Source of the DNA: Pseudotabrizicola algicola
GTDB lineage: Bacteria; Pseudomonadota; Alphaproteobacteria; Rhodobacterales; Rhodobacteraceae
Direction: 5' to 3'
NCBI RefSeq assembly: GCF_010915705.1
Contig: NZ_JAAIKE010000005.1
Location: 124,001-188,000 of the forward strand
DNA length: 64,000 nt
The notes beneath the pieces are model-generated. The model was given only the letters and a program-made list of their open reading frames with translations, searched no databases and had not been told where the DNA came from. Each line of letters opens with the position of its first letter. Position 1 is the stretch's first letter. Shown piece after piece: positions 1-64,000 of this stretch. A program made the position numbers and the translations under genes.

Positions 1-742
1 GAGAGGGGGCATATCCCGTCATTCCGGGGGGCGCAGTTGACACCTGAGCGTTTGCGCTGCCACCGTCTGCAGCTGCCAGCGGCAGGGTCTGCAGGAGCGG
101 CGCTCTCCCGCCGATGGCAGCTGTGGTGGCCGGATCCTCTGCGGACCGCCCGACGATACGCCATTGGGTCGCGCCATTGGAGCAGCGCAGCAAAAGACCG
201 ATTGATGCAGGTACGTCGGCAGGCAGCAGCGCCCCGCCGGTCTGGCGCAGGATCGGCAACCCGTTGAGCGTCATCGCCCCGGTATTTGTATTGCCAGAGA
301 ACAGCATCACCATCAGGCCTTGGGTCAGCGTCACGCCTGCAGGCAAGGCAGCGGTCTGAGCGGCCGCGTCGCCCGACGACTGCAATGTGATGATCGGCAT
401 GTCGCGGGCTGCCTTGGCCGCAAGCTGGGCCTCTGTCAGAGCGCTCTGCGGCACATCGCCGATGCGCGTCCAGCTACCTGTGCCCCAGGCCCCCAGTTTG
501 AGGTAGACCCCGCGCAAGGCCTCGGTTGGATCGCCCCAGACCGCGCCACGCACACCGTCGCCCCAGGACAGATCGGCGTCGAGCAGCGCCCGCGTCTCCT
601 TGTTGACCACGATGGCATCCAGGCTGAGCTGCTGGGCCAGCCGGGCGACCGGGATCCTGACACTCTCGCCGGACTGGTTGCCGAGCACATCGGTAACCAC
701 CGACGCCTCGGTGAGGTTGGTGGACGCAACGCCAGCGGGCAT
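1..742 (-). CDS. Putative tail fibre / distal tail protein, 3' end outside window
   Basis: An open minus-strand frame runs from an ATG at 742 (GGAGAG just upstream) to the window edge, giving about 247 residues with no stop. The protein begins MPAGVASTNLTEASVV. It is rich in Ala, Gly, Thr and Leu, with a low-complexity Ala/Leu stretch around residues 105-145, as in fibre and baseplate-wedge proteins. I do not recognise a named domain. It follows the host-specificity protein J, where transposable siphoviruses carry fibre and receptor-binding genes, so a role in adsorption is inferred from position. A 147-bp leader with a repeated element separates it from the J gene. Confidence 0.6.
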   Translation of the reverse strand, partial: MPAGVASTNLTEASVVTDVLGNQSGESVRIPVARLAQQLSLDAIVVNKETRALLDADLSWGDGVRGAVWGDPTEALRGVYLKLGAWGTGSWTRIGDVPQSALTEAQLAAKAARDMPIITLQSSGDAAAQTAALPAGVTLTQGLMVMLFSGNTNTGAMTLNGLPILRQTGGALLPADVPASIGLLLRCSNGATQWRIVGRSAEDPATTAAIGGRAPLLQTLPLAAADGGSANAQVSTAPPGMTGYAPS

Positions 743-793
743 GGGCTCTCTCCATCAGGGGCACGCCCGTCTATGCGCGCGCGGGGGGCACAG

Positions 794-823
794 CGGCGAC
801 CGGAACCGGGTTCCGGGCCGCCG
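794..823. terminator. Strong GC-rich inverted repeat in the fibre-gene leader
   Basis: CCGGAACC (800-807) faces GGTTCCGG (809-816), and outer CGGCG/CGCCG arms extend the dyad. It lies between the stop of the J gene and the start of the fibre gene. No T-tract follows on either strand, so it may be an attenuator or mRNA-stabilising hairpin rather than a classical terminator. Confidence 0.35.
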
Positions 824-862
824 GGTTTCTGCAGCCCTCGATACGCGCGCGCGGGGCGGCGT

Positions 863-886
863 GGCCGGGGGATGCGGTTTCGGGGG
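863..886 (-). promoter_or_regulatory. Copy 1 of 24-bp phage leader repeat (candidate late promoter element)
   Basis: The plus strand reads GGCCGGGGGATGCGGTTTCG followed by GGGG, identical to the copy at 23511-23534 and one base different from the copy at 16180-16203. It begins 3 bp beyond the stop of the J gene and lies in the leader of the fibre gene. Unlike the other two copies it is not followed by the CATWTGGCAT box, so its activity is less certain. Confidence 0.45.
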
Positions 887-889
887 GGG

Positions 890-3800
890 TCAGATCACGA
901 CGATGGTGAAGGGGCCGCTGACCGGCCCGGGGACGCCATCATCGTTCTGCGGCTCGATCCAGATGTAATGGATGTCCTGCGCCAGACAGGCCCCGGTCTC
1001 CAGATAGACGATCACATCGTCGATCGCGCCGTCAAAGGAGGTGCCCGCCAGCCATTCGATGCGGTCATTGCCGGTGACCGCCTGGATGCGGTCGCGGTGA
1101 AAGCCGTTGGCCGCAATGCTGGTGCCGGGACGGTCCGATCCGCCGGTCAGGCGCGGTGTCAGCCCGCCCGCCGTGCGGCCGGAGACGATGTAGCCGAGGC
1201 GGTACCATTTGCCTGCCTCAAAGGCCCGCGCCTGACCGATGGCCCCCGCCGTGCCCGCTGTGTGGGTGGCCAGCCCGGCGGCAATCGCCCAGCCCGGATC
1301 CAGATCCCAGGCCGCCGGGGCGTCCATGGTGCCGCCCGTGACCAGATTGGACCGGGTGGTGTCGCCCAGAGCAAAACTGAAGCTCTGCAGCGGGCTGACA
1401 GCATGGACCCCGCCGACCGCGTCGGTCTCGCGGTCCAGCACGGCCGAGGTCGAGCGGTAGAGCTGGATCTGGGTGGTATTGGCATCCGGGCCGGTGGCCA
1501 GCTGGATCAGCGCGCCCCCGAGCAGCGTGGTGATCGAGATGGTCTCATCATCCAGCGCCGCCGGGATCGGCGCATCGCCCGCGCCGATGATCACTGTCAC
1601 CGGCGTGGTCCATGGCCCGGCCACCCCCGTCCAGGACAGGGCCTGCGCGGTGATCTGGGCGGTGCTGCCAGAGCCATAGACAAGGATCGATCCCCCACCG
1701 GCCGCGACCGGGATCACCGCCTCGGTCCAGTCGCCGCTGGTGCCGAGCCGGTGCGAGATCCGGAACGAGACCGCGCTGATCGCCCCGCTGCCCGGCACGA
1801 TCAGAAAATCGATCCGCCCGGCCTCGCCGGTGCCGGAAATCCCCGAGGTGATCGAGGTGAAGCGCGGGGCCGAGGGCTGGAGCAGGTTTGCGCCCAGCTC
1901 GACCCCGACGCGCCCCGACCATGCCGGAACCTCGGCCGCATTGGTCAGGGCGTCGATCTCGGGCGCTGCAGCCACTGCGCGGATGATCTGGCACTGATCC
2001 TGGGTCGCCTCGATATGGGTGACGACCACCGGATAGCTGTCGGTGCCCATCTCGCCGAAATGCACGATGTCGCCCGCGAGCGGCACCGGGCCGGAGCCGG
2101 TCAGGGTCAGGAGCGTCTCCTCCCCCGGCAGGGTCGCGACCGGGCGGACCACCGAGGTGCCGACCGTATCCTCGTCATCCGCAAAGACCCGGAACCGCAG
2201 GGCATAGCTGCGCCCCTCCACCATGGTCACCAGCTCGTCAAGCGCGACCAGCGATCCTGACACATGCCGCACCCGCCCGGCCCATTGCATGCGCGACAGC
2301 ACGTCATGGCTGAGCATCGCCGTATCGCCCCGGGTCGCCACGCGCAACGCGCCCTCCTGGGTGGCCTCGAACACATCCGGCCTGTACTCCGCCTCAAAGA
2401 ACCGTCGCAGGCCCTCACGATAAACGATGGCGGCATTGGTGATGCCGGGCAGCTCCAGCGTCTCAGTCACGGTGATGTCGCCGGTATAGCCCGGCCGCCG
2501 GATCACCCGCTGGGCTTCCTTGTAGTCGTTGTCCTCGTCCTGGAACTTGCAGATCCAGGCATGCGGCTTTTCGACATAGGCGCGGCGGACCGAAAACCCC
2601 CAGGAATTGCGCGGGTTGATGTGATCGACGATCAGCTCGGCCGGGCGGTCGATGACCACGCCCCATCTGGTGCCGTCATGGCGCGGTGAGGCGCGCCCGG
2701 CGGCGGCAACCTCGGTCAGCACCTCGCGCAGCGTGGTCCCGGCCTGATCCAGCACCCGGTTGTACTGCAGCGCGCGCAGATGACAGAAATGGTGCCAGTC
2801 GGTCAGCTGGCCCAGATCGATCTCGGCATCGGTGGCGGGTTTCGGATTGGCCGGGCATTGCAGGATGTAGCGATAGAGCGAGGCGGGGTTCGAGGTCGGG
2901 CGTTCGATCCACTCTTCGGCCACATGGTCCCAGTCGAGGCACACCCGCCAGGCCAGCGCCGAGAAATTGTCCAGCGACCCCGACAGCTGATGCGTCGCCC
3001 GGACCCGGACCGCGACCAGCGCCAGCGGCTGGCGATAGGCGAGCGGGTATTCCGGGCGCAGCGTCTGCAGCCCGGCCCAGACCGCGCGCTGCTGCACCTG
3101 AGTCTCCTCGGTTTCCGGCGTCATCATGGTGAGCCGGATCTGGAAGCGGCCGCGCGTCGGGAATGACCAGGTGAGCTGGCGGTAAAACGCCTCGATGCGC
3201 CGGGCCGATATGTCCAGCGGCGTGACCAGCTGCCACTCATCGGCCCCCGCCAGACGTTGCTCGACCCGGATGGACACACCGTGATGCTGCTTTTTGACCT
3301 TGCCGGAAAAGCTGATCAGACCGGTGGGAAAGGCGATGATTATGGATGCGCCCTGCGCATCGGGTCCGGTGGTGCGCACGACCGGCGTCTCTATGGCCGG
3401 GCTGCCCGCGATGACCTCGCCCAGATTGTCACGGGGCAAGGGCCGGGTCAGCTCGACGCCGATGCTCTCCTCGACAATCTGGCGCGGGAAGAGGCTGAGC
3501 GGCAGATCGGTCGGCCGACCCTCCCGGACCTCGATGTCGACATCGTCGAAATCCGCCAGCGAGGTATCGCCGATCCGGAAATCCGACAGCCCGACCGCAC
3601 CCTCGCCAAAGCAGAACACCGCCCGGATATACTGCGCGTCGCCCACGATCTCGGTATGGCTGCGCACCGCAAAGGGCGGCGCATAGCGGACCTGACCCAG
3701 CACCACCGGCACCGCCCCGTCAGGGTCAAGCCGGTTGCGCCAGCCCGAAATGCTGTAGCTGTTGCGCCGTTCGTCATCCGGCTTGACCGGCGGGATCAGG

Positions 3801-4234
3801 GCGTTGATCAGCAGACTGCCGAGCAGGTTGACGCCAATGCCGATCAGGGCCGTTGCGGTGCCGACCGCCGCAGCGCCGGTGCCCCAACCCAATGCGCCCG
3901 CCAGCGCGGGACCGAACATCGTGCCAAGCGCCACCGCCGCGATCGACACCACGACCGACAGGATCGTCCGCAGCGCGTCCTTGCCCGGCACCAGCCGGAT
4001 CACCACCCGCACCCCCGGCCGGGGCCGCACGGCATGCCAGTGCTCTGGCAGGATCATGGCCGATCCGCGCGGGCTGACCAGCGTGACCCGGGCACGTGCC
4101 CGATCGGCAGGCGCGGCACCGGGCAGCACCATCGCCACGATCTCGCCGATGGTCAGCCCTTCGGGCAGCGTCACCTCGATCCGGGCGCTGCCGGGATCAA
4201 TCGCGGGGGCGGCGAGGACGGGAATGCCGGTCAT
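890..4234 (-). CDS. Host-specificity / tail tip protein J (TipJ-like)
   Basis: This 1114-residue protein follows the NlpC/P60 gene with an ATGA overlap, the order seen at the tail tip of lambda-like siphoviruses and gene transfer agents. Its N-terminal part has hydrophobic Gly/Ala-rich segments (about residues 85-150), and the body carries conserved J-family phrases such as SYSISGWRNRLDPDGAVPVV and VLGQVRYAPPF. The C-terminal third is Ser/Thr/Gly-rich and likely forms fibronectin-like or jelly-roll folds. J proteins form the tail tip that contacts the host receptor. Family assignment is firm; the receptor cannot be predicted. Confidence 0.85.
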   Translation of the reverse strand: MTGIPVLAAPAIDPGSARIEVTLPEGLTIGEIVAMVLPGAAPADRARARVTLVSPRGSAMILPEHWHAVRPRPGVRVVIRLVPGKDALRTILSVVVSIAAVALGTMFGPALAGALGWGTGAAAVGTATALIGIGVNLLGSLLINALIPPVKPDDERRNSYSISGWRNRLDPDGAVPVVLGQVRYAPPFAVRSHTEIVGDAQYIRAVFCFGEGAVGLSDFRIGDTSLADFDDVDIEVREGRPTDLPLSLFPRQIVEESIGVELTRPLPRDNLGEVIAGSPAIETPVVRTTGPDAQGASIIIAFPTGLISFSGKVKKQHHGVSIRVEQRLAGADEWQLVTPLDISARRIEAFYRQLTWSFPTRGRFQIRLTMMTPETEETQVQQRAVWAGLQTLRPEYPLAYRQPLALVAVRVRATHQLSGSLDNFSALAWRVCLDWDHVAEEWIERPTSNPASLYRYILQCPANPKPATDAEIDLGQLTDWHHFCHLRALQYNRVLDQAGTTLREVLTEVAAAGRASPRHDGTRWGVVIDRPAELIVDHINPRNSWGFSVRRAYVEKPHAWICKFQDEDNDYKEAQRVIRRPGYTGDITVTETLELPGITNAAIVYREGLRRFFEAEYRPDVFEATQEGALRVATRGDTAMLSHDVLSRMQWAGRVRHVSGSLVALDELVTMVEGRSYALRFRVFADDEDTVGTSVVRPVATLPGEETLLTLTGSGPVPLAGDIVHFGEMGTDSYPVVVTHIEATQDQCQIIRAVAAAPEIDALTNAAEVPAWSGRVGVELGANLLQPSAPRFTSITSGISGTGEAGRIDFLIVPGSGAISAVSFRISHRLGTSGDWTEAVIPVAAGGGSILVYGSGSTAQITAQALSWTGVAGPWTTPVTVIIGAGDAPIPAALDDETISITTLLGGALIQLATGPDANTTQIQLYRSTSAVLDRETDAVGGVHAVSPLQSFSFALGDTTRSNLVTGGTMDAPAAWDLDPGWAIAAGLATHTAGTAGAIGQARAFEAGKWYRLGYIVSGRTAGGLTPRLTGGSDRPGTSIAANGFHRDRIQAVTGNDRIEWLAGTSFDGAIDDVIVYLETGACLAQDIHYIWIEPQNDDGVPGPVSGPFTIVVI

Positions 4235-4674
4235 CGGACAGCCTCCGAAATCAGTTGAACGGGGCGTTCAATGGCTCTTGAAGCATGCCGGTAGTGGCCT
4301 GCAAAGCGGTGCTTGTAGGGGCCATCGGCATAGCCCTGCACCTTGGCCTGATCCTCTGCGACCATATGGATCATGATGCCATGCCGGATCACGATCCCGA
4401 GGTGCGTCGAGAACCGGCCGCGCCGGAACACCGCGATGTCAAAGGCCACCGCCGCGCCGGTCACCGGCAGCCAGAGCGGCGAGGTGGCCGCCCCCGAGAT
4501 CAGCGCCGCGATCTCGCCATGCTCATCAACTGATCCATAGCCCAGATAATCGGGCAGCGTGACGCCCAGCTCCTCGCGGTAGATGATGCAGGCCAGCCCC
4601 CAGCAATCACAGCCGTGACGGTCGCGGCCGAAGTCGGCATAGGGGATCCCGATGAAGCGATCAGACCAGCTCAT
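4231..4674 (-). CDS. NlpC/P60 family tail tip peptidase
   Basis: The 147-residue protein has the NlpC/P60 cysteine peptidase layout: Cys24 in DCWGLACI and His91 in STHLGIVI. In siphoviruses this tail component cleaves peptidoglycan cross-links or helps assemble the tip. The start at 4674 is chosen because GGAG sits 6 bp before it; the longer open frame upstream has no homologous look. It overlaps the J gene by four bases, so the two are probably translationally coupled. The usual neighbour just upstream is displaced by the extra ORFs at 4792-5368. Confidence 0.85.
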   Translation of the reverse strand: MSWSDRFIGIPYADFGRDRHGCDCWGLACIIYREELGVTLPDYLGYGSVDEHGEIAALISGAATSPLWLPVTGAAVAFDIAVFRRGRFSTHLGIVIRHGIMIHMVAEDQAKVQGYADGPYKHRFAGHYRHASRAIERPVQLISEAVR

Positions 4675-4791
4675 TGGAGACTCCGGGATTGTGCGGTCAT
4701 GAAACGCCGATACAGTCGCGACACCGGGGAGCGTGCCAGCGCCCCCCGGATCGTCGCTATCCCCACGCGCTGCACACACGAGAGGAATGAC

Positions 4792-5103
4792 ATGGACATC
4801 ACGCTCACAATCGGAAGCATCCGGCTCGAACAAATGGAGGATGGGAACGATGGTCCGGACTTTTTCACCACCATCTTCAACATCTCCTGCGTACATCAGA
4901 CACACGGAATATCGTTCGAGAACGATCTGACAATTGGTCTGCCGGTTCTCGCGACGGGACGGGATCAACCGTATGGGGAGGTTGAAGACGCTGGCGCTCA
5001 AGCTCTTCCAGCCTTTCTTCGACAGCTTGCAGACGCCGTAGAAGCTGACCTGCATAGGGTTGCCGAAGAGCGCGAAAAGCGGACACGGACCAGCGCGCAA
5101 TAG
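4792..5103 (+). CDS. Hypothetical plus-strand accessory protein inside tail operon
   Basis: A 103-residue protein beginning MDITLTIGSIRLEQME reads against the tail operon. AGAGGA lies about 6 bp before the ATG, codon choice looks coding, and the C-terminus (LPAFLRQLADAVEADLHRVA) is a convincing amphipathic helix. No family is recognised. It has no same-strand neighbours, and its stop ends 4 bp from a duplicated gene end at 5107, which suggests a later-acquired moron. It overlaps the minus-strand ORF 4877-5368 by 227 bp, so one of the two may be shorter than drawn or not expressed. Confidence 0.55.
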   Translation: MDITLTIGSIRLEQMEDGNDGPDFFTTIFNISCVHQTHGISFENDLTIGLPVLATGRDQPYGEVEDAGAQALPAFLRQLADAVEADLHRVAEEREKRTRTSAQ

Positions 5104-5368
5104 CTTTCATGAGCGGGACCCGGGAAAATTGAGCCGGGTCATGCTCTCTGGCGGGAAGAGCACTGAGCACCACGTCTTGCAGGCAATATCGTTGCATCCG
5201 CTCTCCTGATTGCTTTCGCGCGCGGAAAACTTCGCGCCAAACATCAGACGGCGCACCTTCAAGAGTGATTGTTGGCTGAGCCGGAACGAAGTCGTCCGTC
5301 GCTCTGTCGGGGCAGTTGATCGGATCCCCGTTAGAGACAATCTTGGTGTAGCCATTTGGGAAAGGCAT
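4877..5368 (-). CDS. Hypothetical phage protein with C-terminal coiled-coil tendency
   Basis: This 163-residue ORF starts 10 bp after the preceding tail gene ends, with a strong Shine-Dalgarno sequence (GAGGAG) 7 bp before the ATG, so translation looks real. The N-terminal half (MPFPNGYTKIVSNGDP) resembles a small folded protein. Residues about 105-125 (LQAVEERLEELERQ) look like a short coiled coil. The frame runs through the second copy of a duplicated gene end (5107-5157) and then overlaps the plus-strand gene. No function is known; it belongs to an inserted 272-bp segment and may be an accessory gene. Confidence 0.5.
   Translation of the reverse strand: MPFPNGYTKIVSNGDPINCPDRATDDFVPAQPTITLEGAPSDVWREVFRARKQSGERMQRYCLQDVVLSALPAREHDPAQFSRVPLMKAIARWSVSAFRALRQPYAGQLLRRLQAVEERLEELERQRLQPPHTVDPVPSREPADQLSDRSRTIFRVSDVRRRC
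5107..5157 (-). repeat. Duplicated 3' gene end, copy A
   Basis: This copy matches 5379-5429 at a constant offset of 272 bp, including the 20-mer GGAAAATTGAGCCGGGTCAT and the TCA stop position. Read on the minus strand it encodes FPPxxMTRLNFPG plus three residues and a stop, as in the upstream gene. It is an orphan gene end. Confidence 0.75.
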
Positions 5369-5378
5369 AGTTTTCTCC

Positions 5379-5429
5379 TCATGTGTGCAGCCCCGGAAAA
5401 TTGAGCCGGGTCATACGGCCCGGCGGGAA
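5379..5429 (-). repeat. Duplicated 3' gene end, copy B (in the intact gene)
   Basis: This is the genuine 3' end of the 5379-5903 gene, encoding FPPGRMTRLNFPGLHT and a stop. Copy A lies 272 bp further along the operon. The pair brackets 5158-5378, consistent with recombination-mediated insertion of a cassette. Confidence 0.75.
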
Positions 5430-5903
5430 TGCTTCAAGCTCTACCTCGTCGCGGCTGATCGACAGGACGATCTCGCCTGCGGTGATGTCGGCCGAGACCA
5501 GCAGCAGGCCGGTCCACTCGCCCTCGATCACATCCGGGGACCCTGCGAGCACCACGGCCAGACTGACGCTGGCGGGATCGGTGAAGGACCGCACCAGGTC
5601 CACCATTTCGGCATCAAGGTTTTCCAGCGCGATCTGGGCGGAGGCCGGGGCATCATCGGCGTCGCCGGGCAGCACCGCCGAGGCGATGACCCAGAGATAG
5701 GGCTCGGTCACCGGATTGGCCCCGCGCCAGCTGGACCGGGTGCCATACATCAGCGGATCGTCCGACAGCCGTTCGGTGTTGTCGGTGGACAGCCGGATCG
5801 GGGCCTCCAGATCGGGGTGCTCGATGTGGATCAGCGCCACCTCGATCTCGGCCCCGCCTTCGGCGTCCTGGGCGAGGCGTGCATTCAGGGAAAGACGTCT
5901 CAT
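5379..5903 (-). CDS. Minor tail protein (DUF1833-like)
   Basis: The 174-residue protein begins MRRLSLNARLAQDAEG and is mainly beta-strand forming, with phrases such as VALIHIEHPDLEAPIRLSTD and VVLAGSPDVIEGEWTGLLLV. It starts in an ATGA overlap with the gene before it and precedes the NlpC/P60 and J genes. In lambda-like tails this slot holds the distal tail proteins that connect tape measure and tip. Assignment to a DUF1833-like family rests on overall look and position. Its last 17 codons are duplicated at 5107-5157. Confidence 0.6.
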   Translation of the reverse strand: MRRLSLNARLAQDAEGGAEIEVALIHIEHPDLEAPIRLSTDNTERLSDDPLMYGTRSSWRGANPVTEPYLWVIASAVLPGDADDAPASAQIALENLDAEMVDLVRSFTDPASVSLAVVLAGSPDVIEGEWTGLLLVSADITAGEIVLSISRDEVELEAFPPGRMTRLNFPGLHT

Positions 5904-6322
5904 GGCATCACCTGCAGATTGAACGATTTCTTGAACTCGACCTGCCCGTGGATGGTCTCGACCGGCACCTGATCGCCCCAGGAGCACAGCCAGCGCGCCG
6001 CCATCAGGATCGGCACGCCCCCGCCGGTCAGCAGCGGGGTGCCGTCTGAGGTCAGCAAGGCCCAGCCATCGGTGGTCGGATCGGGCATGTAGAACAGCCG
6101 CGCGCCCTCGGCGCAGTCCTCGTGGAAAAACCTGTCGAAGATCGCCTTCTGGTCCCGCGTCAGGATCACGGACAGGGTCACCAGCTTTGCCGCCGAGGAA
6201 AACCGGCGGCGGTAGCGCGCTGGCCCGGCATCGGATTGCGTCTTGCGCCGCGCGTCCTGCGAGGTCAGCTGCCAGCTGGGCCGCTCGGGGCGCGGCAGAT
6301 CTGCGGGCCATGTCAGGATCAC
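5900..6322 (-). CDS. Distal minor tail protein
   Basis: The 140-residue protein starts with GTG at 6322, overlapping the tape-measure stop (GTGA). It begins MILTWPADLPRPERPSWQ and contains the aromatic stretch FDRFFHEDCAEGARLFYMPD. The first gene after a siphovirus tape measure usually encodes a distal tail or tail-hub component, and this protein fits by size and position. No named domain could be confirmed by eye. Overlaps on both sides show it belongs to the tail transcription unit. Confidence 0.65.
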   Translation of the reverse strand: MILTWPADLPRPERPSWQLTSQDARRKTQSDAGPARYRRRFSSAAKLVTLSVILTRDQKAIFDRFFHEDCAEGARLFYMPDPTTDGWALLTSDGTPLLTGGGVPILMAARWLCSWGDQVPVETIHGQVEFKKSFNLQVMP

Positions 6323-9300
6323 GACCGCCGCCTCGCCGGTTTCTTCACGTTGTAGAGCTGGCTCATGTTGCGCGCGGCCTTGCCGCCCGGCGTGGCCAGC
6401 CCGTCGCCCACCACATCCGAGATGACATAGCGCTGCTGGCGCTGGCCGCGCGCATCGGTGGTCTCCTCGACCTGCAGATCGACCTGCCGGGCGGTGTTGT
6501 TGACCAGCACCGGCTGCAGCTGGATGACCGATGGTGCGCTGTTGGCAGCGACCGGCGGGCGCGAGGTCATGATAGACCGGGTCAGGTTGGCATTGAGGAT
6601 CCTGCTCGGCCCGGTGAACTCCAGCTCCGGCCCGTTCTCGCCCACAACCCGCAGCCCGCCCCCGAAATCACCCCCCGCCGCAAAGCCGGGGATCTTGAGT
6701 TTACCCGCGATACCCTGCGCCAATGCGCCGAGCAGGCCCACAATCCCGCCCTGCGCACCGCCGCTGGCAGCGCCATTCAGACCCTGCGCAAGAGCGCTGC
6801 CGAAGACGTCGAACCCGGTGCCCAGCGTGCCGAGATTGCCGGTGGCGGTCTGGGCGGTGGTGCCGAATTTCGCAAGAGCGGCTTCTGCCGACCCGACGCG
6901 GCCCGCCCAGTTGTGCGCGCCCATCGGGTTTGCGGCTGACCAGCCCTGCGGGCGCTCAAAACCCACGAAGGCAGAGGTTGCCTGCTGCACATCGGGCGCG
7001 GCCAGCAGCTTTTTCAGCACCCCGCTCTCCGAGGTCAGCAGCTCCTTCCAGACATATTCGAGCTGCGCATTGACATTGCCCAGCCCGGCCATGCCGCCGG
7101 TTGCATCGAGCAGGCCCGCGCCCCGGCTCTTATGGTGCTGGAACAGGCCAAAGGACGTGCCGTCATCCCCGACCGCCAGCGGATTGAACCCGCTCTCCGC
7201 CTGCACATTGCCCATGATCGCCGCAATCTGATGCGGCTTCAGCCCCTTCGCCGCGAAGAATGCCCAGACCTGCTGCTGCACGCCCACAGCGCCGCCGAGC
7301 CCCCCGCCAAAGGCTCCCGGAGCGCCAGCGGTGTTCGCGGCCATCCCTGCCCCGCCAGCGGCTCCGGTCATCAGGGACATGGCCCCCGGCCCGGCAATGG
7401 TGACGCTGGCAGCAGTGACCTGCATCGATGCGACCGGTCCCATCGACGACACCGAGGCGGTCAGCGGATCGGCCTGGCCGGTCAGCCGCCCCCAGATGCC
7501 TTTCAGCCCGCCCACATCCTGCATGGTGCCGTAATTGGTCCCGAGCATCGCGTTCTTCAGCGGGTTGGTGACAGCAAGCTCGGTGAACATGCCCGTGATC
7601 TGGCCTGCCAGCGCCTCCAGCGCGCCATCGATGTCGCCGTCCATCAGCTTGCCGACGATGCCGTCGATCGCGCTTTCCGCCGAGGACTGAACCTTTTGCC
7701 AGGCCTCCTGCTGACGCTCGATCATCCGGGTCAGGGACACCTCTTCCTCCGCTGCCGCGCGGATCTCCGCCGCCCGCGCGCTGGTCAGGTCAATGCCCTC
7801 GCGGATCATGTCACGTTCGACCTGCCACAGGGCAACGATCCGGGTGCGGACCGCCTCGTTCTGGCCGAGCAGGCTGTGCTCCAGCCGCAGCCGCTCCAGA
7901 CGCTCCTGTTGCCCGCGCGAATAATCGCGACCAGCGCCCAGCGATCCGAACGGATCGGCCGAAGCCAAGCCGCGCGCGGCATCCCATGCGGCGAGCAACT
8001 CGCGCTTGACGGCCGCTGTCACCTCCAGCGTGGCCAGAGTCTGCTCGAACGCGCGGCGCTCGGCAGCGATCTGCAACCCCTTCACGTGCAGGCTGTCTTC
8101 GCCGGACTGAGCGATGGCCGCATTGATCGCGGCCTCTTCGCGCAGATCGGCCAGCATGCTGTCGGCGCTTTTCCGGGCGGCTTCAGTGCGGATGGCCCGC
8201 GCGCGGTCCCGCTCGGCAGAGGCAAGTCCAAGCGCCATGGCGATCAGCAGCGGGGCCATGCCCATTTCCTCAAGCCGCGCCTTGAGCACATCATCGGCAT
8301 GCCGGGCACGCACGGCCTCGACCTCTGCTGACGTCTCGCCGAACTGGAGGATGGCCTGCGACATCTCTTGCTGCCGCCGCAGGTCGGTGAAAATCTCGCC
8401 CATTGCCTTGCGACGGCGATCCGTGTTGACGCCAGCCTCGGCAGCCTGTGCAGCCTCCAGCTCGCCCAGGGCGCGCTGTTCGTCGGCACTGCCCTGCACC
8501 ACGCCGATTTCTTCCAGCCGGATGCGCAGGGCCTCGCGCGCATGGCGGTTGCGCAGCGCCTCGACCTGGGCCGAGTTCTCGCCAAACTGAAGGACCGCCT
8601 GCGCAAGCTGTGCCTGCTGATTATAGCCCTGCACCATTGTGTCGATCTGGCGGGTGATGGCTTCGGCACGGCCAGAGCCGTCAACCAAAGCTGCCTGTTC
8701 AAGAAGAGCGACATTCTGTTGAAGAAGTGCCTCCAGGAGCATTTCCTCCGCAGCCGTGCGCTTGCCGTCGAGGTCGACCGCCTCTGTTGTCCGCGCCACA
8801 AGATCGGCCATCGCTGCGGACATTTTTTGCAGGCGAGCAGATGGGTCACGGGAGTATGAGGCAGAATTGACAGCCATCATTGCGTTTCGAACTGCGGAAG
8901 CCGCCTCTCGTTCTGCCTTCTCCGTCGTGTCCAGGCCAAAGGTTTTAGACAAGGTTTTGAGGTCGGCCCCAAACCCGCTGGCAGCCCCGCCAAGCTTCAA
9001 CCCCTGATCAGTTGCAATGCCCCGAAATGCATCAGATGCTGCAAGCAGCGCCCGGGAAGCTTGGACTTTCTCCAGATCCCCAAGCAGGCGACGTGCCTCT
9101 GCACTCGCCGCGCCGAAACGCTCCTCCAGAGATGCAGTCGATGATCCGGCATCGCCCGCCGCTGACTTGTAGTCCGCCATGCGCGATGACAACTGATCCA
9201 TTGCATCATCTAGCGACAGCACTTTGACGGTTGAGGATGTCAGCCATTGGAATGCCGCCGCCCCGAAGGCGATGATCCCGATTGTGGCCAGGCTGATCGG

Positions 9301-10065
9301 GTTCAGCATCGCGATGAAGCTCTTGCCGACGGCCCGTAGCGCCGTCGTTCCACCGCCGAGCCCCATCAGCACCTGACTGACCTGCGTGCCCTGCTGCAGG
9401 GCAAGCTGCATCGGGTTCTGGCCCGCTGCCATCATCACCGCAATATCGTTCCACTGTGCAAACAGGTTGGCGTTCGCGGCGGTGGCAGCGTTGGCCGCCC
9501 CGGCGTTGCCTCGCAGCTCGCTGTTCATCGGGGCCATGGACTGAGCTGCCCGGTCCCGGGCCGCTGCTGCCTCCTGTGCCGATATCGCCCCCATCCGCTC
9601 GGCTTCGGCGATGTCGCGCAGGGCCATCTCATATTGCTGCGATGCCGCGAACAACGGATTGAACCGCGCGCGGACCTCATCCAGCTGCGTCTTGAGCAGA
9701 CCAGCCTCGCGCGCCTCGGCCCGCATCGCCTCGACCTGATCCTTGATGCTGCGGGTCAGTCCGGTCGCGGCATTCATCATGCCGCCCACCGCTGTCGTGT
9801 TGCGGCCCATCTGCGCGGTCAGATTGATCGATTGCACCACATTGGTTGCCGTCGCCTGGCTCAGCACATTCAGGGGGGCAGCGGCCGCTTGGGCGGCGGT
9901 CCCGGTCTGACCGATGGCGGCCCCTGCGCCCGCTGCCTTGCGCCCGGCTTCTTCGGCAGCAGCCCCGAGCGTCTTCAGGTCAGTGCCCGCGCCCGACATC
10001 TCGCGCCGGGCCTGATCGGCCAGAAAGCGCAGGATGATCGATACATTCAGATCGCCGTTGGCCAT
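6319..10065 (-). CDS. Tail tape measure protein with tail lysozyme domain
   Basis: At 1248 residues this is the longest phage protein and sets tail length. The N-terminus (MANGDLNVSIILRFLADQAR) is followed by long Ala/Glu-rich coiled coils. Hydrophobic segments around residues 245-290 are typical of tape measures. Three imperfect repeats share the pattern LQFGExSAxVEAxRxRHA. A tail lysozyme-type domain lies at about residues 925-1060 (GLKPHQIAAIMGNVQAESGF), which would open peptidoglycan during DNA injection. It begins one base after the stop of the frameshifted T-like gene. Confidence 0.92.
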   Translation of the reverse strand: MANGDLNVSIILRFLADQARREMSGAGTDLKTLGAAAEEAGRKAAGAGAAIGQTGTAAQAAAAPLNVLSQATATNVVQSINLTAQMGRNTTAVGGMMNAATGLTRSIKDQVEAMRAEAREAGLLKTQLDEVRARFNPLFAASQQYEMALRDIAEAERMGAISAQEAAAARDRAAQSMAPMNSELRGNAGAANAATAANANLFAQWNDIAVMMAAGQNPMQLALQQGTQVSQVLMGLGGGTTALRAVGKSFIAMLNPISLATIGIIAFGAAAFQWLTSSTVKVLSLDDAMDQLSSRMADYKSAAGDAGSSTASLEERFGAASAEARRLLGDLEKVQASRALLAASDAFRGIATDQGLKLGGAASGFGADLKTLSKTFGLDTTEKAEREAASAVRNAMMAVNSASYSRDPSARLQKMSAAMADLVARTTEAVDLDGKRTAAEEMLLEALLQQNVALLEQAALVDGSGRAEAITRQIDTMVQGYNQQAQLAQAVLQFGENSAQVEALRNRHAREALRIRLEEIGVVQGSADEQRALGELEAAQAAEAGVNTDRRRKAMGEIFTDLRRQQEMSQAILQFGETSAEVEAVRARHADDVLKARLEEMGMAPLLIAMALGLASAERDRARAIRTEAARKSADSMLADLREEAAINAAIAQSGEDSLHVKGLQIAAERRAFEQTLATLEVTAAVKRELLAAWDAARGLASADPFGSLGAGRDYSRGQQERLERLRLEHSLLGQNEAVRTRIVALWQVERDMIREGIDLTSARAAEIRAAAEEEVSLTRMIERQQEAWQKVQSSAESAIDGIVGKLMDGDIDGALEALAGQITGMFTELAVTNPLKNAMLGTNYGTMQDVGGLKGIWGRLTGQADPLTASVSSMGPVASMQVTAASVTIAGPGAMSLMTGAAGGAGMAANTAGAPGAFGGGLGGAVGVQQQVWAFFAAKGLKPHQIAAIMGNVQAESGFNPLAVGDDGTSFGLFQHHKSRGAGLLDATGGMAGLGNVNAQLEYVWKELLTSESGVLKKLLAAPDVQQATSAFVGFERPQGWSAANPMGAHNWAGRVGSAEAALAKFGTTAQTATGNLGTLGTGFDVFGSALAQGLNGAASGGAQGGIVGLLGALAQGIAGKLKIPGFAAGGDFGGGLRVVGENGPELEFTGPSRILNANLTRSIMTSRPPVAANSAPSVIQLQPVLVNNTARQVDLQVEETTDARGQRQQRYVISDVVGDGLATPGGKAARNMSQLYNVKKPARRRS

Positions 10066-10066
10066 G

Positions 10067-10420
10067 TCACCGTTCCTTGTTCAGCTCATCCAGTGCCCCG
10101 GCTTCGATCAGGCGCAGATCGGCCCAGACATCCGGCGTCACCGTGATCCCGGCGAGATCCAGCCCGTCCCGGACAGCGCCGTAATCGAGACCGATCCAGC
10201 GGATATCGCCCATGCCATGCGGGCGGGTGCGCCACTGGCCCGAGACGGCGAGGAAAGCCAGCAGCGCGGGCAGATGCTCCTGCCATATCCCCTCGTCCAG
10301 CTGCCGGTCATTCCAGCCTTCGGGCAGTTCGATCCCCCAAAGGGCGGCATCCTCTTCGGCCTCCTGCGGGGCTGCGCCGTCCAGCTCGCCCCGGACCCAC
10401 GCCGCCCCGGCCGCCGTCAG
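10067..10420 (-). CDS. T-like tail assembly chaperone segment, made by -1 frameshift
   Basis: The -1 frame opens exactly at the slippery site and runs 117 codons (LTAAGAAWVRGELDGAAPQE onward) to a TGA at 10067. It has no ATG near its beginning, and length and frame fit a fusion to the 109-residue product upstream, giving about 226 residues. In lambda, gpG and gpGT are made this way and act as chaperones for tape-measure assembly. The C-terminal part resembles the DUF1799 family usually found in this slot. It lies directly before the tape measure, as expected. Confidence 0.8.
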   Translation of the reverse strand: MTAAGAAWVRGELDGAAPQEAEEDAALWGIELPEGWNDRQLDEGIWQEHLPALLAFLAVSGQWRTRPHGMGDIRWIGLDYGAVRDGLDLAGITVTPDVWADLRLIEAGALDELNKER

Positions 10421-10746
10421 TTTCCCCGCTTCGCGCCCATCATCGCAGCGTTGTAAGCCTGGATGATCGCCATGCGGATAAAGGGCACATCCAGCAACTG
10501 GTCGCGGACCGCGTTGTTGAACGAGAGGGGCTGGTCATCCTCGCCCACCACACCGTCCCAGCCGATCAGGATCGTGCGCAGCCAGTCATCCGTGCCCCGG
10601 ATCGACATCATGTCGAAGGCCTCGGACTCGCTCACGGTCAGGGCCTTGAAACGGGCGGTGAAGTTCATGTCGGCATAGCCACCCTCTGCGGGCACCTGGA
10701 CCTTTACCGGCGCGGTGAACTCGGGGTTCTTGACGATTTTCAGCAT
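10417..10746 (-). CDS. G-like tail assembly chaperone
   Basis: The 109-residue protein begins MLKIVKNPEFTAPVKVQVP and contains FNNAVRDQLLDVPFIRMAII. It lies between tail tube and tape measure, the position of the G chaperone in siphoviruses. The start at 10746 is preferred over an in-frame upstream ATG because the family-like sequence begins there. Its last codons, CGG GGA AAC TGA, form a classical slippery heptamer immediately before the stop, so a fraction of ribosomes should continue into the T-like frame. Confidence 0.85.
   Translation of the reverse strand: MLKIVKNPEFTAPVKVQVPAEGGYADMNFTARFKALTVSESEAFDMMSIRGTDDWLRTILIGWDGVVGEDDQPLSFNNAVRDQLLDVPFIRMAIIQAYNAAMMGAKRGN
10420..10426 (-). other. 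Programmed -1 ribosomal frameshift site GGGAAAC
   Basis: Read on the minus strand in the zero frame the sequence is G GGA AAC followed by TGA, an exact X_XXY_YYZ heptamer. Slipping back one base gives GGG AAA and then CTG, which enters the 117-codon T-like frame. The lambda G-T site is GGGAAAG. The downstream sequence is very GC-rich and could form a stimulatory structure. Confidence 0.85.
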
Positions 10747-10784
10747 GGGGATGTCTTTCTGTTGGGAAGTTGAAAAGGCAGCGG

Positions 10785-11723
10785 TCAGGTCAGGGTCAGC
10801 GTCCACTGGTCATTGCCGGTGACCGGCAGCGGCACCATGCGCAGCGGCCATTCCTTGATGTTCTGCTGGTTCTCCAGCGATTGCAGGCGCTGCATCTGCG
10901 CCGCAGGCACCGCGAGCGATGCGATGCGGCCGGCAACAATGCCATGGGTCAGCGCCAGCGCCGCCGCCGTCTGGCTTTCAGCCAGCGCAAACGGGTCGAG
11001 CGTGGTCAGCGGCACCGCCTCGACCGTGGTCTCGATCGTCTCTGCCTTGTCGGTGATCAGGATGCTTTCGGACCCGATCAGGAACCGGGTCTCCACTGCA
11101 TTGCCAAAGTTCAGGGCAAAGCTGCGCATGACCAGCGGCACCGCGTTGTAGGTATAGACCGGCGTGTTCGCGGTGGTGCCCACACGCGGCTTGTTCGCCA
11201 ACTGTGCCGCGAGCGCAGGGGTCGGCTGCACAACTTCGGTTGGCTTGCTCCACAGGCCGGTAAACTCGAACTCCAGATAGGGGATGCCCTGGGCATTGAC
11301 CCGCAAGGTGCAGGTGCCACGTGCGCCGCGCAGCCTGTACTGCGTCCCGGCAATCCAGAGATACAGCGTGACGGACTCATGGCCATTCGTCACCGGATTG
11401 TAGGCCACCGATGTCGCAGCGGTGATCACTTCGGCAATGGCGCAGCCGCGCAGCAGCACGCCCCAGGCCGGAGCGGTGCCAACCGTGCCGGAGGGCGTCA
11501 TCTCGACCCGGAATGCCAGCTTTGCATGCAGTTCGGTCGGAATGGACGCCTGCGCCCCAAGCCAGGGCAGTTCAAGGTTGCGATTGACATCCTGACCTTC
11601 CATCGGGGTCAGGCGGACCTCGGTCGCAAGGATGGCATTGTCAGCTCCGGTCGGCGTCGCATCGGTCCCGTATTCGGCCTCGATCTTGGCCAGGAGAACC
11701 TTGGATTTCCACTTCAAGGGCAT
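10785..11723 (-). CDS. Phage tail tube protein
   Basis: The 312-residue protein begins MPLKWKSKVLLAKIEAEYGT, typical of the tail tube family of Mu-like siphoviruses, and is beta-rich with regular Ala/Val/Thr strands. It is preceded by AAGGAGG and lies between the small connector gene and the G/T chaperones. It would polymerise into the tube of the flexible tail. As the most abundant tail protein it probably has strong translation, consistent with the near-perfect ribosome-binding site. Confidence 0.85.
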   Translation of the reverse strand: MPLKWKSKVLLAKIEAEYGTDATPTGADNAILATEVRLTPMEGQDVNRNLELPWLGAQASIPTELHAKLAFRVEMTPSGTVGTAPAWGVLLRGCAIAEVITAATSVAYNPVTNGHESVTLYLWIAGTQYRLRGARGTCTLRVNAQGIPYLEFEFTGLWSKPTEVVQPTPALAAQLANKPRVGTTANTPVYTYNAVPLVMRSFALNFGNAVETRFLIGSESILITDKAETIETTVEAVPLTTLDPFALAESQTAAALALTHGIVAGRIASLAVPAAQMQRLQSLENQQNIKEWPLRMVPLPVTGNDQWTLTLT

Positions 11724-11724
11724 G

Positions 11725-11889
11725 TCAGGCCTCCTTTACCGGCTGTTTGACGGGTTTGATCGCGGGCTTCCCGGCGTCCGGGGCGGGTGCATCGGACGCA
11801 GCCTCGACCACCTGAATTGCGCCGGTCTTCGGATCGCGGATGTAGCTGCCGCCCGCATCGGGCAACGGGGCATTGGTCTTGCCGGTCAT
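11725..11889 (-). CDS. Small DUF2635-like head-tail region protein
   Basis: A 54-residue minus-strand ORF (starting MTGKTNAPLPDAGGSYIRDP) begins in an ATGA overlap with the gp37-like gene and ends 1 bp before the tail tube start codon. The motif SYIRDPKTG resembles the V(R/Y)DP core of short DUF2635-type proteins that sit at this place in Mu-like genomes. The C-terminal half is Pro/Ala/Lys-rich and probably disordered. Its role is unknown. Confidence 0.65.
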   Translation of the reverse strand: MTGKTNAPLPDAGGSYIRDPKTGAIQVVEAASDAPAPDAGKPAIKPVKQPVKEA

Positions 11890-12326
11890 GGAATGGTCCT
11901 CAGCTGGTCTTGAAGGGTGAAGTTCAACTCGTAGATCGCCACGCCACGGGCAAAGCTGGCCAGCGCCGCCCGGCGAAAGACGAAGACCCCGACGGTATCG
12001 TCATCCGGGGTCCAGCCCGCGAGCGCGTTGGCGATCTCCATGATCATCGGGATCACCTCGTCCAGCGCCGCCCGCTCGCCCAGCGGATCATGGGCACGCA
12101 GCGACAGCACCACGGCAAAGCCGTAGTCATAGGACTGGACATAGGCGCCTGTGGCGGCGTCGCCGTCGCTGCGTCCGGTCAGGCCGGTTGGCAGCACATG
12201 GGCGCAAGGGGTCACCTTCGGCACCGCATCGGCCTTCATGAGGGCGGCAAGAGCCGCCGCGCCATAGACGCGGTTGCTCAGGAGCGGTGCCCGTTGCTTC
12301 AGGCGCTCGATCACAGCGGGCATCAT
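11886..12326 (-). CDS. Mu gp37-like tail terminator (DUF1834)
   Basis: The 146-residue protein begins MMPAVIERLKQRAPLLSNRV and contains TPCAHVLPTGLTG and YDYGFAVVLSLRA, resembling the gp37/DUF1834 family. It lies between the virion morphogenesis gene and the tail tube gene, where Mu-like phages encode the protein that caps the tail or fits it to the connector. It overlaps both neighbours by four bases, so the set is translationally coupled. Confidence 0.75.
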   Translation of the reverse strand: MMPAVIERLKQRAPLLSNRVYGAAALAALMKADAVPKVTPCAHVLPTGLTGRSDGDAATGAYVQSYDYGFAVVLSLRAHDPLGERAALDEVIPMIMEIANALAGWTPDDDTVGVFVFRRAALASFARGVAIYELNFTLQDQLRTIP

Positions 12327-12829
12327 TGCAGGGCCTCGATGATCGCGCCGTAGCGGATCTCGACAAGATCAAGGGCGCTGGCCCGTTCTTCCTCCGAAAT
12401 CCCGAGATAGGGCCGCGCCGGAATATCGCCCCAGGGCGACAGCACAGTCATGTCGCGACCATTCTTGTCATTGCCGACCCAGACCCCAAGCGAGCCGGTC
12501 GCCGCCCCCAGCTGGTGGACGGCGGCATAGGGCACATTGGTGCCGACGACGACCTGATCCGGGGAGGCCCAGGCGTTGATGCTGCGCATCAGCACACCGC
12601 TGTCATGCAGCGTCTTGCCCCCCTTTTCGGTCGCGCGACGGCTTGGCTGCCAGGCCACACCATCCGGGCCGACATTGGTGGTGCCGATCCGCTCGATCGC
12701 GCCGTTGACCAGGACACGACCGATTTCTTCCATCAGAGGGGTCATGTCCTCGGAGGCGGCGGCCAGCGCGGACAATGCCCGGCTGGCAGCGGCATCTTCG
12801 AGACCGACCGTAAACTGCACCCCAGCCAT
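12323..12829 (-). CDS. Phage virion morphogenesis / tail completion protein
   Basis: The 168-residue protein (MAGVQFTVGLEDAAASRALS) has the family traits: a central W-Q-P-S-R segment (GVAWQPSRRATEKGGKTLHD), then SGVLMRSI and YAAVHQLG, then a C-terminal RPYLG. Members join completed heads to tails. It starts 1 bp after the stop of the DUF1320 gene and overlaps the gp37-like gene. Confidence 0.85.
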   Translation of the reverse strand: MAGVQFTVGLEDAAASRALSALAAASEDMTPLMEEIGRVLVNGAIERIGTTNVGPDGVAWQPSRRATEKGGKTLHDSGVLMRSINAWASPDQVVVGTNVPYAAVHQLGAATGSLGVWVGNDKNGRDMTVLSPWGDIPARPYLGISEEERASALDLVEIRYGAIIEALQ

Positions 12830-12830
12830 G

Positions 12831-13265
12831 TCAGAAACCCTTCAGGCTGTTGCGGGTGATCTGGCGGGCGGGACCGTCTGTCATCGCCACACCGGGAGAG
12901 GTGATCAACGGCGCGACTTCGCCGCCATCCCCAAGGGAAGCATCGCCCCGGGCGACCGATTTCAGATAGCCGATGGCATCGTCGCGCAGGCTCTTGCGCG
13001 CCTCCATGCTGTGGCCGATGTTCACATAAAGCCGGTGCAGCGCCAGATCGCGGCAGATGACCTTCAGGATGCGCGGCACGGGCGACAGCGGCACTGTCAC
13101 CGCCTTGGCGATGTAACTGTCGATCTCAGCCGAGGCATCGTCCAGCGCCGCCTGAATACGGTCGTCATCCACCTCGCCAGAGGCATCAACGCCCAGATCG
13201 GTCAAAGCCACGAGATCCCGCCCGGGGATCCCTGCCTTGAATTCTGCGATGCTTGCATAGGACAT
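12831..13265 (-). CDS. Mu gp36-like head-tail connector (DUF1320)
   Basis: The 144-residue protein starts MSYASIAEFKAGIPGRDLVA and contains the helical core DRIQAALDDASAEIDSYIAK and ILKVICRDLALHRLY, typical of DUF1320/gp36 connector proteins. It is the first gene after the tRNA and opens the connector block. Its likely role is at the portal exit, forming the head-tail joint. Confidence 0.85.
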   Translation of the reverse strand: MSYASIAEFKAGIPGRDLVALTDLGVDASGEVDDDRIQAALDDASAEIDSYIAKAVTVPLSPVPRILKVICRDLALHRLYVNIGHSMEARKSLRDDAIGYLKSVARGDASLGDGGEVAPLITSPGVAMTDGPARQITRNSLKGF

Positions 13266-13292
13266 GGGCCACCTTGGGCGCTGGAGTGTTCT

Positions 13293-13368
13293 TGGTTGCG
13301 GGGGCAGGACTTGAACCTGCGACTTCCGGATTATGAGCCCGGCGCTCTACCGACTGAGCTACCCCGAC
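13293..13368 (-). tRNA. tRNA-Met (CAU anticodon), phage-borne
   Basis: The minus strand folds into a canonical 76-nt cloverleaf. The D stem is GCTC/GAGC, the anticodon stem CCGGG/TCCGG with loop CTCATAA, and the T stem GCAGG/CCTGC with loop TTCAAGT. The 3' end ACCA is encoded. Five acceptor pairs (3-70 to 7-66) form, but 2-71 (U-C) and 1-72 (G-A) are mismatched. A 1-72 mismatch with A72 recalls initiator tRNA, although pair 11-24 is C-G. It sits 3 bp after the preceding gene's stop, inside the structural operon, and would be processed from that transcript. Confidence 0.85.
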
Positions 13369-13371
13369 AAA

Positions 13372-13743
13372 TCAGTCCTCTGCGGTCGCCTCTGACGGGA
13401 CCGCGCCAATCGAGACGATCAGCGCCGGATCCCGTCTCAACGCCTGCAGATCATCCTCAGAGAGATCAGCCAGCGGAATATCTGTCGGCTCCGGGCCGAA
13501 ACGCCGGTCCGCGCGGCGACGGCCTTTTTCAGGGCCAACCACCCGGACCACCTGAACATGCCCTTCAGGCTCACCGTGCTCCTCCGGGCCACCAGCGCCG
13601 GTGGCAGAACTGTCCAAAGGGCGATCACCCACCGGCGGGACCGGCGATTTGCGGGGCGCGGTACTGTTCGGCTTCGCCTTTGTTTCGGATTTGGTCTGCA
13701 CATCGGATTTGGCCGCAGCCGGACCTGTATCTGGGGTAGTCAT
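13372..13743 (-). CDS. Mu-like HI1506-related protein
   Basis: The 123-residue protein has a Lys/Pro/Ala/Ser-rich disordered N-terminus, then RRADRRFGPEPTDIPL and LSEDDLQALRRDPALIVSI. That C-terminal motif is characteristic of the HI1506-related proteins found after the major head gene of Mu-like phages. Function is unknown; position suggests a head accessory role. The tRNA begins 3 bp beyond its stop. Confidence 0.65.
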   Translation of the reverse strand: MTTPDTGPAAAKSDVQTKSETKAKPNSTAPRKSPVPPVGDRPLDSSATGAGGPEEHGEPEGHVQVVRVVGPEKGRRRADRRFGPEPTDIPLADLSEDDLQALRRDPALIVSIGAVPSEATAED

Positions 13744-13818
13744 CTTTGGTCTCCTGTCGGTTTATCGTCGGGGCGGATTTTGCCCGCCCCTCGGGAAGCC
13801 GACCGCCGGGGTGGCAGG

Positions 13819-14715
13819 TCAGAGCGTCAGGCGGGTCTCGCAATGCAGCTCGGCGGTGTTGCGCCATTTGTTGGTGGCCCCGTTTGCATCGCGCTCGTTG
13901 AGCAGGATTTCGCGGGCAGCCCCTTCGAGCGACGGCGGCACCACCAGCAACTTGGGCTTGAGGTTCAGCTTGCGGCCGCGATGGCCCCGCATCGACATCA
14001 TGGCGGCACGGGCCAGACCGTAGTTGGTGGCGTTCAGCGTCTGGCGCGAGGCATAGACCAGCTGCCAGGCCCCGAAGCCCGAAGCACAGCGGCGCTTGGC
14101 CCCCCAGACGAATTCGTCCTGATTGAAGACGTTGTCGTCGGTCAGGCTGGTCTTGGCGGTGATCTTCGCGGCCTCGCGGTCCTGGAAGATCATCGGCTTG
14201 ATCGCCCGGCTGTCGTCGATCAGATACCAGGCCGCACCGGAACCGCCCTGGAAGTTCGACACCGACACTTCCACGCCCTGCTCGTTTTCGACCGGGTGAT
14301 CGGTGTCAAAGAAAAACTGGCCGTCATAGTGGGTGGTGTTGAAGCCCTTCTCCATGTGCTCCCAGACCAGATCGTCGGGCAGTTCCGCCGCGACCTGCGC
14401 CATGTCCGAGACCAGCGGCGTGTAAATGCCATACTGATCATCGGAGATGTCATCGACCGGCACCGCAACGGTCTTTTCGAACTTGCGGTTGGTGATGACA
14501 AAACCATCGGTCTCCAGCCGCTCGATGTAGCGCTCGCCGATCCACTCGCGCATCGGGCCAAGCTCCGACAGCTTGGGATAGGCCTGATGGCGGGTCGATG
14601 ACTGGACCGTCATCGCAACGCGGCCAAAGGTGGGTTCAACGCCCGTGAACCGGGTGTTGAAGGCGGTTGTCATGGCGATGTTGAGGGCTGCCAGGGAGGC
14701 CCGGGTGATATCCAT
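13819..14715 (-). CDS. Major head protein (Mu gpT-like)
   Basis: The 298-residue protein begins MDITRASLAALNIAMTTAFN. The phrases FTGVEPTFGRVAMTVQSSTR and ELGPMREWIGERYIERLETD are hallmarks of the Mu gpT major capsid family, which adopts the HK97 fold. The start at 14715 excludes an Arg-rich upstream extension. It follows the protease/scaffold and the DUF2190-like gene, the normal head-module order. Confidence 0.92.
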   Translation of the reverse strand: MDITRASLAALNIAMTTAFNTRFTGVEPTFGRVAMTVQSSTRHQAYPKLSELGPMREWIGERYIERLETDGFVITNRKFEKTVAVPVDDISDDQYGIYTPLVSDMAQVAAELPDDLVWEHMEKGFNTTHYDGQFFFDTDHPVENEQGVEVSVSNFQGGSGAAWYLIDDSRAIKPMIFQDREAAKITAKTSLTDDNVFNQDEFVWGAKRRCASGFGAWQLVYASRQTLNATNYGLARAAMMSMRGHRGRKLNLKPKLLVVPPSLEGAAREILLNERDANGATNKWRNTAELHCETRLTL

Positions 14716-14729
14716 GGTCGGATCTCCGT

Positions 14730-15131
14730 TCAGAGGATTTCGACGACGACGCCCTCGGGCGTCACGTCCAGGCACTTGCCCGCCGCGATCGTGCCAGCCG
14801 AGGCCGACCCGACGGTGTTGTCATCGACCACGTAGACCGTGCCGCCGATATGGACGCGGGTGACAGCATTCGTGGTGTCGTTGGCGAAGAGGAACGGGCC
14901 GCGCTCGATATCGACGCTGGCCGCACCGGCAGCGCCATCCGAGTTGTCGACCTCGGCCAGGGCAACGCCGCGCACCCGGGTGGCGGTCGGGATGGCCTTC
15001 ACCGCGTTACCGGCCGCATTCAGGGCGACCATCGACCCGGCAAAGATGCGCATCGAGGCCGCGACAGGATCGCGGAAACGCTTTCCCTCCCCAACCCGGG
15101 TGCGGGGGGCGTTCTTGGTCAGAGCAGTCAT
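14730..15131 (-). CDS. DUF2190-like capsid decoration protein
   Basis: The 133-residue protein starts MTALTKNAPRTRVGEGKRFR and has a beta-rich, Gly/Ala/Val-heavy body including VRGVALAEVDN, GPFLFAND and HIGGTVYVVDDNTVG, as in DUF2190 head-fibre or cement proteins. It sits between scaffold and major head gene, 3 bp after the protease/scaffold stop. It probably decorates and stabilises the capsid. Confidence 0.7.
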   Translation of the reverse strand: MTALTKNAPRTRVGEGKRFRDPVAASMRIFAGSMVALNAAGNAVKAIPTATRVRGVALAEVDNSDGAAGAASVDIERGPFLFANDTTNAVTRVHIGGTVYVVDDNTVGSASAGTIAAGKCLDVTPEGVVVEIL

Positions 15132-15134
15132 CGG

Positions 15135-15686
15135 TCAGCCCTCCTGGCCTGCGTTGCGGTTCTTGATGAAGTCTTCGGCAGACACACCCATCCGGGCGGC
15201 AACCTGCCGCTCCAGCGGATCGAGTGTGTCGCCGGTGGCCTTTGGCGGCTGCTTGCCCGCCAGCTGGCGGCGGCCAAGATCGACGCGGACTGGAGCAACC
15301 TTCACCCAGGCCTCGAACTCGGCCAGATCCTTGGCTGCCAGCTGGGTCGCCCAGGGTTCGAGATCAGGCGTCAGCTTGCCCTCGTCACGCGCCTTTTCCA
15401 GCGCATCCTCGACCTTGCCATCCTTGATGTCCTTTGCCAGCGATGCGAACTGCGTCTGCAGCTCGTCGAACGAGGCCTTGGGCACGAAGAGCGCCGGGTC
15501 GGGTGCTGTGGCCGTGAGGCGGCTGCAGATCTGGGTGACAGCATCGTCACCGGTCACATTTGCGGCTTTGGCGATCGAGGCCAGCTGGGTTTCGGCTGTC
15601 GCGAGGGCTTTCACACGGGAGACGATGTCATCGGGCTTCTCGGCGGCAATGCCGAGAATGCCCGCAATCTGTTGGATCGGGTCCAT
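15135..15686 (-). CDS. Nested in-frame head scaffold (internal start)
   Basis: Inside the protease gene an ATG (Met155, MDPIQQIAGILGIAAEKPDD) is preceded by AAAGGAA at a spacing of about 7 bp. Translation from here would give a 183-residue helical Glu/Lys/Ala-rich protein equal to the C-terminal half. Mu gene Z and lambda Nu3 are made from internal starts in the same way. This is an inference from the ribosome-binding site and family precedent. Confidence 0.6.
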   Translation of the reverse strand: MDPIQQIAGILGIAAEKPDDIVSRVKALATAETQLASIAKAANVTGDDAVTQICSRLTATAPDPALFVPKASFDELQTQFASLAKDIKDGKVEDALEKARDEGKLTPDLEPWATQLAAKDLAEFEAWVKVAPVRVDLGRRQLAGKQPPKATGDTLDPLERQVAARMGVSAEDFIKNRNAGQEG

Positions 15687-16148
15687 CAGGGTTTCCTTTG
15701 ACGCAAGTTGACGGAGCTGCGGGAGTGCGGGTGTGTTGACGAGGCCAGCCCCTTCGATCAGGACCACCTGACCGTCGGCGCGGTTCTTGAAGACGGGCGA
15801 GATGAAACGGTAGCTGCGGTCTTCCAGCGCCTTGCGGCCCTCGGCTGTCCATTCGACCGATGCCATGATGCGACCGCCGTCAGCCTCCAGCCCGGTGATC
15901 CAGCCCGCCGCGCGGCTGTCGGTGCTGCCCTTCTCGCCAAACGACCGATGATCGAAGTCGATGGGCAAAACACCGCCCGCCGCGACAGACAGGCTGTTGC
16001 GGATGACGTCCTCGGGATGATCGAGGCTGAAGACGGGGCGGCTGTCAGCCGTCTTGAATGGCCCGACCGGGATCAGTTCGATCCGGTCGGCCGGAGCCGA
16101 TGGCAGAGGCGCAAGCTGGGCGCAGATGTTTCGGGCAAGCTGTGTCAT
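15135..16148 (-). CDS. Phage prohead protease-scaffold fusion (Mu protease I-like)
   Basis: The 337-residue protein has an N-terminal protease part (about residues 20-150: VFSLDHPEDVIRN, GVLPIDFDHRSFGEKGSTDS, GWITGLEADGG) like Mu protease I, with conserved FDH and a Ser-rich loop. The helical C-terminal part (155-337) is scaffold. Members cleave themselves and scaffold during head maturation. An internal start at 15686 can produce scaffold alone. The leader carries copy 2 of the 24-bp repeat. No clear ribosome-binding site precedes 16148, so the start is less certain than the frame. Confidence 0.88.
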   Translation of the reverse strand: MTQLARNICAQLAPLPSAPADRIELIPVGPFKTADSRPVFSLDHPEDVIRNSLSVAAGGVLPIDFDHRSFGEKGSTDSRAAGWITGLEADGGRIMASVEWTAEGRKALEDRSYRFISPVFKNRADGQVVLIEGAGLVNTPALPQLRQLASKETLMDPIQQIAGILGIAAEKPDDIVSRVKALATAETQLASIAKAANVTGDDAVTQICSRLTATAPDPALFVPKASFDELQTQFASLAKDIKDGKVEDALEKARDEGKLTPDLEPWATQLAAKDLAEFEAWVKVAPVRVDLGRRQLAGKQPPKATGDTLDPLERQVAARMGVSAEDFIKNRNAGQEG

Positions 16149-16157
16149 GGGCCAGCT

Positions 16158-16203
16158 ATGCCAAATGACGCGCCTTCAGGGCCGGGGGATGCTGTTTCGG
16201 GGG
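16158..16203 (-). promoter_or_regulatory. Copy 2 of phage leader repeat plus CATTTGGCAT box (candidate late promoter)
   Basis: GGCCGGGGGATGCTGTTTCG plus GGGG occupies 16180-16203. On the minus strand, exactly 12 bp further, lies CATTTGGCAT (16158-16167). The same spacing and nearly the same box occur at 23489-23534. The box ends 10 bp before the annotated protease ATG, so a promoter here would give a very short or absent leader. Confidence 0.5.
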
Positions 16204-16323
16204 TCGGTCCGCCCGCACAAGCGGGGTGTTGGCGCGGGTCGGGCCAGACTACCGTTCAAAAACCCGCCAGCGCGTTCAAAAATGGCCAGTCCGGGTTTGC
16301 GCGAACGTCGCCCGCAGCAAGCC

Positions 16324-16500
16324 TCAGGGCTGCTGTGCGGGCGTTTTCCGGGGCAGTTCCGCAATCGCCGAAAGATGCGCTTCCGCATAGGCGAGATAGG
16401 CCGGGGCCGCCTCGGCAGGAGGGGCAGCCCGCAGCTCAGAAACCAGCGCGCGCCAGCCGGGCACGTCATAGAGTTCAGGCTCTGGCCTAAGGCGTGCCAT
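16324..16500 (-). CDS. Small phage protein between MuF and protease
   Basis: A 58-residue ORF starts at an ATG inside the last codons of the MuF gene. It reads MARLRPEPELYDVPGWRALV and continues as an Ala/Glu-rich helix ending TPAQQP. The overlap, acidic helical composition and same-strand context suggest a real coupled gene. No family is recognised. After it comes a 175-bp leader holding the repeat element, then the protease. Confidence 0.6.
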   Translation of the reverse strand: MARLRPEPELYDVPGWRALVSELRAAPPAEAAPAYLAYAEAHLSAIAELPRKTPAQQP

Positions 16501-17800
16501 CGATCAGTCTCCGCACCAATTCGGCGTTCCGGTCCAGCAACTGCCGGACACGCTCGCTCATGTGAAAACGATAGGTGATGACACCGTTTTTCTCAAGCCA
16601 TAGCGCAAGCGCATGATGATAGAGAAACCGGGCATCCGGATTGCCGGTCAGCTCTGATCTGAAGACCGCAAGGCGCGAGGTGAATTCGGCAAGGCTATCG
16701 CGCGCCAGCGCCGCAGGCACGCGCACCGCCCGCCAGATCGATCCGCCGGGCGTGATCGCCACAACCGAAGCCGCACCGCTGTCAAACATCTCGGTCAGGT
16801 CCTGGCTGGACAGGGTGGTATCGGTGATGTGGCTGTGAAGCAGCGAGCCGCCAGCGGGCACCGCCCCACGATCAAAGCTGACGACAGCAGGGCGATCCGG
16901 CCTGGCCGAAGCCATCCATGCCGGTTCGCCATCCGGGCGCGTGGCCACCAGGCTTTCGGTGCCCCGCCCCAGCCGCTGGAGGCGCAGGCCTTCGATGATC
17001 CCCAGCTCACGGGCGCGCTTGTCTGGCGCAAACTCCGGTGTCACCGCCGTCCAGGCGTCCTTGATATCCAGCCAGGCCGCCCCGGGATTGGTGTCAAAGC
17101 CCGGATTGACGCCGCGCGGAACATCGAAAACCTCCCCCGAGCGCTTGTTGACCCAAGGCCTCTCTTCAAGATCAGGGACCGGATCGACCTTGCGGTTGTT
17201 GCGCTTCATCCAGCCTTCGGTCCGCTGGATGACATGGCATCCGCAGAACCAGCCGTTCGGCGGATAGATGCGCAGCCAGACCGGATCATCCACATGCCAG
17301 ATCTTGTCATGGAACCGGGTGTGGTCGTGGCGTTTGCTGGGCCGCTCCACCTGAATGTAGTGCAGATAGGGAAAGGCCCGCTTGGTGCGCTGGATCGCGG
17401 CCCAGTGCCCGGCGGCATGGGCGGTGCGCATGTTGGTGTCAAAGATGGTGCGCAGCCGCCGCATCGATCCGAGCTGGGCGTTGACCGTCTCTCCCGTCTG
17501 CGGATCGACCCTCGACTGCTTGCCCCACCAGCCCAGCTCCTGAAGGCGCGGGGCCAGCTCGGCCTGAAACTGCGCCAGCGTCCGGCCTTCCGCCAGCGCA
17601 CGTGTCATCTCGTCCCGGATCGCCTGCGAGACGTCATCGCGCATCGCCTTTGCCACAACCCAGTTCCGGGCGTGTTCCTCCCGGAAGACATCGAGATGGT
17701 GAAACCGCTGCAGCTGCGGCGCATAGCCCTTGGAGGTGAAGTACTCGATCGCATCGCGATGTGGCAGCGGACGAAGCTCGATCCCGGTCATGCCGGTCAC
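16487..17800 (-). CDS. MuF / SPP1 gp7-like minor head protein with extra C-terminal domain
   Basis: The 437-residue protein has the MuF domain at about residues 40-200 (RTIFDTNMRTAHAAGHW; PPNGWFCGCHVI), which associates with the portal inside the head. A linker follows, then a C-terminal part from about residue 300 with VSFDRGAVPAGGSLLHSH, SSQDL and AITPGGSIWRAVR. The HSH...S..D arrangement recalls JAB/MPN-like hydrolase folds. MuF proteins elsewhere carry C-terminal toxin or enzyme domains delivered with phage DNA, so this extension may be an effector. Its activity is inference only. Confidence 0.85.
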   Translation of the reverse strand: MTGMTGIELRPLPHRDAIEYFTSKGYAPQLQRFHHLDVFREEHARNWVVAKAMRDDVSQAIRDEMTRALAEGRTLAQFQAELAPRLQELGWWGKQSRVDPQTGETVNAQLGSMRRLRTIFDTNMRTAHAAGHWAAIQRTKRAFPYLHYIQVERPSKRHDHTRFHDKIWHVDDPVWLRIYPPNGWFCGCHVIQRTEGWMKRNNRKVDPVPDLEERPWVNKRSGEVFDVPRGVNPGFDTNPGAAWLDIKDAWTAVTPEFAPDKRARELGIIEGLRLQRLGRGTESLVATRPDGEPAWMASARPDRPAVVSFDRGAVPAGGSLLHSHITDTTLSSQDLTEMFDSGAASVVAITPGGSIWRAVRVPAALARDSLAEFTSRLAVFRSELTGNPDARFLYHHALALWLEKNGVITYRFHMSERVRQLLDRNAELVRRLIDGTP

Positions 17801-19371
17801 CGGACCGGAGCGCCGGTTTCACCGGCGACACGGGCGGCAAAGGTCGATTGCTCCAGTTGGTCAAGCACCGGACCGGGCGGTGCGGCGTTGAACACAGCAA
17901 GGATGTCCTGGACCTCATCCAGGGAGCCCGCCCGGCCGAGCGCCTCGATCAGCTGCCCGATTTCGCCGTCCAGTGCCTCCTGCATGTCACCCGAGGCAAT
18001 CAGCTCGTCCACCAGGGCGTCGACGCTGTCGCGTGGGACAATATCTGAAACGCGCGCAGCAGTCTGACGGATGGCTGCCGGGTCGGGGTTGACGGGCGGC
18101 ACATCCGGCTTCGGCGGTTCCGGCACAGGGGGCGTCAGCACCTCCTCATTGGCCTCGGGTTCGCGCAGGGCAAAGACGTTGCGGATCTGGCTCACGGCAA
18201 TGCGCAGCCCTGCCTTGGGGCCTTTCTCCATCAGTTCCAGCATCAGTTTCGGGTCAGCCCGCTCCGGCGAGACAAACCGGATCACCGGCAGCGCCACCCT
18301 GTGCCGGTCGGCGAAGTTCAGCCGCACGATGGCCCCGGCAATATCGCGCTGCAGGCTCCCGGCGAGCTGCTCGGCATCCGCATCCCGGATGTCTCCGCGG
18401 ACCTCTTCATGGATCTTGCCGACCGCATGGCCGCCCGCGATCGCATCGGTGGTGGCAACCTGCCCCAGCACCCCTTTCGAGATCTGTTCATCCCAGAACC
18501 GCGCGTTGCCCTCATAGAGCTTGTCCGACCCGGTGGTGGCGGCCGTGATCACCTCAAGCTCCATGTCCTTGGGGATGATCGCCGCCATGTCGACGCCGAT
18601 CTGCCTTGCCGCCCTGAGCAGCGTCAGCCGGTCTTCCGGCGACGAGGATGGCCCATATTTGCCCAGGCGCAGCGGGTGGCCATAGGCCTCGAGAAAGATC
18701 GCCCAGTCCTTCAGGCTGAAATTCTTGAACAGATATGCCCAGGCCGCAAGCCGGGCCAGACCACCCCGGATTGCGAGACCGGATTTCGCCTTGGCGATAT
18801 GGATCATGTAGCTGTCAGGGCGCAGCGGTTGCGGCCCGGCATTGTCGCGCAGGTAGATGTGGGTGCCGTTGTCGCGGTCGAATTCGAACCAGCGCGGATC
18901 GACCAGCTCAAGACCGGCCAGCTTCAGCCCCTTGCCCTCACGCTCCCAGACTATCTCCGACACCGAAAAGCCCTTGCCCAGGGCATCCATGATGTCGATC
19001 AGCGAGGACTTCACTGACGACGAATTCAGGGTGTTGCGCACCATATCGGCGGCCTCGTTGGCGGCTGCGGTCTCGTCGCCGGGATCAACCTGAATTTCGA
19101 GGGACCGGATGGCCCGCTTCCGGACCGCCAGAACGGCTGCATAATGGAGATCCTTTTCCTCCATCTGCTCGGCCATTTCGAGATAGGCGGTGGCATCACC
19201 GTCCTCTGCCTGGCGCAGGATGGTGGTCAGGCGCGGCGGGGTCAGCCCGTCCGCCGGGTGCCCGCTCTGCACCTGGCGCACAGAGCCGATGGAGGCCACC
19301 GCCTGGCGTTCCAGCAACTCGGCGGCTGTCACCCGCCGCATCGGTCGGCCGAATTGATCGAGTAGCATCAC
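17797..19371 (-). CDS. DUF935 portal protein (Mu gp29-like)
   Basis: The 524-residue protein begins MMLLDQFGRPMRRVTAAELL and carries family sequence such as EEKDLHYAAVLAVRKRAI, IVWEREGKGLKLAGLELVDP and FEFDRDNGTHIYLRDN. DUF935 proteins form the dodecameric portal for DNA entry and exit. The Pro-rich linker near residue 430 and the acidic C-terminus are usual. It overlaps terminase and MuF genes by four bases each. Confidence 0.93.
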   Translation of the reverse strand: MMLLDQFGRPMRRVTAAELLERQAVASIGSVRQVQSGHPADGLTPPRLTTILRQAEDGDATAYLEMAEQMEEKDLHYAAVLAVRKRAIRSLEIQVDPGDETAAANEAADMVRNTLNSSSVKSSLIDIMDALGKGFSVSEIVWEREGKGLKLAGLELVDPRWFEFDRDNGTHIYLRDNAGPQPLRPDSYMIHIAKAKSGLAIRGGLARLAAWAYLFKNFSLKDWAIFLEAYGHPLRLGKYGPSSSPEDRLTLLRAARQIGVDMAAIIPKDMELEVITAATTGSDKLYEGNARFWDEQISKGVLGQVATTDAIAGGHAVGKIHEEVRGDIRDADAEQLAGSLQRDIAGAIVRLNFADRHRVALPVIRFVSPERADPKLMLELMEKGPKAGLRIAVSQIRNVFALREPEANEEVLTPPVPEPPKPDVPPVNPDPAAIRQTAARVSDIVPRDSVDALVDELIASGDMQEALDGEIGQLIEALGRAGSLDEVQDILAVFNAAPPGPVLDQLEQSTFAARVAGETGAPVR

Positions 19372-20798
19372 CAGGCACCTCCGCCATGGCCCCAGCGCTG
19401 GCCGGAAGCCTTGTCATCATCATCATCATCGGCCCGCCGGTCGGCCCAGCGGGACCGGACACCCGGCGCAGCCTGATACCCATAGTCCTCGGCCCCCATA
19501 TCGGCGGCGGACACGGCCAGCGCACCCGCCCAGAAGCGGTCGGCATGACCGTCGCTGTCCCCGTCCGCGATCAGGCGGCGTGTGCCGGTTACCCCGACCT
19601 GCGATTTGATGGAGTGCAGATCGGCCCGCAGCTTCGGATCGCCCGCTGGAATGCGGGTCTTGCGGTCCTGCATCCGCTCTTTCAGCGTCGTCGCCATGTC
19701 GAGCTTCGACGCGGCTGAAAACAGCACGCCTTCAACCCGCTCGGAACCGTGCACCCGCTTGGCATCCTCGACCGGCTTTTCGCCCATGCCGGTCTGGTCC
19801 ATGCGGCAACGCACCACGCGGTACCGCCGCATCACCTCGGCCAGAAGCGCATCCTGTTCGGCGAAGCTGATCCGGCGGCGGGCAATGATCTCACGGGTCC
19901 ACAGGACATCTCCGACCAGCTCCACCACCCAGATCACGAAGAGGTCGTTGCGGGCCGCGATATCAACGCCCACGAAACAAAGCCCGCCCTGATAGCCTTC
20001 GGGCTTTCCGGCCCCGGCATGTTCGCAGGCCGAGATCAGGTCGTAATCCAGCCAGGCGCTGGCCTCGTCGAGCCATTTCAGCTCGTATTCCTGCGCCCAG
20101 GCATCCTCGTCCGCCATCCCGCGCCGCAGCATGTCGACATCGCGATCAAGCCCCTGACGCACCGCCTCATAGATATCGACCACATGCCGCGACCAGACGC
20201 TGTCCTCGGCGGTCATCAGCTCGTAAAACTTGTTGCCCTTGCCGTTCGGCGTCGAGATCACCCGCAGCTTCTGCTGGCCCTTGGAGATGACCGGGAAGAG
20301 CGCCGCCCAGATTTCGCGGCTCTTCGCGTGAAAGGCGAATTCGTCCAGGATCACGTTGGCCGAGAACCCACGCGCGGTGTCAGGATTGGCAGGCAGCGCT
20401 GTGATCCGGCTGCCGTTCGGGAACCCGACCTCAAGCGCCTTGTAGACTGCATCCGGGCCGCTCGCCTGTGGGGCACGGAACTCGCCTTCGGAAAACACCG
20501 GCTCACCGCCCTTCAACAGGGTGTTGTAGACCTCGTAAAAGGCCTTGGTGAACGGCTTGATCACCTCGGTCATCATCTCGGCCGCCTGCCGCTCGCCACG
20601 CGACAGGATCACCCAGCGGCTGCGACGGCCGTCGATCCATGACCTGAAGCAATCATCGGCGCATTCGCCGCCCGTCGAGAAGGTCTTGCCGGTCTGGCGG
20701 GCGAACATGCCGATCTTGAACCGGCTCTCGTCAGCGATCCATGCCCTCTGATAGGGCAGGAAATTGATGACCGGGCTGAGCGGGGAGATGGCGCTCAT
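19368..20798 (-). CDS. Terminase large subunit (Mu gp28-like)
   Basis: The 476-residue packaging motor has an N-terminal ATPase with a Walker A-like MFARQTGKT at residues 31-39 and a Walker B ANVILDEFAFH. A C-terminal nuclease domain follows, with FVGVDIAARNDLFVIWVVEL and conserved Asp residues such as CRMDQTGMGEKPVEDA. A run of six aspartates near the C-terminus is encoded by a short ATC/GAT repeat (about 19409-19425). It overlaps the upstream 64-residue gene and the portal gene. Confidence 0.92.
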   Translation of the reverse strand: MSAISPLSPVINFLPYQRAWIADESRFKIGMFARQTGKTFSTGGECADDCFRSWIDGRRSRWVILSRGERQAAEMMTEVIKPFTKAFYEVYNTLLKGGEPVFSEGEFRAPQASGPDAVYKALEVGFPNGSRITALPANPDTARGFSANVILDEFAFHAKSREIWAALFPVISKGQQKLRVISTPNGKGNKFYELMTAEDSVWSRHVVDIYEAVRQGLDRDVDMLRRGMADEDAWAQEYELKWLDEASAWLDYDLISACEHAGAGKPEGYQGGLCFVGVDIAARNDLFVIWVVELVGDVLWTREIIARRRISFAEQDALLAEVMRRYRVVRCRMDQTGMGEKPVEDAKRVHGSERVEGVLFSAASKLDMATTLKERMQDRKTRIPAGDPKLRADLHSIKSQVGVTGTRRLIADGDSDGHADRFWAGALAVSAADMGAEDYGYQAAPGVRSRWADRRADDDDDDKASGQRWGHGGGAW

Positions 20799-20989
20799 GG
20801 CGCGTCCTGCGGGATCTCCGCGAAGGCCCGGAGCAAGGTGACCTCATCATGAAGCCGTTCCAGCTCATGCACGGCACGGTCAAGACTCCGGCAAAGGCTG
20901 GTCATCATCGTTCCCTGCACATGAGTGCCTTCAAACGCACGGGAATGTGCCCGAAGATCATTGATGATCTGGCGCGTGCTCGCCATCAT
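20795..20989 (-). CDS. Small helical protein before terminase
   Basis: A 64-residue ORF (MMASTRQIINDLRAHSRAFE) overlaps the DUF3486 gene at its start and the terminase at its end by four bases each. The sequence is one or two amphipathic helices (SLDRAVHELERLHDEVTLLR). Placement next to the terminase suggests a packaging accessory role, but no family is recognised. Confidence 0.65.
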   Translation of the reverse strand: MMASTRQIINDLRAHSRAFEGTHVQGTMMTSLCRSLDRAVHELERLHDEVTLLRAFAEIPQDAP

Positions 20990-21525
20990 GCAAAACCCAT
21001 GATCGCGCGCGCCTTGGCAGCAGCCTCGGCGTCAATGTCGCCCGATGCGACTGCTGCATCGAGCTTTGCGGACTGGGCCTTGCGTTCCTTGTCCTGCATC
21101 GCCTGGACGATGCCGGAACTGGACATGACGTCTTTCATCATTTTGGCGAGGAAGTGCAGGTTCTGGGGGCTGATCTCGGCACCCTCCTTGGAAACCTCGG
21201 CCTGCATCACCTTGAACGCCAGCGTGGTCAGCATCTGGAACAGCACGTTCTGACGCTGCGCCTGATCCTCCATGCCCATGTCGCCAAGCCATTCCTTCGC
21301 CCAGTCGGATGCCTGCTCCTGAAGGCGGACGAATTCCTGATATTCGCTGCCCCAGGCATGGATGGCTGACTTGCGGATGCGCAGGTCCAGCCCGGCCTCT
21401 TCCAGCCGGAAGTTCAGAGCCTCGGCCAGTTCTTCATACTGGCCGAAGCCACGGGCGCGCAGCTCCTCCTGAAGCCAGCTGCGCAATTCTTGCGGCAGCA
21501 GGTCGATCTTGCGGGGCGGCGGCAT
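20986..21525 (-). CDS. DUF3486 small terminase-like protein (Mu gp27-like)
   Basis: The 179-residue protein begins MPPPRKIDLLPQELRSWLQE. The N-terminal helix-turn-helix region (LAEALNFRLEEAGLDLRIRK followed by SAIHAWGSEY) is typical of DUF3486, the Mu gp27 family, thought to be the DNA-recognition subunit of the terminase. A helical C-terminal half follows. The start at 21525 comes after a longer open frame that lacks coding character. Confidence 0.88.
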   Translation of the reverse strand: MPPPRKIDLLPQELRSWLQEELRARGFGQYEELAEALNFRLEEAGLDLRIRKSAIHAWGSEYQEFVRLQEQASDWAKEWLGDMGMEDQAQRQNVLFQMLTTLAFKVMQAEVSKEGAEISPQNLHFLAKMMKDVMSSSGIVQAMQDKERKAQSAKLDAAVASGDIDAEAAAKARAIMGFA

Positions 21526-21526
21526 C

Positions 21527-21832
21527 TCAGCGCCTCGGGCTGGGACGTTGGATGTCGGGGTGCGTGGCGCGGCCGGTAGCGATTTCGACCCCACGCGCGG
21601 TCGCGGTCGCCACCCGGAAATCACTCGACCCGCCCAGCGTGACAAAGCCATTTTCGGCCAGCCAGCCCAGTTCGGTGGTGGCCTGATCCCGCGTCGTGTC
21701 GATGCCGATCCGGTCGCTGTTGAGCACATCGGTCAGGATCGAGACATTCGACGTGTAGGTCGGGATCGCTTCGAGGAACCGCAGGATGGCCAGACGGCGA
21801 TGGCGGCTGTTGAATGCGAGATAGTCGGTCAT
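21527..21832 (-). CDS. VpaChn25_0724-type phage winged-helix protein
   Basis: The 101-residue protein (MTDYLAFNSRHRRLAILRFL) has a winged-helix look, with VLNSDRIGIDTTRDQATTEL, GWLAENGFVTLGG and a beta wing. It matches the small ArsR-like phage proteins that precede DUF3486 in Mu-like genomes. It could bind DNA in packaging or regulation; the role is not established. Confidence 0.7.
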   Translation of the reverse strand: MTDYLAFNSRHRRLAILRFLEAIPTYTSNVSILTDVLNSDRIGIDTTRDQATTELGWLAENGFVTLGGSSDFRVATATARGVEIATGRATHPDIQRPSPRR

Positions 21833-22176
21833 TTGCGCTCCAGCAGATACTGTTCGACACGGGTCAACACGATGTCCTGGCGCTTGCTGGCCTCGATCGT
21901 GGCATTGTGTGCGGTGCGCAGCATGCCCACCGATCCTTCCAGCCGCTCCATCGCCAGCGCGAGGCTGTGGATGTCTTCCTTGGTCGGCTGGCCGCGCAGC
22001 GTCTGTTCGACCGAGCCCAGCCGGTGATCCAGCCGGTCCATGCGTTCGCTGCCCGCCTTGAAGCGGGTTTCAACGTTCTGGTCGCGGGTCCGCCACCAGG
22101 TGTAGAGGATGTTGATGATGCTCAGGCCTGCCAGCATCACGGCAAGAGCCGGGCCCAGTTCAATAGCGGCTTGCAT
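21829..22176 (-). CDS. DUF2730 membrane-anchored phage protein
   Basis: The 115-residue protein has one N-terminal transmembrane helix (about residues 5-28, ALAVMLAGLSIINILYTWW) followed by a charged helical domain, the DUF2730 layout found in Mu-like lysis/packaging regions. The start Met is coupled to the stop of the gene before it (TGATG). It may act as a spanin-like or holin-accessory protein, by location only. Confidence 0.7.
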   Translation of the reverse strand: MQAAIELGPALAVMLAGLSIINILYTWWRTRDQNVETRFKAGSERMDRLDHRLGSVEQTLRGQPTKEDIHSLALAMERLEGSVGMLRTAHNATIEASKRQDIVLTRVEQYLLERK

Positions 22177-22574
22177 CAGGGCCGGGCCACACCAGCAGGC
22201 CAAGCTGCGGGATTGCCGTCCAGCCGATAGACGGGCGATGCCTCGATGGCCTCGCGCAGCTTGGCCTCAGCAATGGATACAAGAACTCCGGCCCCCGGAT
22301 TGAGCGCAGCGATCGCGTCAGGCACGCTGCTGCCCGCATGCAAGATCGCTTCGTTGATGGCATCCTCACCGACAGTGCCGCGTGACAGTGATGCCCGGAT
22401 CCCGGACATAATAGCGGAATGCAGCGCCTCCCGGTGGCGAGCCTCAATCTCGATGCCCCAGCGGTTTTTTGCCGTTCTGGCAGCCCAGATCAGAAAGAGG
22501 CCGAGAACCGCACCAATGAGTTGCAGCAGCATCGGCAAGAGCTCCCAGTAGAGCATGAGCAGAAAATCGTTCAT
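22176..22574 (-). CDS. Putative holin / lysis membrane protein
   Basis: The 132-residue protein begins MNDFLLMLYWELLPMLLQLI, a single long hydrophobic helix to about residue 32, then a soluble helical tail (REALHSAIMSGIRASLSRG). It starts inside the end of the amidase gene (ATGA overlap). A one-helix protein beside an endolysin is a reasonable holin candidate, but sequence alone does not prove it. Confidence 0.55.
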   Translation of the reverse strand: MNDFLLMLYWELLPMLLQLIGAVLGLFLIWAARTAKNRWGIEIEARHREALHSAIMSGIRASLSRGTVGEDAINEAILHAGSSVPDAIAALNPGAGVLVSIAEAKLREAIEASPVYRLDGNPAAWPAGVARP

Positions 22575-23440
22575 CGGGAAACCTCATCGGGGTTGAAGGG
22601 GGTGGCATAGCGCGCGACGATCCAGCCTTCGTGCCCGGCGTACTGCACGAGCAACCAGTCCCGGCCATCAAAGCTGCCCCTGCGGATCACCGGCACCACC
22701 GCAGCATGCGGGATGGCGGCAATGGCATTGGGGTTGAACGACGGCCAACGCCGCAGGGTAAGCGTGTCGCCCGGCGTGTTGACCTGAACCCACTGATCCG
22801 CAGCGACCTGTGCACTTGCGGCCTCGGCCTCTGCAGCGGCCGGATCATCGCGGCCAAAGACACGGGCGCGGATCGCCTCCAGCGGAAACAGCGGGTTGGT
22901 GTCGATCTTGCGGCCGGGGCTGACATACCAATGCGTGGTGATGTCCTTGAGCGTGGGAATGCCAGCAAACAACGCCTCCAGCAGATCGATCACCGCTTCG
23001 ATCTGTTCCGGCGCATAGGGCATCCAGATGCCACGACCATGCTCTTTGGTCTCGGCCTCGACCACCTGGTACGCGCCATAACCAAAGTCTTGCCCCCACC
23101 AGGCCAGCGCAGAGCCGCCGAGGCCCCGGGTCAGCTTGCCCGGATTGACGATCTCGATGCCGATCGAGAAGGCATTGCAGTCCTTGCGACCATGATAGCT
23201 GGACTGCCCGGCGTGACCGGCGCGGAGGTTCGTGGCCACCAGCTGCGAGACCGTGCCATCCCGCTCCACCACGAAATGCACCGAGGCAACCGTGGTCCGG
23301 GCGAGATAATCGCGGCTGTTGAACGCCTCCAGCCGCCCGGCTGTGTCATGCATGATGACAATCTCGGGGACGATCTTGCCCCCGGTCAGTTTTGCGGGGA
23401 TGAAGGGCACCCCCTCGATCTTGTGGTTTCTCAGACGCAT
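22571..23440 (-). CDS. N-acetylmuramoyl-L-alanine amidase endolysin with SH3-like domain
   Basis: The 289-residue protein has an Amidase_2 domain. His31 in VIMHDT and His170 in ITTHWYVSPGRKIDTNP are expected zinc ligands, and the latter motif has the family KxD element. The C-terminal 70 residues (WVQVNTPGDTLTLRRWPSFN) form an SH3b-like wall-binding domain. The start at 23440 is preferred; a longer reading would begin inside the repeat box. This is the first lysis gene, behind the best copy of the late-promoter-like element. Confidence 0.9.
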   Translation of the reverse strand: MRLRNHKIEGVPFIPAKLTGGKIVPEIVIMHDTAGRLEAFNSRDYLARTTVASVHFVVERDGTVSQLVATNLRAGHAGQSSYHGRKDCNAFSIGIEIVNPGKLTRGLGGSALAWWGQDFGYGAYQVVEAETKEHGRGIWMPYAPEQIEAVIDLLEALFAGIPTLKDITTHWYVSPGRKIDTNPLFPLEAIRARVFGRDDPAAAEAEAASAQVAADQWVQVNTPGDTLTLRRWPSFNPNAIAAIPHAAVVPVIRRGSFDGRDWLLVQYAGHEGWIVARYATPFNPDEVSR

Positions 23441-23488
23441 GGTGGCCCCGCTCAAGGGGCACCTCGCGGCCCCGGTCACGGACCGGGA

Positions 23489-23534
23489 TGCCATATGCCC
23501 CCGGCAACAGGCCGGGGGATGCGGTTTCGGGGGT
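23489..23534 (-). promoter_or_regulatory. Copy 3 of phage leader repeat plus CATATGGCAT box (candidate lysis promoter)
   Basis: GGCCGGGGGATGCGGTTTCG plus GGGG occupies 23511-23534, and CATATGGCAT lies at 23489-23498 on the minus strand after a 12-bp spacer. The final base overlaps the stop codon of the Mor-like gene. Three short hairpins follow (around CCCCCGGC/GCCGGGGG, CCCCGGTC/GACCGGG and GCCCC/GGGGC) before the amidase start at 23440. Confidence 0.55.
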
Positions 23535-23929
23535 CAGTCGAACAGGGGCAGGAGCGGTTCAAATCCGGCATCGCGCCGCATTTCGGCCCGGAGCTTGCGC
23601 ACCCACATCGAGGTGACGCCATGCTCCCTTGCCAGATCATTCGCCGTCCGCGTCGGATTGGTCAATCCGGCTTCGAGGACAGCAGCCCGCAGAAGGCTTG
23701 CCCGGCGCTGCACCTCGTTGCCACGCGCCGAAGGGATGTCGATCTTGGTGCCTGCAAAGCGCTCGGCGAGCCAGCGGACGGCATCCACGCCGATCTCGGA
23801 GGCAAGGGCAGAAGCTTCGGAATGCTCCGGCCGAGGGATATCACGGCGCTGACCACCGGCGTTGGCAATGACATTCAGCCGCACGGTCAGGCCGAGGTCA
23901 CGTTCGAGTTCATCAATCCAGGCGGTCAT
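23534..23929 (-). CDS. Mor/C-like transcription activator
   Basis: The 131-residue protein ends in a helix-turn-helix (ARTANDLAREHGVTSMWVRK would read TRTANDLAREHGVTSMWVRK in the protein) preceded by GTKIDIPSARGNEVQRRASL. This matches the layout of Mor/C activators: a beta segment of the type G-x-x-I-D-I-P, a basic helix and a C-terminal HTH. It is the last gene before the lysis block, exactly the place of the middle/late activator in Mu. It is the natural candidate to act on the repeat elements at 863, 16158 and 23489. Confidence 0.6.
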   Translation of the reverse strand: MTAWIDELERDLGLTVRLNVIANAGGQRRDIPRPEHSEASALASEIGVDAVRWLAERFAGTKIDIPSARGNEVQRRASLLRAAVLEAGLTNPTRTANDLAREHGVTSMWVRKLRAEMRRDAGFEPLLPLFD

Positions 23930-24176
23930 CCAGCCGCCTCCTGTTGATCATACGCGGCATCCCCGGATCCGATGACGCAGGGGTGACGGTGGTGACCCGG
24001 AAATCCGAGATCGTGTAGCGAAACCCGTCTGATACCAGCCCGCAGGCCCCCATCTCGACGGCGGTGGCAACCCGGCGTTCAACCTCGCGGCGGTGGGTTT
24101 CGACATCAATGCCGACCACCCGCTCAAGGTAGCGCAGCATTGCGTGATCGCTGACATGGGGGCGGCGGCGGGTCAC
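23913..24176 (-). CDS. Conserved Mu-like early/middle protein, unknown function
   Basis: An 87-residue ORF with a GTG start coupled to the gemA stop (GTGA) reads VTRRRPHVSDHAMLRYLERV, with later VEMGACGLVSDGFRYTISDF. The first 20 residues, with HAMLRYLERV, suggest a helical nucleic-acid-binding segment. The ATG at 24203 would give a longer form deep inside gemA and is less likely. No function is assigned. Confidence 0.6.
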   Translation of the reverse strand: MTRRRPHVSDHAMLRYLERVVGIDVETHRREVERRVATAVEMGACGLVSDGFRYTISDFRVTTVTPASSDPGMPRMINRRRLDDRLD

Positions 24177-24610
24177 TTGAGCGCTACCCCCGCCCGGCGG
24201 CACATCGCCTTGAGCGCCTGCACCACGTCATTGATCTGGTCGTGGTCGCGCATCGCATCAATGTCGATCGGCACCGACTTCCACTTGCCCTCGAACTGCG
24301 AGCGCAGGAATGCGTTGAGACCGGCCCGACCCGGCTTTTGCAGTGCGCCGGCCTCGCTCAACAGCCGCCACAGCACATGGCAGAACCGCACATCGCCCCG
24401 CGCCGCCGCAGGGCGCTTCGCCTTGGCCCCGCCGGTCGGCTTGAACCCCTCGGCCTTCAGCGCGTCCAGAACCTTCTGCTGCTCGGCAGCCGTCATGTCT
24501 GACAGACTGGCCTTGCCCACCACGCGCAGCTGCAGCTCGCGCCGCGTGTCCTCGTCCAGCCCGAGCTGGCGGCAACCGACATGGATGGTGCGGATCAGGG
24601 CCGCGGTCAT
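24173..24610 (-). CDS. gemA: GemA (Mu gp16-like) regulatory protein
   Basis: The 145-residue protein begins MTAALIRTIHVGCRQLGLDE and contains TRRELQLRVVGKASLSDMTA, the signature of the gp16/GemA (DUF1018) family. A Lys/Ala-rich linker and a helical C-terminal part (FEGKWKSVPIDIDAMRDHDQ) follow. In Mu, GemA influences host gene expression and DNA topology after infection. Here it lies in the middle-gene cluster ahead of the Mor-like gene, as in Mu. Confidence 0.85.
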   Translation of the reverse strand: MTAALIRTIHVGCRQLGLDEDTRRELQLRVVGKASLSDMTAAEQQKVLDALKAEGFKPTGGAKAKRPAAARGDVRFCHVLWRLLSEAGALQKPGRAGLNAFLRSQFEGKWKSVPIDIDAMRDHDQINDVVQALKAMCRRAGVALK

Positions 24611-25302
24611 TTCGCGCCGCCGATCTGCTTCGGAGGATTGTGAGTGCTACCGACACCACTTGCGAGGTTGACCTTGCTTCCGGCAGTCCAGCCAGACCAG
24701 ACAGCATCATCAAACCGCGCCTTGCCAACTGCTGGTGCACAAACTGGTTTCGCACCTGAAAATCGTTCATCCCGAGCAGATGTCGCGACAGCATTGGCCT
24801 GCTTGTCGATAGACGGGCCGAAAATCTCAATCAGTCGATTGGACAGGCGGGCGACCATCCCCATCGTAAAATCACGAACTGCCACGCGGCGGGTAGCATC
24901 CGTCCTGCGGCGACGATAGACCCCCCCGGCTTTGAATTCCGCAATGCTGGTATCCACAGCACGATTGAGGACAGCGACCAAATAAGCTGCTATCTCCGGG
25001 CCGGGTTCTCGTCCGACGAAAACCAGATCGGCACCCCGCATGCCTTTTTCATGCAGAAATGTCGGCGCGGTATTGGTGCAATAGGCTACGACCTTCCAGA
25101 GGGCATCGCGCGCACTCCTGCCTTTGGTCGAGGCACTGACTGAGGCTTGCCCGATAGTCACCTCGGCCTCAGACAACCCATAGTCGCGCATCAACGCCGC
25201 CGCCTTCTGAGCAGCAGCGAGCGCTTCTGCCTCGGTGCAACCGGCTGCCGTGGTCATTTTCAGGAGAGCGGCGATCTTTTGCTTGATGTTGTCCGAGGTC
25301 AA
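24607..25302 (-). CDS. DUF2786 family protein
   Basis: The 231-residue protein begins MTSDNIKQKIAALLKMTTAA and has the DUF2786 N-terminal helical hairpin (CTEAEALAAAQKAAALMRDY). A mixed alpha/beta domain follows with VFVGREPGPEIAAYLVAVLN and a basic patch GGVYRRRRTDATRR. DUF2786 proteins are common in phage and mobile-element early regions, but their biochemical role is not known. Overlaps with both neighbours show coupling. Confidence 0.8.
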   Translation of the reverse strand: MTSDNIKQKIAALLKMTTAAGCTEAEALAAAQKAAALMRDYGLSEAEVTIGQASVSASTKGRSARDALWKVVAYCTNTAPTFLHEKGMRGADLVFVGREPGPEIAAYLVAVLNRAVDTSIAEFKAGGVYRRRRTDATRRVAVRDFTMGMVARLSNRLIEIFGPSIDKQANAVATSARDERFSGAKPVCAPAVGKARFDDAVWSGWTAGSKVNLASGVGSTHNPPKQIGGAK

Positions 25303-25520
25303 AGCAGCACCTCCAACTCGCGGGCGATGTCGTGAAGGTCATGGGCCACACGCGCATCATCGAAGGGTCGCGCGATCACATAGACGGAGAGATCGCTGGC
25401 GTTTGGGCCGTGCGCTTCGACGGACATCTCTGGCCCGCGATCAAGCGCGCGCTCCAGTGCCGCCTCAATAATGGCGATCCTTTGATGCAAAGGCAGGTCA
25501 GGTTGAAGACGGGCCGACAT
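25299..25520 (-). CDS. Small hypothetical phage protein
   Basis: A 73-residue ORF (MSARLQPDLPLHQRIAIIEA) overlaps the DUF2786 gene by four bases. It is acidic and mostly helical, with LSVYVIARPFDDARVAHDLH. No family is recognised. Coupling and coding-type composition support a real gene of the middle region. Confidence 0.6.
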   Translation of the reverse strand: MSARLQPDLPLHQRIAIIEAALERALDRGPEMSVEAHGPNASDLSVYVIARPFDDARVAHDLHDIARELEVLL

Positions 25521-25525
25521 GGGGG

Positions 25526-25765
25526 TTACTCCTCAGCTGGGGGCACCGGCGGGGCCAGCATGGACTCGACGGTTTCAAGGGTGAGTTTCAGTCGGCGCGC
25601 CACCGCCTTGCGGGCGGCATGCAGGTCCAGCTCGGTCGGGATGCCCGCGAACCAGTATTTCCGGCGCTCCACGACCTCTTCCGCCATCGCGGCGTGGACG
25701 CGGGAGGCAAGCGCCGCAATCTCTTCAAATATCTGGGCGCGGAGGTCGAGATGAACCATGATCAT
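25526..25765 (-). CDS. Small hypothetical helical phage protein
   Basis: A 79-residue ORF (MIMVHLDLRAQIFEEIAALA) starts in an ATGA overlap with the upstream gene. It is helical with a basic centre (AARKAVARRLKLTLETVESM) and a Pro/Glu tail. No family is recognised; a nucleic-acid or protein-binding role is possible. Confidence 0.6.
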   Translation of the reverse strand: MIMVHLDLRAQIFEEIAALASRVHAAMAEEVVERRKYWFAGIPTELDLHAARKAVARRLKLTLETVESMLAPPVPPAEE

Positions 25766-25977
25766 CGCGCCTCCGGGGCGGGCAACGCAAGACGCCTTAC
25801 AGACTTTGCGCGCTGACCTTGTTGCACCTCACCCAATTCTCCGAGTGCGTAGCCGAGTGCAGCCATGTCTTCTGTTTCGATCTCAATCCGGATCGTCGCT
25901 TTGACACCTTTCACGGTTGCGCCAAACGACTTCAGACGGAGCTTTTCGTCGGGAGCGCCAAAGATATGAAAACCCAT
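25762..25977 (-). CDS. Small hypothetical phage protein
   Basis: The 71-residue protein begins MGFHIFGAPDEKLRLKSFGA and has a beta-rich core (VKGVKATIRIEIETEDMAAL) and a basic C-terminus. It starts 2 bp after the stop of the two-helix membrane gene. The longer open frame upstream is out of phase with known genes and rejected. Function unknown. Confidence 0.6.
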   Translation of the reverse strand: MGFHIFGAPDEKLRLKSFGATVKGVKATIRIEIETEDMAALGYALGELGEVQQGQRAKSVRRLALPAPEAR

Positions 25978-25979
25978 GA

Positions 25980-26162
25980 TCACACGCCCCCTGCAGCGAT
26001 CATCAGCGCCGATGCGGCAATGGCCAGTGCGACAGCACAGGACAGACTTACAACGGTCGCGCGCCGGTCCTCTTGGAGAACAAAAGTCCCGCAAACCGCG
26101 CCGAAGAAGATCGCGAAGCACTGCAAGACAAAGGCGATGATGATGAGAAGAACTCCGATCAT
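25980..26162 (-). CDS. Small two-helix membrane protein
   Basis: A 60-residue ORF consists almost entirely of two transmembrane helices (about residues 2-28 and 37-58) joined by the short charged loop LQEDRRATV. It follows DUF3164 by 2 bp. Small inner-membrane proteins in phage early regions often serve superinfection exclusion or host takeover, but there is no specific evidence here. Confidence 0.6.
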   Translation of the reverse strand: MIGVLLIIIAFVLQCFAIFFGAVCGTFVLQEDRRATVVSLSCAVALAIAASALMIAAGGV

Positions 26163-26164
26163 AG

Positions 26165-26827
26165 CTATGCACTCGCCAGATCAATGGTCAGCGTCTGCCA
26201 AGGCGCGTCATAGGCATCGCGGTGCTGGAACCGCAGGTAGCTTTTGGACCCGATGACATGCATCGCAGCCCGGATCGCCTCCTGCCCCTTGCGGAACTCG
26301 GGATCATCGTCCTGGACGTTCAGCAGCACGAAGACATTGGCCCGGTTGATCTGGCCTTCCTTGTCAGTGTCAAAGGCGCTGGTGATGATCGACCGGATCA
26401 GCGGATCGGCCCCGGCCGCCCGTTCATTGAGCACCTTGTCGAACAGCATCTTGGCGATCTGCATTTCCGGGCCATAGGCGATCCGGTCCTGAATGCGGAC
26501 TTCCACCTTCATCAGCCCGTCAAAGGTGGAATAGGTGCGGTTGCCCTTCGGGCCGCCCACGGTCAGGCCATAATCCTGCATCATCAGCGCGTCGAATGAG
26601 CCAAGGTCTTCGTAAACATGGCCTTTGAAACGGGCAATCTGGGCGGCAAGGGCAAAGGCGAACCCAAAGATCTTGCGGACCTGCTCATCCTGCAGACGCT
26701 TCATCGTCGGAACGTTCTCGACGGCACGCAGACCGCCCTTCCCGTCCGCCATGTACAGGTTGCCATTGGCTTCGATGATGCCGGTGGGGACCGGGTGTGG
26801 TTCAAACCGCGTGGTATGGGACGTCAT
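26165..26827 (-). CDS. DUF3164 family protein
   Basis: The 220-residue protein shows DUF3164 features: ADGKGGLRAVENV near the N-terminus, the central KGHVYEDLGSFDALMMQDYG and GNRTYSTFDGLMKVEVRIQD, and a C-terminal WQTLTIDLASA. The family is a steady member of the early/middle region of Mu-like phages, downstream of A and B. Its function is unknown. It starts in an ATGA overlap with the 74-residue gene. Confidence 0.88.
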   Translation of the reverse strand: MTSHTTRFEPHPVPTGIIEANGNLYMADGKGGLRAVENVPTMKRLQDEQVRKIFGFAFALAAQIARFKGHVYEDLGSFDALMMQDYGLTVGGPKGNRTYSTFDGLMKVEVRIQDRIAYGPEMQIAKMLFDKVLNERAAGADPLIRSIITSAFDTDKEGQINRANVFVLLNVQDDDPEFRKGQEAIRAAMHVIGSKSYLRFQHRDAYDAPWQTLTIDLASA

Positions 26828-27048
26828 GTCCGTGTCCTTTCGATAAGGGTGTCTGGGGTGGCTTCGCCGGGCAGGACCGGCACCAGGCCGAGCGCGATCA
26901 GCGTCCCGGTCATGGCGGTGATGTCATCAATCGAAAGGCCGGTGATGCCGCGCATGTCATCGCGCAGAACCCGGCCCACCGCACGCGCCGCGCGTTCGAC
27001 CATCTCTTGCGGTGCCATGGGCACGATCGGGCGGACAGGCCTACCCAT
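26824..27048 (-). CDS. Small hypothetical phage protein
   Basis: A 74-residue ORF (MGRPVRPIVPMAPQEMVERA) overlaps the DnaA-like gene by 8 bp and DUF3164 by four. It has an Arg-rich helix (ARAVGRVLRDDMRGITGL) followed by a hydrophobic segment. No family is recognised. Confidence 0.6.
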   Translation of the reverse strand: MGRPVRPIVPMAPQEMVERAARAVGRVLRDDMRGITGLSIDDITAMTGTLIALGLVPVLPGEATPDTLIERTRT

Positions 27049-27484
27049 GCCGCGCCTCCGTCAGCTGCAGTGCCGCCTTGCGGGCCTCGGCATCGGACAG
27101 GTCCCCGTTGGCCAGCACCGACCGCACGGCGGTCAGGCAAAGGTCGGGCATCATGCCCGACGAGGCACCCGTCAGGATGGAGCGGCGCAGATACTGCACC
27201 TCGCGGCGATAGCCATCATCCTGCGCAATGCGGTCGGACACCTGATCGATGCCATAGCGCACCGTGGTTTCGTCGCGGCCACCGACCAGCTGGCCGATCC
27301 CGGACAAGGTCAGGTGGGTCAGATCGCGCAGCAGCCACATCAGCTCATGGCGGACGCGGACCACGGGACGGATACTGATCCGCGAGGTGATGATCAGATC
27401 TGCGGATGCCTGGCGCAGCGACAGGAAGGCGTCGATCACCTCCTGTGCCGGGCGGGTTTCCTTCATCGACGGGGGAAGCCTCAT
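27041..27484 (-). CDS. DnaA domain IV-like DNA-binding protein
   Basis: The 147-residue protein contains VRHELMWLLRDLTHLTLSGI followed by GQLVGGRDETTVRYG (residues 64-78). This closely matches the DnaA domain IV signature, in which the GGRDHTTV loop contacts the DnaA box; Glu replaces His. There is no ATPase domain, so it cannot be a full initiator. It may recognise DnaA-box-like sites in phage or host DNA. Start at 27484 is set by an ATGA overlap. Confidence 0.7.
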   Translation of the reverse strand: MRLPPSMKETRPAQEVIDAFLSLRQASADLIITSRISIRPVVRVRHELMWLLRDLTHLTLSGIGQLVGGRDETTVRYGIDQVSDRIAQDDGYRREVQYLRRSILTGASSGMMPDLCLTAVRSVLANGDLSDAEARKAALQLTEARHG

Positions 27485-27852
27485 TCCTGTGTCTCCTTCA
27501 GATATCGGGGGCAGCGCTGACAGGCACGGAACATGCGCGAGCGCAGCGGGTTGCCGGTCTGGAAGCGCTTCGCCTTGGCCCGCCAGTCCTGACATTCATT
27601 TGTCGGCATGTTGCCCAGGGCCGGACAGGCGACCACGGCGCGGCCATAGACGCCGCGATAGCGTTCCTCGACCGCCACCAGGTCACCGCCATATTTGTTG
27701 GCGAGCACAGCGCTCACCAGCGAGGCGGACCGGCCAAGCGCCTTGGCCACCTTGGCCTGACTGGCTTTGCCACATTCAATGGCAAGCCCCTCCACCCAGT
27801 CCGGCAGACCATCACCCCATGCAGCGCGGGCGGTATCGAGCGGGCCGCTCAT
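27481..27852 (-). CDS. Small HTH protein with cysteine cluster
   Basis: The 123-residue protein has a helix-turn-helix in the N-terminal half (KASQAKVAKALGRSASLVSA) and a C-terminal cluster CxxC-type FRACQRCPRY plus earlier Cys in NECQDW, which might bind metal. Similar small regulators follow the B gene in transposable phages of this group. Overlaps on both sides indicate coupling. DNA targets are unknown. Confidence 0.65.
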   Translation of the reverse strand: MSGPLDTARAAWGDGLPDWVEGLAIECGKASQAKVAKALGRSASLVSAVLANKYGGDLVAVEERYRGVYGRAVVACPALGNMPTNECQDWRAKAKRFQTGNPLRSRMFRACQRCPRYLKETQE

Positions 27853-28430
27853 TTCGCGCGCTCCATCCGGCCGATGCCGCTGACAAAGGCATAGACCCCC
27901 TCATTCGCATCCCAGACCGCCGAGACCCGCTTTTCCTGCGGCGCACGCGGCCCGCTGTTGTGCACCAGCACATAGGTGGCCTCGCGGCCAACCGATGGGT
28001 CTGCCGTGCGCAGAACGCTCAGATAGCCGCCCTGCAGCAAGGCCCGGCAATAGGCCCGCGCCTCCTTCAGCTCTGGCCGGAGGTCTTCCCGGCAATGCGC
28101 CAGCAAATCGACCGGCCCGAACTTCTTGAGATTGCGCATCGCCGTCCAGAACTGTCCGGCGATCAGCGATGCCCGGTCGGTTGGTTGCCGGTATTCGGGG
28201 GTGAGCGCGAACATCTTGCGCCCCCGCGCCCCACCGCCATGCTCCACCCGCACCCGGCCCTCATCGCACCAGCGAAGGATGATCTTCTTTGCCGCCTCCA
28301 GGCTGATGCTCAGCTCCGTGGCAATCTCCGCGTAGCCGAATTTTCCGACCCGCTGCGCCAGCGCCCAGGCCTTGGCCTCGGTCTCGGGCAACCGGGCGGC
28401 GGTCACAGTCTGATTTGCCCCCATCAGCAT
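27849..28430 (-). CDS. Winged-helix phage protein after transposition genes
   Basis: The 193-residue protein has an N-terminal winged helix (KFGYAEIATELSISLEAAKK, then a wing VRVEHGGGARGRKMFAL). A helical domain follows, with a C-terminal beta part (GREATYVLVHNSGP). It begins 1 bp after the stop of the MuB-like gene. It probably binds DNA and may regulate early genes or transposition; no named family was recognised. Confidence 0.65.
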   Translation of the reverse strand: MLMGANQTVTAARLPETEAKAWALAQRVGKFGYAEIATELSISLEAAKKIILRWCDEGRVRVEHGGGARGRKMFALTPEYRQPTDRASLIAGQFWTAMRNLKKFGPVDLLAHCREDLRPELKEARAYCRALLQGGYLSVLRTADPSVGREATYVLVHNSGPRAPQEKRVSAVWDANEGVYAFVSGIGRMERAK

Positions 28431-28431
28431 G

Positions 28432-29220
28432 TCACGCGCTCCTCCGGGCCTGACGGGCCGCAATCTGTGCCCGGGCCACCACACTGGCCTCCTCGCGGCG
28501 GGGTGCCGGGGCGTCACCTCCGAAAAACGGCCGCCCACCCCACTCTTTCAGGGCAACTCTCTCCCAACCCTGGCGCATCGCCTCCTCGCGCACCTTGGCA
28601 AGGTTGATGGAAACCCGCCGCAGCGAGCGCCGCGATTGTTCGAGGATGAGCGCCTTCAGATCGTCACCAATCGTGATGCCCCGCGCATAGATCGGGGCCA
28701 GTTGTGACACATCACCGATCTCGGCCGGTTGCGCCGCGACCCAGTCCAGCATCCGGCCATGCACCCGCTCCCAGCGCTGCAGCATAAGCGGCAATTCTTC
28801 CTCGCCGATCAGGATCACAGGCACGTTCGAGGCCTCGTAAAGCCCGCGCACGACCTCGACCATGTCGCCGCGCGCCAGCCGGTCGGCTTCATCGATCAAC
28901 AAAGGGCGCTGCGCTTTTGCGAGAGCTTCGGCAACCTGATGCGCCAGTTCCGGTGCTGTCCGAGCCGGTTTCAACTCCAGCTCGACAGCAAGGAAGTGCA
29001 GCAGCTGCTTCGACCGCCAGAGCGGCTGCACTTCGACATGGATCGCGTCAAAGCTGTTCTGGACATAGGTGGCGGCGCAGGATTTGCCGTAGCCCGAAGG
29101 GCCGTAAAATGTCGCCATGCCGGGCAGGCCGTATTCGCGCATCTGCACCCGGTCCACGAGGGCGTGCAGCGCGGATACATTGCGCAGGGCGGCGACATTT
29201 TGGTACAGGACGTCTGACAT
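28432..29220 (-). CDS. MuB-like transposition target ATPase
   Basis: The 262-residue AAA+ protein has Walker A GPSGYGKS (residues 40-47) and Walker B LLIDEADR (107-114), and the sensor-like VPVILIGEEELP. MuB proteins bind target DNA, stimulate transposase and give target immunity. The start at 29220 matches the family N-terminus MSDVLYQNVAALRNVSALHA and has AAAAAGGAG upstream, 20 bp after the transposase stop. Partner: the transposase encoded just before it. Confidence 0.92.
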   Translation of the reverse strand: MSDVLYQNVAALRNVSALHALVDRVQMREYGLPGMATFYGPSGYGKSCAATYVQNSFDAIHVEVQPLWRSKQLLHFLAVELELKPARTAPELAHQVAEALAKAQRPLLIDEADRLARGDMVEVVRGLYEASNVPVILIGEEELPLMLQRWERVHGRMLDWVAAQPAEIGDVSQLAPIYARGITIGDDLKALILEQSRRSLRRVSINLAKVREEAMRQGWERVALKEWGGRPFFGGDAPAPRREEASVVARAQIAARQARRSA

Positions 29221-29240
29221 GCTCGATCGTCTCCTTTTTG

Positions 29241-31373
29241 TTATCCGAACAGCGTGTCGCCGTGGGTCAGCCACAGCTTCCGCTCGGTCCGGTAGTCGGA
29301 TGTCGTCTGAAAGCCGGTGAGCCACCGCTGTTGGTCAGCCGTGACCGGCCCACCGGCTTCGATGATCTGTTCCAGCTCCAGCGCCCGCCGGAACAGCTCG
29401 CGGGGCGACTGGACAGGATCGACGGCACGCCGGGGGCGTGATGGCAGGGTGGTGACGGTCGCACCCGGCGCGTCTGCCTGTGGGGCCACCTTCGGCTTGC
29501 CGCGTACAACGGCCTTTGTCGGCACCAGCTGCACCACGCTCGCCGCCGGTGCGCCGGGTTCGACCGGGGCCACCTTGTCCAGCTCACGGCCAAGCTCTGC
29601 CGCTGTGAACACCTTGTGCGCTTTTGCGGCCTCGCGCTCGGCCTTGAGCCAGGCGCGCTTCGACTTGGCGAGAACCTTCGCATCCTCCATCGCGAAAAAA
29701 CCGCCCCGGTGGAATGTTTCGGCATGGCCGAGGTAAGCGTTGTCCTGACTGTAGATGTGCAAACCGGCCCAGAGATCGGCAGGATCGAAGCGCACCACGA
29801 CAGCACGACCTGCCAGTTCGGTCATCCAGGACGACCAGTATTTGTTGCCCATCAGACTGACCTCGCCGGTCCGGCTATGGGTCTTCAACCCTTTGGCCCC
29901 CATCATCCACATGCGGCGCTGTGCTTCTGTGGCTTTGGTGATCTTCGATCTGGCGTAGCTCTCGTCAAACGCCTCGGCAAAGCTGCGCCCATAGGCCACT
30001 TCCGAGCGCCGCCCCACACGGGTGTTATGCTCCGCGATGCCCTCGGCAACGATCCGCAGGAATTCTTCCAGTTCGATCGCACGGCTGCCGTAATTCTCGG
30101 GCTTGGCATCGGGCCGATTGCCCGTCCATGATCCTTCAAGCCGGGGATCCTTGGCGATGCTGTCGCACATATCCCGGAAAGCGCGCTCGATAGGCTTGGA
30201 TTGGCCGCTATAGGGCGTGGCCCAGTGGATCTCGCAGCCGAGCGATGTGAACAGGCCCGGCACATCGTCATCCATGACCTTGAACCGATACCGGGTCTCG
30301 GAACCGCCGGTCACCGATTTCGCGGCAAATTCGCGCCCGTTGTCGAGCAACACATGCTTCGGGATGCCCCAGTCCTCGATCATGTCGCCAGCGGCCAGCA
30401 ACACGGTGCTGCTGTTGGCGGTCTGGTCGACCCGCCATGCGATGATGCGACCGGAAAAGATGTCCTGAAACGCCACCATCTGGGGCCGCCCAATATACGG
30501 TGGCTCATTCTGTCCCGGCTCGACCGGCCAGATGACGAAGTTGTCCCACTTGTGATAGTCGGCGTTCACCGCTTCCAGCGCATGCAGGCAGGTCTTGTCA
30601 CGCACCTGGCTCGGATACAGCCGCTTGACCGCATCGAGCCCTTTGCGCAGCAGGACCTGCGTCACATGGCTGACCACCGCATTCAGCCGCCGCCGCATCA
30701 TCCATTCCGGCAGGATCGCCAACCCCCTGGCCTTCGCGATCCGGACAACCGCCCGATAGGCCGAGGCAAAGGACGGCCCGGACAGCCGCAGATAATAGCT
30801 CTTGATCAGGTCGAAGAACTCGGGATCGCAATCGACGGTGCCCCCCTGACGGCTGGCACCGTCATTGCGGCGATCCACAAGATAGGGCAGCCGGTCGGCG
30901 CTGCGCACCCCCTCGATCATGTTCAGCCAGTTCCAGATCGTGCGCGCGCCCTGACCCGTTGCCATGGCCACCTGCCGCACCGCCAGATCCCGGCCCAGCA
31001 CCGGCTCCATCGCCTCGACCTGCTGGATGATCCGCAGCCGGGTCAGCGCCCTGGCCTTGGCATTCTCCTTCAGGCCCTCATACCACGCCCAGGCCTCCTC
31101 CCGGTCCATGCGCTCGGGTGCAGTCGGATCACCAGCATCTGCAGCAGCGGCTTCGATCAGCCTGCGCTGAGCGCGTGGTGGCAACAGCCGCCAGCTGTAT
31201 TCCCAGCCACCGCCCCGCCCGGACCGGCGGCGCGCGAATTCAGGGTGCCCGCGCCAGTCGTTGCGCCGGGCGAAATCATCAACACCCTGCCGGGTGTCCG
31301 GCAGATCGGGCAGCGCCGCAGCAGACAGCTCTGCCGTCGACCACCATTCCTTTTGCGGGGCGGCGGCGATCAT
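29241..31373 (-). CDS. MuA-like DDE transposase
   Basis: The 710-residue protein begins with a Mu-type winged-helix end-binding domain (WWSTAELSAAALPDLPDTRQ, about residues 10-60). The catalytic core carries the DDE triad D272 (NADYHKWDN), D344 (LLDNGREF) and E396 (KPIERAFRD), spacing like MuA D269/D336/E392. The C-terminal 100 residues are Ala/Pro/Val-rich, where MuA contacts MuB. It cuts and joins the phage ends during integration and replicative transposition. It overlaps the ParB-like gene (ATGA). Confidence 0.96.
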   Translation of the reverse strand: MIAAAPQKEWWSTAELSAAALPDLPDTRQGVDDFARRNDWRGHPEFARRRSGRGGGWEYSWRLLPPRAQRRLIEAAAADAGDPTAPERMDREEAWAWYEGLKENAKARALTRLRIIQQVEAMEPVLGRDLAVRQVAMATGQGARTIWNWLNMIEGVRSADRLPYLVDRRNDGASRQGGTVDCDPEFFDLIKSYYLRLSGPSFASAYRAVVRIAKARGLAILPEWMMRRRLNAVVSHVTQVLLRKGLDAVKRLYPSQVRDKTCLHALEAVNADYHKWDNFVIWPVEPGQNEPPYIGRPQMVAFQDIFSGRIIAWRVDQTANSSTVLLAAGDMIEDWGIPKHVLLDNGREFAAKSVTGGSETRYRFKVMDDDVPGLFTSLGCEIHWATPYSGQSKPIERAFRDMCDSIAKDPRLEGSWTGNRPDAKPENYGSRAIELEEFLRIVAEGIAEHNTRVGRRSEVAYGRSFAEAFDESYARSKITKATEAQRRMWMMGAKGLKTHSRTGEVSLMGNKYWSSWMTELAGRAVVVRFDPADLWAGLHIYSQDNAYLGHAETFHRGGFFAMEDAKVLAKSKRAWLKAEREAAKAHKVFTAAELGRELDKVAPVEPGAPAASVVQLVPTKAVVRGKPKVAPQADAPGATVTTLPSRPRRAVDPVQSPRELFRRALELEQIIEAGGPVTADQQRWLTGFQTTSDYRTERKLWLTHGDTLFG

Positions 31374-32233
31374 GCGGCCTCTCCCCGGCCCTTGGCGACA
31401 CGCGCCATCACAGCGGCAATCGCGCCGTATTCGTCATCGACAAACTGGGCGCGGGCCGCAGGGCGGGCGCGGGACCATGCCGCCAGCAGCGCCTTGAACT
31501 CGGCTGCAACCGGGTCTTTAACGGGGGTTTCAACACCGGATTTCAGGCTGCGCCGTGCCTCGGCGGCGGACTTGCATTGACCCGCCGCCATCCGCCCGAC
31601 CACGTCATGACGTTCGGTCGGATCACTGATCCGGGCAATCTCGGTCAGGTCTTTCAGGGTGACCGGGCGCGGGGCCTGGCGCAGCTGGTGCACCTCGCCA
31701 GCGCCGAGCTTCCCACCAGCGGCAACGATCTTGCGTACCTGCCGATCGGTGAGGCCGAATTTCTCTGCTGTCGCGGTCACGAATGCGACGGAACTCGGTT
31801 CCGTCGCATCCCAGCGTTTGGCCGCCAACGCTGCCCCGGTCGCATATTTCGTTTCTGGGTGCAGCCGCTCATAGACCTTCTTGCGCTCCGCCAGAAACAC
31901 CGCCGTATCCAGCGCATTCATCTCCGCGCCCGCAAGGTTGTCATCGATCTCCATCAGACGCGCCCAGTCGTCGGTCACGTCGGTCCAGACCTTGGCCTCG
32001 ATCTCTTCCCAGCCCAGCCGCTTTGCCGCCTCCAGCCGGTGCGCCCCGGCGATCAGCACAAGGCTGCCGTCCTTCTTCTTGCGCACATGGATCGCATCCT
32101 TCATCACGCCGGTCTCGCGGATCGAGGCGATCAGGCTTTCGACCCCCGCCTCCGAGACCGGGCGCAACCGGCTGCGGGCGTCGATATCGGCCAGCTTCAC
32201 CGTGGATTGCTGCATCAGGGTTGGTTTCTTCAC
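31370..32233 (-). CDS. ParB/Spo0J-like nuclease-domain protein
   Basis: The 287-residue protein has a ParB N-terminal domain (LADIDARSRLRPVSEAGVES; LVLIAGAHRLEAAKRLGW, in place of the usual GxRR motif). A helix-turn-helix follows (TAEKFGLTDRQVRKIVAAGG) and then a basic C-terminus. A GTG start at 32233 is preferred because AAGGGG lies 6 bp before it; an ATG at 32215 is the alternative. No ParA partner is present in the phage, so it more likely assists transposition or regulation than partition. Confidence 0.8.
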   Translation of the reverse strand: MKKPTLMQQSTVKLADIDARSRLRPVSEAGVESLIASIRETGVMKDAIHVRKKKDGSLVLIAGAHRLEAAKRLGWEEIEAKVWTDVTDDWARLMEIDDNLAGAEMNALDTAVFLAERKKVYERLHPETKYATGAALAAKRWDATEPSSVAFVTATAEKFGLTDRQVRKIVAAGGKLGAGEVHQLRQAPRPVTLKDLTEIARISDPTERHDVVGRMAAGQCKSAAEARRSLKSGVETPVKDPVAAEFKALLAAWSRARPAARAQFVDDEYGAIAAVMARVAKGRGEAA

Positions 32234-32255
32234 GTCTGGCCCCTTGTCTTCCCCG

Positions 32256-32594
32256 TCACGCCCTTGCGGCGCGACGGACCTTTCCGCTCGATGTGGCGGC
32301 AATCGTCATGCTGCCGCCGTCACTGCGCCCCCGGCAGCCATTGCAAAGCCGGTGATGGATGCCCTCACTCGCGAACTCTGTGCTGCAGGACAGGCAGGGC
32401 CGAGGCCCGCGCTTCGCCTTCAGATCAGCGGCGCGCTGCAAACGGTCGCGCAGCTGCTCGGCTTGCACCCGGAACGGTGTGATCCGGCCACACATCGCCC
32501 CCTCCGGGTCAAACACCGCATAGCCCTTGCCGGGCAGATGCTCGGCCCGGAAAGCCATGCGCGCGGGCTTTGGCAGGTTGCAGTCCTTGGTCAT
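32256..32594 (-). CDS. Small early phage protein with zinc-finger-like cysteines
   Basis: The 112-residue protein contains CLSCSTEFASEGIHHRLCNG followed by C, a likely four-cysteine zinc site (CxxC...CxxC). Before it is a beta segment (GKGYAVFDPEGAMCGRITPF). The start is coupled to the stop of the preceding gene (TGATG). Short zinc-binding proteins are common early phage products; the specific role is unknown. Confidence 0.6.
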   Translation of the reverse strand: MTKDCNLPKPARMAFRAEHLPGKGYAVFDPEGAMCGRITPFRVQAEQLRDRLQRAADLKAKRGPRPCLSCSTEFASEGIHHRLCNGCRGRSDGGSMTIAATSSGKVRRAARA

Positions 32595-32827
32595 CAAAAC
32601 CACCCTCCCCGTGCCAGCCAGAGCGTGATCCGGCCAAGCAACTGATTGGACATGCAGCGGTGCAGGGCATCGACCAGAGCGTCGACCGAATGCGTGTAGC
32701 GGGCCGTGGCACTGTCCCGCTCCGCCTGGGTCACGGTGCGGTCGCGCATCTGCGCGCGGGCATCAAGCGCCGCCTGCAAATGGCCCATGGCCGTCGCCCA
32801 GGTCTGAGGAACGCCGAGCATCATCAT
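32594..32827 (-). CDS. Small early phage protein, helical
   Basis: A 77-residue ORF (MMMLGVPQTWATAMGHLQAA) with helices rich in Ala, Arg and Asp. It overlaps the membrane peptide gene at its start and the zinc-finger-like gene at its end. No family is recognised. The chain of overlaps supports expression from the early promoter. Confidence 0.55.
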   Translation of the reverse strand: MMMLGVPQTWATAMGHLQAALDARAQMRDRTVTQAERDSATARYTHSVDALVDALHRCMSNQLLGRITLWLARGGWF

Positions 32828-32949
32828 TGTGCCCCCTCCCCTGCCAGCAGGCAGACATACAGCAGGGCAAACAGCGCAGCCGCGCCCAGGACATCACCGA
32901 TCAGGCTGTTCTCAAGGCGGGCATGGGCCGCGAGCAGGCGGTGCAGCAC
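32824..32949 (-). CDS. Small single-helix membrane peptide
   Basis: A GTG-started 41-residue ORF reads VLHRLLAAHARLENSLIGDV and then a hydrophobic helix ALFALLYVCLLAG. It ends in the start codon of the next gene. It is too short for ordinary ORF filters, but the amphipathic-plus-membrane layout and coupling look real. Start codon choice is uncertain, as the frame is open upstream. Confidence 0.45.
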   Translation of the reverse strand: MLHRLLAAHARLENSLIGDVLGAAALFALLYVCLLAGEGAQ

Positions 32950-32950
32950 G

Positions 32951-33080
32951 CCCTGACCGGCCGGGGTTGGCTCCCCGGCCCGGTCAGGGCGGCTCCCGCT
33001 GCGGCAGGGGCCAGCCGACCGCCGCGAAACAGAAACAGGTGCCCGGTCCGGCAGCGAATTCGCTTTGGCCGGACCGGGGC
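32951..33080. terminator. Two large GC-rich hairpins flanking a reversed gene
   Basis: The first dyad pairs CCCTGACCGGCCGGGG (32951-32966) with CCCCGGCCCGGTCAGGG (32973-32989). The second pairs GCCCGGTCCGGC (33041-33052) with GCCGGACCGGGGC (33068-33080) around an inner AGCGAATTCGCT palindrome. Neither has a T-tract. They lie between minus-strand early genes and the plus-strand ORF at 33133 and may insulate the two transcription directions. Confidence 0.5.
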
Positions 33081-33132
33081 CTCCCCTACCATCCGAAGCG
33101 CAAACAACCGGACGGGAAGAAGGACTTGGCCG

Positions 33133-33546
33133 ATGGAACATTTCGACCGATACATCTGGGAGGCGGAAGCGCATGCTAACGAACTCCTTGACGTGTATTC
33201 TGAGGACGAGCGGGAAGTGTTGGCGGATTGGCTCGAACGCGACTGGCAAACTCTGCTCCCGCAGTTGCTTGACCCGCCAAAGGTGGCCTTTGTCTACCTG
33301 GGCGAAGATCCGGCTGAGCGGGATCGTAGGATTGCCCGTCTTGGCCCGGATGATCAGGTTCTTCTGTGGGTTCAGGCGCGGTTCCTCGCTCTTCGAGCAG
33401 CCAGAGCCATGCGGCTCGCTCAGCGCGTACTGCCCACGAAGGGTTGGAAATATCGCAAAGCCGCCCGACACGCGGCCGAATGCGTTTCTCAAGCTCCGGG
33501 GCTGCCATCACCAAGGGAGACAGCAACACTTCTACTCCCCGGATAA
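33133..33546 (+). CDS. Hypothetical plus-strand accessory protein in the early region
   Basis: A 137-residue protein begins MEHFDRYIWEAEAHANELLD and continues as acidic helices (DEREVLADWLERDWQTLLPQ), then a basic helical part (ALRAARAMRLAQRVLPTKGW). GAAGAAGGA precedes the ATG by about 9 bp and codon use looks coding. It reads against the early operon and would divide the Cro/Ner-like gene from the other early genes. Its position between hairpins suggests a moron with its own expression. No family recognised. A minus-strand ORF in the same DNA is judged weaker. Confidence 0.55.
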   Translation: MEHFDRYIWEAEAHANELLDVYSEDEREVLADWLERDWQTLLPQLLDPPKVAFVYLGEDPAERDRRIARLGPDDQVLLWVQARFLALRAARAMRLAQRVLPTKGWKYRKAARHAAECVSQAPGLPSPRETATLLLPG

Positions 33547-33627
33547 GAAATCTGTCGATCAGGATGCCGGGAATGAACGCCGGAGCTGCTGTCCGCAACT
33601 CTTCGCGCAGGCCGGGAAACAGGCGCA

Positions 33628-33882
33628 TCACGCAGCCTCCTTCTTGCTCTTGGGGGGACGGGGAATGTCGGAAGGCCAGGTGAGGTCTTCCGGCCAGTTG
33701 TCGGAGAACCACTGCAGTACGGCCGTTGCGGTTTTGACTGTGCAGCCTTTTCCTTCACGCAACCGCTTGAAGAACTGGCCGTCACCACGGGCGAGGAATG
33801 ACACCCGCCAGTGGCTCATATTGGTGTGCTGCGCGAACGCATCACTGAGGTCGAGAAGGTGCTGATAGCTGGCATGGGTCAT
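33628..33882 (-). CDS. Cro/Ner-like small DNA-binding regulator
   Basis: The 84-residue protein (MTHASYQHLLDLSDAFAQHT) contains a helix-turn-helix-like region WRVSFLARGDGQFFKRLREG and then TVKTATAVLQWFSDNWP. It is the first gene of the early operon and diverges from the S24 repressor, the position of Ner in Mu and Cro in lambda. It probably shuts down the repressor promoter and moderates early transcription. An ATG at 33903 would lie within the operator, so 33882 is preferred; the transcript may be leaderless. Confidence 0.7.
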   Translation of the reverse strand: MTHASYQHLLDLSDAFAQHTNMSHWRVSFLARGDGQFFKRLREGKGCTVKTATAVLQWFSDNWPEDLTWPSDIPRPPKSKKEAA

Positions 33883-33889
33883 GCCGCAT

Positions 33890-33960
33890 ATAAGACATAT
33901 CAATCTTGTCTGGTCAAGATATTTGCGTCTTATCCACCCGAATCAGATTTATTTATCTTG
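33890..33960. promoter_or_regulatory. Immunity operator with perfect four-armed dyad and divergent promoters
   Basis: ATAAGAC-N6-ATCTTG-N6-CAAGAT-N6-GTCTTAT spans 33890-33933 with exact symmetry around 33911. A second partial site, AGAT-N6-ATCTTG, lies at 33945-33960. On the minus strand TTGACC (33912-33917) followed 18 bp later by TTATAT forms the probable early promoter, overlapped by the dyad. On the plus strand TATAGT (33970-33975) is the likely -10 of the repressor gene. Confidence 0.8.
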
Positions 33961-33983
33961 CCTAGGGTGTATAGTCACACGCC

Positions 33984-34688
33984 ATGCAAGCTAACACATT
34001 GAAATCACAAGACATAAGAGAGCGCATTCGCGAGCTGGTTGAAGCTGGCCTGCGTAACAAAGGCGTTTCTGGCCGCTTGGCTTCTTTCGCCATCGTCGGC
34101 CACGATGGACTGATCAGAGATATCCGGGCTGGACGGCTCGTGGGCATTGACAAACTCGACGCGCTCTTTGAATACCTCGGGCTTGAGCTTTACTTCGGGC
34201 CGCCCCGTGACACCGCCCCAGCGGAACAGATGTTTATTGACGGCAAGGATTTCGCCCATATCCCATTGCACGGAGCAAGCCTTGCCGCAGGCGGGGGCGC
34301 AATGAACGAAGGTGAGACGGTGATCGACCACCTGGCCTTCCGGCGTTCTTGGTTGACCAGGATAGGTGTATCGGCCTCTTCTGCCAGACTGGCTCGGGCT
34401 ACTGGCGACAGTATGATGCCGACGATACATCCGGGCGATATGCTTTTGATCGACACCTCAAAAGACGCACCACCTGACAAGCCCAGATCGCCGAAAGACA
34501 CTCGGCCTGCCCCGATCTACGCTCTCCTCGACGACGGTGCGGCAAGGGTCAAGCGCTTGGCGCTCGTCGACAAAAACAATCTCGGTCTCCTGTCAGACAA
34601 CCACACAACACCCCCAGAATTTCGCCCGATTTCCGATGTAAAGATCATCGGAAAGGTGATGTGGTGGGGTCACACGAATAAGGAGTAA
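33984..34688 (+). CDS. Phage repressor, S24/LexA-like
   Basis: The 234-residue protein has an N-terminal DNA-binding region (to about residue 70) and a C-terminal S24 peptidase domain with catalytic Ser143 (GDSMMPTIHPGD) and Lys190 (ARVKRLAL). Ala-Gly at 102-103 is a possible self-cleavage site. Such repressors keep lysogeny and are inactivated through RecA after DNA damage. It diverges from the Cro/Ner-like gene across the operator and heads a plus-strand unit with the next three genes. TATAGT just 8 bp before the ATG suggests a leaderless message. Confidence 0.9.
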   Translation: MQANTLKSQDIRERIRELVEAGLRNKGVSGRLASFAIVGHDGLIRDIRAGRLVGIDKLDALFEYLGLELYFGPPRDTAPAEQMFIDGKDFAHIPLHGASLAAGGGAMNEGETVIDHLAFRRSWLTRIGVSASSARLARATGDSMMPTIHPGDMLLIDTSKDAPPDKPRSPKDTRPAPIYALLDDGAARVKRLALVDKNNLGLLSDNHTTPPEFRPISDVKIIGKVMWWGHTNKE

Positions 34689-34694
34689 CCGGCT

Positions 34695-35201
34695 ATGGCA
34701 ACCTGTTCAAACTGCACCGCCGAAGTATCCCGCTGGGATCTTCAGTTCGGTCTGTGCGCCCCATGTGCACTGGCAAAAAAGGCAGAAGAATCGTCTCGGG
34801 AAGCTCTTGCCACTGCGGCCGCAGAACAACAGAGACGAGACGCTGGTCAGGCCGCCTCCCGCATCATCCTGACCACGGAAACCGCTCACAACCTGCCGGT
34901 GATCGAGCGGCTGGATATCGTGACGGCCGAGGTCGTGATCGGCATGCATCTGTTCAAGGATATCGGGGCGATGTTCCGCGACACCTTTGGTGGCCGCAGC
35001 AAGATCATGCAACAGGGCCTGCGCGAAGCCCGCGAAACCGCCCTGGCCGAACTGCGGCTGGAGGCGTTCAACCTCGGGGCCGATGCTGTCGTGGGCGTTG
35101 ACCTCGATTATTCAGAAATCTCCGGCCAGGGCAAAAGCATGCTGCTTCTTGTAGCCTCCGGCACGGCTGTGAGCTTAGAAAAGCAGGCTGTTAGGCCATG
35201 A
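34695..35201 (+). CDS. YbjQ/UPF0145-like protein with zinc ribbon
   Basis: The 168-residue protein starts with a short Cys motif ([20 protein letters not shown] followed by C), then a helical linker. A YbjQ-type domain follows at about 70-160 ([40 protein letters not shown]). YbjQ proteins form pentamers of unknown function. AAGGAG precedes the ATG. It is co-oriented 6 bp after the repressor, so it is probably expressed in the lysogen. Confidence 0.8.
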
Positions 35202-35419
35202 CCAAGCCAAACGCCTCAAAAGCTCAACCGAGACAAAAGGGCAGCAAGATAAAGCCTGCCAGAGAGCGCGCCGCCCGCGCGCTTTGTCGCTTTGCGGGCA
35301 ACCCCGAGGACATCCAATTCGAAGGCAAACCAATGTGGCAGCATTATCTGGCGGAAGTTGATATCGTGCTGGGCGCGGTACTGACGCTAGACGAAATGGA
35401 TCGCATCGACGGGCTGTGA
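35198..35419 (+). CDS. Small hypothetical protein of the lysogenic operon
   Basis: A 73-residue ORF starts in an ATGA overlap with the YbjQ-like gene. The N-terminal third is Lys/Arg/Gln-rich ([20 protein letters not shown]) and basic; the rest is acidic and helical ([20 protein letters not shown]). No family is recognised. Overlap and orientation suggest joint expression with the repressor unit. Confidence 0.65.
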
Positions 35420-35473
35420 CACCCGCCTAAGTTCATGATATGTTCCAAGCTTGTCTCAGCCGCAGGACCCCCC

Positions 35474-36277
35474 ATGAACGCCGATTTAAGGCCCGTTGAA
35501 CCGACCCTTCCCGTCGCCCCCTGGCTGGGCGGCAAGCGCAACCTGGCCAAGCGCATCTGTGCCATTCTTGATGCGACACCCTGCACCACCTATGCCGAGC
35601 CCTTCGTTGGCATGGGCGGTATTTTCCTGCGCCGCCGCACCCGGCCAAGGGCCGAGGTGATCAATGACGCGGGCCGCGATGTCGCCAACCTGTTCCGCAT
35701 CCTGCAGCGGCACTATCCGCAGTTCCTCGACACGCTGCGCTTCCAGTTGACGACGCGGGTCGAATTCAACCGACTGGTCGAGACCAGCCCGGACACGCTG
35801 ACCGATCTCGAACGCGCAGCGCGTTTCCTCTATCTCCAGCGCACTGCCTTTGGCGGCAAGGTCTCGGGCCGCAATTTCGGCGTCGCGGTTGACCGGCCCG
35901 GCCGGTTCAACCTGACGACACTGGAACCGATGCTGGAAGATCTGCACACGCGCCTCTCGGGCGTGGTCATCGAATGCCTCGACTTCGGTGATTTCATCCG
36001 GCGCTACGACAGCCCTGGGACGCTGTTCTATCTGGACCCACCCTATTGGGGTTGCGAGGGCGACTATGGCAAGGCCCTGTTCAGCCGCGACGATTTCCAG
36101 CGCCTCTCCGACCAGCTGGCGGGCGCGAATGGCCGGTTCCTCCTGTCGATCAACGACGTGGCAGAGGTCCGCCACGTCTTCGCCTGGGCCAAGATCGAGG
36201 AGGTCGCAACGACCTATACCGTCGCCGGAAAAGGCCGGGCAAAGCCCGCCGCAGAACTGCTGATCAGCCGTCTTTAG
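35474..36277 (+). CDS. DNA adenine methylase (D12 class)
   Basis: The 267-residue protein has the D12/Dam motifs: PWLGGKRNLA near residue 16 (AdoMet-binding FxGxK type), TYAEPFVGMGGIFLRR, and the catalytic DPPYWG. It methylates N6 of adenine in an unknown short site. It lies at the repressor end of the prophage in the lysogenic orientation. It may mark phage DNA against host restriction or modulate transposase sites, since methylation affects several transposons. The start at 35474 follows AGGA. Confidence 0.9.
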   Translation: MNADLRPVEPTLPVAPWLGGKRNLAKRICAILDATPCTTYAEPFVGMGGIFLRRRTRPRAEVINDAGRDVANLFRILQRHYPQFLDTLRFQLTTRVEFNRLVETSPDTLTDLERAARFLYLQRTAFGGKVSGRNFGVAVDRPGRFNLTTLEPMLEDLHTRLSGVVIECLDFGDFIRRYDSPGTLFYLDPPYWGCEGDYGKALFSRDDFQRLSDQLAGANGRFLLSINDVAEVRHVFAWAKIEEVATTYTVAGKGRAKPAAELLISRL

Positions 36278-36288
36278 CGCCAAATCCA

Positions 36289-36435
36289 TTTGCATGTTCG
36301 GCCACCGCCCCCGGCTGCGCCACTCCACTGGTAATGCTATTGTTTCAAAGGGTTACGCCGAACATGCAAACGCCTCCGGAACTTGCGGCCAAATTTGCAT
36401 GTTCCGGAGCCCGCCAGACCGGCCAAACATGCCAC
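36289..36435. repeat. Four oriented 15-bp boxes near phage end (candidate transposase sites)
   Basis: TTTGCATGTTCGGCC at 36289-36303, CGCCGAACATGCAAA at 36356-36370 (inverted), TTTGCATGTTCCGGA at 36394-36408 and GGCCAAACATGCCAC at 36421-36435 (inverted, diverged). Box 1 and box 2 share a perfect 14-bp inverted repeat. Mu-type phages place several transposase-binding sites with mixed orientation near the left end, so this is the likely role; an operator is the alternative. Confidence 0.6.
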
Positions 36436-36610
36436 CCGCCTGCGCACTCTCGCCTGAAAACCATTGTTTTACAGCTATTTGAACGGTCCGCTCTCGACGC
36501 CCCTAAAGAGCGGCTGCGAATGCCTCAAACTCGCTTTTGAGGTCGTTTCGTGGTCCTACTGCAAACTTCGCACATTCCGCGCCAAGAGCCTGCCGACCCA
36601 CCATAACTCC

Positions 36611-36691
36611 CCGTTTTCCCGCGCTTTTCCACGTTCTTCCGGCTTCAGTCGGCCTCTTCCGGTTTCCTGCAGATTACAGCGTCAACGTACA
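36611..36691. repeat. Putative phage terminus with 10-bp phased pyrimidine tracts
   Basis: Consecutive 10-bp blocks from 36611 end in or contain TTCC: ccgttttccc, gcgcttttcc, acgttcttcc, ggcttcagtc, ggcctcttcc, ggtttcctgc. About 20 bp further the phage-to-host reading (minus strand) begins TGTACGTTGACGCTGTAATC, i.e. TACA on the plus strand ending at 36691. Mu-family ends begin 5'-TG. Without the other end the exact boundary is provisional. Confidence 0.4.
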
Positions 36692-36773
36692 GGCGCGGCG
36701 CAAGAAGCGGGCGGCAAATGCGGCCTGTGCCGCAGGCTATCCGGCCCGCCGCACCCTCTGTCTGATGATTGCT

Positions 36774-36790
36774 GCGGGGTCAAGCCCCGC
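36774..36790 (-). terminator. Hairpin after fdsD
   Basis: GCGGGG (36774-36779) and CCCCGC (36785-36790) form a stem with loop TCAAG, 17 bp after the fdsD stop on the minus strand. There is no T-tract, so it may be a weak terminator or a 3' stabilising hairpin of the fds operon. Confidence 0.4.
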
Positions 36791-36807
36791 CCGCGCGCCG
36801 TCTGCCG

Positions 36808-37023
36808 TCAGGCCGGCGCGCGAATATGGGCGCAAGCCTCGCGCGCCAGAGGCGACAGGCCCGCACCGCCGGCCGCCGCATGATCGAGCAGTTTCGCCCG
36901 CATCCGCGGCTCCCAGAAATCATTGATATGGGCCGCCACACGCTCTGCCCGGTTCTTGTCGGGCTGGGACTCGAAAAATGTGGCGATCTGATTGGCCATC
37001 ATCACCATTTTTTCAGGCTGCAT
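36808..37023 (-). CDS. fdsD: Formate dehydrogenase delta subunit FdsD
   Basis: The 71-residue protein begins MQPEKMVMMANQIATFFESQ and contains AERVAAHINDFWEPRMRAKL, which matches the FdsD family. FdsD is a small accessory subunit needed for assembly or activity of the soluble NAD-dependent formate dehydrogenase. The start at 37023 overlaps the fdhD stop by 11 bp; a longer frame upstream lies inside fdhD and is rejected. It is the last gene of the operon; the prophage begins about 117 bp beyond. Confidence 0.9.
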   Translation of the reverse strand: MQPEKMVMMANQIATFFESQPDKNRAERVAAHINDFWEPRMRAKLLDHAAAGGAGLSPLAREACAHIRAPA

Positions 37024-37831
37024 CACAGGCTCCGGTCTGAATACGGTCAGGGTGGGTATAAAGATCAAAGCCGCCGCCCCGTGCAAAGGCGGCAAGCGTC
37101 AGCCCCGCGTCCAGGGCAAGGCGCAAGGCATGGGCGGTCGGAGCAGAAACGGCGATCAGCACCGGACATCCGGCCATAACGGTTTTCTGCACCATCTCCA
37201 CCGACACGCGCGAGGTCAGCACGATGGCTCCGGCCCCGGCCTCCACCCCGCCACGCACCATCGCTCCGATCAGCTTATCAAGCGCATTGTGCCGCCCCAC
37301 ATCTTCGCGGGCCAGCACAATCCCCTGTCCGGGCAGCAGGAATCCGGCGGCATGCACGGCATGGGTCTGGTCGTGCAGGGGTTGATGGGCGCGCAGGGCG
37401 TCGGTCGCGCGGGCCACCTCGGCCCGCGTCAAGCGGGGACCCGCCGCCACCAGCCTCGGCAACGGGCGGATCGCCTGCTCCAGACTGTCGATCCCGCACA
37501 GACCGCAACCCACGGGGCCAAGCATGTTGCGGCGGCGCGCCTGCATCGCCTTGGCCCGCGCCTCGGTGATCCAGAACCGCGCCTCTATGCCAGCCTCATG
37601 CGCGACAACCTCGAACGAATCCACCTGATCCAGCGTGTCGATAAATCCCTCGGTCAGCGCAAAGCCAAAGGCGAAATCCTCGATATCCTGCGGAGAGGCC
37701 ATCATCACCGCCGCCGTGGTGCCGTTGAACACCAGCGCCACGGGCGTCTCCTCGGGCAGGTTGCGCCAAACCTCGCGCATGCTGTCACCCTGCACTGAAA
37801 CCCCGCGCAGGCCCGTGATCGCCGCCCGCAT
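37013..37831 (-). CDS. fdhD: FdhD sulfurtransferase for formate dehydrogenase (FdsC)
   Basis: The 272-residue protein has the FdhD cysteine motif CGLC (Cys109, Cys112) and the conserved LAREDVGRHNALDKLIGAMV and LTSRVSVEMVQKT. FdhD binds the bis-MGD cofactor and passes sulfur to it before insertion into the catalytic subunit, as shown for the E. coli and R. capsulatus proteins. It lies 2 bp after fdsA and overlaps fdsD. Confidence 0.95.
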   Translation of the reverse strand: MRAAITGLRGVSVQGDSMREVWRNLPEETPVALVFNGTTAAVMMASPQDIEDFAFGFALTEGFIDTLDQVDSFEVVAHEAGIEARFWITEARAKAMQARRRNMLGPVGCGLCGIDSLEQAIRPLPRLVAAGPRLTRAEVARATDALRAHQPLHDQTHAVHAAGFLLPGQGIVLAREDVGRHNALDKLIGAMVRGGVEAGAGAIVLTSRVSVEMVQKTVMAGCPVLIAVSAPTAHALRLALDAGLTLAAFARGGGFDLYTHPDRIQTGACDAA

Positions 37832-37833
37832 CG

Positions 37834-40713
37834 CTATTCCGCCGCCGGAAGGATGCGCCGCGACATCTCGGCCTGTGCGCTGTAATCCTCCTGCCAGTCC
37901 GATGGGCCGTTGGACGGAGAGACCTGCACCGCCGTGACCTTGTATTCCGGGCAGTTGGTGGCCCAGTCCGAAAAATCGGTGGTGATCACATTGGCCTGCG
38001 TGTCGGGGTGGTGGAAGGTGGTATAGACCACGCCCGGCGACACCCGGTCTGTCAGTTTCGCCCGCAGGGTCGTCTCCCCCGAACGCGAGGCGAGACGCAC
38101 GAAATCGCCTTCCTTCACCCCGCGCACTTCGGCATCATGCGGGTGGATTTCCAGCACATCCTGATCGTGCCAGACCACATTCGCGGTGCGCCGGGTCTGC
38201 GCCCCCACGTTATATTGCGACAGGATGCGCCCCGTGGTGAGCAAAAGCGGGAAGCGCGGGCCGGCGCGTTCTTCGGTGGCGACATATTCGGTCACGATGA
38301 ACCGCCCCTTGCCGCGCACGAAACCGTCCACATGCATCAGCGGGGTGCCATCGGGGTTCGCCTCGTTGCAGGGCCACTGGACAGAGCCTTTCTCCTCCAG
38401 CACCTCGTAATTCACCCCCGCAAAGCTGGGCGTCGTCAGCGCGATTTCATCCATGATCTGCGACGGGTGGGTATAGTGCCAATCGGCCCCCATCGCACGC
38501 GCCAGCATCTGCGTCACCTCCCAGTCGGCATAGCCGTTGCGCGGGGCCATCACGCGCCGCACGCGGTTGATGCGGCGCTCGGCATTGGTGAAGGTGCCGT
38601 CTTTCTCAAGGAAGGTGGAGCCGGGCAGGAAGACATGCGCGTAATTCGCCGTCTCGTTCAGGAACAGGTCATGCACGATGACACATTCCATCGCCGCCAG
38701 ACCCGCTGCCACATGTTTGGTGTCGGGGTCGGATTGCAGAATGTCCTCGCCTTGGCAGTAGAGCCCCTTGAACGTTCCCTCCACCGCCGCATCCAGCATG
38801 TTTGGGATGCGCAGGCCGGGTTCCGGATCAATCGTCACCCCCCAGGCCGCTTCGAACACCGCGCGCGCCTCGTCGCCTTTCACATGGCGATAGCCGGGAA
38901 GTTCGTGCGGGAATGACCCCATGTCGCATGACCCCTGCACGTTGTTCTGTCCCCGCAGCGGGTTCACCCCCACACCGGGGCGGCCGACGTTGCCGGTCAG
39001 CATCGCCAGATTGGCAATCCCGATCACGGTCGTGGAGCCCTGCGAATGTTCGGTCACGCCAAGGCCATAGTAAATCGCCCCGTTGCCGCCGGTGGCAAAC
39101 AGCCGCGCCGCCGCCCGCAGATCGGCGGCAGGCACCCCGGTCAGCAACTCGGTCGCTTCGGGCGAGTGGCGCGGGTCCGAGATAAAGGCGGCATAGTCCT
39201 GAAACTCGTCCCAGTCGCAGCGCTCGCGGATGAAGGCCTCATCCATCAGCCCTTCGGTCACGATCACATGGGCCAAGGCCGAGACCACGGCCACATTGGT
39301 GCCGGGGCGCAGCGGAAGGTGGTGCGCCGCCTTGATATGCGCCGATTTCACCAGATCAATCCGGCGCGGGTCGATCACGATCAGCTTGGCTCCGGCGCGC
39401 AGGCGCTTTTTCAGACGGCTGGCAAAGACCGGATGGCCGTCGGTCGGGTTGGCCCCGATCACGATCACCACATCGGTGTGTTCGACCGAGTCGAAATCCT
39501 GCGTCCCTGCGCTGGTGCCAAAGGTCTGGCCCAGACCATAGCCAGTGGGCGAGTGGCACACCCGCGCGCAGGTGTCGGTGTTGTTGTTCCTGAACACACC
39601 CCGCGCCAGTTTCTGCACCAGATAGGTTTCCTCATTGGTGCAGCGGCTGGAGGTGATGACCCCGATCGAGCGGCGGCCATATTTCTCCTGCAAGCCCCGC
39701 ATCCGGTCGGCGGCAAAGCGCAGCGCCTCGTCCCAGCTGACCTCTTGCCACGGCTGGTCGATCCGGTCGCGGATCATCGGCTTCAGTATGCGGTCGCGGT
39801 GGGTGGCATAGCCATAGGCAAAGCGGCCCTTCACGCAGGAATGGCCACGGTTGGCCTTGCCGTGCTTGTAAGGCACCATGCGCACCAGCTGGTCGCCGTT
39901 CAATTCGGCCTTGAAGGAACAGCCCACGCCGCAATAGGCGCAAGTGGTGATGACCGATTTCTGCGGCGTGCCGAGTTCGATTACCGATTTTTCCTGCAAG
40001 GTCGCGGTGGGGCAGGCCTGCACGCAAGCACCGCAACTCACGCAATCGGACTCCAGCGCGGTATCGGTTTTCGCCCCGAACGACACCCGGCTGTCAAAAC
40101 CGCGCCCTTCGATGGTCAGCGCAAAGGTGCCCTGCACCTCTTCGCAGGCCCGCACGCAGCGCGAACAGACGATGCACTTGGCCGGATCATAGGTGAAATA
40201 CGGGTTCGACGTATCTTTCGGAATATACTGCGGGTTCGCCTCGCCACTGGTGTTGCGCGGGCGGAAATGGGTTTTCTGCGCCTCATAGCGCACATCGCGC
40301 AGGCCTACCGCGCCCGCCATATCCTGCAACTCGCAATCCCCATTCGCCGAGCAGGTGAGGCAATCCAGCGGGTGGTCCGAGATATACAGCTCCATCACCC
40401 CGCGCCGGATCTTGCGCACGGTGTCCGACTGGGTGTGCACCACCATGCCGGGGGTCACGGGCGTGGTGCAAGAGGCGGGCGTGCCGCGCCGCCCCTCGAT
40501 CTCAACCACGCACAGACGGCAAGAGCCAAAAGCCTCCAGACTGTCTGTCGCGCAAAGTTTCGGCACCTGAATGCCCGCCTCGGCCGCCGCGCGCATCACA
40601 GAGGTGCCGGCGGGAACCGTGACATCAAAGCCATCGATGCTCAGCGTGACCATCTCTTTGGCGCGCGCGGCAGGGGTTCCGAAATCGCGGTCGGGAATGA
40701 TGAAGTCTTTCAT
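37834..40713 (-). CDS. fdsA: NAD-dependent formate dehydrogenase alpha (catalytic) subunit FdsA
   Basis: The 959-residue molybdenum enzyme oxidises formate to CO2. From the N-terminus: a [2Fe-2S] domain (C54, C65, C68, C82), a His-Cys [4Fe-4S] motif (HPLDCLTCSANGDCELQ), two ferredoxin clusters (CIVCSRCVRAC; CVSCGACVQAC), the CAYCGVGC cluster and the bis-MGD domain. Catalytic Cys386-His387 in RVCHSPT coincides with R. capsulatus FdsA numbering. The start at 40713 follows the DUF4287 stop by 1 bp; an upstream extension is discarded. Electrons pass to FdsBG and NAD. Confidence 0.97.
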   Translation of the reverse strand: MKDFIIPDRDFGTPAARAKEMVTLSIDGFDVTVPAGTSVMRAAAEAGIQVPKLCATDSLEAFGSCRLCVVEIEGRRGTPASCTTPVTPGMVVHTQSDTVRKIRRGVMELYISDHPLDCLTCSANGDCELQDMAGAVGLRDVRYEAQKTHFRPRNTSGEANPQYIPKDTSNPYFTYDPAKCIVCSRCVRACEEVQGTFALTIEGRGFDSRVSFGAKTDTALESDCVSCGACVQACPTATLQEKSVIELGTPQKSVITTCAYCGVGCSFKAELNGDQLVRMVPYKHGKANRGHSCVKGRFAYGYATHRDRILKPMIRDRIDQPWQEVSWDEALRFAADRMRGLQEKYGRRSIGVITSSRCTNEETYLVQKLARGVFRNNNTDTCARVCHSPTGYGLGQTFGTSAGTQDFDSVEHTDVVIVIGANPTDGHPVFASRLKKRLRAGAKLIVIDPRRIDLVKSAHIKAAHHLPLRPGTNVAVVSALAHVIVTEGLMDEAFIRERCDWDEFQDYAAFISDPRHSPEATELLTGVPAADLRAAARLFATGGNGAIYYGLGVTEHSQGSTTVIGIANLAMLTGNVGRPGVGVNPLRGQNNVQGSCDMGSFPHELPGYRHVKGDEARAVFEAAWGVTIDPEPGLRIPNMLDAAVEGTFKGLYCQGEDILQSDPDTKHVAAGLAAMECVIVHDLFLNETANYAHVFLPGSTFLEKDGTFTNAERRINRVRRVMAPRNGYADWEVTQMLARAMGADWHYTHPSQIMDEIALTTPSFAGVNYEVLEEKGSVQWPCNEANPDGTPLMHVDGFVRGKGRFIVTEYVATEERAGPRFPLLLTTGRILSQYNVGAQTRRTANVVWHDQDVLEIHPHDAEVRGVKEGDFVRLASRSGETTLRAKLTDRVSPGVVYTTFHHPDTQANVITTDFSDWATNCPEYKVTAVQVSPSNGPSDWQEDYSAQAEMSRRILPAAE

Positions 40714-40714
40714 C

Positions 40715-40930
40715 TCAGGCACCCTTCTTCTTCTGGGCAAGCTGGTGGGCGACGATGGCATTGGCATGGCCGTGGCCCATCGCATGGGTTTCCTTCAGGA
40801 AGGACACGATCTGCATATGCGAAAGCTCCAGCATCGGCGCGATCTCGTCGAACCAATGCTGCATCGGCTGGCCGTATTTCTTTTCGATGGCGGGGAAATA
40901 GGACCCGGGGCCCTGCACCTTTTCGGTCAT
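40715..40930 (-). CDS. DUF4287 protein within the fds operon
   Basis: The 71-residue protein (MTEKVQGPGSYFPAIEKKYG) has the DUF4287 pattern: SYFP.IEKKYG, then HWF, then a helix ending HANAIVAHQL. It overlaps fdsB by four bases and ends 1 bp before fdsA, so it is firmly within the operon. It has no cofactor motif. Its role in formate dehydrogenase biogenesis or regulation is not known. Confidence 0.75.
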   Translation of the reverse strand: MTEKVQGPGSYFPAIEKKYGQPMQHWFDEIAPMLELSHMQIVSFLKETHAMGHGHANAIVAHQLAQKKKGA

Positions 40931-42444
40931 TCCGCAGCCTCTTTCCGCGTCGCGAAGTCATCGGGGAAATGGGTCAGCGCCGACATCACCGGAAACGGCG
41001 TGAAGCCGCCCAAGGCACAAAGCGAGCCAAGCTTCATCGTCTCGCACAGGTCGGTCAGGATCGGCACCGCCGCCGCATCGCCGCGCGCAATCCGGTCGAT
41101 GGTTTCCATGCCGCGCACCGCGCCCACACGGCAGGGGGTGCATTTGCCGCAGGATTCCACCGCGCAGAATTCCATCGCAAAGCGCGCCATGCCCAGCATG
41201 TCGGTGGTGTCGTCAAACACCACCAGTCCGGCATGGCCGATCAGACCGCCCGCCGCGTCAAAGTCTTCATAGCCCAAGGGCGTGTCGAACTTCGACACCG
41301 GCATATAGGCCCCCAGCGGCCCGCCCACCTGCACCGCCTTGACAGGGCGGCCCGTGGCGGTGCCGCCCGCGACCTCGTTCACCAGTTCGCCAAGCCGCAT
41401 CCCGAAGGCGGTTTCAAACAACCCGCCCCGCGCCACATTGCCCGCGATCTGCAGCGTCACCGTCCCGCGCGACCGCCCCAGCCCGAAGTTGGCATAATGC
41501 GTCGCGCCCTTTTCGAAGATCACCGGCACCGTCGCCAGCGAGATCACGTTGTTCACCACGGTCGGGCGGCCCATGAAACCTTCCAGCGCGGGCAGCGGCG
41601 GCTTGGCCCGCACCACGCCGCGCTTGCCCTCCAGCGCGTTCAAGAGCGAGGTTTCCTCGCCGCAGACATAGGCCCCCGCCCCGACGCGCACCTCAAGGTC
41701 AAAGGCACGGCCCGACCCCAGCACATCGGCCCCGAGCAGCCCCGCGCCCCGCGCGATCTGCACGGCGGCGTTCATCACTTTTATGGCGTCAGGATATTCC
41801 GAGCGCAAAAACACAAAGCCCCGCGTCGCGCCCACGCCAAGCCCCGCAATCACCATGCCTTCGATCACGGTAAAGGGGTCGCCTTCCATGATCATGCGAT
41901 CGGCGAAGGTGCCGCTGTCGCCTTCATCTGCATTGCAGACGATATACTTTTGCGGGGCCTTCGCCCCCAGAACCGTGTTCCACTTGATGCCGGTGGGAAA
42001 GCCCGCGCCGCCCCGCCCACGCAGGCCGCTGTCGGTCACTTCCTGCACGATCTGCGCTGGGGTCATTTCCAGCGCGCGCCGCAGGCCCGCAAGCCCGCCA
42101 TGCGCCTCGTAGTCGCGCAGGTTCAGCGGGTCGATTACGCCGCAGCGCGCAAAGGTCAGCCGCGTCTGCCGCGCAAAGAACGGGATCGCCTCGACCGGAC
42201 CCAGCCCTGCAAGCGTGCCATCGAGCAGTGCCGGCACATCCTGCGGCGTGACAGGGCCATAGGCCAGACGCCCGCTGCCGCTGTCGATCTCCACCAGCGG
42301 CTCCAGCCAGACCATCCCGCGCGAGCCGTTGCGCACCAGTTCCACCGCCAGCCCGCGGCGCGCGACCTCGGCCACAATCGCCTCGGCCACCTCGTCCGCG
42401 CCCAGCGCCTTGGCGGCACTGTCGAGGGGAACGTAAATCTTCAT
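40927..42444 (-). CDS. fdsB: Formate dehydrogenase beta subunit FdsB (NADH-binding)
   Basis: The 505-residue protein combines an N-terminal thioredoxin-like part with a NuoF-type domain. Motifs include GRGGAGFPTGIKWNTVL (FMN/NAD site), CGEETSLLNALEGKRG, and the [4Fe-4S] ligands ESCGKCTPCRVG near the C-terminus. It transfers electrons from FdsA through FMN to NAD. It overlaps fdsG (ATGA) and the DUF4287 gene. Confidence 0.96.
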   Translation of the reverse strand: MKIYVPLDSAAKALGADEVAEAIVAEVARRGLAVELVRNGSRGMVWLEPLVEIDSGSGRLAYGPVTPQDVPALLDGTLAGLGPVEAIPFFARQTRLTFARCGVIDPLNLRDYEAHGGLAGLRRALEMTPAQIVQEVTDSGLRGRGGAGFPTGIKWNTVLGAKAPQKYIVCNADEGDSGTFADRMIMEGDPFTVIEGMVIAGLGVGATRGFVFLRSEYPDAIKVMNAAVQIARGAGLLGADVLGSGRAFDLEVRVGAGAYVCGEETSLLNALEGKRGVVRAKPPLPALEGFMGRPTVVNNVISLATVPVIFEKGATHYANFGLGRSRGTVTLQIAGNVARGGLFETAFGMRLGELVNEVAGGTATGRPVKAVQVGGPLGAYMPVSKFDTPLGYEDFDAAGGLIGHAGLVVFDDTTDMLGMARFAMEFCAVESCGKCTPCRVGAVRGMETIDRIARGDAAAVPILTDLCETMKLGSLCALGGFTPFPVMSALTHFPDDFATRKEAAE

Positions 42445-42917
42445 GCCCCCACCTCGCGCAGCAAAGCATCCATCCGGGCGGCATCCACACGGCCCACCAC
42501 CTTGTCATCCACCATCGCCGCAGGGGCGCAGGCACACAGGCCAAGGCAATACACAGGCTCGACCGTCACCGCGCCATTCGCCGTGGTGCCATGCCAGCCG
42601 ATTCCCAGCCTGGCCAAGGTCTGCTCGGCCAAGGCCGCGCCGCCCATCGCCTGACAGGCCTCGGCGCGACAGATCTTGACCACATGCCGCCCCGCAGGCA
42701 CCTCGCGGAAATCGTGATAGAACGACACCACGCCATGCACCTCGGCCTTGCTGATATTCAGCGCCTCGGCAATCAGCGGCTGCGCGCGATCGGGCACATG
42801 GCCAAAGCGCGCCTGAATGTCATGCAAGATCGGCAAAAGCGGCCCCTCGAGCGCAAGATGCGGCGCAATCAGCGCAGAGATTTCGGCATCCGAGGGGACG
42901 GGCAGTCTTGTGTGCAT
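42441..42917 (-). CDS. fdsG: Formate dehydrogenase gamma subunit FdsG
   Basis: The 158-residue NuoE-like protein carries a thioredoxin-fold [2Fe-2S] cluster with Cys83, Cys88, Cys124 and Cys128 (CRAEAC; CLGLC). It relays electrons in the FdsABG complex. The start at 42917 (MHTRLPVPSDAEISALIAPH) is preferred to an ATG 27 bp upstream. It heads the operon, and its promoter should lie in 42918-43018, where no clear sigma-70 boxes were recognised. Confidence 0.95.
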   Translation of the reverse strand: MHTRLPVPSDAEISALIAPHLALEGPLLPILHDIQARFGHVPDRAQPLIAEALNISKAEVHGVVSFYHDFREVPAGRHVVKICRAEACQAMGGAALAEQTLARLGIGWHGTTANGAVTVEPVYCLGLCACAPAAMVDDKVVGRVDAARMDALLREVGA

Positions 42918-43018
42918 GGCTGACCTTTGGCTTGCGTGCGCCAAAGGCTACCCTGCTGATGCCCCTGCAATCAATATCGGAAATCCGTCAAGCGATAGAC
43001 GCAGCCTATCAATCCGCC

Positions 43019-44071
43019 CTAGCGGTGCTTGCCATAGGGCTTGGTGGTCTTGTTTCCACGCGGTCCGGTCGCCACGGGGGTGTTGGCGCGGTTCTCCTCC
43101 ATCAACTTGCGCCAACGCTCCAGCCGCGCCGGGTCCAGATCGCCTGCGGCAACGGCGGCCTGCACGGCGCAACCCGGCTCATGCGCATGGGTGCAGTCGC
43201 GAAAGCGGCAGGCGGGGGCAAGTTCCGCGATCTCGGCGAAAAGCACGTCAAGGCCCACCGACAGGTCGCTGACCTGCAGGCTGCGGATCCCCGGCGTATC
43301 GATGACCCAGCCACCCCCCACGATCCGGTGCAAGGACCGCGCTGTGGTGGTATGCCGCCCCCTGGCATCATCCTCGCGGATGCTGCCCGTCAACTGCGCC
43401 TCTGCCCCGGTCTTGGCTGCCAGCGTATTGAGCAAGGATGACTTTCCCACCCCCGAAGAGCCAACCAGCGCCACCGTCTGCCCATGCCCGCACCACGGCG
43501 CAAGCGTCAGCGCCGCCTCGGGCGCATTGGCATTCAGCGCCACCACCGGCAAATCGCGCTGCAACCCGATCACCTGCGCAACAAAGGGCGCCACATCCGC
43601 GACCTGATCGGCCTTGGTCAGCACGATCACCGGCGCAGTGCCAACCTCGTTTGCCAGCGCCAGATACCGCTCCAGCCGCGCCGGGTTCAGATCGTCGTTG
43701 CAGGACGAGACGATGAACAGCGTATCCACATTGGCCGCCATCAGTTGCGGCACCCGCCCGCCTTCGGTACGGCGCTGGATCAGCGTCTGACGCTCCAGCC
43801 TGCGCACCAGCAAATCGGTTTCGGGTTCCACCAGAACCCAATCGCCCACGGCGTAATCGGCGGTATTGGTCAGCGGCGCGATTTGCAGGCGCACCGGCCC
43901 TGCCGCGCCCTCGGCGCTCATCCGCGCGCGGTGGACCGTCGCCACGCGCATCGGCAGCAGCGCGGCATCGGCGGGCGTCAGTTGCGCCTCGAAAAACGGG
44001 GTCCAGCCCAGCGCCTCTGCGGTCAGGCGGGCCTCGGCCTTGGCGGGGTTCGGATCGTCGGCATGTGTCAT
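43019..44071 (-). CDS. rsgA: Ribosome small-subunit GTPase RsgA
   Basis: The 350-residue protein is a circularly permuted GTPase: an OB-fold N-terminal part, then G4 (LTKAD), G1 (GSSGVGKSSLLN), switch (DARGRHTTTA), G3 (DTPGIR), and a C-terminal zinc site CRFRDCTHAHEPGC. RsgA checks late maturation of the 30S subunit. The ATG at 44071 is chosen; the frame is open to a TTG at 44152, which would add 27 atypical residues. It reads away from the DUF1285 gene. Confidence 0.95.
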   Translation of the reverse strand: MTHADDPNPAKAEARLTAEALGWTPFFEAQLTPADAALLPMRVATVHRARMSAEGAAGPVRLQIAPLTNTADYAVGDWVLVEPETDLLVRRLERQTLIQRRTEGGRVPQLMAANVDTLFIVSSCNDDLNPARLERYLALANEVGTAPVIVLTKADQVADVAPFVAQVIGLQRDLPVVALNANAPEAALTLAPWCGHGQTVALVGSSGVGKSSLLNTLAAKTGAEAQLTGSIREDDARGRHTTTARSLHRIVGGGWVIDTPGIRSLQVSDLSVGLDVLFAEIAELAPACRFRDCTHAHEPGCAVQAAVAAGDLDPARLERWRKLMEENRANTPVATGPRGNKTTKPYGKHR

Positions 44072-44221
44072 CCCCCTTGCATGCGCGGCCCCTCGGTTTG
44101 ATGCAAGGGCCAGCGCCCGCAAAGGCAGCGGATTTTGCGTGGCAGTGGTCAAACCCGCGCGGGATGCTTACATAGAAAGGCCAGCGGCGCGCCACTTGTG
44201 CCGAAACCGAAAGGCCCCGTC

Positions 44222-44809
44222 ATGTCGAACGACACACGCGCAGCAGTCTCTGCCGAAGGGCTCACCGCCTCGCTCGCGGCCCTGCCCCAAAAGGGCCTGC
44301 CCCCCGTGCATCTGTGGAACCCGCCCTATTGCGGCGATCTGGACATGCGCATCGCCCGCGATGGCACATGGTTCCACGAAGGCACCCCGATCGGGCGGGC
44401 GCGGATGGTGCGGCTGTTCTCGACCATCCTGAAACGCGAGGGAGACCGGTATTTTCTGGTGACACCGGTGGAAAAGGTGGGGATCACGGTAGATGACACC
44501 CCCTTTCTTGCCATCGATGTTACCCGCACCGGCACAGGGCGCGACCAGACCCTTACCTTTCTGACCAAGACCGAGGATGAGGTGCTGGCCGGCCCCGACC
44601 ATGCCATCCGCGTCACCATCGATCCGCAAACGGGAGAGCCGTCGCCCTATCTGCATGTGCGCGGCGGGATGGAGGCGCGCATCGACCGCAAGACTTTCTA
44701 CCGCCTTGTCGATCTTGGCACGCAGGAAGAGGTTGACGGCACCCCCTGGTTCGGCGTCTGGTCTGCGGGCGCGTTTTTTCCCATGATCCCATCGGCCGAC
44801 CTGCCCTGA
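44222..44809 (+). CDS. DUF1285 family protein
   Basis: The 195-residue protein shows DUF1285 hallmarks: PVHLWNPPYCGDLDMRIARD, DGTWFHEGTPIGRARMVRLF and LVTPVEKVGITVDDTPFLAI. The fold is two small beta barrels and the function is not known. It ends in TGAATG, so hyi follows without a gap. The first in-frame ATG with the family N-terminus is 44222. Confidence 0.9.
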   Translation: MSNDTRAAVSAEGLTASLAALPQKGLPPVHLWNPPYCGDLDMRIARDGTWFHEGTPIGRARMVRLFSTILKREGDRYFLVTPVEKVGITVDDTPFLAIDVTRTGTGRDQTLTFLTKTEDEVLAGPDHAIRVTIDPQTGEPSPYLHVRGGMEARIDRKTFYRLVDLGTQEEVDGTPWFGVWSAGAFFPMIPSADLP

Positions 44810-45586
44810 ATGCCCCGATTTGCCGCCAATCTGACCATGCTGTTCACCGAGGTGCCCAGCCTGCACCGGCCGGACCTTGCCGCGCAGGCAGGCTTCGACG
44901 GGGCCGAAATCCTGTTCCCCTATGACCACTCCGAAACGGAATGGGAAAAGGCGCTGGCCGGTCTGCCGCTTGCACTCATCAACACGCCCCCGGGCAACTG
45001 GTCAGCCGGAGACCGCGGTTTTGCCGCCGTGCCGGGCGAGGAAGAGCGGTTTCGCAGCGGCTTTCTGCGCGCGGCCAGCCTTGCCAGCCGCCTTGGCGCC
45101 AAACGGGTGCATGTGATGGCGGGGGTCGCGCGCGGCCCGCAGGCCGAACAGACCTACCGCGAAAATCTGACATGGGCTGTGCATCAGGCACCCGATCTGG
45201 GCCTCACGATAGAGCCGATCAATTCCGATGACATGCCCGGCTATTTCCTGAACGATTTCGATCAGGCGGCCCGTATTCTGGAAGACCTGAACGCGCCGCA
45301 GATCGGCCTCCAATTCGATGTCTGGCACGCCGCGCGCATCCACGGCAATGCCAGCGCGGTCTGGGCCAGCCACCGCGAACGCGTTTCCCATGTCCAGATC
45401 GCGGGTTTTCCGTCGCGCAACGAACCGGGCGGCGGCGGCTTCGATCTGCCCGCGCTTTGCGCCGAGCTTGATGCCGCAGACCGCGACATCTGGGTCTCGG
45501 GCGAATACCGTCCGGCCCGCGCCACGGTGCACGGGCTGATGTGGCTGCAGGCGCTCAAATCGCGCCATCGCAAGATCGGCGATTGA
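44810..45586 (+). CDS. hyi: Hydroxypyruvate isomerase-like TIM barrel protein
   Basis: The 258-residue protein begins [20 protein letters not shown], the standard Hyi opening. Conserved Glu135 ([15 protein letters not shown]) and Glu232 (SGEYRP) match the catalytic pair, and Asp170 and His194 the metal ligands. It interconverts hydroxypyruvate and tartronate semialdehyde in glyoxylate metabolism; some relatives act on other 3-keto acids. Its start codon directly follows the DUF1285 stop. Confidence 0.85.
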
Positions 45587-45656
45587 CGCGCCGCGCCCTT
45601 GCCCCAGCAGCGGTTTTCCGTATGATGCGGGCGCAGCAAGACCAAGGATCACAGCC

Positions 45657-45842
45657 ATGAGCATCGACGCGCCGGAAACCCAGATCGTCACCACCTGGAA
45701 AGTCGCCTGCGACGGCGGCGAAGGCGCCTTGGGCCACCCGCGCGTCTGGCTCACGATCCCCGAGGATCTGGGCTATGTCGAATGCGGCTATTGCGACAAG
45801 CGCTATGTGATCGACCGCGAGCATGCGCACGGCGATCACTAA
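45657..45842 (+). CDS. zf-CHCC zinc-finger protein (NDUFS6-like)
   Basis: The 61-residue protein has Cys18 and His27 ([17 protein letters not shown]), then CGYCDKRYV, the C-x8-H-x-C-x2-C layout of zf-CHCC. In alphaproteobacteria small proteins of this type relate to the complex I accessory subunit NDUFS6. The C-terminus is His-rich (EHAHGDH). A complex I or general zinc role is inferred from the family only. Confidence 0.85.
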
Positions 45843-45851
45843 GGCCCGCGC

Positions 45852-46379
45852 CTAGCCCAGCGGCACCGCAAAGGACGGCCCCGGCATCGGGCGTTCCACC
45901 AGCCCCATCGCGCGATAGGCCAGCGCCGCCCCTGCATTGCGCGGATGGGTGCCGATGGTCAGCCGCTTGCAGCCTTCCGCCTGCGCAAGATCGCGCGCCG
46001 CCGCGACCAGCGCGCGCCCGATCCCCCGGCCGCGAAACACATCCTGCACGAACAGATGCGTGATGTCATAGCCCGACCGCCCGGTGATCAGGTCGGTGCG
46101 CCGCGTCAGCAGCGCATAGCCGACCGGAAGACGGGACGGACGGTCTGCCGGAAAGGCGACCAGCCCGCGCAGGTCCGGTGCATCCAGCACCAGCGCGCGC
46201 AGCATCGGCGGCGTGATGGTGGCCACATCGCCATGATGGGCGGCAAGGTCGATCAGCATGCGATGCACCTCGGGCAGGTGCGCCGCCGCCAGCGGGCGGA
46301 TTTCAACAGGGGGATGGTTCGGGATCACGATCTTGGTCTCTCTCACGCGAGGGGCCCGCGCGGGAGGAACCATCTTCAT
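45852..46379 (-). CDS. GNAT family N-acetyltransferase
   Basis: The 175-residue protein has the GNAT core: ITHLFVQDVFRGRGIGRALV (motif A with RGRGIG for acetyl-CoA), then an alpha helix LAQAEGCKRLTIGTHPRNAG and AYRAMGLVE. Substrate is unknown. It converges with the zinc-finger gene and stands upstream of polA on the opposite strand. An alternative GTG start would remove about 12 residues. Confidence 0.88.
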   Translation of the reverse strand: MKMVPPARAPRVRETKIVIPNHPPVEIRPLAAAHLPEVHRMLIDLAAHHGDVATITPPMLRALVLDAPDLRGLVAFPADRPSRLPVGYALLTRRTDLITGRSGYDITHLFVQDVFRGRGIGRALVAAARDLAQAEGCKRLTIGTHPRNAGAALAYRAMGLVERPMPGPSFAVPLG

Positions 46380-46638
46380 CGGCCTGACCCTTGCGGGCGG
46401 CTGATGGGGGTTTCATGCGAAACTGCCCTGCCGCCTATGTGGCGCAGGTCCAATAAAACGACGCAGGAGCGGTCTTTATGGCGTTCAGGTGCAGCATGCC
46501 GCGCAAACTGCGGCGGATTGCCCCTCCTGTCAACCCTCTGCCCCCTTGGGCCGCGCGCATATTCTGCCGTGCAAAGGGTGGCAGCATGCGGCGGAACATG
46601 GCAAGACTGGCCGCGACGGTTCGGCAAGGAGATTGGCC

Positions 46639-49449
46639 ATGAGTGACGGTTTCGGAAAAGGTCACCACCTGCATCTGATCGACGGATCGGCCTATATCTT
46701 CCGCGCCTATCACGCCCTGCCGCCGCTGACGCGCAAATCCGACGGGCTTCCGGTCGGCGCGGTTGCCGGCTTCTGCAACATCCTGTGGGGCGAGCTGACC
46801 AAATCGGGCCGCGAGGTGCCGACCCATATCGCTGTGATCTTCGACTTTTCGTCCAAGACCTTCCGCAACGACATCTACCCGCTCTACAAGGCCAACCGCC
46901 CCGAGCCGCCCGAAGACCTGCGCCCGCAATTCCCGCTCACCCGTGACGCCACCCGCGCCTTCAACGTCGCCTGCATCGAGATTGACGGCTATGAGGCCGA
47001 TGACATCATCGCCACCCTTGCCCGTCAGGCGGTCGAGGCGGGCGGGGCCTGCACCATCATCTCCTCGGACAAGGACCTGATGCAACTGGTCGGCAATGGC
47101 GTGCTGATGCGCGACCCGATGAAGGACCGGACCATCGACCGCGACGAGGTGTTCGAGAAGTTCGGCGTCGGTCCCGAGCGCGTGGTCGATGTGCAGGCAC
47201 TCGCGGGGGATTCGGTCGATAACGTGCCGGGGGCCCCGGGCATCGGATTAAAGACCGCTGCCCTCCTGATCAACGAATACGGTGATCTTGAAACCCTGCT
47301 GGAGCGTGCGGGCGAGATCAAGCAGCCCAAACGCCGCGAGGCGCTGATCGAGAATGCCGAGCTGATCCGCATTTCCAAGCGCCTTGTCTCGCTCGATGCG
47401 CAGGTGCCGCTGGACTTTGGCATCGACGATCTGGCGGTGCAGGAGCCGGACCCCGAAAAGCTGCTGGGCTTCCTGCAAGAGATGGAGTTCCGCACCCTCA
47501 CCCGCCGTGTGTCCGAACGGCTCAAGGTCGACGCGCCTGCCGTGCCCGAAGCGCCGGCACCACAGGCCGCCGCGCCCGAACGCCTGCCCTTTGACCCCGC
47601 CAGCTATGAAAAGGTCGACAGCCTGCCCGCGCTCGAGGCCTGGGCCGCCCGCATCCGCGAGGTGGGGCATGTCGCGGTGGACACCGAAACCACCAGCCTT
47701 GATGAAATGCGCGCCGATCTGGTCGGCATTTCCCTTGCCGTCGATGCGGGCCGCGCCTGCTATATCCCCATCGGCCACAAACAGGGCGGCGGCGATCTGT
47801 TCGGCGCAAGCGATCTGGTGCCGGGGCAACTGCCGCTCGGCGACGTTCTGGCGGTGCTCAAGCCCGTTCTGGAAGACCCCGCGATCCTCAAGATCGGCCA
47901 GAACATGAAATATGACTGGAAGATCCTCGCCCGCCTCGGCATCACCGTGGCCCCAATCGAAGATACCATGCTGATGTCCTCGGCCATGTATGCGGGCCTG
48001 CACAATCACGGCATGGATGTGCTGTCGGAAACCTATCTGGGCCACACACCCATTCCGATTAAGCCGCTGCTGGGCACGGGCAAATCGGCGATCACCTTTG
48101 ACCGCGTGGCGATTGACGATGCTGTAAAATATGCCGCCGAGGATGCCGACATCACCCTGCGCCTGTGGCAGACCTTCCGCCCCAACCTGCACCGCGCCCG
48201 CGTCACCACCGTTTATGAAACGCTGGAACGCCCGCTGGTGCCGGTGCTGGCGCGGATGGAAATGCACGGCATCCAGGTAGACCGTGACACGCTCTCGCGC
48301 ATGTCCAACGCTTTCGCGCAGAAAATGGCGGGGCTGGAAGACGAGATCCAGACCCTCGCGGGAGAGCCGTTCAACGTGGGCTCCCCCAAGCAGCTTGGCG
48401 AAATCCTGTTTGACCGCCTTGGCCTCCCCGGCGGCGTGAAGGGCAAGACGGGGGCTTATGCCACCGGCGCCGATGTGCTCGAGGACATCACCACGCTGGA
48501 AGACAGCCACCCGCAGGGCGCGCAACTGGCGGCACGGGTGCTGGACTGGCGGCAGCTTTCCAAGCTGAAATCCACCTATACCGACGCCCTGCAAGACCAC
48601 ATCAACCCCGAAACCGGGCGGGTGCATACGTCCTACTCGCTGGTCGGTGCGGTCACGGGGCGGCTGTCCTCCACCGACCCGAACCTGCAGAACATCCCGA
48701 TCCGCACCGAGGAAGGCCGCCGCATCCGCGAGGCGTTTGTTGCCCCCAAGGGGCGCGTGCTGGTGTCGCTCGACTACAGCCAGATCGAACTGCGCATCCT
48801 CGCCCATGTGGCCGACATCCCCGCGCTGCAACAGGCCTTCCGCGAGGGCATCGACATCCACGCGCTCACCGCATCCGAGATGTTCAGCGTGCCGCTCGAC
48901 CAGATGACCGGCGAAATCCGCCGCCGCGCCAAGGCGATCAACTTCGGCGTCATCTACGGCATTTCGGGCTTTGGCCTCGCACGCAACCTGCGTATCCCGC
49001 GCGCCGAGGCGCAGGGCTTTATCGACCGCTATTTCGAGCGGTTTCCCGGTATCAGGGAGTATATGTCGGAAACTGTCAAATCGGCGCAGGCCACGGGCTA
49101 TGTTCAGACCCTGTTCGGTCGCAAAATTCATACGCCCGAGATCAACGCCAAGGGTCCGACCGCCGGCTTTGCCAAACGCGCCGCCATCAACGCGCCCATT
49201 CAGGGCACCGCCGCCGATGTGATCCGCCGCGCCATGATCCGCATGCCCGAGGCCATCGCAGGGCTGGATGCCAAGATGCTGCTACAGGTGCATGACGAAT
49301 TGCTGTTCGACGTGGCCGAGGAAGATGCCGCAGAACTGACGCGCATCGCCAAGGCGGTGATGGAAAACGCCCATCATCCGGTGCTCAGCCTCAAGGTGCC
49401 GCTGACGGTCGAGGCGGGGCAAGGCCAGAACTGGGCCGCAGCCCACTAG
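46639..49449 (+). CDS. polA: DNA polymerase I
   Basis: The 936-residue enzyme has a 5'-3' exonuclease (LIDGSAYIFRAYHALPPL; SSDKDLMQLV), an active-type 3'-5' proofreading domain (VAVDTETTSLDEM; DAVKYAAEDADITLRLW) and a family A polymerase domain (LVSLDYSQIELRILAHV; RRRAKAINFGVIYGIS; LQVHDELLFDV). It fills gaps in repair and removes Okazaki primers. AAGGAG lies 7 bp before 46639; the open frame further upstream is not coding. Confidence 0.98.
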   Translation: MSDGFGKGHHLHLIDGSAYIFRAYHALPPLTRKSDGLPVGAVAGFCNILWGELTKSGREVPTHIAVIFDFSSKTFRNDIYPLYKANRPEPPEDLRPQFPLTRDATRAFNVACIEIDGYEADDIIATLARQAVEAGGACTIISSDKDLMQLVGNGVLMRDPMKDRTIDRDEVFEKFGVGPERVVDVQALAGDSVDNVPGAPGIGLKTAALLINEYGDLETLLERAGEIKQPKRREALIENAELIRISKRLVSLDAQVPLDFGIDDLAVQEPDPEKLLGFLQEMEFRTLTRRVSERLKVDAPAVPEAPAPQAAAPERLPFDPASYEKVDSLPALEAWAARIREVGHVAVDTETTSLDEMRADLVGISLAVDAGRACYIPIGHKQGGGDLFGASDLVPGQLPLGDVLAVLKPVLEDPAILKIGQNMKYDWKILARLGITVAPIEDTMLMSSAMYAGLHNHGMDVLSETYLGHTPIPIKPLLGTGKSAITFDRVAIDDAVKYAAEDADITLRLWQTFRPNLHRARVTTVYETLERPLVPVLARMEMHGIQVDRDTLSRMSNAFAQKMAGLEDEIQTLAGEPFNVGSPKQLGEILFDRLGLPGGVKGKTGAYATGADVLEDITTLEDSHPQGAQLAARVLDWRQLSKLKSTYTDALQDHINPETGRVHTSYSLVGAVTGRLSSTDPNLQNIPIRTEEGRRIREAFVAPKGRVLVSLDYSQIELRILAHVADIPALQQAFREGIDIHALTASEMFSVPLDQMTGEIRRRAKAINFGVIYGISGFGLARNLRIPRAEAQGFIDRYFERFPGIREYMSETVKSAQATGYVQTLFGRKIHTPEINAKGPTAGFAKRAAINAPIQGTAADVIRRAMIRMPEAIAGLDAKMLLQVHDELLFDVAEEDAAELTRIAKAVMENAHHPVLSLKVPLTVEAGQGQNWAAAH

Positions 49450-49467
49450 CCCCGCCCCCGCTCGGGG

Positions 49468-49839
49468 TCAGGCCCGTTCGACCAGACGGCCCAAGACGCG
49501 GCCGCCCAGGATATGCAGATGGTAATGCGGCACCTCTTGCATGCCGTGGGCGCCTGCATTGGTGATCGCGCGGTAGCCGTCTGCGCCCGTCAGGCCCAGC
49601 ATCTCGCAGACCTGCGCGCAGGCGCGGTGGAAATCGACCAGTTCCTCTGCCGAAGCCTGCGCCGCGAAAGCCGCGAAATCGACATAGGCCCCCTTGGGGA
49701 TCACCAGCACATGCACGGGGGCCTGCGGATTGATGTCGTGAAAGGCAAGGCTGTGCGGCGTTTCCAGAACCGTCTTGTTCGGAATCTCTCCGCGCAGGAT
49801 GCGGGCAAAGATATTGGTCGGATCATAGGTTTTTGTCAT
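49468..49839 (-). CDS. HIT family nucleotide hydrolase/transferase
   Basis: The 123-residue protein has the histidine triad VPHYHLHILGG near its C-terminus and the usual opening PTNIFARILRGEIPNKTVLE. HIT proteins of the HinT type hydrolyse nucleoside phosphoramidates. It converges with polA across an 18-bp gap containing a small CCCCG/CGGGG dyad, and lies 5 bp after the GT14 gene on the same strand. Confidence 0.92.
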   Translation of the reverse strand: MTKTYDPTNIFARILRGEIPNKTVLETPHSLAFHDINPQAPVHVLVIPKGAYVDFAAFAAQASAEELVDFHRACAQVCEMLGLTGADGYRAITNAGAHGMQEVPHYHLHILGGRVLGRLVERA

Positions 49840-49844
49840 CGGGG

Positions 49845-51422
49845 TCAGTCCACAAAGAGATATTCGGTGGCCGCGATCTCGCGGGCGTTCTCGACCGGAA
49901 TATCAAGAAACTCGGCCAGCGGAAGGGTGTTTTCATCGACACTCGCGGATTGCCTGATCCGGTGCAGGTTCCGGAACCCCGCATCGCGGATACGGTCGGA
50001 TTCAAACTTCACGTCATAGCGGATCGTGGGCAGCAGGCGGTCAATCGTGGCCTGCGGCGTGCGGTCACCCGCCAGACCCACCCGCCGCGCATGGCCGATC
50101 AGATAGTCGTCACTGAAATCGCATTCGATCTCCAGCAGACGCACGGTGGCCTTGTCATTGTAAAAATCCTGCATCAGATCGACATTTGCCGGATCAATGC
50201 ACAGCACCAGCTTGTCGGTCTGCCAGTAATCGAACAGCATCCGCACCAGCGCGCGCCGGTGGCGGGTGCGCTTTTCCAGCGTGTTCTGGATACCGCCCAG
50301 ATCGGGCAAAGGCGTGCTGTCCTCGTTGAAAAGGTATTCGATGGCTGGCATGTTGGTAACCTGCCGCACCCTTTCCACCAAGCGCTTGGCCACATGCCAT
50401 TTCTTGCAGGTGACCATCATCAACTGCCGCTCGCGGCCCAGCGTGCTTTCCTTTTCCCAGAACCTTGGCGCGAACCGCCGCCCGATCCGGCCCCGCCCAG
50501 TCAGGAACTTGAACAGGCTGCGCCCCTCGTTCGAGATCTGGAAGCGCACGTTATGACTTGTGTAGAGCGCACCCAGACGCGCCTTGAGCTCTTTTGCCTG
50601 CGGGCTGATCTTGCGGGCAAAGATGAAATCCTGACTGAGCAACAGATCGTAATGATCGTTGTAGAAGGTCACCGGCATCCCGTAATCGGTGAACATCAGG
50701 AATGTCAGCGTGCGGCAGCGGATTTCGGCCTCCGGCACCAGATGGCGCACCAGCGTCTGGAAAAACGTCTCATCCGGAATCCATGTGGTGCGGAAGAACC
50801 GCATCACATCGCCGCGCCGGTCGCAGAAGTTCAGCAATTGCTCGATCGTCCGACGGCGCAGGCACCACCATTGCGAGCCGATCTGCATCTGGATATCGGC
50901 CGGCACCTTGCGCGACAGCCCGAGGCGGCGCTGCAGGTTCATCGAGCGGTAGAACCACTCTTTCTGGGTGCGCTCGTTGAAGTAGTGGCGGTAGATCAGC
51001 CGCTCTTCGCGGATGCCGGTCTTGATCCAGTCCGAGTTGAAGAAATCCACCGCCTCGATGTAGTCGATATCCTCGCGGTCCAGAAAGTCATGCGCATATT
51101 CCGCCGATTTGATCGGCATGCAGTCGCCCGACAGCATGTAGAAATGCGTGGCCCTCGGAAACGCCTCCACCGCCGCGCGCACGGCCAGCAAGGACGCTTC
51201 GACAAGGCTCCACTCGCCCCAGCCACATTTGACGCGGCGCTTGGCAAAGACGACCGAGGCGTTAGAGGCCAGCACGGTTCGGATCTTGTCGAAATCCGCC
51301 GGATTTGCGTTGGCGTCGAAGTGGATCGCCACGAAATCGCCAGCCGCCGTCAGCCGCTCCGCCTGCGCGATCACGCCCTCCGGGTCCTTATGCGTCAGAA
51401 GGATGTAGGCTATTCTTGCCAT
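49845..51422 (-). CDS. GT14 beta-1,6-N-acetylglucosaminyltransferase-like protein with DUF5928-type C-terminus
   Basis: The 525-residue protein begins MARIAYILLTHKDPEGVIAQ. The core-2/I-branching (GT14) domain to about residue 300 has HFDANANP, KCGWGEWSLVEASLLAVRAA, HFYMLSGDCMPIKS and QWWCLRRRTIEQLL. The remaining 225 residues form a second domain seen in Rhodobacterales homologues (DUF5928). It likely adds a sugar to a surface glycan. The divergent neighbour is a sulfotransferase, so the two may act on one polymer. Confidence 0.85.
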   Translation of the reverse strand: MARIAYILLTHKDPEGVIAQAERLTAAGDFVAIHFDANANPADFDKIRTVLASNASVVFAKRRVKCGWGEWSLVEASLLAVRAAVEAFPRATHFYMLSGDCMPIKSAEYAHDFLDREDIDYIEAVDFFNSDWIKTGIREERLIYRHYFNERTQKEWFYRSMNLQRRLGLSRKVPADIQMQIGSQWWCLRRRTIEQLLNFCDRRGDVMRFFRTTWIPDETFFQTLVRHLVPEAEIRCRTLTFLMFTDYGMPVTFYNDHYDLLLSQDFIFARKISPQAKELKARLGALYTSHNVRFQISNEGRSLFKFLTGRGRIGRRFAPRFWEKESTLGRERQLMMVTCKKWHVAKRLVERVRQVTNMPAIEYLFNEDSTPLPDLGGIQNTLEKRTRHRRALVRMLFDYWQTDKLVLCIDPANVDLMQDFYNDKATVRLLEIECDFSDDYLIGHARRVGLAGDRTPQATIDRLLPTIRYDVKFESDRIRDAGFRNLHRIRQSASVDENTLPLAEFLDIPVENAREIAATEYLFVD

Positions 51423-51563
51423 GCTGGCGACGTTCCCCGAGGCGGCTGAGTCACTGTTTCCCTAAATAGCTTTAACACACGTTGAAACGACAGCGTTTAT
51501 TTGCGATTCATGGGGCAAGAATGCATCGGGCGGCCAAGCCCGGCAGGAATGGAGCAGGCGAAC

Positions 51564-52382
51564 ATGGGGTTTCCCGGAACGTGGATGACGGAAAGCGAAA
51601 GCATGGTCTATCGGGTGGTGCCCAAATGCGCCTGCTCGACCATCGGCCAGATCATGTTCTATTCCGATCATGGCAAGTTCTTTGACGGCGATATCCACGA
51701 TTCGAAGACCGGCCTGCACAAATGGGCGCAGGACGAAAGCCAGCCGCTGATCGAACAGAATGTGAAGGCGCACAAGTCCTTTGCCTTCACCTGTGTGCGC
51801 AACCCCTATCAGCGCATCCTGTCCTCGTTCTTCGACAAGATCTGCGGCATCCAGCGCAACGGCAAACGCTATCGCGGCAATCTGGTGCCGCAACTGGCGC
51901 AGAAATACGGGGTCGAGGTGGGCAGCCCCGAAGACAATTTCGACTTCGACCAGATCAAGAGCTTCCGCCGCTTTCTGCTCTTTGCGCGCGACACCATCCG
52001 CTGGCGCAAACCGATGGAGCCTGACATCCACTGGTCGGCCATGTCAGGACATATCTCGACCTTCATCGTCAACGGCGGGCGCTATGACCACATCTTCTTC
52101 ACCGAGATGTTCAACGACGGGATGCAAGAGGTGTTGAACAAGACCACCCTCAAACACCCGGTAGACCTGAAGAAAATTCCCCGCTTCAACGAAAGCGAGG
52201 GCCACGGCCCCAAACGCGCGCATCCGGTCGAGGATTACTTCGACGATCTGTCGCGCCATCTGGTGTGGGAAATCTACAAACGCGACTTCCAGCTTTTCAA
52301 ATATGATTTCGACAATCCGGCGAACAAGCTGCCCATCGGCCAGATCGATCTGGACGAGGTTCACGCCAAACTGGGCGACTGA
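51564..52382 (+). CDS. Sulfotransferase family 2-like protein
   Basis: The 272-residue protein shows PAPS-binding motifs: PKCACSTIG (residues 20-28, 5'-phosphosulfate loop) and CVRNPYQRILSSFF (77-90, 3'-phosphate site), typical of carbohydrate sulfotransferases. The start MGFPGTWMTESESMVYRVVP at 51564 has GGAG 9 bp upstream; earlier starts (TTG 51501, ATG 51510, ATG 51549) have poor sites. It is divergent from the GT14 gene. Its acceptor is unknown. Confidence 0.85.
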   Translation: MGFPGTWMTESESMVYRVVPKCACSTIGQIMFYSDHGKFFDGDIHDSKTGLHKWAQDESQPLIEQNVKAHKSFAFTCVRNPYQRILSSFFDKICGIQRNGKRYRGNLVPQLAQKYGVEVGSPEDNFDFDQIKSFRRFLLFARDTIRWRKPMEPDIHWSAMSGHISTFIVNGGRYDHIFFTEMFNDGMQEVLNKTTLKHPVDLKKIPRFNESEGHGPKRAHPVEDYFDDLSRHLVWEIYKRDFQLFKYDFDNPANKLPIGQIDLDEVHAKLGD

Positions 52383-52445
52383 ATTTCTTCTGGCTTTGTC
52401 AGGGGGCTGCTCTACCTTGCCGTCAGGCATAGACGGGGGCGGTAC

Positions 52446-53165
52446 ATGCGGACGGTGATCATCATGGGCTCTGGCCCCGGCGTTCTGGCCTCAAAGGCTT
52501 GGGCCAAGGACGGGGCCACGCTGGTTGCCATCAACAACGCATGGCAGGTCAGGCCCGATTGGGATGTGCTGATCCACCCCGATGATTTTCCGGTTGACCG
52601 GCGGCCCGTGCAGCTTGGCACCGGACAGCGCATCGTGACCTCGGCCGAATATGTGCCGCTGCAGAACGACTTTGGCGGCTTTGTCTATGCGGGCGGCACG
52701 ATGGCCTTTACGGCGGCCTATTGGGCGCTTGCGGCGCTGCGCCCGCAGGTGATCGGCTTCATCGGTTGCGACATGGTCTATCCCGCCCGCGGCAACACCC
52801 ATTTCTACGGCACCGGCACCGCCGACCCGCTGCGCCCCGACATTTCCCTGCGCTCTCTTGAAGCCAAGTCGGCCCGTTTCATGGCGCTGGCCGCGCGCGA
52901 AGGCTGCGCGGTGGTCAACCTTTCCGATGCGGCAGACTCGCGGCTGGTCTTTCCCCGCGCGGCGCGCGCCGATCTGTCCCGTCAACGCCCGCAGATGCCA
53001 TCACCGCACCTTCACGCCGTCCTGCAGCGCGAGGCAGAGCTTGGCTACATGGTCCCCTCGGGCAAATACTGGAAAGAGGCGCATCGCTTCGATCCGGCCC
53101 AAATCGACCGTCTCGATGCGATGTGGCTTGAAGTCTGCGCGGTCAGATCAAGCCTTCCCGCCTGA
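52446..53165 (+). CDS. Hypothetical protein, DUF115-like
   Basis: The 239-residue protein begins MRTVIIMGSGPGVLASKAWA, then VAINNAWQVRPDWDVLIHPD and FIGCDMVYPARGNTHFYGTG. A GSGP nucleotide-binding-like loop followed by INNAW and P.WD..I..D resembles DUF115/MptE-like proteins associated with glycosylation. Its placement after the sulfotransferase supports a surface-polysaccharide role. Its 3' end overlaps the convergent PfkB gene by 23 bp. Family placement is tentative. Confidence 0.6.
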   Translation: MRTVIIMGSGPGVLASKAWAKDGATLVAINNAWQVRPDWDVLIHPDDFPVDRRPVQLGTGQRIVTSAEYVPLQNDFGGFVYAGGTMAFTAAYWALAALRPQVIGFIGCDMVYPARGNTHFYGTGTADPLRPDISLRSLEAKSARFMALAAREGCAVVNLSDAADSRLVFPRAARADLSRQRPQMPSPHLHAVLQREAELGYMVPSGKYWKEAHRFDPAQIDRLDAMWLEVCAVRSSLPA

Positions 53166-54126
53166 ACAACGCCTTGAGGTCGGTCTCGGGGCGCGCGCCG
53201 AAATGGCTGATGACCTCGGCGGCGGCCACGCAGCCCATGCGGCCACAGGTGCCAAGCGCCTGCCCCGTCGCCATGCCATAGATGAACCCCGCCGCGAACT
53301 GGTCCCCCGCGCCCGTCGCATCCACCGGAACGATCCGCTTGACCGGCGCCTGCGCCCGCTCCTCGCCGCGCAGCAAGATCACGTCGCGCCCCGAACGGGT
53401 GCAGACCACCAGACCGCAATCCTGTGCCGCCTGCGCCAATGCCGTGTCCAGATCGGTCTGGTAGAGCGATTCCCATTCGTGCTCGTTCCCGATCACATAG
53501 TCGAGGTCGCGCACAAGGCGGCGGAAGCTCTCGCGGTGACGATCCACGCAGAACGGGTCCGACAGCGCGATGCCTGCCTTGCCGCCATTGCTCCGGCACA
53601 GCTGCGCCGCGCGCTCGAACGCCTGCTTGCCCTTGGGCTTGTCGTAAAGATACCCTTCGAGGAACAGGATCTCGGCCTGCCCCGCCACGTCATCGGACAC
53701 GTCATCGGGGCCAAGCTCGGACGAGATGCCCAGATAGGTGTTCATCGACCGCTCGCCATCGGGCGAGACGAAGATCATCGACCGCGAGGTCGGCAATTCG
53801 CCCCCCGGCACGGGCGGGTTCACAAAGCTGGTGCCGTTGTCATCCATCGACTTGGCATAGAACCGCCCCAGCGCATCATCATGCACGCGGCCGATGAACC
53901 CCGTCGTCAGGCCCAGATTGCCAAGTCCCGCCAGCGTGTTTGCCACCGACCCGCCCGGCGCCTGCTTGCGGTCTTTCATCGCGGCGTAAAGCAACTCGCC
54001 CCGCTCACGCTCGACCAGCTGCATGATGCCCTTCTCGATGCCCATCAGCTCCAGAAAACTGTCATCGGACTGGGCAAAAACATCCACGATGGCATTGCCG
54101 ATCCCGACAACCTGATACGTTTTCAT
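53143..54126 (-). CDS. PfkB family carbohydrate/adenosine kinase
   Basis: The 327-residue protein has PfkB signatures: KQAPGGSVANTLAGLGNLGL, and VDATGAGDQFAAGFIYG with catalytic Asp275. The opening MKTYQVVGIGNAIVDVFAQS resembles adenosine kinase-like members common in alphaproteobacteria. The phosphoryl acceptor (adenosine or a sugar) cannot be told from sequence. Its start overlaps the nth stop (ATGA), so they share a transcript. Confidence 0.88.
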   Translation of the reverse strand: MKTYQVVGIGNAIVDVFAQSDDSFLELMGIEKGIMQLVERERGELLYAAMKDRKQAPGGSVANTLAGLGNLGLTTGFIGRVHDDALGRFYAKSMDDNGTSFVNPPVPGGELPTSRSMIFVSPDGERSMNTYLGISSELGPDDVSDDVAGQAEILFLEGYLYDKPKGKQAFERAAQLCRSNGGKAGIALSDPFCVDRHRESFRRLVRDLDYVIGNEHEWESLYQTDLDTALAQAAQDCGLVVCTRSGRDVILLRGEERAQAPVKRIVPVDATGAGDQFAAGFIYGMATGQALGTCGRMGCVAAAEVISHFGARPETDLKALFRREGLI

Positions 54127-54767
54127 TCGGTCTTATCCTCGTAAAGGCACCAGTCCCGGATCGGGCAGATACCGCATTTGGGTTTGCGCGCGACGCAGAT
54201 ATACCGGCCATGCAGAATAAGCCAGTGATGCGAATGCTGCTGGAAGGCGACCGGCACATGATCTTCCAGCGCGCGCTCCACCGCCAGCTCGTCCCGCCCC
54301 GGCGCAATGCCGGTGCGATTGCCGACGCGAAACACATGCGTATCGACCGCATGGGCCGGATGGCCGAACCACATCTGCAACACCACATTGGCCGTCTTGC
54401 GCCCCACCCCCGGCAAGGATTGCAGCGCGGCACGGCTCGACGGCACCTGCCCGCCATACCGATCGACCAAAATCTGGCTCAGCCGCATGACATTCTTGGC
54501 CTTGTTGCGGTAAAGGCCGATGGTCTTGATATGGTCAATCAGCCGTTCCTCGCCCAAGGCAAGCATCTTTTCCGGCGTGTCGGCAACGGCGAACAGGGCG
54601 CGCGTGGCCTTGTTCACCCCCACATCGGTCGCCTGCGCCGACAGGGCCACAGCCACCACCAGCGTAAAGGCGTTCACATGCTCAAGCTCTCCCTTCGGCT
54701 CCGGCTCCAGCGCCTGAAACCGTGAGAAAACCGCCTGCATCGCGTGAAAATCGAGCTGTCTGACCAT
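54123..54767 (-). CDS. nth: Endonuclease III
   Basis: The 214-residue DNA glycosylase/AP lyase has the helix-hairpin-helix LPGVGRKTANVVL with catalytic Lys124, catalytic Asp142 (VDTHVFRV), and the [4Fe-4S] cysteines 191, 198, 201 and 207 (CVARKPKCGICPIRDWC). It removes oxidised pyrimidines. The ATG at 54767 (MVRQLDFHAMQ) is preferred to a longer frame running into the divergent repair gene's leader. Confidence 0.97.
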   Translation of the reverse strand: MVRQLDFHAMQAVFSRFQALEPEPKGELEHVNAFTLVVAVALSAQATDVGVNKATRALFAVADTPEKMLALGEERLIDHIKTIGLYRNKAKNVMRLSQILVDRYGGQVPSSRAALQSLPGVGRKTANVVLQMWFGHPAHAVDTHVFRVGNRTGIAPGRDELAVERALEDHVPVAFQQHSHHWLILHGRYICVARKPKCGICPIRDWCLYEDKTE

Positions 54768-54873
54768 GCGCTTTTGCACCACACATCGCGGGGCATCGCA
54801 AGCAGTCAAACCCGCAGGAAACGGGTCGCAATGCCGCATCGCGCGTCCTAGACTGCCCGCAAGGAGAAGCCCG

Positions 54874-55734
54874 ATGTCCGACCTGTCCCCCGACTACCAT
54901 TACAACGTCATTGGCCGTGCCCTGCGCGAGATCGACAGCGGCGGGCCGGGCCTGACGCTCGAGGCGCTTGCCGCCCGCATGGGGATGAGCGCGGCACATT
55001 TCCAGCGCCTGTTCTCCGCTTGGGTGGGCGTCAGCCCGAAGCGCTACCAGCAATATCTGGCGCTCGATCACGCCAAGTCGCTGCTGGCCACCCGCCACAC
55101 AACCCTTGCCACCGCCGATGCGGCGGGCCTGTCTGGCAGCGGCCGCCTGCATGATTTGTTCCTGACATGGGAAGCGATGACACCGGGCGATTTCGCCCGC
55201 GCGGGCGAAGGGCTCACCATCCGCTGCGGCTGGTTCGACAGCCCCTTTGGCCCCGCCCTTGTGACCGGAACCGAAAAGGGCATCTGCGGCATCGGCTTTG
55301 CCGCCGAAACCGGCGAGCAGGCCGCGCGCGACGATCTGCTGGGCCGCTGGCCCAAGGCGCATTTCGTCGAAGACCCCGATTTCCTGCGGCACTGGGCGCT
55401 TCAGGCCTTCGGTGCGCGCCACGGCCAGAACGCCAGCACGCCGCTCTTTCTCATCGGCGCGCCGTTCCAGATCAAGGTCTGGGAAGCGCTGTTGCGCATC
55501 CCCTCCGGCCATGTGACCACCTACAGCGACATCGCCACCGTCATCGGCCACCCCAAGGCGGTGCGCGCGGTCGGCACCGCCGTGGGGCGCAACCCGATCA
55601 GCCTGCTGATCCCCTGCCACCGCGCCCTGCGAAAAAGCGGGGCCTTGGGCGGCTATCACTGGGGCCTGCCGGTCAAACGCGCGATCCTCGCCCATGAATC
55701 CGCCCGCGCCGACGCCGCCAACACCGCAATGTGA
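54874..55734 (+). CDS. AraC HTH / O6-methylguanine-DNA methyltransferase fusion (Ada-like, no N-Ada domain)
   Basis: The 286-residue protein has an AraC-type HTH (about residues 10-105: LTLEALAARMGMSAAHFQRL; GVSPKRYQQYLALDHAK) and a methyltransferase domain (about 115-275) with the acceptor Cys248 in LIPCHRAL. The N-terminal zinc domain of E. coli Ada, which senses methylphosphotriesters, is absent, so Ada-style induction is not expected unless through Cys248. AAGGAG precedes the ATG. It is divergent from nth, pairing two repair genes. Confidence 0.9.
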   Translation: MSDLSPDYHYNVIGRALREIDSGGPGLTLEALAARMGMSAAHFQRLFSAWVGVSPKRYQQYLALDHAKSLLATRHTTLATADAAGLSGSGRLHDLFLTWEAMTPGDFARAGEGLTIRCGWFDSPFGPALVTGTEKGICGIGFAAETGEQAARDDLLGRWPKAHFVEDPDFLRHWALQAFGARHGQNASTPLFLIGAPFQIKVWEALLRIPSGHVTTYSDIATVIGHPKAVRAVGTAVGRNPISLLIPCHRALRKSGALGGYHWGLPVKRAILAHESARADAANTAM

Positions 55735-55850
55735 TGCGCGAAAACTTGCGCAACCTCACAGGGAACTGTTTGGCCTGCGCTTGCGTTGGTATAAGCGCAA
55801 TCAGCTTGCGGGCTCTGTCCGCAGCGCACAATATTCATGAGGCGGCAGAC

Positions 55851-56504
55851 ATGACCTTCAAGACCCCCCTTCTTCTCTCGGCAGCATCGCTTCTCGCGTT
55901 GACCGCATGTGTCGACCCCAACGCATTCCCCGACAATCCGAACGCGCGCGCGCAACAAGGCGCAATCCTCGGCGGTCTGGTCGGTGCGGCTGCCGGTGCC
56001 AGCTCGGGCGAGGACCGTCTGGGCCGGGCCGTTCTGGGCGGCGCAGTCGGCGCAATCGCGGGCGGTGCCATCGGCGCCACGCTGGACCGTCAGGCTGCCG
56101 AACTGCGCGGCTCGATCAACAACCCGAACGTGACCGTCACCAACAACGGCCAATTCCTTGTGGTGAACCTCCCGCAAGACCTGCTCTTTGCAGTCGACAG
56201 CACCGCGCTGCGCCCCGACCTGCGGGCTGACCTTGCCTCGGTCGCGCAAAGCCTGATCCGCTATCCCAACAGCCGGATCGAAGTCATCGGCCACACCGAC
56301 AACACCGGCTCGGCAGCCTATAACTACGATCTGTCGCAGCGCCGCGCCGTGGCCGTGTCGAACGTGCTGACGCAGAACGGCGTGCCGTTCAGCCGCATCA
56401 CCAACATCGGGCGCGGCTTCGATCAGCCGGTCGCCTCCAACGCGACCCCGCAGGGCCGCGCCCAGAACCGCCGCGTGGAAATCATCATCCGCCCGACGCA
56501 GTAA
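55851..56504 (+). CDS. OmpA-family lipoprotein with glycine zipper
   Basis: The 217-residue protein has a signal peptide ending in a lipobox LTAC (Cys20) and a glycine-zipper stretch at about 38-80 (GAILGGLVGAAAGASSG; GGAVGAIAGGAIG). A C-terminal OmpA domain follows (SRIEVIGHTDNTGSAAYNYD; LSQRRAVAVSNVL; QNRRVEIIIRP) that binds peptidoglycan. It resembles YiaD/Pal-type outer-membrane anchors. A strong terminator follows 18 bp after the stop. Confidence 0.92.
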   Translation: MTFKTPLLLSAASLLALTACVDPNAFPDNPNARAQQGAILGGLVGAAAGASSGEDRLGRAVLGGAVGAIAGGAIGATLDRQAAELRGSINNPNVTVTNNGQFLVVNLPQDLLFAVDSTALRPDLRADLASVAQSLIRYPNSRIEVIGHTDNTGSAAYNYDLSQRRAVAVSNVLTQNGVPFSRITNIGRGFDQPVASNATPQGRAQNRRVEIIIRPTQ

Positions 56505-56522
56505 GCCACCCTTACATCGACA

Positions 56523-56552
56523 AGGCCGCTCCTTCGGGGGCGGCCTTTTTGT
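56523..56552 (+). terminator. Rho-independent terminator of the OmpA-like gene
   Basis: AAGGCCGC and GCGGCCTT arms with a CTCCTTCGGG-type loop are followed by TTTTTGTT on the plus strand, directly after the OmpA-like gene. Confidence 0.85.
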
Positions 56553-56594
56553 TGCGGCGGGGCGACAGAGTTTTGCCTTGAGCGCGGACCGCTG

Positions 56595-56613
56595 TGGTCA
56601 TAGATTTTGACCA
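56595..56613. promoter_or_regulatory. Candidate FadR/PdhR-family operator
   Basis: TGGTCA (56595-56600) and TGACCA (56608-56613) form a perfect inverted repeat with a 7-bp spacer, 23 bp before the start of the GntR-type regulator. FadR-subfamily operators carry TGGT/ACCA half-sites, usually closer together. Autoregulation is likely. Confidence 0.5.
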
Positions 56614-56635
56614 ATCCAATCAGGTGCCCGTGTTC

Positions 56636-57406
56636 ATGCCTTTTACAAAAATCCACACCGAAAAGCTCTCGCAATCCGTCGTGCGCCAGATCGAGCAGTT
56701 GATCCTGCGCGGCATCCTGCGCCCCGGTGAACGCCTGCCCTCCGAGCGAGAGTTGTCAGACCGTCTGGGGGTCTCCCGCCCCTCGTTGCGCGATGCGGTG
56801 GCCGACCTGCAGGCGCGCGGGCTTCTGGTCAGCAAGGCCGGTGCGGGCATCTATGTGGCCGAGGTGCTGGGTTCCGCCTTCTCCGGCGCGCTGGTGCAAC
56901 TCTTTGCCACCCATGACGAGGCGGTGTTCGACTACATCGCCTTTCGCCGTGATATGGAGGGGCTGGCCGCCGAGCGGGCGGCGCGTCTTGGCTCGGACAC
57001 CGATCTCAAGGTCGTTGATGCCGTGTTCCAGAAGATGGAGGCCGCGCATCTCAAACGCGATCCCACCGATGAAGCCGCGCTCGATGCCGCCTTCCATCTG
57101 GCAATCATCGAGGCCAGCCATAACGTCGTGATGCTGCACATGATGCGCTCGATGTATGATCTGCTGCGGCAGGGCGTGTTCTACAACCGCCAGATGATGT
57201 TCCGCAACCGCACCACCCGCGATGTGCTGCTCGACCAGCATCGCGCCATCAATGTCGGCCTGCAATCACGCGACCCCGCCGCCGCCCGTGCCGCGGTAGA
57301 GGCGCATCTGTCCTATGTGGAACAGGCGCTGTCCGACCAGATCAAGGCCGAAAAGAACGAGGCGATTGCCCAGCAGCGTTTCGAACACGAACGCACGCGT
57401 GGCTGA
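56636..57406 (+). CDS. FadR/PdhR-subfamily GntR transcription regulator
   Basis: The 256-residue protein begins MPFTKIHTEKLSQSVVRQIE. The winged helix has RPGERLPSERELSDRLGVSR then PSLRDAVADLQARGLLVSK. The FCD ligand domain has FDYIAFRRDMEGLAAERAAR and AFHLAIIEASHN, with His residues expected to hold a metal. Relatives control pyruvate, lactate or acid-sugar genes; the effector here is unknown. The 56636 ATG fits the family N-terminus better than 56594, which would overlap the operator. Confidence 0.88.
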   Translation: MPFTKIHTEKLSQSVVRQIEQLILRGILRPGERLPSERELSDRLGVSRPSLRDAVADLQARGLLVSKAGAGIYVAEVLGSAFSGALVQLFATHDEAVFDYIAFRRDMEGLAAERAARLGSDTDLKVVDAVFQKMEAAHLKRDPTDEAALDAAFHLAIIEASHNVVMLHMMRSMYDLLRQGVFYNRQMMFRNRTTRDVLLDQHRAINVGLQSRDPAAARAAVEAHLSYVEQALSDQIKAEKNEAIAQQRFEHERTRG

Positions 57407-57414
57407 CACCGCAT

Positions 57415-57442
57415 GAAAAAACCGGCGCAAGCGCCGGTTTTT
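57415..57442. terminator. Bidirectional terminator between gntR and the atp operon
   Basis: AAAAAACCGGCGC-AA-GCGCCGGTTTTT is a symmetrical hairpin with A- and T-tracts on both sides. It serves the plus-strand regulator and the minus-strand atpF gene, whose stops flank it. Confidence 0.9.
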
Positions 57443-57466
57443 CCGTATCATCCTGGTGCACGCCGC

Positions 57467-58024
57467 TCAGTGCAGCTTGGCATCGACCTGCTTGATCGCC
57501 GCGTCGATCGAGGCTTGCGCCGACTCTGCCGTCATCTGCTTGGCCAGAACGGCACCCGCAGCGGCAACAGCGACCGAAACCGCCTCTTCGCGCACGGCCC
57601 GCACAGCCGAGTTCTCGGCGGCCTGGATCTGCTCTTCGGCAGCGGCCATCCGGCGGGCAATCGACTGGTGCATATCGGCCTTGGCTTGCGCCGCAGCGGC
57701 CTCTGCCTCGGCCTTGGCCGCGGCAACGATCCGCTCCGACTGTTCCTTGACCTCTTTCTGCTTGCGCTCATAGGACGCCAGCAGGGCCTTGGCCTCTTCC
57801 CGCAGCGCGCGCGCTTCTTCCAGATCGGCTTTGATCTGGGCGGCGCGGGCGTCGAGCATGCCGGTGATCTTCGACGGCACCTTGAAGTAGATCAGGATAC
57901 CGATGAACACCAGAAACGCGATCGACACCACGAAGTCGGAATTGCGCAGGCTGAAAAACGGGCCGCTGGCCGCAAAGGCCGGGCTGGCTGCAAGCGCAAG
58001 GGCAATGGTCATAACTCTGGTCAT
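57467..58024 (-). CDS. atpF: F0F1 ATP synthase subunit b
   Basis: The 185-residue protein has an N-terminal hydrophobic segment resembling a cleaved signal (MTRVMTIALALAASPAFA), a membrane helix (DFVVSIAFLVFIGILIYF) and a long charged coiled coil forming the peripheral stalk. It lies 4 bp after the b' gene and is the last gene of the F0 operon. The F1 genes are not in this window, as is normal for Rhodobacterales where F0 and F1 operons are separate. Confidence 0.95.
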   Translation of the reverse strand: MTRVMTIALALAASPAFAASGPFFSLRNSDFVVSIAFLVFIGILIYFKVPSKITGMLDARAAQIKADLEEARALREEAKALLASYERKQKEVKEQSERIVAAAKAEAEAAAAQAKADMHQSIARRMAAAEEQIQAAENSAVRAVREEAVSVAVAAAGAVLAKQMTAESAQASIDAAIKQVDAKLH

Positions 58025-58028
58025 TGCC

Positions 58029-58598
58029 TTACCCCTTCAACCGGGCGGAAACCGCCGCCGTCACAGCACGGGCATCGCGCGAGCCGCCCAGGGCAAGCAC
58101 CAGTTCCTGTGCGGTATCCTTGGCCACCTGTGCCACGGCATCCATTGCACCGGCGCGGATTTCTGCAATCCGGCCCTCCGACTCGGCGGATTTCGCCGAA
58201 ATCTCGGCATCCGCCTTGGCAAGCGCCGCATCCAGGTCTTTCTGGATCTCGGCCTTCGCCTCGGCCACGATGCGGTTTGCATCGGCACGGGCCTGCGCCA
58301 GAGCCGCCACATAGGCCTGTTCGGCGGCAACCGCCTGCAGTTTCATTTCCTCGGCAGCGGCCAGATCATTGGTGATCGTGCCCTGACGTTCGGCCAGAAC
58401 GGCACCGATCCGCGGCAGACCAATGCGCGACAGGAAGAAGTAGATCGCGGTCAGGGCAACCAGAAGCCAGAAAATCTGGTTTGGCATCCAGTCGACGCAG
58501 AGCTGGGGCATGCCAATGGCACTGCCGTTCGCTCCAAGGCAGGAACTGAGCGCAGCCCCGCCATGCGCAACACCTTCTGCGAGTGTTTCAGTAGCCAT
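58029..58598 (-). CDS. atpG: F0F1 ATP synthase subunit b'
   Basis: The 189-residue protein resembles subunit b but has its own N-terminus and a membrane helix [20 protein letters not shown]. The second stalk subunit b' is typical of photosynthetic and related alphaproteobacteria and makes a b/b' heterodimer. GGAGG precedes paired ATG codons at 58601/58598; the second is chosen by spacing. It follows atpE after a 70-bp leader containing an inverted repeat. Confidence 0.93.
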
Positions 58599-58613
58599 CA
58601 TGTCCTCCATCGG

Positions 58614-58679
58614 ACCCTTTGAAACTCAAGGGGGCAACGCAAGCGCGCTGCACCCTCGTTTCGCAAGACGTCAAAGGGT
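58614..58679 (-). promoter_or_regulatory. Intercistronic inverted repeat between atpE and the b' gene
   Basis: ACCCTTTGA (58614-58622) and TCAAAGGGT (58671-58679) are exact complements bracketing the atpE-b' gap. In the transcript they would form a long-armed hairpin just after the atpE stop. It could stabilise the atpE message or limit readthrough, giving the excess of c subunit the enzyme needs. Confidence 0.45.
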
Positions 58680-58681
58680 GA

Positions 58682-58921
58682 TCAGGCTGCGAACATCAGC
58701 AGGAGGGCGACGAGGAAGGCGAAGATGCCCAGAGCTTCGGCGAAGGCCAAGCCGATGAACAGGGTCGCGGTCTGCGAAGCGGCTGCCGACGGGTTGCGCA
58801 ATGCGCCAGCGAGGTAGTTCGCGGCCACGTTGCCCACACCGACTGCGGCGATGCCCGCACCGATGGCTGCAATGCCGGCGCCGATGAATTTGCCAAGTGC
58901 GGCTGCTGCTGCGAGTTCCAT
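58682..58921 (-). CDS. atpE: F0F1 ATP synthase subunit c
   Basis: The 79-residue proteolipid has two membrane helices: a Gly-rich first helix ([20 protein letters not shown]) and a second with the proton-carrying acidic residue in [20 protein letters not shown]. It forms the rotor ring. The start at 58921 ([10 protein letters not shown]) excludes an unrelated upstream extension. Confidence 0.97.
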
Positions 58922-58970
58922 GTGATGCTCCTTACGATGGAATTTGGATTTCTGGACGAGACGACCGGTA

Positions 58971-59729
58971 TCAGTGCGCCGGATGCAGGGCATCCTTGAG
59001 GTAGACACAGGTCAGGATGGTAAAGACGTAGGCCTGGATCACGGCCACCAGCACCTCGAGGGCGTAGATCGCGGTGATCGCAAGGATGGAGGCCGGGGCA
59101 ATCAGGGCGATCCCCGCAAATGCGGCGAAGACCTTGAGCACGGCGTGACCGGCGGTGATGTTGCCCGCAAGACGGATGGAATGGCTCACCGGACGGACGA
59201 AGTAGGAAATCACTTCGATCACGGCGATGATCGGACGCAGGAAGAGAGGCGCATCCTTCATCCAGAACAGCCCGAGGAAATGCGTGCCGTTCTTGACGAA
59301 ACCGATGATGGTCACCGCAAAGAACACACCGAAGCCCAGAACCGCGGTCACGGCGATCTGCGAGGTCGGCGAGAAGGACATCGGGATCAGCGCCAGCATG
59401 TTCGAGAAGAAGATGAACAGGAACAGCGTCATGATCCACGGGAAGTATTTCACGCCGTCATGGCCCGTCACATCCTCGACCATCTTGTAGATGAAGCCGT
59501 AGAACACTTCGGCCACCGACTGCAGGCGGCTCGGAATGACGGCGCGGCCACGGGTGCCAAGCACGAACAGGGCCACAACGCACAGCACCGCGATCAGCAT
59601 CCACAGCGTCGCATTGGTCGGCGTGTACCACATCACCGGACCTTCGCCGAACAGCGGCTTCACGATGAACTGGTCCATCGGATGGAACACCAAGCCTGTG
59701 CCTTCTGCTTCCGTTGCCACGTCAGTCAT
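58971..59729 (-). CDS. atpB: F0F1 ATP synthase subunit a
   Basis: The 252-residue membrane protein has five or more transmembrane helices and the essential Arg in [18 protein letters not shown], which works against the c-ring carboxylate. The start at 59729 ([20 protein letters not shown]) overlaps the atpI stop by 8 bp. Confidence 0.97.
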
Positions 59730-60075
59730 CCCTCTTTTCGGCGGCGTCTTCGGCCTGCCGGCGTTCCTGCACTTCATTGGCCGACCGCAGCATGGTTTTC
59801 ACCCCCGCGGCCAGACCGAACCCGATGAACAGCACCAGAAATATCGGCATGGTCCCCAAGAGGGTATCCAGCCCGTATCCGATGCCGAAGCCGATCACCA
59901 GACCGGCCACAAGCTCGATGACCATGCGCCATGCCACCTGGGCCTGCGAATAGTCTTTCTTCACATGGGGCGTCGGCGCGCCGGCTGCTTTTGCCGCTGC
60001 GATCCGGGCCTCCAGCGCCTTTAACCGGGCGGCTTCGGACGGATTCTGCGGGTCGGACACCAGCCTTGCCCCCAT
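59722..60075 (-). CDS. atpI: ATP synthase assembly protein AtpI/AtpZ-like
   Basis: The 117-residue protein has a charged N-terminus ([15 protein letters not shown]) and two membrane helices ([40 protein letters not shown]), the form of alphaproteobacterial AtpI that heads the F0 operon. AtpI/AtpZ proteins assist c-ring assembly or cation supply. The start at 60075 ([12 protein letters not shown]) is preferred to an ATG 60 bp upstream. Confidence 0.88.
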
Positions 60076-60222
60076 GAAGAGTGTTGGCGCGGTGCTAATG
60101 GCACAGCCGCGCCGAGTCAAGCAGACAGGCAGCACCCAGTTTTGAAGAAAAATCAGTCGCTTACGCTGTCACGCTCCACCACGCACCGCCGCAAAGCCGG
60201 GCCGCACCCCCGATTTCCATAT

Positions 60223-60238
60223 TCAACTGATCAGTTGA
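60223..60238. promoter_or_regulatory. Perfect 16-bp palindrome, probable ArsR operator
   Basis: TCAACTGATCAGTTGA is self-complementary and lies 84 bp before the ArsR-type gene, in the region shared with the divergent atpI promoter. Palindromes of this kind are typical targets of ArsR-family dimers. Confidence 0.6.
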
Positions 60239-60321
60239 TTTTCTCTTTGCCGCTGCCAGAGCGCGCCAACCCTCAACCCGCCGGTTGACCTTTTTGCCAA
60301 AGGATGACCAAGGTTTACGCC

Positions 60322-60699
60322 ATGACCGACGCGCTTTCCTCTGTCTTCGCAGCCCTCGCCGACCCGACCCGTCGGGCGATCCTGTCAATGCTGCTGGAAG
60401 ACGACATGGCGGTGACAGATGTGGCAGAGCCATTCCAGATGAGCCTTGCCGCCATCTCGAAACACCTCACCGTGCTGACAGAGGCGGGGCTGGTCAGCCG
60501 CGAAAAGCGCGGGCGGGTGATCTGGTGCAAGCTGGAGCCGGACGCCCTGCGCGCCGCAAGCGTCTGGATGCAGGGGTTCGGCCAGTTCGAAGCCGTGGAT
60601 CTCGACGCCTTCGAGCGGTTTCTGGCGCGCGAATTGTCGGGCGATCTGCCCGCAGACGACACGGCTACCGATGAACCCGCGCCCGCTCAGGACGGCTGA
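60322..60699 (+). CDS. ArsR-family regulator (SdpR-like)
   Basis: The 125-residue protein has the winged helix LADPTRRAILSMLLEDDMAV, then VAEPFQMSLAAISKHLTVLT and EAGLVSREKRGRVIWCKLEP. No metal-binding ELCVCDL motif is present, so it belongs with the SdpR-like, non-metal group that often controls SRPBCC/START genes. AAGG lies 9 bp before 60322; an ATG at 60304 is the alternative. Its 3' end overlaps the convergent matB by 13 bp. Confidence 0.88.
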   Translation: MTDALSSVFAALADPTRRAILSMLLEDDMAVTDVAEPFQMSLAAISKHLTVLTEAGLVSREKRGRVIWCKLEPDALRAASVWMQGFGQFEAVDLDAFERFLARELSGDLPADDTATDEPAPAQDG

Positions 60700-62207
60700 T
60701 CGCCCCTGAAGGCATCCGCATGGCTCTGGCGCAGCGCCGCCTTCTGCACCTTTCCCATCGTGTTGCGGGGCAGCGCGTCGACAACAGCATAGCCCTTGGG
60801 GTGCTTGAACTTGGCCAGCCTTTGCGCCACCGCCGCGCGCACCGCGTCCAGATCAGGCCCCCCGTCGCGCCCCCGCGCCAGCACGGCAAAGACCGCCTCG
60901 CCGAAATCCGGATGCGGCACCCCGATCACGGCGGACTCGGCCACGCCGGGCAAGCTGTCGAGCACCTCCTCCACCTCTTTGGGATAGACGTTGAAACCGC
61001 CGGTGATCACCAGATCCTTGGCGCGGCCCACGATGGTGACATAGCCATCGGCATCGCGCGTCGCCAGATCGCCGGTGATGAACCAGCCATCGGGGCGCAG
61101 GTCTTCGGCGGTCTTGTCCGGCATCTGCCAATAGCCCCGAAACACATTCGGGCCGCGCACCTCGATCACGCCAACCTCGCCTTCGGCCACCGGCCGCCCC
61201 TCGGCCATCAGGCGCAGCTCCACCCCCGGAAGCGGCAGGCCCACCGTGCCCGCCCGCCGCTCCCCGTCATAGGGGTTGGAGGTGTTCATGTTCGTTTCCG
61301 TCATGCCATAGCGTTCCAGAATCCGCAGTCCGGTGCGCGCTTCGAAGGCGATGTGCGTTTCCGACAAGAGCGGCGCCGAGCCGGAGATGAACAGCCGCAT
61401 ATGCGCCACCCCCTCACGGGTCAGGCGCGGGTCATCCAGCAGCCGCGTGTAAAAGGTCGGCACCCCCATCATCACGGTGGACTGCCCCAGCGCCTCCACC
61501 ACCGCATCCAGATCGAACCCCGGCAGGAACACCATCTGCCCGCCGGTCAGCAAGCTGACGTTCGAGGCCACGAACAGCCCGTGCGTGTGAAAGATCGGCA
61601 GGGCGTGCAGCAGAACATCCTCCTTGGTGAACCGCCACAGATCGGCCAGCACCTCGGCATTCGACAACAGGTTGTCATGGCTCAGCATCGCCCCCTTGGA
61701 CCGCCCCGTCGTCCCCGAGGTGTAGAGGATCGCCGCCAGATCATCGCCCGCGCGGTCCACCGGCACGCGCAGCGGCTCCTGCGCCGACGCAAGGTCCATC
61801 AGGCTGCCCGTGCCTGTCGCGGACAGGCTGACGATCTGCGCAGCATGTGCCGCGCAGACCGGCCCCAGCGCTTCGGCCTGCGCCGGGTCAACCACGGCCA
61901 CCCGCGGCGTGGCATTGCCGATGAAATAGTCCAGTTCCGCCGCCGTATAACCGGTGTTCAGCGGCAGGAACACCGCCCCCACCGCAACGGTCGCGCCATA
62001 GAGCGCCAGCGCCTCGGGCGATTTGGCGACCTGTGCCGCCACCCGGTCCCCCGGCTCCACTCCCAGCGCCTTCAGGGCCGCAGCGATCCGCCCGACACAT
62101 TCCGCAAACTCCGCTGCCGTCACCTGCCCCCCTCCGGCCAGATGCAGCAGCGGGCGGTCCTGCCCCCGCAGCGGGGCGAACAGCGCGTCAAACAGCGGGT
62201 TGGGCAT
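60687..62207 (-). CDS. matB: Malonyl-CoA synthase (MatB-type acyl-CoA synthetase)
   Basis: The 506-residue ANL-superfamily enzyme has the AMP loop YTSGTTGRSKGA, the core ERYGMTETNMNTSNPYDGER which matches MatB, the hinge GDLATRDADGYVTIVGRAKD and the C-terminal acylation lysine NTMGKVQK. It forms malonyl-CoA from malonate, ATP and CoA. GAGGAG precedes the ATG at 62207. No other malonate genes are adjacent. Confidence 0.9.
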   Translation of the reverse strand: MPNPLFDALFAPLRGQDRPLLHLAGGGQVTAAEFAECVGRIAAALKALGVEPGDRVAAQVAKSPEALALYGATVAVGAVFLPLNTGYTAAELDYFIGNATPRVAVVDPAQAEALGPVCAAHAAQIVSLSATGTGSLMDLASAQEPLRVPVDRAGDDLAAILYTSGTTGRSKGAMLSHDNLLSNAEVLADLWRFTKEDVLLHALPIFHTHGLFVASNVSLLTGGQMVFLPGFDLDAVVEALGQSTVMMGVPTFYTRLLDDPRLTREGVAHMRLFISGSAPLLSETHIAFEARTGLRILERYGMTETNMNTSNPYDGERRAGTVGLPLPGVELRLMAEGRPVAEGEVGVIEVRGPNVFRGYWQMPDKTAEDLRPDGWFITGDLATRDADGYVTIVGRAKDLVITGGFNVYPKEVEEVLDSLPGVAESAVIGVPHPDFGEAVFAVLARGRDGGPDLDAVRAAVAQRLAKFKHPKGYAVVDALPRNTMGKVQKAALRQSHADAFRGDQPS

Positions 62208-62382
62208 GGCACTCCTCCTCTGGCAGCACCGTGTTGTGCCATCCCCCGCCCCTTGGCTCAAGCCCGGCAACACATCGTTTCGACAATGCCATTTACCCGA
62301 CCACAGAGCGCCGTGATTTTGCCGCAACCCGCAGCCAACCTGACAGCATCAGGTGACCCACACGGAACAACAGGAGCAGGCC

Positions 62383-62535
62383 ATGTCCTTCGCACGCGCG
62401 CTTCTTCAAAGGTTCGGGCTGTTTGCCCCGAAAGCCGATACCAGCGATGCCTTCGCGCATCGGCTCAGCCGGATCGGAACGCGAGAGTCGCGGCGCGAGG
62501 TGCGGGCGGCGGTGTTCATCAGAACTCCGGCGTAA
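62383..62535 (+). CDS. Small hypothetical protein
   Basis: A 50-residue basic ORF (MSFARALLQRFGLFAPKADT) has AGGAGCAGG upstream of its ATG. The composition is Arg/Ala-rich and helical (SDAFAHRLSRIGTRESRREV). It diverges from matB and overlaps the mipZ 3' end by 17 bp. No family is recognised; it could be a real small gene or chance. Confidence 0.4.
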   Translation: MSFARALLQRFGLFAPKADTSDAFAHRLSRIGTRESRREVRAAVFIRTPA

Positions 62536-63328
62536 CCCCCGGAAGGTGCAATTCGCGCATCAGGTCGCGCACTTCCTGCCGCGCCGCGATGTTCGAGATG
62601 TTGAGCTGGTCCACGCCGGTATCCTTCAGATCCAGCAGCGTGATGCCCCGCGGAAACAATTCGCGGAAAATCACCCGCTCCGAGAAGCCGGGCGCCACCC
62701 GAAAGCCGATCCGGCGCGAAAGTTCCTCCAGCGCGGCCCCGACCTTCTTCTTGTTGTGCATCTGCTGCGCCCCCAGACGGTTGCGCAGCACGATCCAGTC
62801 AATCGGCTTCAGCCCTGCCTGCGCGCGCAGTTGCCGCGCGTTCCACACCATTTCGGAATAGATCGACGGGCCCTTGACCTTGCCCGTCTCGGGATCGGTC
62901 CGCGCCAGCAGATCGAAATCGATGAAACTGTCGTTCAGCGGCGTGATCAGCGTATCGGCAAGCGAATGCGCCACCTGCGACAGCCGCGTATGGCTGCCGG
63001 GGCAGTCTATGATGATGAAATCCGAAACCGGGTCCAGCGCGGCCACCGCCGCAGAAAGCCGCGCATCGAACGGGTTCTCGCCGGGGGCCAGCGTTGCCTC
63101 GTCCACCTCGGGCAAGTCGCGGTAATCGGGTGTGGGCAGGTTCAGCCCCGCGCGGGCCATATAGGCGCGGCGGTTCTCGACATACCGCCCGAAGGATTTC
63201 TGCCGCAGGTCAAGGTCAAGCCCGCCCACCCGAAACCCTTGGCGGACAAGGGCAGTCGCCACATGCATGCAGGTGGTCGATTTGCCACTGCCGCCCTTTT
63301 CGTTGCCCACGACGATGATATGCGCCAT
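62519..63328 (-). CDS. mipZ: Division-site positioning ATPase MipZ
   Basis: The 269-residue ParA-superfamily protein has the deviant Walker A KGGSGKST (11-18), DLDLRQKSFGRYVENRRAY, DCPGSHTRLSQVAHSLAD and NDSFIDFDLL, close to Caulobacter MipZ. It binds ParB near poles, spreads as a gradient and blocks FtsZ polymerisation so that division occurs at midcell. No parB host gene is near. It reads away from the ribosomal protein genes' terminator. Confidence 0.93.
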   Translation of the reverse strand: MAHIIVVGNEKGGSGKSTTCMHVATALVRQGFRVGGLDLDLRQKSFGRYVENRRAYMARAGLNLPTPDYRDLPEVDEATLAPGENPFDARLSAAVAALDPVSDFIIIDCPGSHTRLSQVAHSLADTLITPLNDSFIDFDLLARTDPETGKVKGPSIYSEMVWNARQLRAQAGLKPIDWIVLRNRLGAQQMHNKKKVGAALEELSRRIGFRVAPGFSERVIFRELFPRGITLLDLKDTGVDQLNISNIAARQEVRDLMRELHLPGVTPEF

Positions 63329-63472
63329 GCCCTGTCCCTTTGCATCGGTCTGGCCGCCCTTTTAGGCGGGTTCCCGCGCAAGGGGAAGCGGGAAGGCAAA
63401 GCCCCCCCTTGCGCGGCGGGGACATTGTGTCGGCGCCGCGTCAGACACGGCTCCACTGCGCAGGCAGTCATG

Positions 63473-63498
63473 AAAAAGCCCCGCCGAAGCGGGGCTTT
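63473..63498 (-). terminator. Rho-independent terminator after rpmE
   Basis: GCCCCGC (63478-63484) and GCGGGGC (63489-63495) form a stem around CGAA, and the minus strand continues with TTTTT. It ends the rplS-rpmE transcript. Confidence 0.9.
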
Positions 63499-63519
63499 CG
63501 CAAAACGGTGTCGTCCGGA

Positions 63520-63741
63520 TCAGAAGCCCAGACCGGCGTATTTGTTCTTGAACTTCGACACGCGGCCGCCGGTGTCCATCAGCTTGGCGTTGCCGCCGGT
63601 CCACGCCGGATGCGCCAGCGGGTCGATGTCCAGCGCGAGGCTGTCGCCTTCCTTGCCGTAGGTCGAGCGGGTCTGATAGGTCGAACCGTCGGTCATCTTC
63701 ACGGTGATGAAGTGATAGTCGGGGTGAATGCCTTCTTTCAT
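63520..63741 (-). CDS. rpmE: 50S ribosomal protein L31
   Basis: The 73-residue protein begins [20 protein letters not shown] and ends with [16 protein letters not shown], clear bL31. The CxxC zinc motifs of type-1 L31 are absent, so this is the zinc-free form. It lies 11 bp after rplS on the same strand and ends in a strong terminator. Confidence 0.97.
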
Positions 63742-63752
63742 CGGTCCGATCC

Positions 63753-64000
63753 TTATTCAGCTTTTGCTTTGTAGGTCGCGTCTTCTGCGATACGCGCCGA
63801 CTTGCCGCGGCGGCTGCGCAGATAATACAGCTTGGCGCGACGCACCTTGCCGCGACGCACAACGTCGATCGAGTCGATGTTGGTCGAATACAGCGGGAAC
63901 ACACGCTCCACGCCTTCGCCGAACGAAATCTTGCGCACGGTGAACGAGGCAGAGATCGTGGCGCCACCCTGACGGGCGATGCAGACGCCTTCGTAGTTCT
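63753..64000 (-). CDS. rplS: 50S ribosomal protein L19, 5' end outside window
   Basis: The frame is open to the window edge and encodes [20 protein letters not shown], then [20 protein letters not shown] and [20 protein letters not shown], the conserved C-terminal two thirds of bL19 at the subunit interface. About 82 codons are present; the start codon lies beyond position 64000. Confidence 0.96.

Follow-up and report, generated by a model that had tools for sequence, protein, structure and literature searches.

The question raised by this locus is whether one short element, repeated in three leaders of a Mu-like prophage of Pseudotabrizicola algicola, marks the late promoters of that phage and, if so, which protein reads it. 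To our knowledge, late gene control of transposable phages is understood in detail mainly for Mu. A first-pass annotation of the window (the whole stretch of 64,000 nucleotides analysed here) had proposed activator-dependent late promoters in places comparable to those of Mu. Comparison with related phages supports this proposal at the places of Mu Plys and PI, the promoter role itself being argued from sequence, and we consider it very probable that all three copies act as late promoters of the prophage under the control of its single Mor/C-type activator. The features concerned are these:

1..742, minus strand: start of a 936-aa ORF that continues outside the window, with the Shine-Dalgarno-like GGAGAGAG; matches PHROG 29482 (unknown function), E 4.6e-15
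838..843, minus strand: TATCGA, predicted -10 hexamer of copy 1, in the same register as in copies 2 and 3
863..886, minus strand: copy 1, predicted 24-bp activator site of a third late promoter, directly after the J stop codon
15135..16148, minus strand: Mu I-like protease/scaffold gene; Pfam Mu-like_Pro, E 1.7e-59
16158..16163, minus strand: TGGCAT, predicted extended -10 core of PI
16180..16203, minus strand: copy 2, predicted 24-bp activator site of PI, -55 to -32
16250..16282, minus strand: conserved tandem TTTTTGAACG-N10-TTTTTGAACG, at -134 of the protease ATG
22571..23440, minus strand: amidase (lysis gene), its start set by comparison with relatives; the longest ORF starts at 23494
23471..23487, minus strand: inverted repeat CCCGGTC-CGT-GACCGGG across the putative Plys start
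23488..23493, minus strand: TGGCAT, predicted extended -10 core of Plys (T-15, G-14, C-12, A-11, T-10), with the register taken from PI
23510..23533, minus strand: copy 3, predicted 24-bp activator site of Plys, about -55 to -32
23534..23929, minus strand: Mor/C-family late activator gene, 131 aa; PHROG 836 and Pfam Mor

The repeat is real and specific to the phage. GGCCGGGGGATGCGGTTTCG occurs exactly at 863-882 and 23510-23529 and with one mismatch at 16180-16199; the three copies first described thus stand, the third beginning at 23510 and not one base later as originally given. At three mismatches or fewer the window holds 3 matches, against 0.05 in dinucleotide shuffles of the window. The 4.49-Mb host genome has only the three phage copies at no more than one mismatch, its next best place having two, and at up to three mismatches its 11 places equal control level (10 for the reversed pattern), a count that rules out a host-wide repeat. 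Among the other 146 genomes of the search for relatives, GGCCGGGGGATGCGGTTTCG had 0 copies at up to one mismatch. Scanning 394 family genomes for the pattern gave 44 places, of which the 6 with at most one mismatch are three Plys and PI pairs, two of these pairs belonging to phages already in our comparison set (same contig coordinates). The 38 two-mismatch places are about twice the reversed control (18, counted by hand), which counts against the promoter reading. Pattern matches in L009, L016 and L019 were rejected: they agree with the element in part, are followed by no TGGCA box, and stand in loci that contain neither a Mor/C relative nor a protease relative.

Read on the minus strand, the unit consists of the 24-bp site CCCCCGAAACNGCATCCCNCGGCC, 16 bp and then TGGCA; the gap of exactly 12 bp earlier reported to CATTTGGCAT (copy 2) and CATATGGCAT (copy 3) is present in the sequence. 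Across 22 phages, the window phage among them, 37 of 38 sites keep this 16-bp distance, and the bases in between are little conserved. These 38 leave out L032 (no site), L011, L012, L014, duplicate records of one phage (L011 and L012 although both have site and box), as well as the lineages with other elements, L026/L037, L036, L048 and L066, among which L036 and L048 are covered on the PI side only. The second box, previously just a box, supplies the TGn and the -11A of a predicted extended -10. A leaderless protease message would put the centre of the site near -44 and make TGGCA the extended -10; with the protease ATG as putative +1, the dyad-like core is centred at -44.5. This dyad is weak in the window phage (GAAA-N4-ATCC) and clear in L059 and distant relatives. 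The predicted -35 to -30 region is GGCC plus two bases, with no TTGACA and hence no consensus -35. TGGCAT is a poor match to TATAAT, a point against the promoter reading. Other promoter classes were judged by eye against sigma-54, ECF and heat-shock consensus sequences and rejected: TGGCA resembles the -24 box of sigma-54 with no GC at the -12 spacing, and the spacing is unfit for an ECF or heat-shock sigma promoter. TGGCA as a -35 was also rejected, as it would place the start inside the protease ORF.

Copy 2 precedes the Mu I-like protease/scaffold gene, as first noted, and the family match confirms this. None of the 20 protease starts examined (0/20) has a Shine-Dalgarno sequence, and the start lies 10 nt after TGGCA in 17 of 20, and 9 or 11 nt in three (counted by eye). 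These observations suggest that PI starts at the A of the protease ATG (16148), in which case the protease mRNA would be leaderless. Copy 1 had been described as lacking the second box and lying ahead of a fibre gene. It indeed has no TGGCAT, and TATCGA stands in the same register, at -12 to -7 of a putative +1 near 831; it follows the J fibre gene, and the 936-aa ORF downstream has a PHROG of unknown function as its sole family match, which does not bear out the fibre label for that ORF. A comparable third site occurs in three relatives; a search of three additional right-end stretches (L138, L139 and L140) gave none. In a leave-one-phage-out scan the window gave no fourth match beyond Plys, PI and the post-J site.

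The gene that was said to be Mor/C-like and to end at copy 3 matches PHROG 836, "late transcriptional activator" (E 3.4e-16), and Pfam Mor (26.1 bits, cut-off 24.9), and its end at 23534 adjoins the copy. It is the one Mor-family match in the host genome at E 0.001, whereas Mu has both Mor and C. An AlphaFold2 model of the protein (pLDDT 89, pTM 0.57) retrieved Mu C in its transcription complex (9l0x_I) at Foldseek rank 4 with a weak E of 0.87, no match reaching E 0.001. Among solved structures, a search by sequence with Mor/C retrieved no more than an RpoH chain (E 0.68), and Mu C was absent among the 50 matches listed by VIA-align 2 for the activator.

In related Mu-like phages the motif is neither absent nor randomly placed, the outcomes first named as fatal to a promoter family: Plys sites fall in the stretch that separates the Mor/C-like gene from the lysis gene, and PI sites fall ahead of the protease ATG. 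A matrix built from PI sites only recovers Plys sites as well: in 17 of 20 loci it detects one downstream of the Mor/C gene, most weakly in L035. Leave-one-phage-out scans over 20 phage groups, several covered only in part, gave 34 matches above threshold, each of which fell at Plys, at PI or at the third place, with 0 elsewhere; the Plys sites in this set were entered by hand after a PI-only matrix match or, for two named phages, taken from annotation. Four of the 20 groups had no match, three of them having a different element. The two named phages, Rhodovulum phage vB_RhkS_P1 and Pelagibaca phage vB_PeaS-P1, carry the same kind of 24-bp site with TGGCA at Plys and PI and, unlike the window phage, no third site in the 29,274 of 38,773 and 29,000 of 38,868 bases scanned. 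Some loci count against the reading. The Maritimibacter prophage L032 has TGGCA in both leaders and no recognisable site in either (an ATAGAG common to both was too short to call), and the L024 PI, L035 Plys and L060 Plys sites agree with the consensus at only 14 of 24 positions, L035 Plys having TGTCA and being missed by the leave-one-out scan.

Sites and activator vary together. Within a phage, the PI site disagrees with the Plys site at 2.88 of 24 positions, compared with 5.48 +/- 0.36 in permuted pairs (p=5e-5, 16 phages); the 12-nt spacer is likewise more alike within phages than in permuted pairs (7.19 vs 8.51 differences, p=0.0006), and part of the in-phage site signal is therefore composition or kinship. 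Site distance follows the whole activator protein (r=0.28, p=0.003) and, in a split at column 75 made after that test, the C-terminal half (r=0.41, p=0.0002), with no tracking of the N-terminal half (r=0.12, p=0.15) or of the protease (r=0.24, p=0.11). RcapMu, ThpS-P1, D3112 and two distant phages have other, private sites common to the same two leaders. The best 20-mer shared by the protease leader and the leader that follows the activator gene scores 20/20 in RcapMu, 19 in L037, 18 in D3112, 18 in L066 and 17 in ThpS-P1, against maxima of 16, 16, 16, 15 and 14 in 25 shuffles each; the ThpS-P1 activator, annotated as hypothetical, is the ORF before the amidase, assigned by position only. In four distant loci, GGAA/TGAA-N4-TTCC/TTCA has its centre at -44.5 or -45.5 relative to the protease ATG, and the -10 hexamer is TAGTTT, TAATTT, TATTCT or TATTTC (all picked by eye). 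Counting against the pattern, the common site of D3112 is 183 bp upstream of the protease start as annotated, though homology already sets in 108 bp upstream of that point.

These data bear on whether a host regulator or alternative host sigma factor, and not the phage Mor/C protein, reads the element. We regard this as very unlikely. TGGCAT is a weak sigma-70 -10, and the hosts of the core-motif phages are, going by host names alone, mostly Rhodobacter relatives, as a host factor would allow; but the host genome has no further copies, site distance tracks the activator C-terminal half, and RcapMu, ThpS-P1 and a Sulfitobacter phage, of apparently related hosts, have different private elements at the same places.

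The lysis leader raises another alternative. Copy 3 lies ahead of the amidase gene, a placement that the family match bears out, and Plys +1 would fall near 23478, 38 nt upstream of the amidase start. The arms of the inverted repeat across this point vary among relatives yet remain complementary. Directly after TGGCA, 14 of 19 Plys leaders have a stem of at least 5 bp (mean 5.47 vs 2.75 +/- 0.26 shuffled), with a smaller excess in PI leaders (5 of 19; 3.47 vs 2.48 +/- 0.23). Such stems are what one would expect if the repeats were translation-control or RNA-processing elements in mRNA leaders and not promoters, which we think highly improbable: the 24-bp site lies outside the inverted repeat, the PI starts sit mostly 10 nt after TGGCA with no Shine-Dalgarno sequence, as a start site would demand, and at the third site the -10 register is occupied by TATCGA/TAACGC/TAACGG. 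Least probable of all is that the copies are recent duplications or module boundaries without regulatory function, like the boundary sequences common to modules of lambdoid phages, given the fixed 16-bp distance to TGGCA over little-conserved bases, the unrelated private elements that distant phages carry at these positions, and L027, where the site has remained next to the lysis gene although an insertion parts it from the Mor/C gene.

Under the preferred reading of activator-dependent late promoters, a dimer of the protein from 23534-23929 would bind the 24-bp site near -44, over and just upstream of the missing -35, and would recruit or open host sigma-70 polymerase on the extended -10 (TGnCAT) or, at the third site, the plain -10 (TATCGA). 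Late in the phage cycle, Plys would then transcribe the lysis gene and the genes after it. PI would serve the protease, capsid and tail genes, its message beginning on the protease ATG or no more than a few bases from it, and transcription of the right-end genes would re-initiate after J at the third promoter.

In Mu, a Mor/C-family activator gene lies just before the lysis promoter. The prophage resembles the Mu promoters Plys, PI, PP and Pmom in this arrangement, in a predicted promoter before I and in having no consensus -35; it differs in the site sequence, the predicted extended -10 at Plys and PI, the putatively leaderless protease message and the third site after J. As far as the available part of that source goes, Mu late promoters have the activator site upstream of a non-consensus -35 and use host RNA polymerase (PMC4461284). 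At Mu Pm, according to the accessible portion of another paper, a Mor dimer binds a dyad from -51 to -36 (centre -43.5), with neither a -35 nor an extended -10 (PMC4287176). The core here, centred at -44.5 given +1 at the ATG, is comparable; it differs from Pm, in so far as that portion describes it, in the predicted extended -10 at Plys and PI and in its imperfect dyad. Rhodobacter phage RcapMu similarly has an annotated late transcriptional activator gene followed by a site that recurs before the head maturation protease, but this site is a palindromic GGAC-N4-GTCC with a longer protease leader (centre -61.5).

The putative Plys start inside an inverted repeat also recalls T4 gene e, whose late lysis promoter, in the part of the account available, starts inside a hairpin formed only by longer read-through RNA (PMC3014915). 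One may speculate that, across Mu-like siphophages, each phage has a private activator code (a dyad with a 4-bp core, differing between lineages, common to the phage's own late promoters and rewritten with the activator DNA-binding half) and that a lysis promoter inside a hairpin formed only by read-through early RNA adds an independently arisen, T4 gene e-like second lock; we hold this combination to be doubtful. If true, efficient translation of the lysin message would be confined to copies transcribed from the late promoter. The inverted repeat begins upstream of the putative +1, which would be odd if it acted in late RNA. The predicted lysis start region is more open in late than in read-through RNA in 13 of 18 phages (p=0.01), a small effect (0.45 vs 0.39) in a set with L045 left out and the start offsets of L022 and L034 misassigned, and for most of these phages it is not obvious that the hairpin covers the Shine-Dalgarno sequence.

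We found no paper combining Mu-like, late promoter and Rhodobacter, in a search with subscription literature largely outside it, so a prior description is possible; nor is the motif reported in the titles and abstract beginnings among the matches listed in our literature searches. In the available main text of a R. capsulatus phage survey (PMC8601537) and of a roseophage paper (PMC5488378), the word "promoter" occurs 0 times. The comparison lets one follow, from sequence, how an activator and its promoter sites have changed in step across many phages. It opens the DNA specificity of the Mor/C family to direct testing, yields predictions of exact start sites, among them that of a putatively leaderless capsid-protease message, and offers a simple marker for late operons in uncultured Mu-like prophages. 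vB_PeaS-P1 was obtained by induction, as stated in the part of its description available (PMC5488378); since both named phages carry the motif and this one is inducible, a test is practical.

Lastly, the conserved tandem element at -134 of the protease ATG is a candidate central gyrase site or upstream element; the strong gyrase site of Mu has a central position near genes G and I. In three records it lies before I at about 49-50% of the record length, as determined by hand, one record being partial and one a prophage contig without defined phage ends.

The Mu-like prophage inside the window, which carries the majority of its genes on the minus strand, appears from its sequence to possess putative late promoters of a novel version that would work like the Mu C type. 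Its genes include transposase A and B, a Mor/C-family activator, amidase, terminase, portal, Mu F, the Mu I protease, gpT capsid, tape measure and J fibre, and the elements discussed here are:

844-853, minus strand: CG-alternating run
863, minus strand: copy 1 of the 24-bp repeat, after J (candidate third promoter)
16180, minus strand: copy 2, candidate protease promoter (PI)
16250-16282, minus strand: tandem TTTTTGAACG-N10-TTTTTGAACG, upstream of the protease ATG
23471-23487, minus strand: inverted repeat at Plys, with arms that vary yet are complementary
23510, minus strand: copy 3, candidate lysis promoter (Plys)

The repeat sequence and its copies are as the first-pass annotation described them, except that the third begins at 23510. 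Only 0.05 occurrences are expected by chance in the window at up to three mismatches, and at up to one mismatch no further copy was found in the host genome, nor any in the other 146 genomes of the relatives search.

Related loci were gathered by protease and Mor/C searches from viral and genome contigs. The first-pass annotation had proposed looking for the motif in related phages, and it is present there: in the core group one copy separates the Mor/C gene from the lysis gene (Plys) and another immediately precedes the protease ATG (PI). A matrix built from PI sites only recovered the Plys site in 17 of 20 loci scanned, weakly at L035, and missed it in L032 (a Maritimibacter prophage), L066 and L037 (a Sulfitobacter phage). 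A leave-one-phage-out scan of 20 phage groups, several represented only in part, gave 34 matches, every one at Plys, PI or the third place, the weakest scoring 18.1 versus a top score of 16.1 among 80 Markov strand replicates of the window; L035 was matched at PI alone, and groups L032, G155, G156 and L036 gave no match. A search of 394 genomes from the host's family found the bipartite pattern at 44 places with up to two mismatches and at six with up to one, the latter being three Plys and PI pairs (the window's own and two from phages already in the comparison set); the remaining 38 places compare with 18 for the reversed control (our own count), roughly a twofold excess. In L027 an inserted stretch with other ORFs (1219-2580) separates the Mor/C gene from the Plys site, which remains with the lysis gene. 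L033, entered as Enemella evansiae, shares its motif pair and contig coordinates with G017 of the host's family, and its label may be wrong.

A gap of 16 bp separates the 24-bp site (best match within 4 bp) from a TGGCA box at 37 of the 38 sites, and one of 17 bp at the remaining site; this is the same distance as the 12 bp to CATT or CATA first reported. The L035 Plys has TGTCA instead. At PI, the ATG follows TGGCA by 10 nt at 17 of the 20 loci, the other three showing 9 or 11 nt. None of the 20 protease starts has a Shine-Dalgarno sequence, which other genes of two annotated phages have in 24/39 and 20/33 cases. The simplest reading is that the protease message is leaderless and starts (+1) on the A of ATG; TGGCA would then form an extended -10, T-15 G-14 n C-12 A-11, and the 24-bp site would occupy -55 to -32. 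Distant relatives agree with this register: by eye, L037, L066, L048 and L036 carry a different site, its 4-4-4 centre falling at -44.5 or -45.5, together with a plain hexamer in the -10 register (TAGTTT, TAATTT, TATTTC and TATTCT, respectively). In L032 no recognisable 24-bp site was seen in either leader, and its diverged activator possibly uses a new one; TGGCA is kept in both leaders (~9890-9986 and ~2240-2330).

These candidate promoters look similar to the late promoters of Mu, where C acts at Plys, PI, PP and Pmom (PMC4461284), and two occupy the same places. What sets them apart is the site sequence, the extended -10, the inferred leaderless protease message and the third position. PMC4287176 describes Mu Pm, a promoter with neither a -35 nor an extended -10, where the dyad bound by Mor spans -51 to -36 (centre -43.5).

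The Mor/C-family activator is the natural candidate for reading the sites. No other Mor-family protein was found in the host genome, and the activator gene lies upstream of the Plys site. Within a phage, PI and Plys sites differ by 2.88 mismatches versus 5.48 by chance pairing (p=5e-5, 16 phages), with a smaller effect for the 12-nt spacer as control (7.19 versus 8.51, p=0.0006). Site distance follows the whole activator protein (r=0.28, p=0.003) and its C-terminal, predicted DNA-binding half (r=0.41, p=0.0002; r=0.36, p=0.003 given protease), but neither the N-terminal half (r=0.12, p=0.15) nor, for comparison, the protease (r=0.24, p=0.11). The activator was divided at column 75 once the whole-protein result existed, which makes the half-protein p-values somewhat generous. 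Private elements common to both leaders occur in RcapMu, ThpS-P1 (activator gene assigned by position alone), D3112 (activator gene, hypothetical ORF, then endolysin), L066 and L037, sharing 17 to 20 of 20 bases versus shuffle maxima of 14 to 16 (25 shuffles each). It seems unlikely that a host factor would alter its binding site between phages of related hosts. In RcapMu (L142), an identical palindrome followed by TTTTGC stands in both leaders (5946-6018 and 14368-14440); it might be taken for an intrinsic terminator, yet is placed as an activator site would be.

Copy 1 does lack a TGGCA-type box, as first noted, but it is not without a counterpart, since TATCGA stands in the correct register. 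The window's third site directly follows the J stop codon, and in G151, G161 and G166 the site follows a stop codon in sequence resembling the J end (by eye), with TAACGC and TAACGG, each after a CG run, and CATCCT in the -10 register. No third site was found in G148, G149 and G150 (whole contigs scanned in pieces) or in additional right-end sequence from three more genomes (L138, L139 and L140); the candidate third late promoter is therefore an optional part. A CG-alternating run lies just 5' of its putative -10 in three of four phages (also L093 ~3627-3645 and L109 ~1522-1540).

At Plys, an inverted repeat of varying arm sequence begins directly after TGGCA and covers the inferred start. Its stem reaches at least 5 bp in 14 of 19 cases (mean 5.47 versus 2.75 +/- 0.26 shuffled), the excess at PI being weaker (5/19; 3.47 versus 2.48 +/- 0.23). 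A late promoter within an inhibitory hairpin has a precedent in T4 gene e (PMC3014915), but here the lysis-gene start region is predicted to be just slightly more open in late RNA (0.45 versus 0.39; 13/18). In folds of L033, Rhodovulum phage vB_RhkS_P1 and Pelagibaca phage vB_PeaS-P1, the 3' arm contains GGAGG, likely the lysin Shine-Dalgarno sequence. A separate, perfect 8-bp inverted repeat, CCCCCGGC-AACAG-GCCGGGGG (23498-23518), is made from copy 3 and its spacer; none was seen at copies 1 and 2, and it is therefore probably peculiar to the window's Plys.

Upstream of PI, a strict pattern detects the tandem element in 14 of 24 loci, its distance from the protease ATG hardly varying (-132 to -135); degenerate forms are visible in six further core loci and no form in four distant ones. 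The DNA separating it from PI is not conserved. It lies about mid-record, a near-middle position in which it may be likened to the strong gyrase site of Mu, described near genes G and I (PMC10052514).
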